The translations under genes were made by a program, and so were the position numbers. From Clavelina lepadiformis (taxonomy: Eukaryota > Chordata > Ascidiacea > Aplousobranchia > Clavelinidae), in the NCBI RefSeq assembly GCF_947623445.1, contig NC_135243.1:4094501-4158500 (forward strand): a stretch of DNA of 64,000 bases, read 5' to 3'. The notes below the pieces were generated by a model that made no database searches, was not told where the DNA came from, and saw only the letters and a list, made by a program, of their open reading frames with translations. Of this stretch, positions 1 to 64,000 are shown piece after piece. Each line of letters begins with the position of its first letter. The first letter of the stretch is position 1.

Positions 1-2751
1 CGCGAGAAAGCGACTATAACACACATATACAAAGCATATAAAACGATTTACAGTGAGTGTGATAAACATGTCAACAGAAATAATGAATAGTGACTAGGTC
101 AATAAATAGCAGCCGCGGGTAACCAGGCTTTACTTATCGGAGTTTGTAGTTGTTGTTACAAAACAGTCTTCCTTCCACTTTTGCTTTAAAGATCAAACAT
201 AAACATGCGTTAATTTTTTCAAAGAAAAAGAAAAGCATAAACGTTTCATTTTGCTTAAAAATGCTCAGTAAAAACAAAAGCGAAGAATTCAAGCCTCTTC
301 ATAAATTCCAGGAGGATATACCCACGGGAATATGAAAACGTAATCAAATCGATCAGACAAAAAATGCAGAAACAGCAGAAGTAGGACAAGAAATTAGCCT
401 ATCTTGTTCTGATTGGTCAAGTTTGTAAGCCAGCTGCAAGCGTTTGTTTGGAAAATCATTGGCCAAAAAAGCGAACTCCAAAAGACGGGATCTGGAAGAA
501 AAACAACAGAACCTTCGACTTGTAAAAATTACCGGTGCTCAAAACGGTCACAGATTGATGAATGCGTTAGCCTGAATTTACTACGTTTTCTTTGTACTCC
601 ACCGTAACAACTCTTCCGTCTCTTTTACGTTTTTTGCTTTCGTATGACCTCACCATCATTTATGACTACTGTCGGAGTTGCAAGTTCATGTTTTCTGAAG
701 AAAAGAAAGAAATGCTTAGCTACTGCATAACAAGCTAAAGCATGCATCCTAGTTTTGCTGAACTGATAAATATGTAACGAAAGTATGTCACGTGTTATTT
801 ATAGTATCTTATATTATACCATTTTTAATGGTGTAATAAAAAATAATTCTCTACTAGTCTACTACTGTTAACTCTTTAATAGTACTCGTTGTTAAGCGAC
901 CTTATCTTATCAATAGCTTAAAATCTCACCTTTTGTATTCTATGAAAGCCGCTGATAAGTGATTTAAGGAGGTCGGTTTGGTTTTGAGGCGCGGGGCTGT
1001 TTAATAATTTTACGGATTTTACTGATGGTGTCGCGGCTCACCGTGAATGTGGAAAGACAGCCTGGCATTCGAAATTGAGTGGGGGGAACGAAACCAATAC
1101 AATGCTAACATTTTTATAGCTAAACATAACGTGGAACATGATCACAAACAATCAACAGGAAAAAATGATGAAGTTTCATAAAGATGCTTACTGCCAGTTT
1201 GTTAATTTTTTATATTTATCAGCACAGTATAAATCTTTTACGGTTAACTATGCGTTTACATTTAGCGAAGTTGAAAAAACATACGGCCTGTGTAAATGCA
1301 GAATCGGTTACAAGAGCGTAACTTACAAAATACATTACATGATAAATAATTCACGTTAAGTACACATACCGCTACACGTCTTCGTGTCATTACCTCAAGG
1401 CGCGGAGAATGCCGCTGGCACTTCTTACGGAAAATCACAAATACTTTTAGGTATGTGTTTACTAATTAATCGTTTTTGACCATCGAATATTAATTACTCC
1501 GTTAGTTCATTACTACACAAAAATTATGCAAAGAGGGTGTGTTACAATTATAGGCTTGTCTGTGACAAATAAAACTTAATTTCTTACCTGTTGACGTCTG
1601 TAGTTACTACCGAAGCACATAAATAGAGGCATAAAACTATATTGAAAATACGTACCTACAATGAGCTTTGCGATACAGGCCCGGTTTCGGTACCAATAGG
1701 CCTACCCTTCCCGCTTAAATCAAAATTTCTCATGGTTAACTAGCTCTAATTATACTACTGGAATTTGGCCAATCTGAACTAAAAAAAAACAGGCAACCCA
1801 GCCGGAGGTGAAACTATGGAGAAAGCGTGAAAGCTCATGAGAACCTGAACTTCGGACTGTCGTTCATGAGTACCCGAGTCTGAAAGTGTGATGTCAGTGT
1901 GTGATACTCGGCGTAGTGAGTACCACGTACGAAATATGAGACAGGTTCGTCCATTTTCAAGAACGAAAAACCAACCAGAATCCAGCAACAATGCATAGAA
2001 TTGTAGATGTATATGATTGACTGTACTGGTAAGGTTCAATCCCTTTGTTGTTTGTTTCGGTAATTGGCCTATACTCCTGCAAGTAACCAGTTACGTAGAA
2101 CAATTGTGCAAGCATCAATCTTTTATTTACACATCATTCATACTCAATTCAAACGAACGTCAACAATAAGTGATAAAAATGGTACAGAACAAGTTTTTTT
2201 TAAATGTTCAATATCCATACTGCAACATAATTGCAAACGATTGCTTCTACATGTGAAAGCATAAGTTTGTTTTTTGAAATGTTATCAACAGTTGGTGTTA
2301 CACCAGATTTCACGTAGTAAAAATGCTTAAAACAAACATTGATTGACGTCGGCATTTGCGCGTGTTAAGTTTTGTAAATACATATTTTGTTAATTAGAAT
2401 ACACAAATATTCTATGCACAACTTTATATACACGGCTAAAACACATTTGAAAAATATTCTGACATTTAAAAAATTCACACAAATTTAAAGATCATTTTTA
2501 TAAAAATGGTCATAAGACAGATAAAATAAAACATTGTTTTCAGATGGTTTGCAAGCATGACCTCCATAGAACCCCACTGGTATGCGCAGAACAATTACAG
2601 ACAATGAAAATAATTTCACTGGATTTACAAGTGAGATGAAGTATATGCACAATATGAAAATGCAGCACTTGTATGCTAACGTTTCCTACTATTTTTGAAA
2701 CCATCAGTTGAAAGCAAGTTCAGTAACTTTGCAATCCTCACAAAGGATCGT
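1..2751. other. intergenic region downstream of gene A
   Basis: No convincing exon was found on either strand. The short open frames have no splice context and no recognisable motif. The region is AT-rich. It contains one copy of a dispersed repeat (895-1080) and sequence I could not assign. Confidence 0.6.
895..1080 (+). repeat. dispersed repeat, copy 1 (related to 11660-11855)
   Basis: This roughly 185-bp segment matches 11660-11855 in the same orientation. Shared landmarks, in order, are 'atcttatcaatag', 'tatgaaagccg' against 'tataaaagccg', 'aggtcggttt', 'tcgcggctcacc' and 'cagcctggcattcgaaa'. The two copies lie on either side of the gene A plus gene B block. The element class is unknown. 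Confidence 0.7.
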
Positions 2752-5700
2752 TTATTCCGCTTTAGAACGAAAGAAGTTAGAGATTCTCCGAGCAAGCGGT
2801 CTTTTGCACCCAGTGCCTCTATCAGCAGGAGATTCACGTCTGGAGCATGTAGTAATTGAGCAAGGGGCAGGTGTGATTTGTCGCAAGCGGCCTGCGTAAA
2901 ACTAGGATGAGTTTTTCAAAAATTATGCTTCGAACGTCAAGTGTCAGCATCAAATGTTAACACCATTTTTTACAAAGAAAAATCGCCAGTTATTGACGAG
3001 GCCATCCATCACTGAAAACACCGATTCCCGTACACAAAGCCATATGTAAATACACAGTGAACTATAATCCATGATAACACAACTACTCACGTGAGGATAA
3101 GGGGGCGGGGAAAGGAAAGGATTTTGACAGGTAAAGTTTTCCCTTAGTCACACGTGTTAGTTCGTAAGTAAACATTTCAGCTTCATTGTTGAGGTTCATG
3201 TTTTTCGTCGAAATACGGAAAGTTTCTCGCAGGAGAAGTCCTTGTTCAAATATAACATCGCCCGACACAGTCTTTTCAACTGGTTCGACGATGCTTCTTG
3301 GACTTGACAACTTAAGCTTAAGAGATTCACCAGGTCTACACAAAATATTTCGTTATATTAAAAGTTGTTTTTAGTGATTTTCTTGAATTAAACATTTTTG
3401 AAAAATATAACAGTAAATTTTGTAAGCATTTTGGAAATGTATAAAATTAATAACAACTTTTACAAAAATCTTGACAACCTGAATATCAAAAGACCGCTGA
3501 AACCTTCATACTCTTTCAACGAAGCAGTATGATCCATGACTTCATCACGAAATTCCCAGATGAAATAGGGAACGGGTGATTGATTTGGAGGACGGTAACA
3601 CTTGTAGGTGAGTAGTTTGGTGAAAGAGCTCTTATTTCTTCCCAATGTGTTAACTCCTCTTAGCCTGGACAACGCATCAAAACAACGACCGCGTCAACCC
3701 TCCACAAACACAGACACAGACAATAAGATCGAAACTTACAATAATTCCAGAAAAGAAAAAAGAAAATCGTACACTTACCAAGATAAAGAAGAAGTTTTAA
3801 AAGCTAGGAATTGTGAGTAGGTGTGCATGATAACCTCCAAATCATACCACTCTCTGCCGTTTGTACTTGTTTGTGACTATAGCGGAAAAGCAAAAGATAA
3901 ACTTCTAAGCTATATATGGCGTAAAATATGTCGAGCGACCTACTGTAATAGGCAGAGGTGAGTCCAGAAAATAACACATTGGAAGAGCCACGGTTATTTC
4001 CTTCCGAAAATTATGAGATGGAACACAGCCCACAGTTGGGGTGAGAACTTGAACACCAGGTGTCTGTATATAAAAAAGTCCTCGCTTATAAAGATTAGAA
4101 TGCAGTATTATGATGAAAGTGTCAAACAGTGGATAATGCAAAACCTTGGAATGTTCTCTCCCATACAGCATCATAAACAGAAATTCACGTGTGTCCTGTA
4201 AAGCTCCTTCGGGGATCTTGATATAGCCGTCCAGAAACTGGATTGTACCACCCTTTTTGCCAACTATCTGTCAGAAGCAAAAGCAATCGTAAAATCGGGT
4301 TTTCAAAGAATCAGGATAGAAATAATTTCTGTGCTTACTGCGTAAGTTTCGTTGACGTACTGTATTGCAACAGGGGGCAACCAGCATCTGTTCTTTTTGA
4401 CGACGTAACCCAGTTCACATCCTGCAAAACTGCTAGTTAAGCTATGTTAAAGAAAAACCTTTAGCAGACGCAACGGCTTTAATTGCGAACGTTAATGAGG
4501 CAAACGTACTACAAGGAATAAACTATGAAAATATTTTAATTTTACCCAAATAATCATGACATTCTCCCGCCAATGCAGTTAATGGAGGTGGAATGTATTC
4601 TTTTTCCACCGTGCCTACAGAATTTAAAACGAAAATATTATTTCGCATTTTATATTTACAAGACAACAATCGATTTCAGTTTTTGTTAATACCCTACTGC
4701 TGCTCTTGTTAATTTTCATTTATATTATTTTCTTGATTTATTTTAAATTTTTATTTTATTATTATTAGTTTTTATAAAAATTAGGCTATAGACAAATGTT
4801 TTGCATTTGAATTATGGCTTTCGAATGAACGTTTACTTTCAGAACTGGCACGATTCAGTGTTTCTTGAGAAAAGCCGCTGCTACAGGAAATACTTTTTGC
4901 CACAGACGTAGAAGGAAAGTCCTCGCTTCCAAAGTAAACCATTTTTTTTCGGCGTTTTGTTTCAGTTGCATCTTGCGCTGAGTTGTAAAGAAATAATTTA
5001 AAATAATACGCCAAGATAATATTATGCTTCACAATATTGCTACCATTTGGTTGTGAACGGAAAACATCCACGAGGGTCCCTCTTTTAGATACAGACTTTC
5101 GTTGACGGAGAGTAATCATTTTTGAGAGAGCAGATGCTACTTCACGTTGCTTTGGTCCATATAAATCGATTTCTCTTGGGCTTAAAATTTCCACAACTGA
5201 AAAAGTTTTTCAGATTAGCACCATGCTGAGAAAAAGCATTAACAAAATACAAAGATAGTTACGATTATTGGTGAACGTGATATTTTTTTCTGCCAACCAG
5301 TATCACCTACCATCATTTGCGTTCGCATCCACAAGGTGTCCACGAATGAATTTCAACATAACATCTGTCAGCTTGTTGAAAAAGAGAATATCAAAGGAGT
5401 CGTCCGGGATTTCCTCTTTAAGTCGGGTGAAGTTGAGAAATGGGTAGTTAAAAGCTATTAGGCTCCCAAATTGTGTTGGAGTTATAACACAACGGGTGAT
5501 GATTTCATAGGCTACTTGGAAAGCACTGCAAAAATAAAAATTTGAATTAGAAACTGTAACAAAAGTGATCGTTTGAACGTAAAACAAACCTATAAATGTC
5601 TTGGACTTTCTCAAACTTAGGAAGTTGTAAGAAGTCCAAATTATTACGGTTCGAATCGTCATCATCGCAATTCCTTTTCGGGAGTATTCCCCGCCGTATG

Positions 5701-6522
5701 GGTCCTAACTTAACGATCAAATCATGTGTTAGTAAGATGTTGCTGGACTTCACACCACCATGCGCGATTGAAATGGTTTCACTGTAATTGTGCAAATATT
5801 GCAATGCTTTGAATAAATCTAAAAGCATTCGTAGTCTCAGCCACCATGGAATTTCACGACATAAACTTTCCGAACGCAAAAAGGATTCCAGATTTCCACA
5901 TTCAGCAAGCTCAAGTACGATACCGAAAAAGCCAGGCCAGCTTGTCACACCGTAGAAAGCAATGATATTTTCATGGCCGACCGTCTTAAGCTTTTCAGCT
6001 TGAGCAAGCGCTCTAGAATAATGCCAAGTTTAAATTTAATGCCAAGGTTCTCTTGCTTCATCTTTATAGATAATAATAATAATAATAATAATAGTAGTAA
6101 ATAAAGGAGATTGAAAGTTATTGCGCGCTTTATATAACAATCACTCAACGTTATTTAGTTTTTAAATCACTCAAAGATAAAGGTTTTTAATAATTCGCCA
6201 GTACTTTTCCGTCTCTAAATATTTACCACCACCAGAAGCCTGACGAAAACATCATTTAATGTACCTACGAAAAAGCTAAAAAACTAAAGTAGTTCTCAAA
6301 TTTGTAAAATATTAACTAAAACCTTTCAAAACCATCTTCATCCTTCAGGGAAGGATCGTCCGTAGCTGCAGTTGGTTGGCTGGCAAAAACCTTCACAGCC
6401 ACACGGCCCAATTCGGGATGGTCACATTTCTGAATTGTTACTAGTTCCTTCTTACCCAGATGGTCGCCTTTTCCAGTGTAGAATTGAGAGGCAATGTAGC
6501 TGAAAAATTCGCTAAGGGACAT
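2752..6522 (-). CDS. gene A: kinase-like + ZU5 + C-terminal UPA-position protein (13 exons)
   Basis: Exons (high to low): 6323-6522, 5590-6012, 5311-5525, 5044-5196, 4837-4977, 4546-4614, 4339-4421, 4145-4267, 3944-4063, 3779-3876, 3479-3664, 3091-3335 and 2752-2891, about 731 aa. Every junction is GT/AG and keeps frame. Residues 1-280 are TKL/RIPK-like: the lysine sits in VAVKVF, followed by HENII, PWWLR and LQYLHNYS. It is probably catalytically dead: the helix-C Glu is Gln (LAQAEKL), the catalytic loop reads HGGVKSSN, and DFG is replaced by GPI. Exons 7-10 (about 400-541) form ZU5, with GGTIQF, IPEGAL and VLTPTVGCVP. Exons 11-12 (RPPNQ, FEQGLLL) are shared with genes E and F and sit where UPA follows ZU5. 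The tail is polar and arginine-rich. If the 4837 donor (GTAAAC) is not used, exon 5 reads to a stop at 4781 and gives a kinase-only form. The start is supported by the conserved N-terminus (MSLSEFF) and exon-1 length. Confidence 0.82.
6070..6101. repeat. (TAA)n microsatellite
   Basis: A run of AAT/TAA trinucleotides with a few TAG variants lies in intron 1 of gene A. Confidence 0.9.
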
Positions 6523-8995
<2,473 letters not shown>

Positions 8996-10859
8996 TTACA
9001 ATTTCGGTTTACTGGGAACATTTGCTGCTATTGTCGAAACATCATCAGGAGAATCTCCAGCATCGGCTGGTGGGAGAGGATCACCTGAGTTTCTGGCAGA
9101 CTCCGTTTTTTTAATTTTCTTCTCTTGGATATCGTGCCGTAACGAACTTGAATGGTTTTACTTGGAACAGATAATGTCACGTATTTAGTCACAATCACTT
9201 AAAACTGTTATTTTCAATTTTTACGATGGCTATATTGATTACTAGGTGGATACATTTTTCATGAACTGATTAAAAGCAGATATTGACATAAGTTCATTCT
9301 ATCCTTGCGTTTCATCAAGAAATTATAAATTTTGTTGCGGAAAACTTACCCGGTGATTGTGTATAAATGACATCAAGAGACTCTCTTGAATCAGACTCTG
9401 ACCGAAAACGAGACATTTGCTTTGCTATGCTCCATGCTTCCCCAGATTTCTTTAGCGAGTAGAAATTGGTTTCGCCTTTGCTTAACATTCCAACAACTAA
9501 GATTTGAAAACAAATTATTTTCATCTAAATCAAACCACCTTTGTCATTGTAATTTATATATTTTAGATAAAATATTTTGCTAAAACACAAACGATTATAC
9601 GGTTGAAACAGATGACTATTTGACAATAAAAATTTTTTTTCGAAAAGCAAAGTCACGCAGCTACCAGTAATTGCATCTGGTTTCTCCCTAACATTTGCTC
9701 TTGCACATTCCAATGCAACTTCTTTCAGAATCTTAAAGATGGAAGCAGCGTTCGCGTCAGTGCCAAATTCATGTTTACTCTCAAGTTGAATGAGGTTGGT
9801 GATTGGTTGGCCCAAGGAGGTCAAATAACCGAATTCCGTCGGTTTTAGAAAACGGCGGGTAATGATTTCACAGGCTACTTGTGAAGCGCTGCAAACAAAA
9901 AAGTAGTTAGAATAAGGAAACAGCACTAACCATCTACCTCAACCTTACCTGTAAATGTCAAAGAATTTCTGATGTTTAGCAACTTCTATAGCATTTAACC
10001 GAAACCTATCTTTGCTCGGAGCTTTTTTGTCACTGGTGCTGGACATACGGATTGCTTTGAAATCGGTCAATTTAACGATCAACTGTGGGGTTAGTAAGAT
10101 GTTTGCGGATTTCACATCTCCGTGGGCAATTGAAAGTGTGTCGCTGTAATTGTGTAGATACCGCAACGCTTGAAATAATTCAAACAGAAGGCGCTGCCTC
10201 AGCCACCATGGAATGTCCGGTACCTTACTCTTTGCACGCAAGAGTCGATCCAAATTTCCGCAATCGGCCAGTTCCATGACAATACCGGCAAACCCATACC
10301 ACTTTATGACGCCATAATATTGGATGATGTTTTTATGGGTAATGCTCTTAACCTGCTTTGCTTCTTTAAGCATTCTGAAAAAATGATGACAATTTTTAGC
10401 TTGAAGTTTAGTGTTGAAATGAATATCGCATTATAAATTGAAAGTAGTTTTAAGAAACGGTTATTACAGTACTCTATGGTCTTCCTGATCAAATTTATTT
10501 CAATTACAATCGGCGAAAAGTTGATAGAATTTCATCACAATAAGATAATTTAGTTCTAACTTTGTCTTTAACCATTCAGAAACACATTTAAAAATTTTTA
10601 AAGTTTAACAATTTTGTGTTGCCTTTTCTTGGTAAAATGTTTTCGGAAAACATTAGACTTACTTTTCAAATCCTTCATTTTCGTCCTTGTCCCAACAATC
10701 GCAGATCATTATTCTTCGTTTGAAAACTTTGACAACTACGGTTCCTAACCCATCGTGCTCGCATCTTCGAATCGTATACAATGATTTCGTTCTAAAAATG
10801 TCGCCTGTTCCACTGCAGAAGTCTGAGGCGTTGTGGCTTCGAAGTTGGCTGAAAGTCAT
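8996..10859 (-). CDS. gene B: kinase-like protein without ZU5 (5 exons)
   Basis: Exons: 10663-10859, 9949-10374, 9665-9888, 9350-9496 and 8996-9123, about 373 aa. The kinase-like domain fills residues 1-280. B is the least degraded paralogue: lysine in VVVKVF, helix-C Glu in MLKEAKQV, catalytic loop HGDVKSAN with its Asp and Asn, and LTDFK where DFG is expected (Asp and Phe kept, Gly replaced). It has no obvious glycine-rich loop. The last exon gives a Lys-rich then acidic/Pro-rich tail ending at a stop. Its acceptor (ATCCAAG) is weak and was chosen because it keeps phase and gives a basic start like the linker exons of A and E. No ZU5 exon was found downstream before gene A, so this is a short family member. 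It may be an active kinase or a regulator of its pseudokinase relatives. The last exon is the least certain part. Confidence 0.75.
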
Positions 10860-11394
10860 TGTTTGTTGAAGAAATTGGGCAACTGCTTACGTCAATAAGA
10901 ATTTATTGTTGAATTACATTTTCTCTGTAAAGCAAATCACGGTTTACTTATATCTAAGTTCGCAGTAACTAAGTGCAATTACTTAAGTATCCTAATGTGG
11001 TTATAATCCTGACTTATACCAATACAATAACCAATACATAATCTTGTGTAATAGTCTGTACAAAATTTTCGGTAATTGTTCGTAACACCCTGTATGTGTG
11101 TGAACCCAGGGCTTTACTACTGACGAAATTGTATATCTAAGTAATCAAATGACCCACCAGGCTACTGTAAATCTTAACATGACATGACAACAAGCAAGCT
11201 GAAATCTTCCGTTTCTGCAATATGCCAATTCACAGATGAAGAAACTTAAAAAAGAACAGTTCCTGACCAACCATAGGTAATCAGTTACCTATAAATAAAC
11301 TGATTATGCAGCATTAAGCTCTAAAAAACGAGAACAAGTAAACAAGGCAGGACAATCAAAATCTTGCCATTATTCACCGCAAATTACAGATAAA

Positions 11395-11510
11395 GCTTGT
11401 GTAAAGGCAAGCACTCGACTGAAAGAAAAAAATGTGAGAAAACAAAACTAATCAATAGGGCAGCCCCGCGGCATCAGACATGGGTCGTGAAATGTTAAAA
11501 GCAAACAAAG
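11395..11510. repeat. upstream segment shared by genes B and C
   Basis: Shares words with 19975-20095 in the same orientation: 'gagaaaa', 'agctaatcaa' against 'aactaatcaa', 'ggcatca' and 'cgtg(g/a)aatgtt'. Both lie about 450-650 bp upstream of a minus-strand short-form gene (B or C). This suggests the duplication that produced B and C included their 5' flank. Confidence 0.55.
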
Positions 11511-11659
11511 CGAATCTATAGTGGCCTTTGGATAAAGTTTTTCCTTGCCGTTAGTTGTTTTACCTTTTTTATGGTGACTTAATTCTCTAGTGCTTTAATT
11601 ACTTCACGGTGTTTTGGTTTTAGTTGATTAATTGCAATCACCATTGGTTATTTGTGCAC

Positions 11660-11855
11660 TTTTATCTTGTCAATAGTTTGGCACCTTGCCTTCTGTATCC
11701 TATAAAAGCCGTTTGTTAAGAGATTTGAAAAGGTCGGTTTTGGTTTTGGGTCGTGGAGGCTGTTCAATAAAATGAGTTCATTTCTTGGGTTGTACTGATG
11801 GGTTCGCGGCTCACCTTGATTGTGGGGAGGCAGCCTGGCATTCGAAAGCAAGAAT
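11660..11855 (+). repeat. dispersed repeat, copy 2 (related to 895-1080)
   Basis: Same landmarks and orientation as copy 1, including 'gcggctcacc' and 'gcagcctggcattcgaaa'. It is slightly diverged and has small indels. Confidence 0.7.
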
Positions 11856-12492
11856 ATTCGGTTACGCTAATATAATGATTTGAATAACAAATTTTTTATT
11901 AACTCGTTCCAGAATATGACAAGCCTACGACGTTAGCGGCGTGTGGTAAACTGCAACAGCTAAGTGCTTAGATGTTGTCGACGGTAGGGTGGGTTTACTG
12001 CTTAGGGGCTCCTGATCACGTGTATTTATTCAGCAACCTGCACGTGGTACATTAAAGAAAGCGATACTCAAGGTAACTGTTTTAACAAAGCAAACGTATT
12101 CCATATTTTAACATGCAAACATAAAGCCTATCTTACCTATGTAGTATTTTGTACAAGCTCGGTAAGAATATGTTTTTTAACCAAATTTAACTTGTACCAG
12201 TAAAGGTTTCGAAGTTAGTTTAACATTTACAATTGTACAGAGACCAGTGTCGGCAGGTTTACAGTAAAAGATGTAGAGTACTTTTAATTTAGTACAATTA
12301 TAATTATTACTATAATTAAAACAAAGTTACTGTTTATTTGTTTGTTGTTTTATTAACAACAAGCTAATTTTCTTAGTGAAGCGCAGTTGAAGAACGGCTG
12401 AACTCACGAAACCGTTCACAGATTATATTTTCCAAATTTCAGACAGCGACGTAGATGAAATTTTTATTTACTTTCTCATTCATGTGATTACA

Positions 12493-15400
12493 ATGTCTTT
12501 ACACATATTTCAAAATTACGAAGCCTCCGAATTTTTTACCGGTAAAGATGACCACCTGGGAAAAAGAGCAATCGTAAGCATTCGGGAATGTTACCATGAC
12601 ACTTTGGGTCGTGTTGTTGTCAAGGTTTTTAGAAGGTGGAAGGTGCAGGCCAATGTGGTGAGTTCGCCGCCAAGTGAAGATCACGACTTGAAAACGTAAG
12701 TGAAGCGTTGAATTGTTTCCTGCAGATCATGCATATTAAGGAATCGTACATATTAAGCTCCTAGAACTCGATTGTTAAGTTTATTGTAAATAAATATTGT
12801 AATCATCTTTTGCCTGTTTGACCTTTTGGGAAGCTGTCCCGATCATAAAATTTCAATAGTGGTTACAGTCACGTTTTGTTAAGATGTAAGTAGTTATATA
12901 ATGAACATGGAATAAATTAACGTTGGCTTTTTGTCACATTATAACGTTGAAAAAATCTAAACTAGGCAAATTATTTTCAGAATGCTTCGAGAAGCAAAAA
13001 AGCTTAAGATGATGAGCCATGGCAACATCATACGATTTCATGGCGTCACGATGTGGCCTGGTTTTGCCGGGATCATTTTTGAACTTGTTGAATGTGGAAA
13101 TTTGGAATCATTCTTGCGTTCAAAAGAATTGATTCCTTATATTCCGTGGTGGTTGAGAAAGCGCATTTTGCTGGAAATATTTCAAGCGCTAAGTTATTTG
13201 CACAACTACAACGAAAGCACGTCAATTGTGCACGGCAGTCTCAAATCAAGCAACATCTTGCTTACGAAGGATCTCGTCGTCAAATTGAGTGATATGCACG
13301 GAGTTCGCATTCAAGATTGCAATGATCAATATTCGACCTGTGATCGTTTTGGTATCGATCTTTCTGAATTTCTTCAGCAACAAAAGCAGTTTGACATTTA
13401 CAGGTTTTTTTACCACGACTTGTTCAGTTTGTGTTTTCTCAATCGTTTCACTTTTAAGAAGCATTTTTTTCACTTTCACTTTCACTTTCACGGTTTAAGT
13501 ATTGTTTCTTATTTTATTTGTAGTACTTCGCTAGTAGCTTACGAGATCATCACACGTCGTGTGTTCACATCAGCAGAATTCAGTTGCTTTACCTCCTTGA
13601 ACGCTCCGGTAGGACTTTTTACTCGAGTCGATTTTGATGATGACCACTTAAACGAATCTGAGAAAATAATTTTCTATAATTTACGCCGAGTTATGTCTGA
13701 CTGCGGAAAAGAACACGGAGAGCGACTAGACGCGATAAGTGGTTGGTAAACGTTATGATGACATATTGTTTTCTCAGCTGTAATAAGACGTTCTGTTGTA
13801 GATCTTCTTTTATATTATCTTTCTATTTTAAACATACGCTATTATAAAAAAAACAGTTAAAGAGTTTATTCGAAAGTTATTGCATCAACAACCAAAAGTT
13901 GTGGTATGAATTTTTTAGCTGTAAAGAGTTTGGATGGAAAACAAAACCTTTATGAAAGTTTGAAAAGAGATGAAGCAAGGAAAATCGCGCAACCAATTAT
14001 TCGCACCGATTCTGTTTTCAAACAAGAATCTTCCCTTGAAGCATCTTTTGGTAAATATATTATTTCAGCTTAAGCAAAAAAATTGTTCTAGCGCCAACTT
14101 TTAAGCCGACAATTAAAGGTGAAATCTATGAAAATGTGTAATTGTTGTCATTTAGTGGAGAAACAAGAAACGAGCGAGCGCAACTATCCGGAGCCCAGTA
14201 TAGGAAGTGGATTAAGCAGGGCTATAAACGTCCCTAATTACTTACCAATCACACACTGCTATGCTGAATCTATGCTGGATAGCAAATCTCGCCACAGGGA
14301 ACTGTACGAAGAAGAAACACTGGTTGATAATATTTCGTCTCCTGGACTTGATAGAAAAGGTTTGAACAATCCTAAACCTGCCTGCTGTTCACCGATTTGT
14401 GAAAACTCAAGTTTTAGTTAATTAATCCAGTTTTTATCAAATGAGATGCAGACTTATTTTTAACATAAATCAAAATCGTGTTTTCTGTTTATTGACACTT
14501 CGAAGAAGGAAAATCAGAATATGCCTTCACTGAGACGAGGCGATCCAATTCAAATTTAAAAATATTGTGCTTATTTTTTATCATACAATGTGCTAGCAAA
14601 CATAAATCGATTACTATATTATCAATGTTGCATATTGTATTGAAATAAATGCTTAATTTATTTGCCAATCGCAACCAGCTTTAATGTCGTATAATTTTAT
14701 TGAATCTACCATAGAATTTCCAAGCAGCAATGAAGACGTAGCGGTTTGTTCACATTTCGTCCTTGGCCTCCATGAACAAAGTGAAGAAAACATAAAGGAA
14801 GTTGATTCATCTGACAACGCTCTGATTACGTCAGGAAGAGATGATATTCCCAACACGAGGAAAAGAAGTAATTTGGCTTCTTAGCAATTTGTCTGTGTAT
14901 TTTCATTTCTGCTCGCAACAGACTTCTGTACGCTGCCTCTCACCTTGTTGAAAGGCAGTTTATATAATAATGAAGAGTTATAAAGCTTTTTGGTTGCAAA
15001 ATTTCTATTCAATGATCGACTTTGCCAGTAGATCAAATCACATACTGAGTAAAAGAATTTGCAAGCTTGCCGTCATTGCAGCATTATCATTTGTAATTGT
15101 CTTATCATTGTCATTGTCATTATAATTTGTAATTGTTATTGTAATTGTCTTCAAGGAGGAACCAGTGTTAAAGTCTCATCAATGCAAAGGCGTTTCCCAG
15201 CTCCAGAAGATGTATGGTTCGCATTCGAACAATGCACAGTATGTACATTACTTTTCAATTGATATTAAATGAATGAAGGTTTGTGTTTTGTATGACTTTT
15301 TTCTTTGGTACAGATTGTTGATATGGAAGGTGAAAATATTCACTTTGATGAAATTGAAGACTGTGAAATCCTCATCCCACCCGGAGCTCTAGAACGTGCG

Positions 15401-15865
15401 CACGAGTTCAAGTTCGTGTTGCTTTATTTGAAAAAGAATTTCAAGGTTTCAATTTTTCTTATTTAATCACAATGAGCTAATTAACTAATTAACTGCTAAC
15501 TGTTAACTAATTGACCAATTCGTATCATGATAGTAGCAATCAATTAAATTTTACAAAATATGTCTTTTGCAATAGAATCCTGATGTTCAGGTTCTGACAC
15601 CAACACTTGTTTGCGTACCATCAAACAAGTTTTTGAAGAATGTAACCGCAAAACTTCCAACTTGCTACATACCAGAGGAACCTGTTAAAGTTACTGTAAG
15701 CTTCAAGATAAAGTTCGTTCTGTTTTACAGCACATCGAAGCTTAAATTGTTCTACTTTTTCCGCTGCAGACAAGCAAAGACGGTACAGTGTGGCACATTT
15801 TGAAAAATATCTCTCATTACAACTCAAACTACATAGGTTTTGAAACCGACTTTTTATGCTTTTAA
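12493..15865 (+). CDS. gene D: kinase-like + ZU5 protein, truncated C-terminus (11 exons)
   Basis: Exons: 12493-12695, 12981-13403, 13524-13741, 13919-14050, 14092-14118 (tentative), 14156-14359, 14679-14867, 15156-15238, 15314-15445, 15576-15695 and 15770-15865, about 608 aa. It is the only plus-strand member. The start is the ATG opening MSLHIF; an in-frame upstream GTG is not a plausible start. The kinase-like domain keeps lysine (VVVKVF) and helix-C Glu (MLREAKKL), but the catalytic loop is HGSLKSSN and the DFG site is SDMHG, so it is probably inactive. Exons 8-11 encode ZU5 (IPPGAL, VLTPTLVCVP), with exon sizes of 83, 132, 120 and 96 or 67 nt that mirror A, E and F. It then ends (GFETDFLCF, stop) without the two exons that carry the UPA-position module. 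An alternative splice to 16386-16534 would add about 49 residues. Confidence 0.75.
13465..13491 (+). repeat. (TTTCAC)n hexanucleotide repeat
   Basis: About four hexamer units lie in intron 2 of gene D, between the donor at 13404 and the acceptor ending at 13523. Confidence 0.9.
15085..15152 (+). repeat. (TCATTG/TAATTG)n degenerate hexamer repeat
   Basis: A pyrimidine-rich run of TCATTG and TAATTG-like units lies just before the acceptor of gene D exon 8. It probably serves as the polypyrimidine tract. Confidence 0.7.
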
Positions 15866-17543
15866 AGTTTGATGGTTTAATGGTTCTTATGTTAACATTG
15901 TATCATTAGATTGTTTATAGATTCAAACCATATTTTGGTATTTTTACAGGGTAGTTAGAAAAACTGGCATCAGTGCGCAGCTCTCTTAGAAATTCTGTCA
16001 TTGCTCTTAGAGCTGACATCTGTCGTCACTCTTCTGATCAAATCACAACCCGACAAACACGTTGGAGGAGATTTCAAAATTGTTTTAGATTATAAAAATA
16101 AGTTTAGGCTTATGATATTATCATCCGTTTAATCGATTTTTGATTTAAATTGTAATCAAACCCATTTTCGCATTTGTTTTATCCATGCAACGGCGCAACT
16201 TTTCATCAGTCTGTGTCCCACGGAAGAACGACCTTAGTTCCAAGGCTGTTTTGATTTTTCTACCAAATTGTTTATTCAGCAAAGTTGTAGAATGTTCTAG
16301 AGTGTTTACTTCAAAATGCTTTTATCTGTTGTGGTTAAAGTGTTTTTATCGTTTAATAAAAAGGCAAGAGACGCCCAATACGTAGGAAAATATTGTAAAG
16401 TAATGGTACAAGCCAACGACCTAGACCTTCAAGCTCATTTGATGCTATTGCAGTATTGCTTTAGCGCTCCATCAGAATTACGAGCCAGATGTGGCTCTTT
16501 TGATGACGGCAACTGGCTCGCAATTAAATCCTAACTGGCATTTCTTAGCACGGTTGTTATAAAAACAAACTTTTTCTGTAATGTAAGTCGCATTAAAAGT
16601 AAGAAGCATATTATTAAAGAGTAAATTCAGACATTTACCGTTGCCTAAAACTGTTGGTTTTGTTGATAAATGCACACGTTAGTTGCAGTAAGTGTTGAAA
16701 AATATTGTATGGCTCTCACGGAAATACAATTAAAAATATGTAGCTTTCATGGCTCCCTTAGCGAAAAAGTTTCCCTTCCCCTTAGTGCATCACAATCACA
16801 CTGAGATTATAATCTTCAGAGAAACATAGAGTAAACTCTTTATTCACATTTGCAATGGTAATCGATTTTATCATTTTGGATCCCAACGACAATATTGTAA
16901 CAAAACCATAATACAAACCACCACAGAACACAGCCTTCCGTGGAATATTTTGTACTTCAGCTCTCCGTAAATTCTATACAGTGTCTCTTGTACAACGTTA
17001 AAGCTGGAGCCACACATGTTCACTCAGATTACACAGCGTTGATATAAATACAAGCATGTAGAAGAAAACTTATAATATGGTATAATTGAAATTGCTTTCA
17101 CTTAAAACTGAAGTTTCATACTTTAACGCACAAATACGTTCGAGTGACTAGGTAAGTTTCTTTCGGGGAGATTTCGGTATTTGTGTTTCAAAAATTAAAC
17201 TTTTTCACATTAATTAGAGTCAGCGTTACGCTATCTTTGTAACTAAAAAACACCAACGTTTACCCAACGTAGGCCTATACTTCTTTTCTATTTGTATGTA
17301 ATTTGCTATTTTCTATTTTTGTTATGCTTTATCAACGATAGGCTCTCTACAAAAATTGAATGTGCAGTAAACATTTCTGCTTTTTTACCAAAATATATTA
17401 CAGCATTTATTAAGCACATTTCAGACTACAATCGTAAATAACTACACAAAATCACAAATTTGTTATCTTCATTTTTACACAGCGGAGCAAAGTTTTATGC
17501 AGACAACATTACGTGATTCACAGGAATTTTCTGACAACTTTCA
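15866..17543. other. convergent interval between 3' ends of genes D and C
   Basis: Genes D (plus) and C (minus) end tail to tail here. Apart from a possible extra exon of D (16386-16534), nothing coding is convincing. No terminators or polyadenylation sites were assigned. Confidence 0.5.
16386..16534 (+). other. possible alternative last exon of gene D (degenerate C-terminal module)
   Basis: If exon 11 of D is spliced at 15836 (phase 1, donor GTTTTG), it can join 16386, which follows an ACGTAG acceptor, and read in frame to a stop at 16532-16534. The peptide (KVMVQANDLDLQAHLML, then LQYCFSAPSE) weakly resembles the start of the exon-11 module of A, E and F (for example RVVMAIRSLLG, YLCYRHPS). 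The similarity is low and the donor is weak. This could be a decaying C-terminal exon or chance. Confidence 0.3.
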
Positions 17544-19528
17544 CTACGGATTACAATTTGCCGATGACCACGTAGGGAGTTTGCTGTTTGCGGGAATGGG
17601 GGAACAAAATGTTGGGCGAGAATTGTCTTCATTGAGTGTGTGTAGGAAAGGATACTGGGTCACTTCTTTTGGGTCTTCTAAAACAGATTGTGCTTGAATT
17701 AAATGTTATTGCTTTCCTTCTCTTTTTATTGTTATGACTTATGATTTTGATGCCAAATCTTATTAGCTTAATTTTTAGCTGTTTAGTTAAAAGAACACTT
17801 TTTTTAAATTTGGAAGACTTGAAATCTCGGGATCTTTTAGAAAAACTACCTTTAGTCTTAGCACGGAAAGCAACATCAAGAGGTTTTTTCACAGAAGCCA
17901 TTTGTGGTTGGTAGTAGGAGTACTGCTTTGCAATAAACAATGCTTCTTCTGAAGATTTTTCTCCATAAAAATCTAGGTTTCCTTGACTCAGCATTCGAAA
18001 AGCTACGAATACAAAACAACGCGAAATAATTACCGATTGCCAGTTATATCTATCGCACCGTTAAAGATATTATTGTGACACGACGTCTACAAATAATTAA
18101 ACAATCAACGCATGAAACGATGAAATTGTTTCTAACATAAAATATAACAAATACCGGCATTTGCGTCTGGTCTTTCAGCCTCGTTTGTGGATCCACATTT
18201 TATCACCGTATCCTTCATCTTGTTAAAGATGGAAATATCTACGTCGTTGCCACCCAAATTCTCTTCAAGTTGGGCGAAGTTGGTAGCTCTGTGGCCGAGG
18301 GATGTGAGGTAGCCATACTCGGCTGCAGTCAAAATACGACGAGTGATGATCTCGTAAGCTACATGTGAAGCACTGCAAACAACGTAAGTTAGTTTGGAAT
18401 AATAAATCAACATACATACGGTAAAAATTGATAATATTACGCTGATAAATTTACCTATAAATGTCGAGAAGCTTTTGATGTTCAGGACTTTCTAAAACGT
18501 GGATTCGGTTTTCAAAAACGTCACCGCCTTCACTGATATCGCGGGTTCCCTGAATATTGCTCAACTTAACAGTCAACTTTCTCGTTAGTAAGATATTCCT
18601 AGAAGATACATTTCCGTGAGCAACAGATTTTGTGTCGCTGTAATTGTGTAGATACCGTAACGCCTGAAACAGTTCTAAAAGCATGCGCTGTCTCAGCCAC
18701 CATGGGATGTCAGGAACGTAAACTGTTGAACCCAAGAAGCCTCCTAGATCTCCGCATTCAGCGATTTCAAGCGCGATACCGCCGAAGCCAGGCCATTTCA
18801 AGACGCCATACAATCGTATGATGTTTTCGTGGTCAAACATCTTTATTTTTTCTGCTTCATGCAACATTCTGAAGCAAGATTACAAAACTAAAATTTAAAA
18901 CTCTGTAAATTTTATTGGCGTCAAATGTTTTCCAACAGCTTAACGTTGTAGAAATTTTTCTGCTTCTATATTTTTAAGTTTTTGTCAAATATCAAGCGTA
19001 TAAAATTAATTTTTTCCACTTATCGTTACACACGTAATTATAATAAATTTGTTGGAATAATGTGAAAAAAGTGCTTTGGAAGCCAACAAAATGCATACAT
19101 GTAATGTAATATAAATGTAATAAAAGCGTATGTAGCTAATTAGGGTTTAACCAACTTATTCGACCTACTCTACATGCAAATGCAAATAAATAAACAAAAA
19201 CACAGTGATACCTAAGTTTAGGTATAGTAACGGGAAATAAAGTATTTAACACAAATAGCTGCACGTGGCATTATCATCTAAGCATAATTTACTGCTTTAC
19301 AGAAAAAAATTATCCATCACAGCTCGCTTACATTCTAAAGCCTTCGTTTTCATCTTTAGGCAATATCCCGAAAAGGTTTAATCGCCGTTTGAAAACTTTG
19401 ACAACCACCCAATCCAAGTCATTATGATGACATTTGCACACTGTCATGTTCTCTTTCTTTCCAAGACGGTCTCCTTTACCGGTGTAGAATTCATTGGCGT
19501 CGTAGCGGTGAAAATCGCTGAATGACAT
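17544..19528 (-). CDS. gene C: kinase-like protein without ZU5 (5 exons)
   Basis: Exons: 19332-19528, 18455-18868, 18155-18372, 17850-18002 and 17544-17677, about 371 aa, all in frame with GT/AG junctions. Lysine (VVVKVF) and helix-C Glu (MLHEAEKI) are kept. The catalytic loop reads HGNVSSRN and the DFG site SNIQG, so both catalytic Asp residues are lost and this is a probable pseudokinase. Exon 4 has the conserved LDFYGEKSSEEA pattern found in all members. The last exon gives a short polar tail (starting EDPKEVTQYP) and ends at TAG. No ZU5 exon lies between its stop and gene D. Its domain layout matches gene B, and the two share upstream sequence, so B and C probably form a short-form subfamily. 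Confidence 0.82.
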
Positions 19529-19974
19529 GGTTAAGATTAATGACTAACTAAATACACCACACAGTGATTTATTATTTCCCAGACGTTGTTCTGTAAGTGT
19601 AAACAAGAAGTTTTTATCACCGTCAGTTAAAACATCAGTTTATCAATTAGCAAGCAGCTTGCAAATTATGCTCAATATTTGAGGTACAGTAAATTTAAAA
19701 AAGCTTTAAAGGCATACTTCAACATCATATTCCAGAATCCAGAATATGGGTTTACTTTTACCGGTACAAAGACTAGTCTTTTTCTTAACAAGGCAGTAAG
19801 CGTGTTTGAGAAACGGTTAATTCTAGCAGAATTAATCCATTACAAAATGGTAGCAAAAATACTTCCAACTACAATGATTGACTACTAATTACTGCCCCTA
19901 GATACAGACCGTGGGTGAAGCTTTAAACCTACAAACAGGAAAAGCTAAAGATAACACAAGAAAGGCATCAATCA

Positions 19975-20095
19975 ATTCTAGCAGGTCTGAAAACTTGCTT
20001 TGCAAAACTCGGTTCTTAAAATATGAGAAAAACGCAGCTAATCAACGTGGCCAGCCGGCGGCATCATATGAACTCGTGGAATGTTGAACTTAATT
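19975..20095. repeat. upstream segment shared with gene B 5' flank
   Basis: Counterpart of 11395-11510. It includes 'agctaatcaacgtggccag' followed by 'cggcggcatca'. See that entry for the comparison. Confidence 0.55.
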
Positions 20096-20198
20096 TCAAA
20101 AATGCAATTATACAACGTGATAGGAAAAGTAAAACGTTGGATTGCTGAAGAACGGCCAGACGTTGTTGAAACGTTAAACCAACCAACATTATTATAGG

Positions 20199-20525
20199 CA
20201 GGGTTGCCATACCGTCTTTACTTCTAAGATTTGTCCTTATTTTAAAGGTCCGTGACTTAGAAAATATTTTTATTCTTTTTTCTAAGAAATGTCCTTATTT
20301 TCACTTGCGTCCTTATTTTTAGAGCAGAGGTTCGTATTTTGGGCATTTTGACACCTTTAGTATACCATTTTGTACCAAAGAGATACCAAAACTAAGAACA
20401 TGCAGATAGTGTCTCGTTTTTTTAGGAACACTGGTTGCTTTCTCCTGTTGTGCACTGTTTAAGGTGGTATTCGTCTTTCGTTTCCTAGTCGTGCTTTTTT
20501 TGAGTTGAGACCGACGGTAACCCTG
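20199..20525. mobile_element. non-autonomous hAT-like element (327 bp) with 8-bp TSD
   Basis: The left end begins CAGGGTTGCCATACCGTC and the right end, on the reverse strand, begins CAGGGTTACCGTC. These are imperfect terminal inverted repeats of the CAGGG type common in hAT elements. The flanking octamer ATTATAGG is directly repeated at 20191-20198 and 20526-20533, which matches the 8-bp target duplication of hAT transposases. It has no transposase ORF. The interior has repeated 'gtccttatttt' words. Confidence 0.88.
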
Positions 20526-21854
20526 ATTATAGGCCATGAACTCAGTAACTGTTATAAATATTTGTATGTGGGATTAGTGTTTAATAGTTTGAGGGACCAA
20601 AACCATTTCTTAAATTTCGCCAAAGGTTTCTCAAAATCTATTGTTCTGCAACTAATTGTTTTTACATACTTAGATAACATTACAGCAATTAATTAAATTA
20701 TCTTATTAGTCGCCGAAACTTAATCTTTAAAATATCCGGAGTAAAATGTCTTTGAGTATATATTTCAAGGAGAATCAAAGCTCGACGGTATGGTAGGTTA
20801 TATACGTAAATTCAGCTTCTAGCTTTTTGCATTTAGCTGAGTTACTGTTTTAATATCGAGGTGTTCTGAAGTTTGTCTACTTTTGAATTTTTTTCTAATT
20901 ATTGTTATATACACACTGTAAATACTTGTCCAAGTTTATTGTAAAAGAAAAAGAAGCTTTAACCTAAGTATAACAAACGATCGATGTACAGTATATTAAC
21001 CAAATTACTTTGGGTATGAGTATTTTTCAGAACCGCTATAAAATATAAATCTGGTCCTTTCCTTACAGTACGTAACAATTCTACTCTTTATTTCGTGCCA
21101 CCGTTCTTTGTTTCAATGCTCGATCTTTGGACCAAAAAGCATCCGGATGAGAGCTCAGAAAAGTATATATACCTGTTGCTGGTTGGCAGCGTTAAGCTTG
21201 TTTTGTTGATTTCACTTCTAAGTTTCTTAAGAGTATTTTTGCTTTATGTTAAAATACCATTATCTAGTTTGTTTTTTGGGAACATATTTTAAATGCAAAA
21301 GTGTCCGTGCAGTCATATAAATAAAAAAATAAAATTGTGGTAAAAAGCAATGGTTAATTAACTTAATTAATTGGTTGATCAACTTCACTCAGACAATAAA
21401 ACGGAATTTATTTCACTGAAGTGCAGTTGTAAAAATCTCCACATAAGCAGGGTTACTTAAAATAAACACGTCAGTCTGACGTCACTTAAAAGCTGTCCAG
21501 AAACAAATCTAATCAAAACGCAAAAAAAGAAAATCGTAAACCATTAACGCATACTACAACAATATACGAGTGACGCATAAATCGGCAAACTTTGATTAAA
21601 AAATTAATTAAAGATTAATGACTTTATTGTGAAACAAACCACAAAATATCTCAAGTGAAATCGAGCAACAAACTAGAAACATTGTGAAATCATCTTTTAC
21701 TATTAATGCGCTAAAGTTGAAGGTGATTGTTGGACATGGATGGAACTTAAACAAATGATTTTACAACAACGCACGTTCGAATGCGATAAACGTTTAAAGT
21801 TAAAACTGATGAGATTAAAGCACACCTAATAAGCCAAGTGAATTATCATAGTCA

Positions 21855-22110
21855 TATGGTACAACAGCGTAGCTTTGTTACGTTGTTTTACGCTTGGTTG
21901 TCATTCCGCAGTCTTTTCTGCCTCCGGGCGGAAGCGCTTGTCGATTTGGCTGCGCCTTGTCTGTTGCTACAACCAGTATGATGATATTCTACCGATGCCT
22001 GTACTGCTGTGTAGATGTGTCTAACTTTTACCGTTTTGAAAATACAATCATATAGTTAACTGCAGGTCTCTTCGAACCAGCACTAGAGAAAGGCCGGTAA
22101 CAACTTTTCA
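21855..22110 (+). repeat. dispersed repeat, SINE-like, copy 1
   Basis: About 250 bp that match the reverse complement of 29585-29830. Shared words include 'gttaactgcaggtct' (with 'tttaactgcaggtct'), 'ttcgaaccagca', 'aaggccggtaaca' and 'ctgcct..gg.cgga.gcgct'. On the opposite strand the repeat contains GGTTCGAA, which resembles a Pol III B box, so a tRNA-derived SINE is possible. I did not find a clear A box. Confidence 0.65.
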
Positions 22111-22607
22111 TTTTCTTCCTGATTGAACAAACCGGAATTTCGTTTGCACCAACTGCAAGAGTGTTCGTGACATTATTGGTCCTGGTGTAAAAAAGCATTT
22201 TTAACTTTCTCTTTTGGTTATTTTAACACTTCGTTGCTTTTCTGGTGTATTTTAATTTCTTTACGACATTTGTAAAATTTTCTTGAGTTCTTGAGCAAAA
22301 GTTTTCTTGAAAAATACAAACATTACATGAACAGCAACTAAAAACGATAAAAACATTCAACAAATATCAACTCACAAGATAAGTTTTTTGCTTTACAACG
22401 CCGTGAGGTAAAAAATATTATAAAATCACAAAATAAACAACCTTTCAGGTGGTTAATTTCTGGTCCATCATAAAACCAATAACAATTAATATATGATAGA
22501 AAATTCACCACACGCTTTGTTTGGGTAAACGTATCAAAAATTAAACCAGAAGTGGATAAAGTAAGTAATTTCAATTGGTCTTTATAAACCAAAAATATTT
22601 TCAAAAT

Positions 22608-25600
22608 TCAAACCAATGTTATTTTGTTTTCGGCAGGTTCCACTTCATTTTGAGGTTGAGAAAGTCCTTCCAAACCTGTCGAAAGGGTCCAGTAAGCAGG
22701 AGTAACCTTTGCTAATCGACCTGAAAATAAAAACACAAACATATGATATTAAACGCTGGGAACCTTTAAAGCAAAAATGGATGTCAGAACGAAAAAGGTT
22801 TCTTGTCTTTCTTTATGAAAACATGTTCCTGTGTAAATTTTGTACTAAGTCGATTTTGTGAAAAAGAATATTTGCGGTTCGTGACAATGTAACTTGTACA
22901 GAGTCTCGAGTGAAACATTATTTGGCAAATTACCAGTTTAAAGAAAGAGACCAACCTCGCGATAATGGTTTGGGGAAATAAAAGCATTTTCCATGGACAC
23001 ATTTTTTCTTTGATTTGGATTCAATTGTGCATGTAATAAATTTATCTTCATATTTCGTGTTCTGCACTGGAACATAGAAACTTGTTTGTAAGAGAAATCC
23101 TTGTTCGAAAACATCCCTGCCGCTATGAATCCTCTTCTTTGGTTGGATGGAGAAATCTTTACTTGACAACGCAAAGACCAAATCATCGGAACTTTAAAAG
23201 ATACTTGCTGTTAAATTATTTTATAATAGCTTTTCTGCGGAATCTTTAACTGCGTTTAATATACGTATATAATTAATGTTTCATAGCAAAAGTACATGCA
23301 TTTTTTAAAAGTACTTTTCTAACTACCATTTTAAATAGCTAAAAATGTGTTCTGGGTTAACTTCCAACCTGACAATCGCAATTCCATATACGCCTTCATT
23401 CGCGCGTAACTTATCACAAGAATTCACGATATTGTCACGAATTTCGCAAGTGATGTATGGATTAAAAAATCTGCTTGGATTGCGGTAGCATATGTACGTT
23501 AACTGCTTTTTGTGTAAGCCAATGTTATTTTGAGATTTAAGGACAACTCTTTGCCTAAATAGAAGGGAAGCAAAAATAACGCTGTAAAAGTTCAGTATGA
23601 TAAAGGTTTCTACAAAAACACCAGCACCGTTAAAATATTTTTTAGTTACCAAGATAAAAAATCATCTTGAAAAACAATGGACATCGGAAAGAAATGTTGA
23701 ATTTCATTTAAATCTTTCCATACTTTACCATCTTTGCTTTTCTGGGGCTGAAAGAAAACATAACGTTAAATTGCTATAAGCAATGCAATGGCATGAAAGC
23801 TAAATTATCATGTCTTCAATTTACCGTAACTTTAAGGGGACAATCAAAAACATAGCAAGTTGGAAGTCGTATGGATACTAATTTCAGAAATTTGTGGGCC
23901 GGTACACAGCCGAGTGTTGGCGTGAGAATTTGTACGTTATGCCTCTATTGCAAAATAAAATAATAAAGTAATCAGTAAGGTAGTTCACTATAAAGTGTTG
24001 GCTAATTCTTGTTAACGATAGTTAACAGAATTTAAACCTTGTAATGAGCTCTACCATGAAGCAACATAAACGTAAACTCGTGAGTTTTTTGAAGGGCTCC
24101 TGCCGGAATGTTAATCTCACATTCACATACATTAATTACACCGCCTCGACGCCCAATCTTCTGAAACAAAAAATAATAGTATGTCGACAAGTTTTAAGCT
24201 ATGTAAAGACAAAATAACGAAACAAATTAGACAGAAAACTTTGTCATGTACTGCGTGTGTTTCGTTCACAAATTGTATTGCGACCGGAGGTGACCAAGAA
24301 CTATGAGTTGAAGTGACTTCAACATCATCATCTCCTGCAAAATTTAAGTTGGTTTGAAAAGGTAAAGGCTATGATAAACTACTTTCAAATACGATCTGAC
24401 AACGATGCAGTATTTTGGTTCTTTTGAGAGATACGTTTCACACAATTTTCCCTTTCGCATTATATTTATGTGCACTCGTCTTTTTTGTATTAATTTAGTT
24501 GGAAGATACTTTTAGGCATTACAAAATTAATTGTTAATTACAATACGTTGAACGCATTAAACAAAGCAATATTTTTTACCAAGGTTGCAGGATGATGTCT
24601 TCTCTGTTGCATCGATTGAAACTTTTGGAGAAACGTTTTTGTCTACGAGTGTTGAACCACCACGTACGCTGCAATTCAAGGAGCCATCAAGAGAAAAAAT
24701 TGAATCTTTTGCCATGTGGTCAATAAAAAGAGTATCTATAGTACAGAAAAATGTTTGATAAAAATTAATTACAACATTTCCAATGGAAGCAACTACATGA
24801 ATGTTTACTTGCATTTTAACTATTTCGACAGAAAAGTTTCAGTGCATTTTAACAATATGCAGTAATTCAAGTTTTATTGTATTAAATTTTTAGCAGAAAA
24901 CAACTATTTACGGCTTGAATATTTTTCCAGAAAAATGTAAGCTTTACAGAAAAGCGTGGAAAGTCTTTTTGTCTTTATCATCGCCCCGTGAAGTAAACTT
25001 ACTTTTAAAAATACCTTCTAAGCCTATTTCTCCCAAACTTTTGCTGCATCCAGGTTTACACTCTTTCGGAGATCCCGGATAGATTTTATAGTTTGGACTA
25101 TAGGTACTTTGTTTCTTTCGACGGATTGTGGCTTCTTCGTTTTCTAATAAATATACAATACTTGAAGAAAAACATAAAAACAGGACCAATTTTCTTATGG
25201 CTTGCTTTTTGTATTTATCAGCTCTGCTTCGTTTTTTTATTTTGTTTCATGTCAAGTTAATTATTAACGTTAAATTTTGCAATAACATGGTGTCTGGTAA
25301 AATGGATATTTTATATTTTGCAAGAAAATTTTATCTTCGTAGAAAAGGGTTGGACGTGCTTTAATATTTATCGCCCAATGAAGCACACTTACTTTCAAAA
25401 ATATCTTCAAAGTCTGTTTCTAGCAAACTCTTGCTACATCCAGGACTACACTGTATAGGAGGTTCAGGATAGATTTCAGACTTTGGACTATAGGCACTGT
25501 GTTTCTTTCGACGGCTTGTGGCTTCCTTATTTTCTAATAAAGATATCATATAGGACGTAATTCAAAAGGAAATACTAAAATCAAAAATACTAAAATACTA

Positions 25601-27508
25601 AAGCACTAAATGAAAAAGATTCGTTCGTGAAAAGACAGGGGTCATATTTCTTATAACACAGCTACTTCGTTTTTTATTTTTGTTTGGCAGGTAAATTAAT
25701 TGTTAACATTCAATATTTAGTTGATATTCTATGTTCTAGTTTAATTTATTTCATTTCTTTCCTTTTGTTTTAAGTTTACCATACTGTAGCATTGATAATA
25801 TCACAGGAATTACAGATCCTTCAACAAATAATAATAAACTTTAACAGTTATTTTTGAAAAACATTAAGAAATTAATTCTTTCAGTAAGGAAAATTTACCT
25901 GTAGGCTTTGGACGAGACACAAAATCAAGAGTTTCTATCTTAGAAAATGATTGTGCTTGGCAAGACGGAATTAGTTCGGAAGTGTTTTTAGATTTTTTGA
26001 CTTTGAGGAATCTTACATTTCTTTGGCTTAAGAGTCGAACAACTAAAAATAACTTCCAAATAAATTCGACATATAAACATACCTTCTTTACTGTCATGCT
26101 TTCTAACGTGGTAAAATGTAACGATCCATGCTAACATTAACCAAATTATTAACGAAAATGATATAAAAACCATTTTTTTTACAAAAAAAGGGCTTAAATT
26201 ACCAAAATCTGCATCCAGCTTATCCGACCTGTTCATTCCGCTACATTTCAACATAACTTTTTTCATAGTTTTAAAAATGGAGAAATCGTTGGCGTTCTTG
26301 CTCAATTTATCTTCAAGTTGGGTGAGGTTGGCGGCTGTGTCACCGAAAGATGCGAGGTAGCCAAACTCAACCGGAGTCAAGATACAGCGAGTGATGATTT
26401 CATAAGCTACCTGTGAAGCGCTGCAGTCAGCAGAAGAAATACGTTTAAAACATTAATCTAACACAAAACGTAGAACAAAAAAATACTTATGCATAACCTT
26501 AAAGTGAAACCAAACCTGTAAATGTCCAGGAATTTCTGATGTTTAGGAGTTTTTAGAACATTTAACCAACCACCTTCACAAATCGAGGCCTCTTTGTCAA
26601 ACGTACTGGTGTTGCCAATTTCCTTACAATCATTCAATTTAACGACATGATCTTTCGTCAGTAAGATGTTTTGTGACTTTACATTCCCGTGCACAAATGA
26701 TTTTGTGTCGCTGTGATTGTGCAGATACCGCAACGCTTGGAATAATTCTAAAAGCATTCGCTTTCTCAGCCACCATGGAATGTCAGGCACCTCATCTTTT
26801 GCGCGCAAAAAAGATTCCAGATTACCACCTTCTGCCAGTTCCAATACGATTCCCTCAAAGCCTGGCTTTTTTGCGACACCGTGAAACTGTATGATGTTGT
26901 CATGGTTCAGCTTTTTAAGCTTTTCCGCTTCACAAAGTATTCTGTAATGTGGTATACACAAACTATATTATTGAAAAGTTAACGCTGAGTTCAATGAATA
27001 TTTCATAGAACTTGTCAACAAGTTATAGAATAATATTAAAATCACAGAAAACGTTTAACACTGTTAAAAAGCGCAAAAAGATCCCAAGAATTGAGTTTAT
27101 TTTTATGAAATTTGCAATCAGAAGCAATTTACTGTATTATAAAAATAATATAGTTATAGTATATGTCAAATATTTACAGAAGTAATTTCAAACTTGTTTT
27201 AACACAAGGCTTCCGATAATTCATACCATAAGTTTAAGGACGTTTAAGTATGCACGCTGTCAAGACTGCCCAGTGCTGTTATGCAGCATCTTTGCAAAAC
27301 ACTTAACTTACGTTTCTAATTCATAAATGTCTTCTTTCGACAACGATTCGAAAGAAGTTTGTTGACGTCTTAAAACCTTGATGACAACAGGACCCAGCTT
27401 ATCATGGTACCCTTTCTGTACTGAAAAATTTCCTTTTCCCTCAAAGTCGATGGTATCGATATTGAAGTCAGAGGCATTGTAACATGGGTAGTTGCTAAAA
27501 GACATCAT
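22608..27508 (-). CDS. gene E: kinase-like + ZU5 + C-terminal UPA-position protein (14 exons)
   Basis: Exons: 27312-27508, 26516-26941, 26203-26420, 25899-26042, 25393-25533, 25003-25143, 24580-24735, 24252-24334, 24038-24160, 23825-23944, 23650-23747, 23369-23554, 22956-23191 and 22608-22720, about 793 aa. The phase chain is unbroken. The kinase-like domain has VVIKVL lysine and helix-C Glu (ILCEAEKL), but the catalytic loop is HGNVKSQN and the DFG site NDCKE, so it is a probable pseudokinase. Exons 5 and 6 are tandem duplicates, each 141 nt, with RRKK, YSP and PGCSKSL. Exon 8 gives the SPPVAIQFVNETHA strand. Exons 9-11 complete ZU5 (GGVINV, IPAGAL, LTPTLGCVPAHKF). Exons 12-13 carry the shared module (ICYRNPS, FEQGFLL). 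A short last exon ends LSQPQNEVEPAENK at TGA. The start may be either of two adjacent Met codons (27508 or 27505). It is flanked by inverted copies of one dispersed repeat. Confidence 0.85.
25003..25533 (-). repeat. tandem exon duplication inside gene E (exons 5 and 6)
   Basis: Exons at 25393-25533 and 25003-25143 are both 141 nt, phase 1 to phase 1. They encode 47-residue segments with about 29 identical positions (for example EAT.RRKK.S.YSP, PGCSKSL). The introns also share sequence: acceptor tctaataa..atat, donor ..AAAGTAAGT, and a T-rich block followed by 'taatt.ttaac'. The duplicated unit is about 390 bp. Confidence 0.92.
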
Positions 27509-30080
27509 TTGGAAGTGTCACACAGGTACCTGCGTCTTAGCGCAATTAATCAATTTACCAATCTAGCTCTGTAAAAGTGAAATATGTTAATGCAATTTTT
27601 TGCTGCTCATGAAAAAGCTCGTTTGCAATTTAATTACTGTAGAAGATAGGCGACTATTTCGTGTCTTTGTTTGCATTATATATTATAGCATCATTTCATG
27701 AAGTTATACATAGTCTTAGTCAGTTGTGCCTAACACTTGGTATCTGTTTAAGCATGTCGGTAAGGCAAACTCTCAGGATAAAATTTGCTTTACTGAATGT
27801 ACCCCTTTCAATTTCACTGCATGCTACACGAAGCTGTTCTTAGCTGTTCGCTTAAAACGGCAATATAGAAATTTAAATCAGCTATTATTAGCACTGTACT
27901 AATGAACTTTATCATTCAGATATATTAGTTATTATCAATATAAATATACTGATCTAGTTTAAATCATTAAGAAGTATAAAAAAACAATATCCTGTTGACA
28001 AACAAGTGACCAAATATTAGAAAAACTGTTAATTCTGTCTTAAAACTCTGTTAAAATTAAAAAGATTCTGTTAAACTGAACAAAATGAAAGCTGCCTATG
28101 AGAAACTACTCCTAAATTACTCCATGAGCTACAGAAAAGCCCTCAGTTGGAAAAACTGCAAACGTACCAACGCACAAACTAACCATTTTGCTTTTTTTGT
28201 GAAATTCAACCAGAAGGTGCAACAAATCCTTGTGCCGTCCCTGCGGCGTCACATGGGCGCGTAGAATGCGAAAACAAATGAAGTAAAGTAAATGTGTGTA
28301 GTATGATGTACCAGTGATACGTTTCAAAATAACTTAATCAATCGTAGCTTAATTACAAACCTACTTGCTACTTTACTTAGTGGAATCTCATTTTAAGTGA
28401 AACGTTAAGTCACAAACAATGCTCTTTGACAACGTCGAGCATTTATTCGACTTTAGCCAAAATAATCCAGTTGTTATCATTGTTTTTTGTTGGTTGTTAG
28501 TAGTTTATTTGGCCATAAATAGATACTGCTTAAAATATCCATAACTTCACTTGAATCTTTTAACAGATGCTGTTGATCTTTTGGTAGAACCTACACAAAA
28601 CATTGTTAAAATTGGTCGCAGTTTTCTCAGAGTTTTTGAATTACATGAACAATGTAAAGCCGTGTCTACACAGAGATTGCCACAAGCATAGCGCACACTC
28701 TATTTGCTTTCAAGCGATTTTCAGCTGCCCTTCTACGCGTGCGACCTCAAGCGAATCTATACAGTACGTTTACTCGCTTTTTCGCCGCTTTTTGTTTTGC
28801 GAAACAACAAGCATTCAAAACGAAATACGGAACAAACATTGTTAAAAGTATATACATAATAGAAGAAACAGTAATGTCACAACAGACAAAATATTAAAAA
28901 ATAAACACTATTTTATACCTTTAGCAAACACATAAACCATAAACGATTAGATACAATGTATAGCTATAGGTATATATACTGGATATCTCTAAATATATAT
29001 GAAATTGTTTTCAATTAAATGTCATTAATATTTACTATTCCGAGGCACAAGTTAAGTACACAACATTAAACTTGACTTCCAGGTCATGTTTTTGGAGAAA
29101 TACTTGATGAAAGGAATTATTTTCACATCTCTTTCAGTTATAATTTTGATTCTGTTGAATTACATTTTTTATATTTTTAACCATACTTGCTTTCTTTGTA
29201 CGTTTATATCAGCAAAAAAAGTGCACAAAATGTGGAGTAAAATCAAAAATTATACCTTGAACGTGAAATGAATAACACATAATTTTGCATGCACCAAGAT
29301 ACGTGATTAGCACATGCGTGTATGAGTATATACTGTACAACAAACATCCTTCACAAAACGTTAAGAGAAATAAAAATAAATAACCTAGATTTTGTCACAC
29401 AATAAAATTTAAAATGTTGGGTTGAAAATGAGATAAGTTATTTAGTAACACTCAAAACGAAAAAGAATGTGCAAAAGACATGAATTTGTGAACATAGGTG
29501 TATTTAAATTTAATATTTGTGAACTTACACTAACAATTTTATCTCAAGTATATATATATTTTTTTATTCAAGTATTGAAACGGGTATCAATAAAAGTGTT
29601 ACCGGCCTTTTCTTATGCTGGTTCGAATAGACCTGCAGTTAAACTATAGAATTGTATTCGATAAAAAAGGGTAAAAACAGGCACGTCTGCTCACAGCTCA
29701 GGCAACGGTAGAGTGACACGTTCGCCAACTAGCCAGGCGCAATTACAAACATCAGCGCCTCCGGCCGAAGGCAGAAACACAAGGCACGTCAAACGAGCAC
29801 AAAACACGTAACAAAAGTACTCGGTTAACTTAACAGAAGCCATCTGTTAATTATCTTGGAATGACAGAAGTGTCAGCATGCATGTCATTCGGAAAAAGTT
29901 TGCTTATAGCAAATGCATAGCAAGTGTGTGTTTTCTCCAAAAATATTCAAAATTGCTATTGCTTATGGATAAGATAGCACAAAGGGTCTTTAACTTGTCA
30001 TAGAATAGAATATATAGATTACTTAAAGCAATAGACTACTTAATGAAATACTGAGTAAATCGTGATTTTATAATCATAAT
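27509..30080. other. intergenic region between genes E and F
   Basis: About 2.6 kb. No exon was supported. It contains dispersed-repeat copy 2 (29585-29830) and AT-rich sequence. A relatively GC-rich stretch at 28650-28810 looks like a degenerate repeat, but I found no boundaries. Confidence 0.55.
29585..29830 (-). repeat. dispersed repeat, SINE-like, copy 2 (inverted relative to copy 1)
   Basis: Contains 'tgctggttcgaatagacctgcag', 'gcgcctccggccgaaggcaga' and 'cacgtaacaaaagta', which match 21855-22110 on the opposite strand. The two copies lie outside the two ends of gene E. Confidence 0.65.
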
Positions 30081-33000
30081 TTAATGATTTTCGAAAAATC
30101 CAATCAGATTTGTAACTAATCCTGCTCTAATTGCAGGTCGTGCAACTTCCTTCTGCCGTTGCTCACTCGCATCATAAGAAACTGCAACATCCCTTGCACT
30201 AAGAGCAAGCGGTGAATTCGTGAGGGAGCAATTTGAAAGCGTGATTTGCGTCAATCGTTCTGAAAACAGAAACGTCGAGTTATGTCTTGTCTTGAAAGAT
30301 TATTTGCTGATTTATTGATTTAAGACGCTTGCCAAGTAGTTGTATTTATTCCTGTACACAAGTAAAGAAAATTTGCCAACCGTGTCATAACCTACTGAAG
30401 AATGGAAAGAATCCGTCACGAACATCAAACTTTTATTTTATAACTGAAACGTTCAAACTTACAATTTTTATGCTCATTCTGTTTTAACATCGGAAGACTT
30501 TTTTGCAGAACAAAATCTTGCTCGAACACATAATTTCTCATATGCGTTGATTTCACCATATACAGTACGTTGTGAAAACTGTGAAAATACATTTACCTCG
30601 TGGCAGTAAATCGAGAAAAGGAAAAATTCCATCACGAACTATGTTGTTCGTCAACGCACTCTTTATTTCGTAGCTAAAGTGTTCTTCTTCAAAGTCTACT
30701 TGCTCGCTTTGCTTTGAAATGCGGAAATTTTGCTGAAGAAGGAATCCTTGCTCAAACATATCGTTGCTCACAACGGTTTTCTCATCTGGTTGGATCCAAG
30801 TATTTGGACTTGATAATTTTAAAAGCAAATCCTCTCCCGACCTGAACACACCGTTTTTAGGCGAGTTCCACCTTAGCACACTTTTTCGAGTCCTTTAACG
30901 TTTAAACGTAAATTTTTAGCATTATTTTATGGTGTCGTTTAAAGTTTCAGCATTTGTCACACAAAAAATATTAAATTCGTGAAATATTTGTGAAATACGT
31001 AAAATGAAATACCTGACAGTTACCGTTCCCTTGAAACCCTGACTCGGTTTTAGTAGATCATGAGGATCCATGACGTCATCACGAAATTCCCAGGTGAAAT
31101 AGGGATCGGAGATGCTGCTTGGATGGCGATAACACAAGTATACCAACCGTTTGTTGTACGCGCCTAATAGGCTTCGTATCGCCATCACGACCCTCTGCCT
31201 ACACGAAAATGGGAAAATAAGTTTGAAATGGCAGAAACGTTGTTGTAGCTTTTGTATGAAAAAAATCCAAAAAAAAACAAACAAAACAAAAACAAAAACA
31301 AAATCCAAAAAATACAATGGTAAATAAAATAAGAGGTGTAAGACCAAGAGAAAGACGAAGTTTGGTAGGTTATGAAGTATCCGTGCTCCTGTTCAACTTC
31401 ATCCAAATCAGTCCACATTCTGCCATCCTCACTTTTCTGAGGCTGAACGCGAAAAAAAATGTTAAACCTTGGGTTGCTACATGCGCAGAGCAGACAGACC
31501 GAACAACTTACTATCACTGAAACAGTTTGCTGCGGAACATAGCATGTAGGAAGTTGCACGGTTACTGGTTTCAAAAACTCACGCGAAGGCATGCAACCTA
31601 GCGTTGGCGTGAGAACCTGCGCACCGTTGTTCTATTTGAAGAAAAACATCATTTTTAAGCAGTTATGTTACTTATTAACTGATTAGTGGGAATGTAAAAT
31701 CATGGTATCAATGCTCAATTAGTTCAGTACCGTGGACATTTCTCTTCCATAGAGCAACGTAAACTTGAGTTGGCATGTTTCTATTAGTGCTCCTTGTGGA
31801 ATGATAACTTTGCAATCAGCAATATTTATTGTACCTCCTTGTTGCCCTACAGTCTGAAACAAAACATTGTTAGTGGAACATTGTGGTAAAAATGATTGGC
31901 CAATATAAGTTAGCTTTTGACTTACTGTGTAGGTTTCATAAACGTAGCTGATTTTTACTGGAGCTATCCACCATCGACTTTGTGCAATATTCGTAGCAGT
32001 TTCGTTTTCTACAATAAGAAAAGTTGTTTTGATCATTCACCGTTTTTCAAATTCAGCCATTTTTGCATTGTTATGTTTTTCTTTATGTCAAGTAGAAACA
32101 AACGTGGTTGTAGCTGTCGACTTTGATGACGTTTCCTGCACCGACGGAGCGAAGGGGAAGTGTTTGGTGTGGTCCTATTCGATCTGACGATGTAATCGTC
32201 ACTGATGTCGCTTTCCTGGTCGCTGTCACAACTGTTTTTGCGGCTGATTGCTACAAAGCGTTTAGACAAGTGCTTTTAGATTTAATTTTTACTCTTGCAT
32301 TTGGTATTGTGCTCAAGTGGTGACGAAAACAGTTTTAGTTGTGAAAACATAACAGCACTTTCTTACTTTTGGTTTTAGTAGATTACTACAACATCCTAGA
32401 TTATTTCGTGCGCTATGTTATTTATTATAGTGCGGTTAGGTTTGTACATTGTACATTGCATCATACTGTAAGTTATGATTATATTGTACACGAGCATACA
32501 TTGCATTGTTTTACAATATTCATGTAATAAAATCGGTGGTCTCATTTTTATGATTTTCATTATAAAAAATATTTTCTACTTTTAGAAACGCTCGCTTGTC
32601 GTCGTCGAAACATGGTCGAAAGGTCGTCCCCGCTTTCTGGTTCCAAACCAGGGCCATCGCCTTCAATCCACTTTTTTCGTATTTTGCTTTTGCCGGACTT
32701 TTGCTGGCGAATGTGATCAAATTGCTTGGTACCACTATGTAAGCCTGAAACGAATCGATTGTAGTTATTAACTTAATTTCTGTTACAACTGAAAATATTC
32801 GCAAGGCATTAAATTTTTTGTTTATTTTTACACTGACCTCTAAACATGTTTTTATCTCAGTAAATTTTTATCAGGTTAAAATACCAGCAACGAAATAATT
32901 TCCTGTTTGTTTTGATTTCAACATTTTACTTATAATAATGTTTAAATAAACAAACTGTTATTAACTAGAAAGTTCAGTCATTTGTTTATTTTCCATAAAT

Positions 33001-34789
33001 TTTGCAAAAAATGTACCTTTTAGTCGAAAATGCATATCAAGTGGTTCTCTTTCATAAACTAATTTTTCTCTTTTTTCGATAATGTTCTTCGCGACTACCC
33101 AAGCTTCCTCAGATTGTTTTGGTCCATAAAAATCAATTTCATTTTTGTTTAGTAAATCTACAACTGCAAGAAACACTCATTTTTTGTTTCTCTTTTTACG
33201 ACATCCAGTCAACATTAAAAACCAATATATAAAATTTAAAAAGGACAAAATAACGTAATCAAAAACGGTTTTCTATAGTTAGGGTTTGAGGTTTGAGGTT
33301 TTATAGTTAGGTTCGTAATCTCACTCGTGGCGCGCCTTTACCAGTGTTTGCATCCAGTCTGTCCTCGGGTTTCGCTTTTCCACATCCAAGCATAACCTGC
33401 TTCAGGTTTTTAAAAATTGGGAAATTAGTGGCGTCGTCCCTCAAACTTCCATCAACTTTATTAACTTGGCGCATCCTGAGGGTGATTGGAGACAAATACC
33501 TGGGCTGGTGGGACACGCCAAACGCAATAAAACGTCGGGTAATGATTTCATAAGCTACCAACGAAGCGCTATATTAAAAAAATAGTTTTGTAAAATTGAT
33601 CCTATTTGAAACAAGAAATGCAAGTTACACTGCTTTTACTATAATATCATTCACGGATGCTACCTGTAGACATCTGCGCAGGTAGTTTGATTGTGAGGGT
33701 TTTGGAGAACTTCTGGTGCGGTATAACTGGGGGTATATTGAAAATTTTCATCGGGTAACACGTCATCAGACGTCTTAAAAATGCAACTGTGCATGTCAAC
33801 AAGCTTCACTGTTAGACGTTTTGTTAGTAAGATACAAAGGGATCTTATATTTCCGTGAACAATAGATGTGGTTTCCCTGTAATTGTGCAGGTACCGCAGT
33901 GCTTGAAACAATTCTAAAACAATGCGTTGTCTCAACCACCATGGAATGTCAGGAACCAAATCTTTTGAACTCACAAACGAACGCAAATCTCCGCATTCGG
34001 CAAGTTCCAGTACAATCCCGGCAAAGCCAGGCCATCTTGTGACTCCGTGAAACCGTATGATGTTTTCATGGTTCATCATCATGAGCAGTTGTGCTTCGTG
34101 AAGGATTCTGTAACGAAAAAACTTGTTTCGTATTTTGAACGTTTAACGTTTACAGCGTCAACAACCACGTGATACAGCTTCTAGAAATACGTATAAATCC
34201 TATTTGATTACTTCAATAAAACAGAAAAATAAGCTTCTTAAATATAGCTGTCTCTATAAAAAGTATAAAGGTATTATCACGTAACGTTTTAGATTACAGC
34301 TTTTATAGCCTAAATCGACAAATAGTTTATCTTGTGGTAACTTTTTGTAACGGGTTTAGTTGTAGGCTTAATCATTCTCATATAAAGCTGTATAGTTATG
34401 GTTTGTAACATAACTAAATTAATAAAAATAAATTTTTATATTGTGCTTGTAGGGTTATAGAGCTACACGTAATATTCACATTGCTGCAATTTCAAAGGAA
34501 TTACAGTGTACTGAACGCAAAATATGTTTTATTATGAAATTAGTGACCATCAAAGTGTTAAGAGCTGGCTTGCTCACAAACTATTGGGTTACCTGTTAAA
34601 AGTTGTGTCATCATTTTCAACTTCACTGATACGCTTTTCCATTGACCGTCGTCTGGTGTGTATTTTGACAACCACCCGTCCCAAATTGGAATGTTTGCAT
34701 TTCAGCACGTTTAGATTTTTTCCAAAAACAAGGGGTTCCCCCGTCAAAAATTTGGCAGGATTATAAACGGGAAGTGTAGTGAACGACAT
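30081..34789 (-). CDS. gene F: kinase-like + ZU5 + C-terminal UPA-position protein (13 exons)
   Basis: Exons: 34593-34789, 33664-34107, 33342-33568, 33017-33163, 32580-32744, 32104-32250 (donor uncertain; 32131 also possible), 31926-32008, 31731-31853, 31512-31631, 31345-31442, 31013-31198, 30597-30841 and 30081-30259, about 786 aa. The Met of MSFTTL was chosen over one five codons upstream because exon 1 then has the family length of 197 nt. Lysine is in VVVKIH. The catalytic loop is the most divergent of the six (HGNIRSLC, losing both Asp and Asn), and the DFG site is VDMHS. The variable linker exons are Ser/Arg/Lys-rich. ZU5 (GGTINI, IPQGAL, VLTPTLGCMP) is followed by the shared module (YLCYRHPS, FEQGFLLQQ). 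Exon 10 ends in SSFSW with a GTCTTA donor that is validated only by its 98-nt length match. The last exon begins ERLTQIT, like RLRQIT in gene A. Confidence 0.84.
30385..30532 (-). pseudogene. decayed duplicate of gene F exon 12 (3' half)
   Basis: Just downstream of exon 12 (30597-30841), the same strand reads YVFEQDFVLQKS.., ERFSYKIKV and then stops. After a frame change it reads VRDGFFPFFSRL. These match DMFEQGFLLQQ, EHFSYEIKS and IVRDGIFPFLDLL in exon 12, in the same order. A stop, a frameshift and the missing 5' half mark it as a relic of a tandem exon duplication, skipped in the model. Confidence 0.82.
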
Positions 34790-35056
34790 TCCGTTGTGAA
34801 CCACTTTACAGAATAAAAATGCACATATATATGGCTTACTGTAAATACAACCTTTGTCGAAATTATAAGTTTATCAAATGGTATTTGAGTGAATAGGCCT
34901 ATAATTTATAATTCAAAAGAATAAGTTTTAGGCAAACGAAATTAAACAAACGTTTATTAACTTTTTTTTGGCTTGAAGAATTAATGAAATAACCACTAAC
35001 TTACGGTTTTGAAACACTAGCTATGCTTACTACTAATGCTACCAAAATCACGATTA

Positions 35057-35518
35057 CTACATTAGAGCTGCTTTACTCGAGTGAAGTACTTGACTCGAGC
35101 ACCGTTTTTGTGGTACTCGAGTTAGTCGAGTACTAATTCTCCAGTATTCGGTTGTACTTGTTAGTTTTTAAAATACTTTAATTGGAACTTGTTTCTCAAA
35201 TTTCATACTTAATTTTGTTATTGCATATTAACCTTTCTCAAACAGGTTGTCAATGTGTAAGCTTAAGCTACAGTACAGTTTGACCAATCATCTATCCGAA
35301 ATCCGCAGTTTTTGTGCACTGTTACACGCACTTTTGATTATCATATTTCCCTAACTTTGTTTAAGATTGAAGGGTATTAAAGAAATATTCCGTAAATTTT
35401 ATGTTACAAAAAAGAGTACCTACAATTCCTGAGTACTTGGTACTTGCCACCTGGCCTGGTACTCCTGGTCAAATGCTTTTTAAGCTAAATACTTGTAGTA
35501 CTTGCACTCAGCTCTGTG
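35057..35518. mobile_element. possible degraded hAT-like element rich in ACTCGAGT words
   Basis: The left part begins AGAGCTGCTTTACTCGAGTG. The right end, on the reverse strand, begins CAGAGCTGAGTGCAAGTACT, giving an imperfect inverted pair. Several palindromic ACTCGAGT/ACTCGAGC words lie inside the left end. The flanking octamers (tactacat and tgctatgc) agree at only four positions, with the rest being transitions, so the target duplication is not secure. Confidence 0.4.
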
Positions 35519-37353
35519 CTATGCTTTCCGACTCAAACAGCAAGTGCCGCAATAGGATTGGTTTTAAAGTCTCAAGTAGGCTTCTCTCATAACCTAAAGT
35601 TTTTTCAAAATCTGCCGGGATTTAGTAGAAGCAATTTTAATTCGATTCAAACCACAAAGACTCGATGCCAGTTCGTAATAAGAGTAACAATGGAAAGCCA
35701 GCTCATACCCAATAAACTTCTTAGCTTATTTGCATACTGGCTAGATATTGCTGATAAAATTACAATCCAAAACCTTTAAGTAGGGTAACCGTTTTCTACA
35801 ACATTCCTGTATTGTCCTATTCTGGCATTATGATCATTTTACAGTTACAGTTACTGACGAAATATACTTGGAGAAATACAACTGCTTCAAAAGTACAACA
35901 TATGTCTCTTTTAACGACAACTACATACACCATTGACGGTACCTTCCATTGTTTCTATTATATCTATACCAATAGAAATCACAATAGAGAACAGCCGATG
36001 GAATGCGTTGTCTTTCTTTCGTATGTCATTTGATTATAAGCGGTGCCTATTGAGGTAGATATTTTCTTGAAGGACGACTTATTACGTCACAATATAACAA
36101 CAATATGGACTGAAGTATTCGGGTCATGTGTGAATAGAATGTTTCGTGTGGCCGACAAGTAATACGTAAAATTAAAGCGTACTTAAGTGTAAAACAAGCC
36201 TAAACTAGCTTGTCTTTAGCGTATTTGTGCCGGTGAATGTTGATATTGTGGCGGCTGGGCTGGGCCGGGCCGACCCATTGGACAGTTTTACTTTAACTGT
36301 GGATTTGGTTTACATGTAAACCTACCATCTTATAGTACAATAACAGGTTAGCATCGTATCTTCACAGTTAATGTTAAAAATAAACAATGCAATATGAAAA
36401 AACTTTTTGTTTTATTGTTTAATTCAAATTCTTTCATTGATATAACAGTTTACGTTTTTTAACCACGTGGCATTGCATTTTGATAATCAGTTCGTTTAAG
36501 TTTACTTTGCTCATTTCTGGAAATAACATTTTATCAGTTTTTTATCTGTTGGCCTTTCTGCGGAGCAAGTGCAATGCCGAGACCTATACACAACACACAC
36601 AGCTTTCAACATCATGTGTAGTCAAATGTTATTTCAGATATCATCGTCTCGCAACTAACGCAAACGCCACATTACGGCGAAAGGTATTGTTGTCACGTAG
36701 CTCTATGCGATGAAGTGAATCGGACTCCTGACTCCAAAAGGCTGCTGTCACAATAGCATGTTACCTTCGCTCATATATTGAATCAGTTATCAACTTGTGA
36801 GCTCAACACTTTACTGGAATCCCAGTCGACGAAAACGAAAAATGAAAATATCACGCCAGCCAGCGACAAAGTAAGCTGTAGATAATGGCCGCTATAACGC
36901 TAAGCTACAGCTCACTAAGGTCAATTTTGGCTGTTGACGCTTCTTCCTTATCCGGTACCGTCACAGCCGTGAAGACAAGAATGCGTGACCAAGCACATGC
37001 ACTGTCATCTGTAACATTCTTATTCTGAAAATAAACATTACTTGCCACTAAACACCTACCTATGGGTACGCATTCGGCCAACACTTGATAGCTGGCCTAC
37101 CAATACTACTACACTCATTTCATATGTCAATAATGAAGCTTATTGTTTTATAGCATTATGATGTAATAATGGCCGCCCTCTTCTTTATAAAAGAAGACAA
37201 TTTTACTACGGTATAGGCTACATTTTTGGCAATAACTAATTAACTACTACGAATTAGTTAATTACTCCTTTCCTCAATACATTTACTTGCAACAATTTTT
37301 TGAATTACGGCCAAATTTATTCTGGACTTGGCCCTCAGTTATTATTCGAATGA

Positions 37354-37640
37354 GGAAAAGCTTAACACTACATACATAGCACAACGTCTTTTTATTGGTT
37401 GTCGGTGGATTCAACCCACAAACGGTAGTTGGAGGAAGCCTGGATTTAGTCGTCCGTGAGTTGAATCGACTTAATACCCTTGGTATTTGCTACAGTGTAT
37501 AGTTACTTGCCAGGTTGAAGTCGGAATTTCGTTCATAATCCACACCAACAAGCCGACCAGTTACCTCCTGTCTGGAGCAAACCAAATTTCCAAGGTTGTG
37601 ATGTCATGTCTAAAATGTGGCCGGCAAATATTTGCGAGTT
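37354..37640 (+). repeat. ~280-bp direct repeat, copy 1
   Basis: Matches 37931-38185 in the same orientation: 'taacac.aca', 'g..gtcttttt.ttg', 'gattcaac', 'cgtc.gt.gttgaatc', 'gttac.tg.c.ggttgaa' and 'ttccaaggtt'. It contains a separated inverted pair, GATTCAAC .. GTTGAATC. Confidence 0.75.
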
Positions 37641-37930
37641 TGACACGTATGGCCTTATCAACGATTATCGATTGGTTCTTATTGACTTCGCATCTTATCC
37701 GAGAACAAGTGGTTGCAACAAACATTTCTCCTGACCGCTAGGTAGCAGCATGGCATCATGTTCAATCAGTGATAAAGATCTGGCAGTTTTCAGTTTGTAA
37801 ATCGTCGTTTATATATTGAGGCAATCGGAGACGTCTCTCCACATCAAGCTATATACCCGAGGAGCTATATAAGCTATATCTTGTTTGTCAAAAAAGTAAT
37901 TCAACTTTCAAGTTGGCTTCGCTGTTAAGC

Positions 37931-38185
37931 AGGAACAGCCTAACACCACAAAAATAGCGCGATGTCTTTTTGTTGATACTCTGTCGATTCAACCAACATA
38001 CGTTGGCTGGGGTAAGCTGGAATTGATTGTTCGTCGGTTGAATCTACCTGGAGCGCGTTTTATTCGCTATATAGCAAGTTACCTGGTTGAACTCGGCGAA
38101 TCAGTTACGGCCTGCAGTAACAAGGCTGGTTGTACCGCCTGGCTGAAGCAAACGCAGTTCCAAGGTTTGCAGGAGGCATTTCCTT
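37931..38185 (+). repeat. ~280-bp direct repeat, copy 2
   Basis: Second copy, about 580 bp from the first. It keeps the inverted pair GATTCAACCA .. CGGTTGAATC. The two copies are diverged, so the duplication is not recent. Class unknown. Confidence 0.75.
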
Positions 38186-39727
38186 AATTCAGGTTTACAA
38201 CATTTTGAAGAATGATCCTGTAGCGGTGTAGCCTGTATGAAATGTGATGGTGGCAAATAACTTGTAAAAACAGTTTAATAACGTCATAAACAGGAAAGGC
38301 ACTGCTTTAATGAGGAGCCTTCCACGAATACGTATTATTATTGGCAGCAAACGAAAACACGCAACACTATAATTTAATATTCACTTGCAAAATGTCGCTG
38401 AACATGAAGGATTTTATAATGTCGAAATAGGGGGTTCGTGGCACCCCCTAGAAGCGAAAGAAAAATTTGTTCGTTTAATAAAAACTCTATGCACTTGAAA
38501 GACGGTTAGTAAAGCGAAATATGGAACAAACTTTACCGAAACTGGAATAAAAAGCATAGTGACGTCACAATAAGCACAAGTATGATCAACATGCTGTGTA
38601 GTTTGTGACGATGACAACTCATGAAAGCAGAAAGCGCGAAGGAAGTAATTATGACGTAGTAATAGAGGCTCAAAAACAAAAGTTTCCACGTGTAACAACT
38701 AGCATGAGCGTTTTAGATCCCGATTAAATGGCTAATTGCTACATAGGGAAGTGAGTATCATTGTGATGGACAGATGAATGCAAGCTCGGAAACTCATTAA
38801 CTTGGTTTTGAAATTCAGAAATAAGAAATGTATCTATGCAAGGTGTCGACCTTAAAATATGAGTTCACAAACTGAAGGCATCATAGAGATATTTGCTCTA
38901 CGAAAACAACGAATACAGTGCACAAAGGCAGTGTGTGTGAATAGCCTTCAAATATTTCCAACACTTTGAAAAAGGATTTTAGTAATCAATGCAAAAAATG
39001 TCACTTGTTTTGCTAAGTGCGCTAAAACCGGCTTTTAGAAGTGCAAAATATTATTTCTATGACTTTACTTTCAAAGGGAAATTAATTAAGAGAAAAAAGT
39101 AGACAAAAATCTCATAAGCGTTAGCATGTCAAAACTATGCTAGTATACTACTCACATAATGAATAAGTAAATATTGAATGCATCTTCAGTTAAGCTACAC
39201 CTAATGTTAAAACGTTACCGGCTCCTTGCAGCTTAATATAATTATGTTTTAAGCTACAGTTTATTAGTTAAATTGATTCTCAAATTTAGACGAATTAATT
39301 AACCAGTTGTTAGTGATCAGTATTTGTTGGAGTTTAACTTTGATCTTTACCAATAGAATAGGCTGAAAGCGTAGAGATGAAAATTAAAATTTACATAAAA
39401 TTACAAAAAAAATTACAAGATAATTAAAACGTGTGGCACAAGAATAGTCAAGTGGTCTAGCAACACTTGAAATGGAAGCGAATCGCAAAAAAAAGGATTC
39501 CAGTTGCTTTGCATATGTACACGCCAATGAAATAAAACCTACATGCAGTAATAAATTTACCCTGGATCAGGTTCTTAATGAAGCAAACAAGAAATCACAT
39601 TAACCCACTAATCATGCTCATGAAAAAAACTTTTTAGTATAAATTGCATCACAGACATTAGTGTGTAACTATTATTAACATCAGTATTATGCTGTTTGGG
39701 CACCAAAATCGAACGTTAACAAACACA

Positions 39728-42700
39728 TTAAGTATTGAAACCTGGTTCAAGAATACCTTCCCACGTAGGTTCAGCAAGGTCCCATTGGGGATCAAGCATG
39801 CAGCTATTGGTACTTGGTGGGTAATTTAAAGCCCCGTTGGAACCCCCAAAATAAACGTTAAGGTCACCATCGTGGGACCCGTGGTAAGTGTTTTGGTGTC
39901 TTGAGTCGCGATGGTGTTCTCCGAGGGTCATTGTGTCGAACGGTCCCCCGGGAGAAGGGGGTCCACCCACCGCCGACCCCAAAGTCAAGTCCAACCAACC
40001 CAATTCGTTATTCTTCGAAATGTTAGCTCCAGGGCCGCAGTCGTTATTCGATAAGAGTTCTTGTGACGACGACTTCACCAGGTTGTGAGTCAGTGGCCTG
40101 GGCGACACCTGGGTTCTATATGTTAGGTTCATGGTGTGATGTTGTTTCATCCTTGGCGGTGTAGCCGGGGATAAACTGACCGCGTTTAGCGTCGGCTCAC
40201 CACTGTCCAGCGATGAAGTAGACAGCCGCAAATCATTCATTAAGTCTCTGTTCATGGAGTCCACGTTGGTGTCCATCGGAGAGTAATGTGGAGTCGAATA
40301 TAGTATCCCAGAATCCACACTGTTTCTAGCGCTCGGTCTTGAATACTCCGCCGAGTGCATTTCCATATTGGGGTTACTCTGCGCCGAGTACTGATTAATA
40401 ACGGGGGGGAAGTTAGAAGTGTCCATAAGCGCATCACCGGCGCTTTCAACTAACATCTTTGTTAAGTCCTGGGATCCAGTCTGTTGAGGGTAATCGTGAC
40501 CACCATTGCCGATATAATCCTGTGACATACCCTTCATCTGGTTCAAGCGGGCGTCCCGTTGCAGTTGCACTTGTTCCTGGGTTATTATGTAATCATTCAC
40601 CCCTGATTGTGGGTATGAGTTCTGTACAGGGTTCGACCTTCTGTTATTTAACCCGTGGTATGAATGGTGATCGTTTAACAGCTGACGAGTGACCACTGGC
40701 GTTACAGGAAGTTCTATTAAAATAATTAACTATTATTATTGAAATTTTAATTAAGTTATCTAACCATTTATAAGGTTTGTGAGAATGAATATGCTGATAT
40801 CACTATTGCTTAGTTATAACCAATCATTACAAAGCACAACAAAGTAAAATTAATCGATTAATTGATAGACAATACTAGCTTTAGACATACCACACTTATT
40901 ATTATTTATAAATGCATTATCATACAGTGCAAATTATGCATAGAATTTAAAAATCATTCACAACATAACCGATACACACCATGGTAGTTTATATACAGCA
41001 TAAAAAAGTCTAGGTGACATAGGCTATATGAAGAAATTTTAAATCGATTTACTGCATAATGCGGAGCATGATAAGTGGATTTATGTATCAAAGTTATCAC
41101 CAATACCTCCGCTGTCTGTTAATAACTCAAGAAGGTCGTCCATGTCTTTGTTGTTGTGGCCCTGCTCCCGGGATTCTCCTTCCTGCATCATCTGAAATGA
41201 AATTAAATCGTTCATGGAACATCAACATTTTCATGTGTACAACATTGTCAGTAAATATTACATACTGGCACTTACACTGTAGTGAAAACTTCAGTGATTT
41301 TATGTATACGCTTTTAATACCTTTTGATATTTGCAGTTTAAAACTTAAAACGAAATAACTGAAATACAGTAATGTTGCATGGGTGATACTGATACAAAGA
41401 GTTTCATTTCATAAAAATTGTAAATACTCGACGCTATGCTATGGCAGTGCAGCACTTCACTGCGTAAATCACAGATCTGAGTCCAAGGAAAGTCAGTTTC
41501 ATAAAGCAAAAGTAACTAAGCTCTACGTGCTGCATGTTTTTAGTACCAAGTTTAGTCTAAGTAGAGTGGAAGTCGGTGTAGAGTACTAAGCAGTTTCTAA
41601 TATGAAAGCTGTCATACTTGGTAATAGTACTTGGTAATGTAGTTGAACATAAACATCAAACCTACCTCAAAGGCCTGCTCGTAATTTGGAGGATTATTCT
41701 CTTGGTGGCGCTGTTGTTGCTGTGGTGGTGGTTGCGTGTTGGAGTTTCTGTGAAAACAATAAACAAAGATTTTAAAAATTTGACTTGTCTATGGTTTTCT
41801 CTGACATTTTGTACTTGGTGGCTTTCATTCGCACACAAGTAAATTTGCCCAATTCGTATCGTAAAGTGTCACGGACAAAATAAATTATTTTGGCAAGCTA
41901 AAGCACAACTTAATTCCGTGTTTAAGTTCAAAAATTCAAATAATCGAAATTTTAGGACAATTAAATCCGGCTGATACTGATGTTAAGACATGTAAGTGTG
42001 TAGTTTTAACTCAGAAAACTTTCAAAACACAAAATAAATAGTTTTATGAAAAACGATTTCGCTTAAGACAGTTTACAGATTAAATCTGGTAAATCAACCG
42101 GTCCCAGTTAGCCATATAGCATTCATAATAAAAAATTGCGATAACGTCCAACCGGTGTTAAACCCCATTTTGTAGCCCTTTGGCCATGCAGCTACATGCA
42201 ATGGTGAATAGTGGTACTGCGTGTTAACTCAAATAACTAAAATAATATAATGGGTCACCTTAGCTTTCAAATAACAAGTTGACATTACAAAAGAAGAATT
42301 TAGACAATTCCCACCTACCCTGGCATAAACTCAGCTTGCCTGTGATCCGTATGTGACATGACAGGAAACTGGAATTGAGTTGTCGAAAGTCGGGCTGTCT
42401 CTGCCCGTTTCTTAACCATCTGAGAAACATAAAAGAAACATAGCGAGTGTGTTGTTATTTATACATAATTAATAATTACATTGCAGGTTTTTCATTGTTT
42501 TTCAGGGTATTTTCAATGTGTTATGAAACAATACAACAACATGAAAATGATAATCATGTAACACTAAACTGGCTATCCATACTGCTGAAACAAATTTTTT
42601 CTAGACAAGTACAATATGTCAAGCACGTACCTGCTCTTTGGCAGTTGGCGGCTGTTTTTGACAATGGAGTTGTTGCAACTGAGAACGATGCAACTCAACC

Positions 42701-45700
42701 ATCCGCTTCAAGTCGTTTATCTCCTTCTGTTGCTTTTCGAGCATCTTGTCTTTGGAGATGTTCCCAGATGTTCCGAAGTTAAAATTGACCGCTGCTTGAG
42801 CTCCAGGCGGAGGCCCTTGGCTAGAATGCGGCTCCGTTGAGTGCCACGTTGGCATTGTAAACTTTTCCTGCTTTAGAACGATTCTGTGCCGCTCTGGCAT
42901 CGGCATACGTGCCAACTTCTGGCTGAACACAATGTTTGGGTCGATTGCAAAAGCAGTCTGCGCATTGCTGGTGATTGGGTTTTGTTGTGAATTGGCAATG
43001 GATATATTGATGACGGAAGTCACTGGTGCTACATTACTGTGACCATCTGAGACCATGGAGATGGAATTCACCTGGCGTGGAAATAAACACGACATTGATG
43101 CTAGTTTATTATTAAGAGTGTTTCTGCTGCAAATACATATCACTGTATAGTAGCAATTCTAGGGATCATTCCAATATTGTTGATTGGGCAGTGAATAATG
43201 GATGACCTTTCATACAGCTTTTTATCAAAATCAGTTAGATAGTCTTACCTCTGATTTTATTGATGAGTTTCCCGATTGTGGAAACTTGTTTTCTTCGCAA
43301 CTGTTGGAAAGATTTGATAAATTGCTGGAAGCAAAAATGAGGAAAAATTGGCTACATCAGCATTAACTAATTATGATTAGCAGTTGCAACAACACGATAA
43401 TTAATCAAACAATTACTGTTTTCTTACAATATACAATTTTATCAGTCACCCGCCATAGCTTTTTACAACAAGACTAAACAAAGTATGAAGCAACACTTAC
43501 AAAAGGTTGTCAGACCGCACACAGAACGGCTTGAGTCTTTCAACCAGTACTTCTTTGGTACCAGTTACCTGCAGCAAAGTAAGAAATTATGAACTATTTC
43601 TAAAATCCTGTCGTTACCTTACAAGGAACTGCACAGAACAAAGCAAATAATCATTCGTGCACTACAACACTCATACAAACGGCTTTACCTTCAACTGACG
43701 TAGCTTCAGTTCTTCCTTTAGCTCAGCAACCTTCATCTCGTCAAGCTTGCTTTCAGTGAGCGGGGAGTTATTTCGGGGCTTCTCAAGCTTCATACTCTGA
43801 TTTAAAGGGGGTGGGGGAGGGGTATTTCCCGACAGGGTCTTGATAAGTGAAGTGACATTAATTGTGATAAATGTTTGTAAATAGTGAGGAAGTGCTTGAT
43901 AAAATTCATATTTTTCATCAAAATATCTATCTTAAATTGTGAGTGATTTATTTTGCTAACTGTTCAAAGTTTACAATTTTGAAGATTTGTGCTATGCGCC
44001 AATGAATGTATTATCATGTACATGTTACTTGTATAACCTATTACATGTCTACAGACAGTAAATCAAAAGCAAATAAAATTTACCTGCTGGTTGAAGGTGC
44101 CGGTTTGTGAAGATTCTCCGTTTCTGTCAATAAATCAATCAAATTTAAACAATTAATCGTTTGCAAATATTTTGTTTACTTTACAAACAGAAATGTCTTT
44201 GCTTCAAACGGGCAGAGGATCAGAAATTTTTTTGCATAATAGCACCTTTCGTTTCTAGTACACACTTTGCAATATCTATAAGATGAAGTTCTCAAGCACT
44301 AGAAACAAGGGCCAAGTGACACAGGAAGTGAATTCACATTATAGCTGTCTTTAAATACACCGAATAGTAACAATGCATCTCAAGGCTTGGCAACTTCCAA
44401 GCTATTCACATACATCTCACTGTAACTGCATAAGGCAGTCACATATGAAGCCAGTTGTTCACAATACCAAACCATCCCAAAACACAAAGTTTCTAAATGG
44501 AATACAACAAAGTGTGACTATATATACACACTGACATTGATAATAATTCTGGGATTTTGTCATCAACGAACAATTTAATTGCCGTAAATTAAAAGGTCAA
44601 AAGAAAACAATTAAGCTTAAATTAGACCGAAAATGAATGACAAATAAATCATGAGCTTGAACTTACAAAAAATCGTGTTACTGAACTCTGAACAACAACA
44701 GAGCGCCAATACACAGGCAAGCAATAATAGAACCAATTTCTAGACAGTTATATATATGTCTAAAAAACCAGCGACTTTGAAAAGAACTTTATGAGTCATT
44801 CTGTTTTTTCAGACGAAGCCAACGCATTACACGCCCACCATTGACCACAAAACACGAGCCTTCATGACACGCCGCTCTTAATTTTTGACAAGTACATACA
44901 ATCAACACCACAATAGACACTAATTATGGTTTATGTTGTGCAGTCATTAATAAAAGCAAGCCAAGCTGTGGTTTATAAACTTACCGCTGGCTGCTCATTT
45001 GATTGGAGTACTGTTTGTGCATGATCTGCAGCTGAAGGTACATTTGCTGTTGCTGCAACAATCGTGAGTACGGGGTGTCTTCGTCCAATGGCGGCATGCT
45101 GTTTTCATTCGATTTTCCATGCTAGGATCACAAATAAAATTTCAAGTTAGGCCACTAGGGTTTTTATGGATGAGGTGCGAAAACCAGCAGAGAAACTACG
45201 TGGAGAGGAAACGGTGAAACCTCGGAAACCTCGAAGTAAATACATCATATACTGTTTGTTGGAGTAATTATGTCATTGGGGTGAACATGCTGTGCTTGGA
45301 GAAAATTAGATAATGATTTTGCAAACAGCACGTATTGCTGCATGAAAGGCAAAGAGTTCAACCTTGTGTGAGTTCAACTAATTAACCACATCTGATAACT
45401 TTAAAACCAACCAACTGCCAGGCAAGAAAAACTGTGAACTAAATACTTCAACATTTGACGTAATTGTGTGCGACACCATTGATAGCTTACTTTAAAACAT
45501 TAACAGGAAAAATAGTAATATTTCAAGGACAAGTCAAAGCTATATAAATGTAAAACAAGACACAATGATACATGTGGCATATATATATTTAAGCTATAAC
45601 TAAGTATTATTACAACTATTTTAATGGACATATAAATCTAAATAGGCCTATAAAAAGCCACAGGATTACTTGGATGATTAAAACGCTTAAAGAATTTGCG

Positions 45701-48700
45701 CGACATACATTTCTTGCGCATTGAACCACACCCACTAATGTGTACAGAGTAAGCCCATAACACAGCTAATGTAAACAATTACACCAAACAGCATGGCCAC
45801 TTGTTATTTGCCTGCACACACTGCCCAATGTGGTACATCCAGAAAACATTTTCAAATGAAGTAAAGCTGAATAGAACAAGTGAAATATATGACTTAAATT
45901 GTCTGCAGAAACAGCATGCACGCAATAGTCTTGCATACTTGTAAGCATCAGCTTGGCAGTTTGACATTTTGGTGATTAGCAGAAATGCAACTATGGAATA
46001 TTGATTATGAATGCCGAAATTATGCCGAAATGTTTAAAAAATCAACTTAAACTATCAAATTTTCTACCAACTTATTGAAAATATAGTTATTTCTGAATTC
46101 TGGTTAAACAAAAGGCAAAGAGGATGTAAAATGACGTAACTATCTCATTATTATTCACTGAAGTGTGACATCATCAATGCACAAATAAATTGACAATATA
46201 TTTGTCATATCCTCCACTGTATATCAGTATACAGAGCAACAACTTGCATTTTAAGGAGATCTGTCAACATTAAAGAATCCGTGTTTGTATAACAGGCAAA
46301 TGAATCACTAACTTTAGAAAAGTGGTGGCCATCCATATAGTAAAAGTAACGACTGCCCATTTTTAAAGTGTCTGGAAGTAAAAACTTAAGGAAATATGTA
46401 TAAATAAATCTGTGTCAGGTCACTATGCGAAGCAAATCACGTTGCCACAGTATACACACATGATAACATGAAAATAAAACCAGTAAGAAGAAACAAGCAA
46501 TTAATTGTCCTATGCGATTATGACATCATAAGTGTACATGACGTTGTATATAATTATCATGACCTCTATGTTTTTTTACTGTCAATAAATCTGTAAAATT
46601 ACAGGTTTTAGACGAACTTAGGTGCCATAGCTTTAAAAGCAGAAAATGTCGGATTATTAAACTAGACATAAACAAACACTGGCTATAAAACAATAAACTC
46701 AAAAAATAATATAATTCTAAATTCTGACAGATTTAGAAGCATTGTGCATATTTATTACACTAATTCAGTTAGCTTATGACACTCATTTAAGTACAGGCAA
46801 CTTTCGGATTTTAGGTAATTTAGACTGTAAAAAATTGCACATACCTGATCAGGGGGTACGTATTGGTGATACTTGAACTTTTTAAATTTAGGCTTATCCT
46901 TCTTCTTTCTTGCATTGGACATTCGAATGTTGGAACCCTGTAGTAAATAAACAACACATTAAATATCTTAAACTAGAATTTATCAAAAAAAACAATAAAA
47001 AAGTTCTTGATAACAATTTCAATTTACTAAAATAAAGGATTGCTCTTGTGAGTGGTGGAATAAACAACACAAGTAGGTTTAAGGTAAATAAGTTAAAAAC
47101 CATTGACATATTAAACACTCCCAGGAGGATTGTACCGACCACATGTGTAATGTCTACAACAAGGCAGGCTATGATTTTCTACCAACTGATTACTCTTGCC
47201 AACTGGTACAACCACTTGTTAAAAGGTGACCCGACCAATTTATCTTTAAAAAGTAATGGTGTGGCAATCAATAACAATATTTTTATGCAGCGGTGGTACA
47301 AAAGTAATGTTAAGTTGAGTGCATGCATAAATTTCTGGGATTTCACAAACTATTTCAAATTATTGTAAGGCAAGTTAATAAAGATGAACACAAAGGTCTC
47401 ATTATTCCTTAACTATAGGCCAGTGAGGGCTTCAGTCATAGATGAACTGCAGTGAAACGTGTAATTTTCAAAACCAAAGATAACAGTATGTTTGGACCAT
47501 TTCCATCAACGGTGTGGCAAAAATGTTTCTACTGCGCTGAAATAAACCTCATCTTTAAAAACAATCAAATGGTGCAGACAATGACCTGATAACATTTTTA
47601 ACAACACCATAGTGAACAATACGCCAAATGTCAATCAAAAACCACAACAACAAGTGCGAGACAACCTAAATGTCATCCTGACAAGCACAACAGATTAAGG
47701 CGTCTTGACAGGACTTAACTTTTAAATTGGGTTGCAAAATTGGGGAAAATCAAAGCTTTTTGTACGAAAGAAAAATAAATACATGTCACTCCATTTTGAT
47801 AGCATGTTATCCCGAAACAACTGAACAATGTTGCGATTGAAAAATTATTACAGAATCATAGAAACATAATCATTGTTAAAATATACCGGTAACTTCAATT
47901 TGGTCAACTTCAGTTCGAGACAACCTATGCTTATAGCCAAGCAAACTAATAGAAAAGAGCAGGGTACATGATTGAAATTTCACACAACTGTCAACATAAA
48001 GCAGGTGAGTTTCAACCAATGAGCTAATTAAAACTTTCTCAATACCGACATTACCTAGGCTGATATGATTACATCATCACTTTCTTAAAAATAAACACAC
48101 CCATCTAAATTGTGTGGTCATGTGAATTGAGAATGACATCATTTTTAATCCACAGAAGACAATGAAAGCGAGACCAAAATACCTTAGATGTTTGGCGAAA
48201 TAAGTAAGGGTGACTGCTGTTGCTCTGCTGAAGAATGGATGAACCGCTTGATGACCTGATTAAGTCATTCTTCGTCTGTGGAAGAAATGGTTTGTTGCAA
48301 TTAATCTTTCTTCTACGTTATTGTGCGATATGTAGTACTGCTGTTTACACTTGGGCATGGCTTACTAGAAACATTGGTTACATTTCTCATAACAAAAAAA
48401 AACTACAAAAAGCATTCATTTTCTTGTTACCGTTAGAATGGCAGTTTTGTCTGCGTTGGAATTTGATAACGTGGTGGAAAGCTGGAAAGGGATAGGACTT
48501 GACGTGAGAGGAAATTGCTCTGGGGACAATGCATCACCGCTGTCCTCTTCTATGAAATCTGCTATCTTCTTATATTGCAGTTGCCCACCTGGTGTGAAAA
48601 TAGAGTACCAGTCTTAAGCAATCAATGATTCAATGAAAAATAATTAATACTAGACTAGCAGGACTTCATTTGAGCAAAAAATATAGGCTAATGTATATGT

Positions 48701-51700
48701 ATACAAACCAAAAACTATCCATATTACCATTAAATTACCATTAGATACCTAACTTCCATTAGACCATTAAATAATTACTTACGAAAATTCACTTAAGGAC
48801 ATTTATCTTGTGTATGTAGATAACTTTCAATCAGTACTTGTATACTACTGAAACATGCTTTATACAGGCTAAAACCAAACATTTCACATTGTTCAGGTAT
48901 CGTATACGTGTAAATTTTTATGGATATTATATATGTATTTGATGCATACATACCCTTTATAGCTTCTTGTAGATCTTCGGTTGCTGGAAAGATGTTCCTT
49001 TCCACAAGTTCAATTACTCCAGGTCGTAATGCTATTTTATCATTTAAATCATCAACCAGTTTTGCTTTCTTTAGGTCTTTTTGATTTGCAACAATAGACC
49101 CTGAAGCACTTGTGTCTATATTCAAACCAAAAAAGAATTAAACATTAACATACACATGATCTACGACGTAGTTTAGCCACAAATGTTCATCACAACAATG
49201 CACAAACACAGTAAGTTACATTACAAGCAAGACACGTTTCGCATGTACAAAGTAGTCAGTGGCTTAGAAGAACAAACACCACCTAACAATCTACATATAT
49301 ATATTTATATAAACTGACAATATACAAAAGCACTATGACCACAAGTTGTCATGTTTTACCTTCAAGGATATGTTTCTGTACAAGCTGTTCCCGATCTGGA
49401 CGAATTTGTATGGCATGGTTAAGATAATCCTCTTTCCTTGCTCTCTCTAACCTTTGCACTTGAGGAAAATATGTCCCTGGGCTCTTTAAAGCTGTCAATA
49501 AACATGCTTGACATAAACATTAAATGACACAAGTTACGCTTTGATGGTCTAACTACATCCAAAACAATCCATCACGGCATTATGTAACAAATATATAATA
49601 ATGATGCAAAACATAGTGTTTTACAACAGTCCAGCATTATATAATTTGTGTCTTTACAATAGCAAAATTACCACTTAGTCAAACTGCCTTATGAGTTTAA
49701 AAAAATAAATCTTTGAATTAATCACATCCAGCCAACTCTATAATGAATCTCGTGCAATAGAACTGAACGTAAAGCTAAAGAAAACTTAACTTAGAAAGCA
49801 TATAAAAGCACATAACATAAAATAAGAAAAATCATAAACTTGATTAAAAGAGATATTTGAGCAAACTGAATTTTCGATGGTAAGAAGATATTTGCTGACA
49901 AGATAATGGCTTTATAGTACAACTTAGTATTTCAACTCCAACAGTTTCAACAACTTTCTTGCAAGACTTTAAAGTAGTCTGCTATACAGGGTAGATCACT
50001 TTTGGTTTGCTATTAAGGTGAAACAATTGCGAAAGTAAACTCGAGGCAAAAGTAGGACTTCAATTATATAGCAAATATAAAAAAAAATATTATGGTAAGC
50101 ATGTTAAAGAAGGTTAGCAGGTAAAAAGTAAGCAGAAAAGTTAGAAACCACTCACGAGGCATAATTCCTTGTTCAGCAAGAACCTGTCTCGATCGTCTCT
50201 GTTGCAGCCGCATAGCGAGTGCTGCAAAATCAAAAAACAGAAATTCATGCGTTTCAAGCAAATCATCTTTGTTACAAAGTGGGGGATCATTAATCAAATA
50301 TTTTTGAAAAGATACTGGCAACACCGAATCAATGTGCATCGTGCATTACTAATAATGTAAATTAAGATTATGCAATAACTTTGCTTTGCATAGATATATA
50401 TGTATCATTATCAGTATGAATGCTGAGCTTATAAGTAGATACATTGCAACATCGCATATTGGATAAATAAAGGCAAAATTAAAATATGCAGCAGCACAAA
50501 GAATGTTAATAGAAAAGCGGCTAGTTGGTTTATAATATCAACATTATTGGAAACAATTTTTCAAAATGAACTGAAAACAACATTTTTATATTTCAAATGA
50601 ACTCCTGTCTATATGCATCAAAGTCGAAAATCAAAGATTTTATATTAATCAAATCATATCCATAAAATTAGATTATTTCAGGAAAACGAAAACAATTTAG
50701 CAACATAATAAACATCGTGATGAAAGCTGAGTAATAATTGAAATTTCACATCAAGTCTACTACGTAAACATATAACACAGTCCTAACTTTTTTAATTTGT
50801 GGGCAGCAGCTTTTGAGAATTTGGGGATTCTTGTAATTTGATAAAAAAATGTGTTATAATTCATTACTCGCACTGAGAATAACGCTATGGGAATCAACTT
50901 CTTTTTGTATAGTATATAAACTATATATATTCAGTATACCGAATACTGAAAGTCGTGCTTACACAAACATATACAGGTTTAAGAACAAATTTAACTTACG
51001 AACAAAATACTACAAGTTGCATGTAATGCACTGGACAAAACCCAAAATCATATATAGGGTTGTGCAGTATATTGGATTCAATTTCCATGAAAACCATCAT
51101 TTGAAATTCCTCGCAAACTGTCTGTACGCTAAGTAAGATTGCCACATGTCAAAACAATCGGAAACTATTTTATCCAACTGAAGTATGTATAAATATATTA
51201 TATCATACATACTATGATTTTTTTCACTTCATTGCATGCGATTCAATGCAGTTTGTGACCGGTTATGCACCTGGTACACACTTACATAATGTCATTGGAC
51301 ATTTTACCGTAGTAGCTCTGACAACAATAAAAAACTGATATAAGATACTGAATGAACCCAGCACTATCCTAAATAGATGAACAGCAAGGATTCACAGTTA
51401 GCTTGTATGATGAGGTAAAAAGTGCACTGGCCTAGGGCTATGGTGTTAACTAGCTGGAAGACTTAAAACGTTGCTAACTTTTAGACTTAAAGTCTACAGG
51501 ATAAGGTAGGCCGAACTTTTTTACTGCACTACCACTTTTCTGGCCTTTCTGCCAAAAGCACATTCAGTTTTAGGCCTCATCAACATTATTTCTAGATCTG
51601 ACATATAATACCTTCACATGAACGGCTTCATCATTATAGGCTTATTGTCATACACAGCTAGATAAAATGCATTGTAACATTTTAACGAAACTGCTAGGCA

Positions 51701-51985
51701 AGATATATACACATGTAGTCTTAGAAATACAAAGATAATGATGAAACTTAAGATGTGAATAATAATACCCATTTGACACAGGAGCCCATGCATAAGCAGG
51801 TATGGAGAGTAGACTTTAGTATACAATTGGTTTACGTTGAATAACAAAACCAAAGACTTGACAAAATAGAATAATACAACATATATCATAAATATGCAAC
51901 AAATGATAAACTACATAATTATAGTGATTAAATTAAACCTACCATTCTTTTTGTACAAGAAGTCTTCCTCATGGCCCTCATCCAT
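39728..51985 (-). CDS. MRTF: myocardin-related transcription factor (MRTF/MKL), 17 coding exons
   Basis: Exons: 51943-51985, 50156-50221, 49360-49491, 48954-49115, 48431-48588, 48183-48275, 46845-46937, 44985-45121, 44084-44123, 43689-43796, 43501-43568, 43249-43324, 42631-43071, 42319-42419, 41666-41747, 41107-41191 and 39728-40713; 956 aa with every phase consistent. MRTFs bind G-actin through RPEL motifs and, when released, co-activate SRF in the nucleus. Visible domains: RPEL-type repeats at about 15-40 (LQQRRSRQVLAEQGIMP), 55-80 (RPDREQLVQKHIL) and 100-125 (RPGVIELVERNIFP); a DSGDALSPEQ segment; a Lys-rich basic region ending HQYVPPDQ (about 219-249); a Gln-rich stretch; a SAP domain (about 326-360, VAELKEELKLRQLKVTG); a coiled coil (about 500-535); PPNYEQAFE; then an MDDLLELLTDSG segment and a long C-terminal region ending in acidic/aromatic residues, probably the activation domain. 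The first RPEL repeat lacks RP..EL. The start follows a canonical short first exon. Confidence 0.95.
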
Positions 51986-54576
51986 GGTGAACAAATCTTG
52001 AAAAACTACGTGAAGTGAAGGTTTTTAATCCAGTATGTAAGGTCCATTTACTGTGATGCCAAGAAAGCTGTAGTCTGTACGTCTATATCAGTACCTTTTA
52101 CCTACAACCTTACTGTTGCTTAATAATTAAACTGCGATAAAATTTAAACTTTAGTTAATAGGTAACATTTACAACAACAGATTTCAGATTTACATAAAAA
52201 ATATATGTCTATTAATACGTTTTTGTGAAAGCGAAAAACAAAAAGCTGAAGAAAATGTGACAGTGGATGTTGGTATGTTGAAACATGCTCTGACCTGATG
52301 AAGCCAACACTTCCACTATGAAAATTATTTTTAGTTCAAATAGGGGGCAAAACGACTCAATAGAAGGAGGAAAATGAACAGCCAGCAATTCACTTAAAAG
52401 TATGATGCCGAAGAAATACGTATGTAATTATAGTGGAATATATCAATAAGCCTACGATAAGCCGACCAAATTGCTTTTTAAAAATACTTTAACATATAGC
52501 TTATATTTATGTATACATAATTACACTGAAGCTTTTAAGGACTTGGTAAGGATAGCCCACTCATTATTTAGCTGAATGCATAGGTAAAGGTTTAGGCAAA
52601 TTTATTGTGAACATTTATTGTATATATACTATCTTTTCTGATCATAAAAACCTTCAAATTATTATAGCGCTAACTCTACCTTGAAATCAACAACATGTGG
52701 ATTGTGTTACAGATAACAAATGTAAACCTAAACAACACTTTTACCTTTAAATGCTATACCATATAAATCAACAGATGGAGTATATCACAATATATAATCA
52801 TCATATAGAAATTTTATAATTTAAGCAAAAGCAAACAACAGAAAATAAACATAGGAATATTTTTCAGTTGTAACACAAAATCCAGCAAAAAAGTCAACCT
52901 GTACAGTGCTTTGCATTAAAAACATTTTCCAATAAATATAAAAATGACACAATTAGAAGTGAAACACTGGGCAAACAACTCCTACAAACCAAAATTACTG
53001 TTGAAATGTTGTTTTTAACTAATAAACAGGCTATTAATTAAATAAATACTCTTCCGTTACAAACTGAAAGATATGTATGAAAGACAATTATTAACTTGGT
53101 TTCATGCCAATTAATGTTAAATGCATTTTTCTTTCCAAACTACTGCAATGAATTTTTCCATATAGCTGAATTCTTAAACACATCTCATAATAAATAATTA
53201 AAATAATTGCAGCAGGCCAAAGATCGACCCAAAAACAAACATCTCATAATAAATAAGCCATATAAGCAAGTGTAGGGTAAAAAGAGCAAAATGAACTACT
53301 TTTATTTTTACTTTGAATTGTAGCCTATGGCAAACCGGGCCTATTTTTCAGGCCATAATCTGAAATCTGTACAAATGTTTAAAATAACTTCGATTTAACC
53401 TATAATTCGAACCACATTTAAAATAACCCTTTCTAAAACATCTCCGATAGTTACTTTTACCGGGGTTGAAGTGACCTAGCCTATATTGGATTTCTTTATT
53501 TTAACTTTCACTATACAGCAACACTCACTTTGCCCTCAACACATAAACTATTGAGCTAGCTTACTCCTACTTCGTGTGTGCAGCACCAAAAAAATGTAAG
53601 AGGAGTTAAATTGGGCGTTTTGTCCGCTTTGTTAGTGATTGGCAACTTTTAATATCTTGTTAGAACTGTGAGTATAAGCACGGCCTTAGTTGAAAAGTTA
53701 TGTTGTCGTCAGATCGACCTAGGCCTATCTCGTCTGACCGTACCGGTATGGAAGTTATAAGACTGTATGCCAGAGCACGACACTAATTCTGATAAAACAG
53801 GCTATACCTCCCGGGGCACGCCAGCTAAACACATGCATTGGTTGAATTAGGCTGCAATTTGGCTGTAACCGAACATAAACAACATGTTGTTATTTCTTTT
53901 TAACCAAAAACTTCTTCAGCAAAAAAGAAAAACAATTTCCCATCTTCATGATCGACGTCAGTTTTTATTATGACATCACACTCCAGTTGTTTGTTAAGAA
54001 ATTAGGTCATAGAAATCTAAACAACAAAACTTCCTTCCCAAACAGCTAGTAATTTAGAGCGAAACTAAATTAAATCTTTAAAAGTTACACGCGTTTTTTT
54101 TTAATATGTGGTAGGTAATGTTTGGTTTTCAATTTACTATTCGCTAGTACAAGCAGAGTAGTATGGTATCAGATTATCAAACAAAAGAATGTTTTTATAC
54201 GACTTAAAATTGGTCATGATTCCTCAATTTTGTGCCCTGGTTACTGAGATCGTTTTTGTCAACTTTCGAAACACACTTATAATTGTTTTTTTATTGTATA
54301 TGGTACTGCCCGAATTTGAAACTATTTACCAGATCCACTGAACAGGAGCAAGTATCTTTAATGCCTTGTCCAGGGAGATTATAAAGCCAGCACCACTAGG
54401 TATGGCACATACCCATAAACTCTAAATTATGAAACAAACGCTCCGATCACAAGGCCACCGAAATGACAAAGATTAGTGCGGAAAGCAAGGCTTGACGGAT
54501 GTCAAAATATTTTTATGGAAATAACTTGCAGGAAGCCAAAATTTGAAGGTAACTTGTACCCTTCTTTGCTAATAAT

Positions 54577-55540
54577 TAGGGCCCGCAAAAGTCAATAAAG
54601 TTAAAAATTTTTAAGGACCTCGTCTGACCACGAATCAAAGAATAAAGTTGTTTTCAGCACCTAGGGGATTGTTTCTAAGAAGTTTATAGGTCAAAATAAA
54701 GTCAAAATTTGTCAAATTATGGCTTTTGACAAAGTTTTTGTGTTTCTCGAGAGTAATTTTTGTAAAAATCCTCGTGGAAGCATTGTAAATCAGGAACTGC
54801 GACACAATTAAACCATATTAACCCATAAAAGCAGGAAATAAGTCACAATGCCCACTTGGATCAGCAGTAACTTTTATCGCAAATTGTCCATTGTTTATTC
54901 ATTGTTACGTATTTAAATAACTCTTACAAAACACTTCCTCTTCATAAACGTGGTCTTTTCGAAGATCAACAGTTTGGATTTTAAGAATAGCCTACTGACA
55001 TTCTGTAATACAAAAATGCCTAAGCAAGCTAAATCGTCTTCAGCAAAAGTTAGACAGATTTGTCGAGATTTTTCAGATGAATTTAATGCAACTCCCGGGG
55101 GTGATTTAAGGTGCAATTTCTGCGAGGTTATAGTGAAGTGCGATAAAAACTATTTTGTTGAAGGCCACAGGAAAAGTAAACACCATCAAGCTGGATTGGA
55201 GCAACAACAAGCATTCCCTGTTTAATTTGCTGTTTATTAGAATTTACCATGCGGAGAAAATCGAGGCAAGGTGCTCTTTTCACAAGGACAAAATAAAACA
55301 AGCTACCTAAATCTATCGCCAAAGAACACGACGCACTTTTTATAATCAATATAACACCTTGACTTTTCGACATAATATTACGTTTGGGTCTGAAATCGAC
55401 AAAATTATTATGTTTGGGTAACTGGAGGAAGAACTGTGGCCTCTACAAATAAGCAATTTCGTTAGGTCAAAATAAAGTCAAAATTTGATAAAAATAAAGT
55501 CAAAAAAAAATTTTTTTAGGTCAAAATAAAAATGGCCCTA
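54577..55540 (+). mobile_element. hAT-type element (964 bp) with perfect 8-bp TSD
   Basis: The left end begins TAGGGCC and the right end, on the reverse strand, also begins TAGGGCC. They are immediately flanked by the direct octamer CTAATAAT at 54569-54576 and 55541-55548. An 8-bp duplication with short (C/T)AGGG-type inverted termini is the hAT signature. Both sides carry subterminal copies of 'gtcaaaataaagtcaaaat' (about 54691 and 55466). The perfect TSD suggests fairly recent insertion. It has no full transposase, only the small zinc-finger ORF at 55016-55225. Confidence 0.92.
55016..55225 (+). CDS. CGGBP1-like / BED-type zinc-finger ORF inside the hAT element
   Basis: A 69-residue intact ORF (MPKQAKSSS.. 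to ..QQQAFPV, stop). It has a C-x2-C .. H-x4-H finger (LRCNFCEVIVKC, then GHRKSKHHQAG). The order C..C..H.KSK.H matches the finger of CGG-binding protein 1 and of hAT-encoded DNA-binding domains. It also carries a basic N-terminus and a DFSDEFNATPGG lead-in. In full-length hATs this domain precedes the transposase core, which is missing here, so this is probably a residual first exon or an internally deleted transposase. An in-frame Met further upstream (54950) would extend the ORF to 91 residues. Expression is unknown. Confidence 0.7.
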   Translation: MPKQAKSSSAKVRQICRDFSDEFNATPGGDLRCNFCEVIVKCDKNYFVEGHRKSKHHQAGLEQQQAFPV

Positions 55541-56701
55541 CTAATAATACATGATTTTTATGGTTATAAGCTTAGTAACAGCTCTGATAATAATGTCAAC
55601 AACTTATTAGTTCCTCTAAATTGGACATGAAATATCCGATTGCCGGGGTGTGCTGTTCTCTAGACAAATGACTTAAGAAATTTAAAAAACTGTAAAGCTT
55701 ATTGAAAGTAATTGTCTGGTTCCGTGTTCTTCCACTTCACGTAGAGCGTTGTCCATCAAACCTTGCTTTTTTAACTTTGTCTGCTGATACTTTGACTCAA
55801 TAAACAACAAATAATATCAGTAACGTCGTTAGCCCGTCAGCGCAGAGCTTAGAAAAAACGGAAAAACTTTTAACTTTTATCAGTTATAACAAAAAAGATA
55901 GAATATTATGATTTCCATTTCGAAACCTGCAGTTCTTCAAGGTTAGGCCAAGTTAAAATTCACTTTAGTTTAGTTCGTTTTTGAAAGGCGTTTAACATAT
56001 TCGGACAAGTTTGAAATAGAAATGAAATTAAAATAAAAATTAAATAACTATTTAGCGATTGTTGACTGACAATAAAAAATAACCAAAAGGATTTTCCTTG
56101 GCTTATATTACAACAATATAATCAGTAAACGACAACACGCAGACAAATGTTTTATACAAGGAACGAAATCCATATAACGGTTTATGATACATCCCACAGC
56201 TAGAATACGAAAGAGCAAAATAAACTGCATTAACTAATAGGCCTAGTATGTTGTAACCCGCTCTTAGTGGAGCAATCTTTGTCAAAAAACTTTACAACAA
56301 CAGTTATAGCACAGACAAACGGTAAATTTTCCAAATTGGTATATGTTGACAAAAACAGTGTTTGGTGAAATTCTATTTCCCAAGCTAGTTGGGATGCTGT
56401 AATCGCAAAATACCCGTGAAGATTTTAGTGTCTAGAAATTTCCTAGAGCAGAGGACGATAATAACTTTTACAAATTACAGTAATCTCTCGCAACCTGGTA
56501 ACTTAGCCTTTTAGCAGCTATGATTGCCTACAAACAAAATAGGTGCAGCAACAGTAGTTTTATGCCGGTATATAAATCAACTTCTTTACGCTTTTTTCTG
56601 CTAGAAACACACAAATCTAAATCGGAAAAAATGCATTTAAAAACAAGTTTAAAACGAAAAGTGTTTCGAAACAATTTGGATTATCCATCCTGTTAGGATG
56701 A

Positions 56702-59700
56702 CTACGTTCTTCCCTCACACCTTGACGCCAACTTCCGTACAATTAAGGACATTATAACATAGCCTATGACGCTGCCGCAACCCACCAGCACCATAATGGT
56801 TAAACCACAAGGAGTGAACTCCGTAGGAGGTGGCGGTGACGTTGTGGTCAGAGAATTCCGATAAAAATTGTCCATCATTGCGTCACTGAATACGTTGCCT
56901 AGTAAAAATAATTAAAAGTTGGAAGTCATTAATAGAAATACTGCTTTGAAAGTATAAGTTAAACATAGAGTTAGGATTAGTGCTACTTTAGAAAACGTAT
57001 ATTAACTGATACAGAATGGAAGAAAGGTTGAAAGAAAATTACCCAAGCTATTTTCAAAAGGTCTGAATAGGCTATGTTCGACAAAGTTAGAAGTACTAAC
57101 TTATAAACAATTATTGCAAAACTATACCTGATTGTGGTCTCAACACCCTCAGTCTTTTAGATACAAACACGTGGTAAGAGTTAAACCTTTTCCTGTTGCC
57201 TTTCTTTGCACGTTTCCTGTATCTAGCTTCTTTGTTTTCATTAACCTATAAAGCAAAATGAAAAAGTGATTTCTGTAAAAGGCAAAAGTTTCGATTTTTC
57301 ATCGGGTTTTTGCTACAGTTGAAGTAAGTTAACGTAAATTTATTATGTTAAGATATGTTTTAAAACGCAAGTTTTGAACAATTAACTGTAAGGAATATAC
57401 CGACAACATATAGCCTACTGATCAACCTGTCATAAGGCTGGGATAAAACATAAAACAACTTAGAGCCACTCATAGATATCAAAAGCATATTCACTTGGTC
57501 TTTTTCAGAGGCGGAAGAATCTCTTTTCGTTCTGCTCAGTCTTGAACCGCTTCCAATCTCTTCCGTGTCGAAGGTGAAGGAATCCAGCAAATCTTGAATC
57601 AACGCAGCTTGGGAATCATCCATCTCGTCTTGCCCAAGATTGACATCTGTTGGTAACGTACCCATTGTATTTTCGCCGCAAGACGGCAAACATCTTTCGT
57701 GAGCAGAGTCGCAAACGTAAACCCTGAAAATCAAAACATTATATACAAGTTAACCTAACTTTAAGTCAATAATAGAGCACCAGCTCATCGATAATATAGT
57801 TAGCATAAGCCTTTATTTGGCGGTTCTGGTGTCAACACTGGGAAGCTTGTAGCCTACATATCCAACTTATGCACATCTTATGTTTTTAATAAGTAAAAAT
57901 TAGCAAAATCAAGACCAAGATTTAGCAAAATATGCATGGCTAGTAAAATATCAATAAACTCAAAAAATCTAGGTTACCTAAAAATCGAATTATCTAGGTT
58001 GTCCTTTTTTGTGTAAATTTTTATAATTTTTCCCGCTTACTTGCACACCACGAAAATATCACTCGTTTCTGATTGAGTGGCCCATTCAAAGACACGAAAC
58101 CCCCATTTACCCTGCCACGACTGACCGTTTTCCAGAATTGTCGTAAATGCCGGATTTGTCGTGCAACTGTTTTTGACGGCACAAAGAAAACAATTTATTA
58201 AAATTTCATTTATGTTATCACAAACATGAAAAACTTAATCAAGCATTTCAAGAAATTTAAAATTGCAAAACTATTGTTTATTGTTAAAATTTAACCTTTT
58301 TCAGTTCAGATATAAAATATTTCTCTTAATCGCAACACGCACCCATCCTTTATGAAATCATAGACTGGTCTACGATTTTCTGTGGTGTCTGTTGCATAAC
58401 AATTTTCGAGGACAAGAATCTCATTTTCAGGGTTGCTGATGGAGATTGGTCGCATGTCGACCGAGGCATAAAGAATTTCGCCTGTTACGAAACATGCTTT
58501 AGAGAAGGCACCAACGCATGATTTTTTTTCATAAAAATCGGTACTCAAAATTAATTAATTAATAGATACTTATTTTTTTTTAAATATTTCTGAATTTTTT
58601 ATGATTCGCATGTTTAAAAATCCATAGTCAAAATTAAATGATTATTTAATAAATATTGAATTAATTAATTATCTAAATTAATAGCCAAAAAGTCAAATAG
58701 TAACGGTCATAAATAAATAGATTTAAACAGGAAGTAAGTTTATGTTTCGCGCAATTTTTGAATCTTGGAAATAATTGTTTAAATGGAAAATCTAACCGTA
58801 GGAAAAGAACGAACAACATCTACGTACCTTTCACCTTTACATATAGCATTTTTACAACCTTTGTCAATAAGATTATTATAAAAAATTTACCTTCGGCAAT
58901 CGTTGGAGATTCCCTAATTAGAGAATTCATCAAAAACTGGTTATTTCGAAATAGATTCATCGAGATGTGAAAGTTTGATCGAGATATTTGAGTTGAAAGT
59001 GTTCTGGAGACAAATCTAACTGTTCATACAATAACTACAAATAGCCTACCACATCACAATTACAGCTACAGCAAAGTAAACAATACAAATGCTGTATGAA
59101 ATTCTAAATAGTATAAAACAGTACAAATAGTAGAACTATTAAATGTCAGCTTCCGATAGGAATAATGCGATATAAGAAGGAAATTAATCCAACGAAATTG
59201 TAACTTGGTTAAAATATATGGCAATGATATGAATGAAAGCAATGAAAGCAATGAAAGCAATGAAAGCAATGAAAGCAATGAAAGCATTTATGCTTTCACG
59301 TCATTGTTAAAAAATATCAAGTTTAACAAAGTTGCGTTTTTTGTCATTATCAGAAAAAGTTTACCACTGGATTAAAGGAAAAATAGTTAGAATTACTACT
59401 AAAAAAATTCTGATACGTTCAAGCATCTTTTCTTATTATTAACTCATTGTTCTGTTCCTTTCATTTCATTTGGTGATAATCTTATTCTAGTAATTATGAT
59501 TTTGTCCTAATTATGATATTACTTCGGTAGAATTGATAAAGGAAGTTTAACAGTACCTGACCGTAGGTAAAACCCCGAACCCGAGACCAGTTGTCATATT
59601 GCCCTTCTTATCGTAAGTGCATGTCAAGTCGAGCAGAACGACCGTCGAGCTTGCTGATTGGTCCGTTAGCATCCATAAGACTTTGTTACGTATCGTGTAT

Positions 59701-62700
59701 TCGTCACCGGTAACCTGGAAAGACGTTACTCATTTCGTAATCGTTACGTCCTATTCCAATAATAATTAATCATTACGTATTGCTAAGAGATAATAAAGAA
59801 AATAAAAAAGAAATGTTTTGAAAAGAAACGAACAAGAAAGGATCCGCTATTGAAGAAATTGGCTATTGGTTCCCTAGTGACGTACGTAATTCTTTATTTA
59901 AAATGAAAATTTTAAATTTATACTATTTAGATTAACTATTATCCGTTCTTTGATTTCATGTTTAGTTATTCAGTAACTATTTCGGAGGTGAAATCGTTTG
60001 CTTTCTACTTGGCGACTTATTTATTTACTTATTCTTACAGATGTGAAATATAAATATAACTTTTTGTCTTTATCTTTTAAATTGTAAACAAACGAAAATT
60101 ATAGAAATTTGGAAGGTTGTATATATTTGTATATTTATAATTTTATATAACTTATATCTTATACGATTAAATATAGATTTTATTTATAGATAATTAGTTA
60201 ATAAATAACTAGAAGCTATAATTTTACGTCAGTTAAAATAAAATTATATGCTGTTTGCGGCGCAGATATAATTCATACATATGTCAGGTAAAATTTATAT
60301 CAACTTAGTAAAACCATGGAAAATTACATTAAAATCGAGTATTTGACGATGTTTCTCATTTGAAAGCGCAAAATTATCAGAACTTGATTCGCGTTCATTT
60401 TCTCGTCTTTAAACCAAAACCAATAATCAACGTCTGAATCAAACAATCCTTAAACAAAACAAACTTCTGCAACTGTAATAAAGAAATCGTGATGGATTTT
60501 GTCTTTTGTTTGTTTTTGCAACATATTACGAACTGCAGCAATATTAAAACTGTAACATTCGTAATTGGCACGGGATCTAAACCGACTTCGTCATCGAAAA
60601 TAACAAATTAGCTTGTCCAAGAAAATGTTACGCTAACACTCTAGTTTGCATTTGTAAGAAAATACCTGACTGAAATTTACTAGGTATGAGTTTGTAGAAA
60701 AATTACGAGCTAAACTAGCTAAAACTAAGCCACAGCTAAGGCTTTAAGTTAAGTTTAATTAAAAGTATTAAAGTTTCTTGAATTTATAAAAGTTTATAAG
60801 GATAATTTTTGTATTATCTTTATTCATACAGAAAAATGCATTTTCGTTTGTTGCTGCATAGTTTACTTTTAACTTTTCTCCAATGAAATTAACAAACGTA
60901 CGTTCACAATCGAACCGCAGCTCGTGTCGATAGGTGGCGGTATTGAGAGAATATAATGCATATGATCTGAGTCCAACTTCGCAAAACATCTAGGGGAGTT
61001 AAATCCTTGGAAGTGAATATATTTCATATCATCGATAAGTCCCTCATCTGGTATAATGCGCCGGTCGAAGGAGACTGTGATGGAGTCGTTACCACAAAAC
61101 AGATCCGGAGATGCTGAAAACGAAATCAATGTCAACTTATACAAAATACACGACACTCGCAGACACTCAAACACACCCATATGGTAGACAGATACATACA
61201 TAATTACTAGATAGATAGATAGATGGATAGATGGATAGACAAACACATAATTATATCAAAGAACAACGAAATTGGCAGACAAAACAAGCGGAACAGCAAC
61301 ATGTAACGCTGAAACCAGTTCATTAAGTTAGGTTTTGGTTAAATATTAGTTTGAAGTTATTAAACGATTTGAAATCCTTTTCAGTTACACAGACACTACT
61401 AATTTGAGCGCTACATACAATACAAACCAGCACTACTAAGCATGCTCATTGTAATGAAGAAAACACCATTTCATTCCAGAAAACACTCGAAACAGACAGG
61501 TAAATTGCAAGGTTATAATAGCTTATGTAGACTGCAAGCAAGTTGTTAACAACTGGCACAAGTTGGTAACGGCACAAGTCTGTGCCGTTACCATAGAAAT
61601 AAACATGGCACGGCACTTACCATAATCACAATGCTTTCCGATGAAATTTCGCTGACAATCACATCTATAACCGCGAGCTATTCCTTCATCCGGTTGGCAG
61701 ACTCCACCATTATGACACGGGTTGAGAACGCAGGGGCAGTTGCCAAGGTTACAAACCTAGAGGTAAAGTAAAACGAAAAATAGTTGTTACAAAAGCGCTT
61801 TTCAACACTTAACTCAACTAGTATTCATAGTTATGGGTTAATTAGGGACTTGCTGTTCCTTGCTATCCATGTTTATTGGCAATGCTACGCACGGAAAAGT
61901 GGAGTTGTTTCAAATAAAAGAAACCACCTCACCTCTTGGTTTGTCTCCGTTCCTGAGCAGGGAGTCCGGCTGGGGATGCTCCCGGTGCAAATGCGAGTCC
62001 GAGATCTTGTCCCGTTGTTGCAAGATTTTGAACAAATCGACCACGGACTCCACACGCTCCAGGTTATCAAACCTTCATAGTTTTCAAACCTTCTTTATAG
62101 TTGTTACTGGGTGTATTTATTTACTAAGTGGTTGTCAATATTACCCCTTACATTGACTTAATTATTAGAAATAATTATTTATGTAGTAACTGAATAACTC
62201 AAAGTAGTTTTTGGGTCTCTTAATCTGAATTTAACCACAGTTTCCTTCCACGAAAATAACTAATCAGTCTATAAATGAAAACGTTAAATATGGAACGCAT
62301 ATTTGCATTGTCATAAAACGTAGCAAAGTTCAAGTACAAATGCAAGAAAGAGCATTATTCTATCATCATCACACAATTTCATACCTGATGACCCGAAGTT
62401 TCTGATTGGATGATAACATTTAATCCCGTTGCTTGTCGCCGAATTGTTTCGGAAGAAGCAACAATCAAAACGCTGACATTGTTCACTAGAAAACAACGCG
62501 CTGGACTGTTAAGTGACTGAGTCTGATAGCTTGACTGCCACTTACGTACAATACTTATCACTTGAAAGAAAATAACAACGATAATTGAAAAAAATTGAAA
62601 GTATCCCGTACTAGTAAAGATTTCCGTGACCTCTAGGGGCATCTAACAATGGTCTTTACCTGGTAACTGCGGTTTGGTCTCCACCGCAAGGTTCAGGACC

Positions 62701-63225
62701 CCAGTTACTCTGCCTTCTCAGGCAAGTCGAATAGATTGTCTTTGTACCGGCTATCCGGTATCCTTCAGGGCCGTCAACGCCTACAAATTTCATTGAAGAA
62801 TTTATTTCACAAATGAATTAACTGTAATTTGAACAGACTGTTAACATATTCCTGGTAACTGTTATTGTAGTGAAAATTTTAAACAATAATATAAATTCGG
62901 AATAAGATGCCTTTCCTTAGGTTACTGTCATTTAGTCTATATGTTACTTTTGTCTCACAATAAAAGTTTGCTGTATTTGAAACTAAATACAAAAACAAAC
63001 ACACACAGATATAATTCGCAAACTCACCGAAAACATCAGCCAACGTTGGTGGACACGCTTTGGCGTAATTACAAATTCTCCTCTGATACCGGTAGCCGGT
63101 ACAACGGAGCCGGGATATGGACGCCGTGCATTGTCTGTGACGTATCTGTTCACCAAGTTTTCCGCATGAGTGGCTACAGTGTCCCCATGACGACCATGGC
63201 AACCAGGAACCTTCCAGGTAACTTG
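56702..63225 (-). CDS. TSP1-EGF-ZP domain transmembrane protein (5' end outside or not found)
   Basis: Exons: 63028-63225, 62660-62780, 62385-62485, 61933-62072, 61621-61756, 60902-61113, 59557-59714, 58343-58543, 58041-58166, 57495-57723, 57128-57245 and 56702-56898; about 645 residues in the window. The first exon starts in mid-codon after an acceptor, so the signal peptide lies upstream. Order: TSP1 repeat (WLPWSSWGHCSHSC); a second TSP1-like unit with its WxxW part replaced by GYRIAGTKTIYSTC and ending C..CQRFDC; a third TSP1 (WSVWSPWSICSKSC); one EGF (CHNGGVC, CDCQRNFIGKHC); ZP-N (ASPDLFCGNDSITVSFD); ZP-C (GEILYASVDM, ENCYATD, VVCKVYVC, CLPSC); a furin-type site RTKR after ZP; a basic segment; and a hydrophobic helix (GLTIMVLVGCGSVIGYVIM) with a short cytoplasmic tail. 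ZP proteins polymerise extracellularly after cleavage at such sites. An egg-coat, tunic or sensory matrix role is possible but not shown. Confidence 0.85.
59232..59286 (+). repeat. 9-bp tandem repeat AATGAAAGC (about 6 copies)
   Basis: Nearly perfect 9-mers in the intron between exons 59557-59714 and 58343-58543. The open frame through it (Leu-Ser-Leu repeats on the minus strand) is spurious. Confidence 0.9.
61208..61240 (+). repeat. (GATA)n/(GGATA)n microsatellite
   Basis: About eight tetranucleotide units, GATA with some GATG variants, in an intron of the ZP gene. Confidence 0.9.
61565..61592. other. perfect 12-bp inverted repeat with 4-nt loop
   Basis: The arms GGTAACGGCACA and TGTGCCGTTACC pair perfectly around 'agtc'. 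It lies in the intron about 30 bp beyond the donor of the EGF exon (61621). It could form a strong hairpin in the pre-mRNA or a cruciform in DNA. Confidence 0.9.
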
Positions 63226-64000
63226 CTGAAGTCAAGGGTTAAGGTTACTAATGACTATCAATTAATATTTCAACCGTTTGTTTAGGTTTGTTTGTAAATT
63301 TTGTATCTATTCTAATCTCTAATCTTCTTCTCAGTTTCATATAGTGATATAAAAGGTCTCAAACAAATAGATTAAATGTTATTGTTCAATATAGCAACAA
63401 CTTTTTCTTTATAACCAAGAGGCAGTGGGCAATGTTCTTATAAGCGCATACAGTCATTATGCATCATTTTTGGCATAAAAAATCATTTAGATTGCACATA
63501 GTTGTTTAAAGTTCTCGACATTTTCGATTTAAACATCGACCTTTATATCAGAATATAGGAAAAAATAATACGGTTGTAATTGGTAATTGGTGTAACTTGT
63601 CATCAACATATAGGCTACTGATATCAATTCGAAAAACGTTACGTTCATTTACAGTACAGCGACGTTAGATTTGTGAAATTTTCTTCTGCAAATGTGTAGT
63701 AGGACTATTGAAAAAATGATTTTACGAACAGGATGTACGGCTCACAACGACCACGTCACATAAGAGAGATAAGTTTAGAGTTAATTGAACGTTATTTATC
63801 AGTTTCCCAACAATTAACATACAGGCAGGCGTTTAACGCTATTTGTTTTACGAAGAATTACAAGAATTTCCCAGTTTTAAAATATCGCAAACTATATAAA
63901 TTACGTGTTTAAGAAGCTTAATAATAAACACATTTTTTTATCAAAATTAATGGCTGAAAATTGAGTAAGAATAACCAAAATTTAGAAGATTTACCTATTG
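63226..64000. other. intron or upstream sequence of the ZP gene
   Basis: No confident exon. On the minus strand the last bases of the window read CAATAG then GTAAAT, which could be the donor of a further upstream exon outside the window. The first known exon begins in mid-codon at 63225, so the gene must continue upstream. Confidence 0.45.

Follow-up and report, generated by a model that had tools for sequence, protein, structure and literature searches.

The genome of the ascidian Clavelina lepadiformis contains a tandem array of kinase-like genes, the complete members of which encode a kinase-like domain, a variable linker, a ZU5 domain and a conserved C-terminal module in a single protein. 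Together with ZU5 exons that lie beside caspase exons elsewhere in the genome, this array suggests an undescribed signalling family, and we assign a probability of about 0.5 to the reading that its members are pseudokinase–ZU5 adaptors or sensors in immune or cell-death signalling. Tunicates form the sister group of vertebrates. The array, with the ZU5 and module-like exons found beside caspase exons, would offer a concrete, testable case of how a chordate that lacks the CARD and death-domain combinations of vertebrates has rewired its inflammatory and cell-death parts.

Extent of the kinase–ZU5 array

The window, the whole stretch of 64,000 nucleotides analysed here, corresponds to C4:4,094,501-4,158,500 of the 209-Mb genome, and the tunicate origin proposed in the first-pass annotation holds. 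Translated self-comparison of the window revealed six homologous kinase-like genes (A–F) at 2752-34789, all of those that the first-pass annotation had placed there, and the array proved even larger than claimed: exon-wise tblastn over C4:3,980,001-4,158,500 detected 9 kinase, 11 ZU5 and 9 module copies within C4:3,991,221-4,129,289 (~138 kb). Two genes outside the window, G1 (P0003, LOC143451853) and G3 (P0002, LOC143451619), are both complete. The kinase of a third, G2, also lies outside the window (P0007, a 470-aa protein, near-identical by eye), and the ZU5–module gene P0004 (LOC143451618 isoform X2) is located downstream of it in the same orientation. A further four ZU5 copies outside the window, at 4,080-4,093 kb, have no detected kinase, and three of these four have module exons. 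Since A, E, F, G1 and G3 are complete, the full kinase–ZU5–module arrangement is therefore present in five of the nine kinase copies. Within the window, the earlier statement that most of the genes are fused to ZU5 plus the module held for ZU5, found in four of the six, and failed for the module, found in only three. The same exon-wise search located a broken extra module exon at 30407-30547 of the window. None of the 10 other window ORFs examined gave a Pfam match over cut-off, and Rfam gave no match.

Gene models and predicted proteins

Hand models were assembled as spliced exon chains with GT-AG introns and yielded the following features (window positions).

2752..6522, minus strand: gene A, whole (kinase, linker, ZU5, module, tail)
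6522-6323, 6012-5590, 5525-5311, minus strand: gene A kinase exons (spliced model)
5196-4837 (further intron in P0006), 4614-4546, minus strand: gene A linker (spliced model)
4421-4339, 4267-4145, 4063-3944, 3876-3779, minus strand: gene A ZU5 exons (spliced model)
3664-3479, 3335-3091, minus strand: gene A module, followed by the tail at 2891-2752 (spliced model)
9350..10859, minus strand: gene B, kinase and one linker exon (10859-10663, 10374-9949, 9888-9665, 9496-9350)
12493..15865, plus strand: gene C, kinase, linker and ZU5 (spliced model)
15156-15238, 15314-15445, 15576-15695, 15770-15865, plus strand: gene C ZU5 exons (spliced model)
17629..19528, minus strand: gene D, kinase and linker exon (19528-19332, 18868-18455, 18372-18155, 18002-17629)
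22608..27505, minus strand: gene E, whole (kinase, linker, ZU5, module, short tail)
25533-25393, 25143-25003, minus strand: gene E linker, duplicated 141-nt exon (spliced model)
24334-24252, 24160-24038, 23944-23825, 23747-23650, minus strand: gene E ZU5 exons (spliced model)
23554-23369, 23191-22956, minus strand: gene E module, followed by a short tail from 22720 (end follows P0005)
30081..34789, minus strand: gene F, whole (kinase, linker, ZU5, module, tail), matching P0001
34789-34593, 34107-33664, 33568-33342, minus strand: gene F kinase exons (spliced model)
32008-31926, 31853-31731, 31631-31512, 31442-31345, minus strand: gene F ZU5 exons (spliced model)
31198-31013, 30841-30597, minus strand: gene F module (second exon per P0001), followed by the tail at 30259-30081

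The order kinase, linker, ZU5, module and tail in A, E and F was confirmed by both the spliced models and the NCBI predictions. In these three genes the ZU5 exons measure 83, 123, 120 and 98 nt, followed by a first module exon of 186 nt; the 123-nt exon adds a fifth fixed length to the four already claimed, and the intron phases are identical across the spliced models, again as claimed. Gene C terminates in a stop codon where its ZU5 ends. By exon-wise tblastn, no ZU5 exon was found downstream in B or in D, and no module exon in C.

In the NCBI predictions A, E and F are single proteins, with kinase and ZU5 not split between separate genes. P0006 (LOC143453369, 731 aa) equals model A minus 22 residues, which an extra intron takes out, and shows no residue difference. 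P0001 corresponds to F with 7 differences in 786 aligned residues and 17 gap columns; its second module exon has 245 nt, as in A, and is 51 nt shorter than the 296 nt of the hand model. P0005 corresponds to E up to the tail, with 13 differences before the tail, an additional stretch of linker and a different tail. The further linker exon that it implies would be about 147 nt by our estimate.

Kinase domains apparently nearest to RIPK2 and IRAK

A profile built from eight of the nine kinase copies (G2 left out) matched 19 PDB sequences at E<=1e-15. RIPK2 accounted for 12 of them (best 2.9e-22), and the remaining seven were MAP3K20 (MLT, three), IRAK3 (two), IRAK1 (one) and a tyrosine-protein kinase (one). 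When the F kinase alone was compared with the PDB, plant CTR1 was best and RIPK2 next. By this profile search of solved structures, the array kinase domain appears nearest to RIPK2 and IRAK.

At the positions that we presume to be catalytic, the beta3 Lys is kept in eight of the nine copies, the HxD Asp in two (B and G2), the DFG Asp in six and the DFG Gly in none; the beta3 Lys, HxD Asp and DFG Asp are kept together only in B. This loss, which leaves eight of nine copies without the full set, bears out the pseudokinase character proposed earlier, and the array kinases, B left aside, would mostly be pseudokinases. Known members of the RIPK2/IRAK family carry a CARD, a death domain or a RHIM, whereas the Clavelina array has ZU5 and the module, with catalysis apparently mostly lost; Pfam listed no CARD, death domain or RHIM in the six window models or the five NCBI proteins.

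ZU5 and the C-terminal module

Nine of the 11 isolated ZU5 copies matched PF00791 over its curated cut-off (best E 1.4e-5; member 1, 23.8 bits against a cut-off of 21). In whole-protein Pfam scans the ZU5 cut-off was passed by none of the six window models, of which C alone matched (14.6 bits against 21), and by two of the five NCBI proteins. The PDB sequence retrieved by a ZU5 profile was the ZU5 of ZO-1 (E 0.0013 and 0.0066; 0.00063 with other loci added), so that this junction protein, not PIDD or NLRP1, has the nearest solved-structure ZU5.

After ZU5 lies the conserved module of ~145 aa, whose location and size would fit the UPA of other ZU5 proteins. PF17217 (UPA) was not listed for any of the nine module copies searched one by one, nor in a Pfam scan of 10 members, nine of them with the module, and it had no match anywhere in the Clavelina genome or in 14 control genomes. 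More generally, no convincing Pfam or PDB profile match to the module was obtained. The UPA of UNC5B was tried by hhalign and gave no support, as 95 of 100 shuffles reached a higher local score and 88 a higher global score. Since Pfam, PDB profiles and hhalign gave nothing, we do not claim UPA identity; from the proposed succession of ZU5 and UPA, ZU5 is retained on its Pfam matches, and UPA lacks support from sequence. The lowest E value of any module was 0.00022, for one copy against a poxvirus family, a match under the family cut-off where a cut-off was shown.

ZU5–module pairs beside caspase and SH2 exons

Four additional loci were chosen by matches of P0004 to ZU5-like exons.

L032, C2:5.34 Mb: ZU5 profile match; clear module match
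L033, C4:0.744 Mb: ZU5 profile match; clear module match
L034, C3:24.18 Mb: ZU5 profile match; weak module match (E 0.047 for the second exon, none for the first)
L035, C5:0.746 Mb: ZU5 profile match; clear module match

The array kinase profile gave nothing convincing at any of the four. Among 77 matches to the caspase family (Peptidase_C14) in the genome, one lies at L034 (C3:24180788-24181858, E 8.6e-9), spanning introns and with stops inside, and another at L035 (C5:744680-744829, E 3.3e-4), each just downstream of the ZU5 exons and in the same orientation. Three-frame translations read by eye contain THG and ESCRGG in L034 and SHGGHG and HCCRGG in L035, which we take to be the motifs of the caspase catalytic His and Cys. 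At L032, an SH2 match (C2:5339153-5339296, E 1.1e-4; one of 81 in the genome) stands just 5′ of ZU5.

At L035, donor and acceptor sites both of phase 0 would permit a direct join of module and caspase, but the donor similar to that in the array has phase 1. The only sites located at L034 were a phase-1 donor and a phase-0 acceptor, and a join there would require an extra exon. Judged from these exons and splice sites, module–caspase fusion is likely at L034 and L035, and we infer that the caspase and SH2 loci are single genes.

Proposed function and alternatives

We propose that the array encodes cytosolic adaptor or sensor proteins, tandemly expanded in Clavelina. Their RIPK2/IRAK-like N-terminal half, with catalysis mostly lost, would probably act in binding or as a conformational switch, and the variable linker would lead into ZU5 and then the conserved module, a pair that may form a signalling or docking unit. 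Because the same pair also adjoins caspase and SH2 exons, the pseudokinase proteins may reach cell-death or inflammatory effectors through it. The adaptor role, the pathway and a UPA-like fold are predictions for the array proteins, and the immune-sensor idea of the first-pass annotation would draw indirect support from the RIPK2/IRAK-like kinase and from the ZU5–module pair beside caspase and SH2 matches. Weighing against the proposal are the ZO-1 affinity of the ZU5, its weak signal in whole-protein scans, the lack of any Pfam-listed CARD, death domain or RHIM, and plant CTR1 as the first hit of the F kinase.

More speculatively, and in our view improbably, ZU5 plus module might be an interchangeable docking unit linking RIPK2-like pseudokinases, caspases and an SH2 protein. 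PIDD works with caspase-2, and such a PIDDosome-like network would use homotypic ZU5–module contacts in place of death-domain contacts, with the tandem pseudokinases as a diversified input arm. For tests of the domains, the array gives natural separations into kinase only, kinase–ZU5 and ZU5–module only.

ZU5 is shared with ZO-1, UNC5 and ankyrins, ZO-1 being the best PDB sequence match, and we know of none of these with an N-terminal kinase. The literature on ZU5 proteins, as far as it was accessible and mostly outside subscription titles, shows no family with the order kinase, linker, ZU5 and module, in keeping with the first-pass annotation. The nearest case there is the amphioxus RIPK-like protein LOC118406448 (XP_035662392.1), given as LRR-ZU5-kinase in one row of a table in PMC9573974, which likewise joins a RIPK-type kinase and a ZU5 in one invertebrate-chordate protein. 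Its order is the opposite, with ZU5 (448-546) before the kinase (956-1222), it has N-terminal LRRs, and no mention of a module or of an array was found for it. According to further reports, TRADD-N occurs in polypeptides with FIIND for which autoproteolysis is predicted (PMC8195603), ZU5 is among the domains accompanying NACHT in cnidarians (PMC8260672), and ZU5 proteins form an expanded group in a sponge, where they may serve in defence (PMC3482391).

A membrane or junction scaffold, in which ZU5 would do what it does in ZO-1 or ankyrin while the pseudokinase offers a protein-binding platform and has no immune role, is a considerably less probable reading. Many pseudokinases act as scaffolds, and ZO-1 was the only solved-structure ZU5 found by profile; however, the kinase domain appears nearest to RIPK2 and IRAK, ZU5 and module-like exons adjoin caspase exons at other loci, and tandem expansion would be unusual for a core scaffold.

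The proposed adaptor proteins also recall PIDD1 (LRR-ZU5-ZU5-UPA-death domain) and the FIIND of NLRP1 and CARD8, in which, as here, another domain of comparable size comes after ZU5, the array having a kinase where those proteins have LRR or NACHT. A FIIND/PIDD-like sensor, in which self-cleavage between ZU5 and module frees a signalling C terminus, nevertheless seems unlikely. The PIDD autoproteolysis motif is HFS, with His two residues before the cleaved Ser. Ser is present at the ZU5 end in seven of the eight copies reaching that point, and the models of A, E and F have an exon end just after it, but C has Cys instead, the His is absent from all eight copies, and neither a UPA sequence match nor a death-fold domain was listed after ZU5. 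Cleavage of NLRP1 is reported to fall between its ZU5 and UPA (PMC11760013) and to use the triad E1195-H1186-S1213 (PMC9700037). Counted by eye, residue 18 before the Ser is acidic in F and A, as Glu1195 is in NLRP1, whereas at residue 27 before it F has Glu and A has Thr, a count across which loop lengths may differ.

Evolution and selection

Clavelina is a colony-forming animal, and tandem copies with variable linkers could in principle mark a self/non-self recognition locus. We regard this as very unlikely, as the hypervariability that would be a sign of allorecognition was not seen in E and F between the two assemblies compared: F has only the 7 differences noted above, and 10 of the 13 in E before the tail lie in the linker. 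Nor did Pfam list an extracellular domain in the six models or the five NCBI proteins.

For the five complete genes and P0004, dN/dS was 0.18-0.74 in 38 of 40 domain comparisons, the other two being undefined by saturation; many dS values were near saturation, and the kinase of gene E entered with 131-135 codons, about half its total. The array domains are under purifying selection. A largely decaying, functionless array, to which the missing parts of B, C and D and the broken module exon might point, is hardly credible given that A, E and F each keep an open frame through at least 12 exons, that splice phases are conserved and that dN/dS is <1.

Protein searches for relatives (thresholds 0.01, 0.1 and 1e-10) retrieved nothing beyond Clavelina proteins, save for the plant kinase P0008 in the last of them; these searches rely on shared 5-residue words and similar length, which relatives elsewhere may escape. 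A tree of the nine kinase copies set G1–G3 apart from A–F (100/99), with no resolved fork within either group, and we read this split as two local expansions. Between G1 and G3, dS was 0.37 in the module, compared with 0.93 in the kinase and 0.89 in ZU5, and the lower module value suggests sequence exchange between these two genes.

Features of the C4 cluster and of locus L033

Comparison of G1 and G3, two complete kinase–ZU5–module genes of the C4 cluster outside the window (L021/L022/L023), gave a dS of 0.37 in the module exons versus 0.93 in the kinase exons, the module being far closer. This difference in dS is a sign of gene conversion between G1 and G3. The following features lie within the window:

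7887–8212: minisatellite between genes A and B (9-base unit, 36 copies, 99% matches)
25003–25533: two tandem copies of a 141-nt linker exon of gene E (translated self-comparison and spliced gene model)
30407–30547: broken additional copy of the module second exon, downstream of gene F

At L033, the C4 locus at 0.744 Mb, one exon lies upstream of the ZU5 and module exons and may belong to a separate gene:

L033:7331–7906, minus strand: FLYWCH zinc-finger exon (E = 1.5e-9)

A second kinase array

Besides the C4 array, another tandem kinase array is present at G000:C2:3310283–3379182 of the same genome. Among the matches listed, at least nine kinase matches occupy one strand at ~7–11 kb intervals, and those listed are alike in length (open frames of 325–343 aa).
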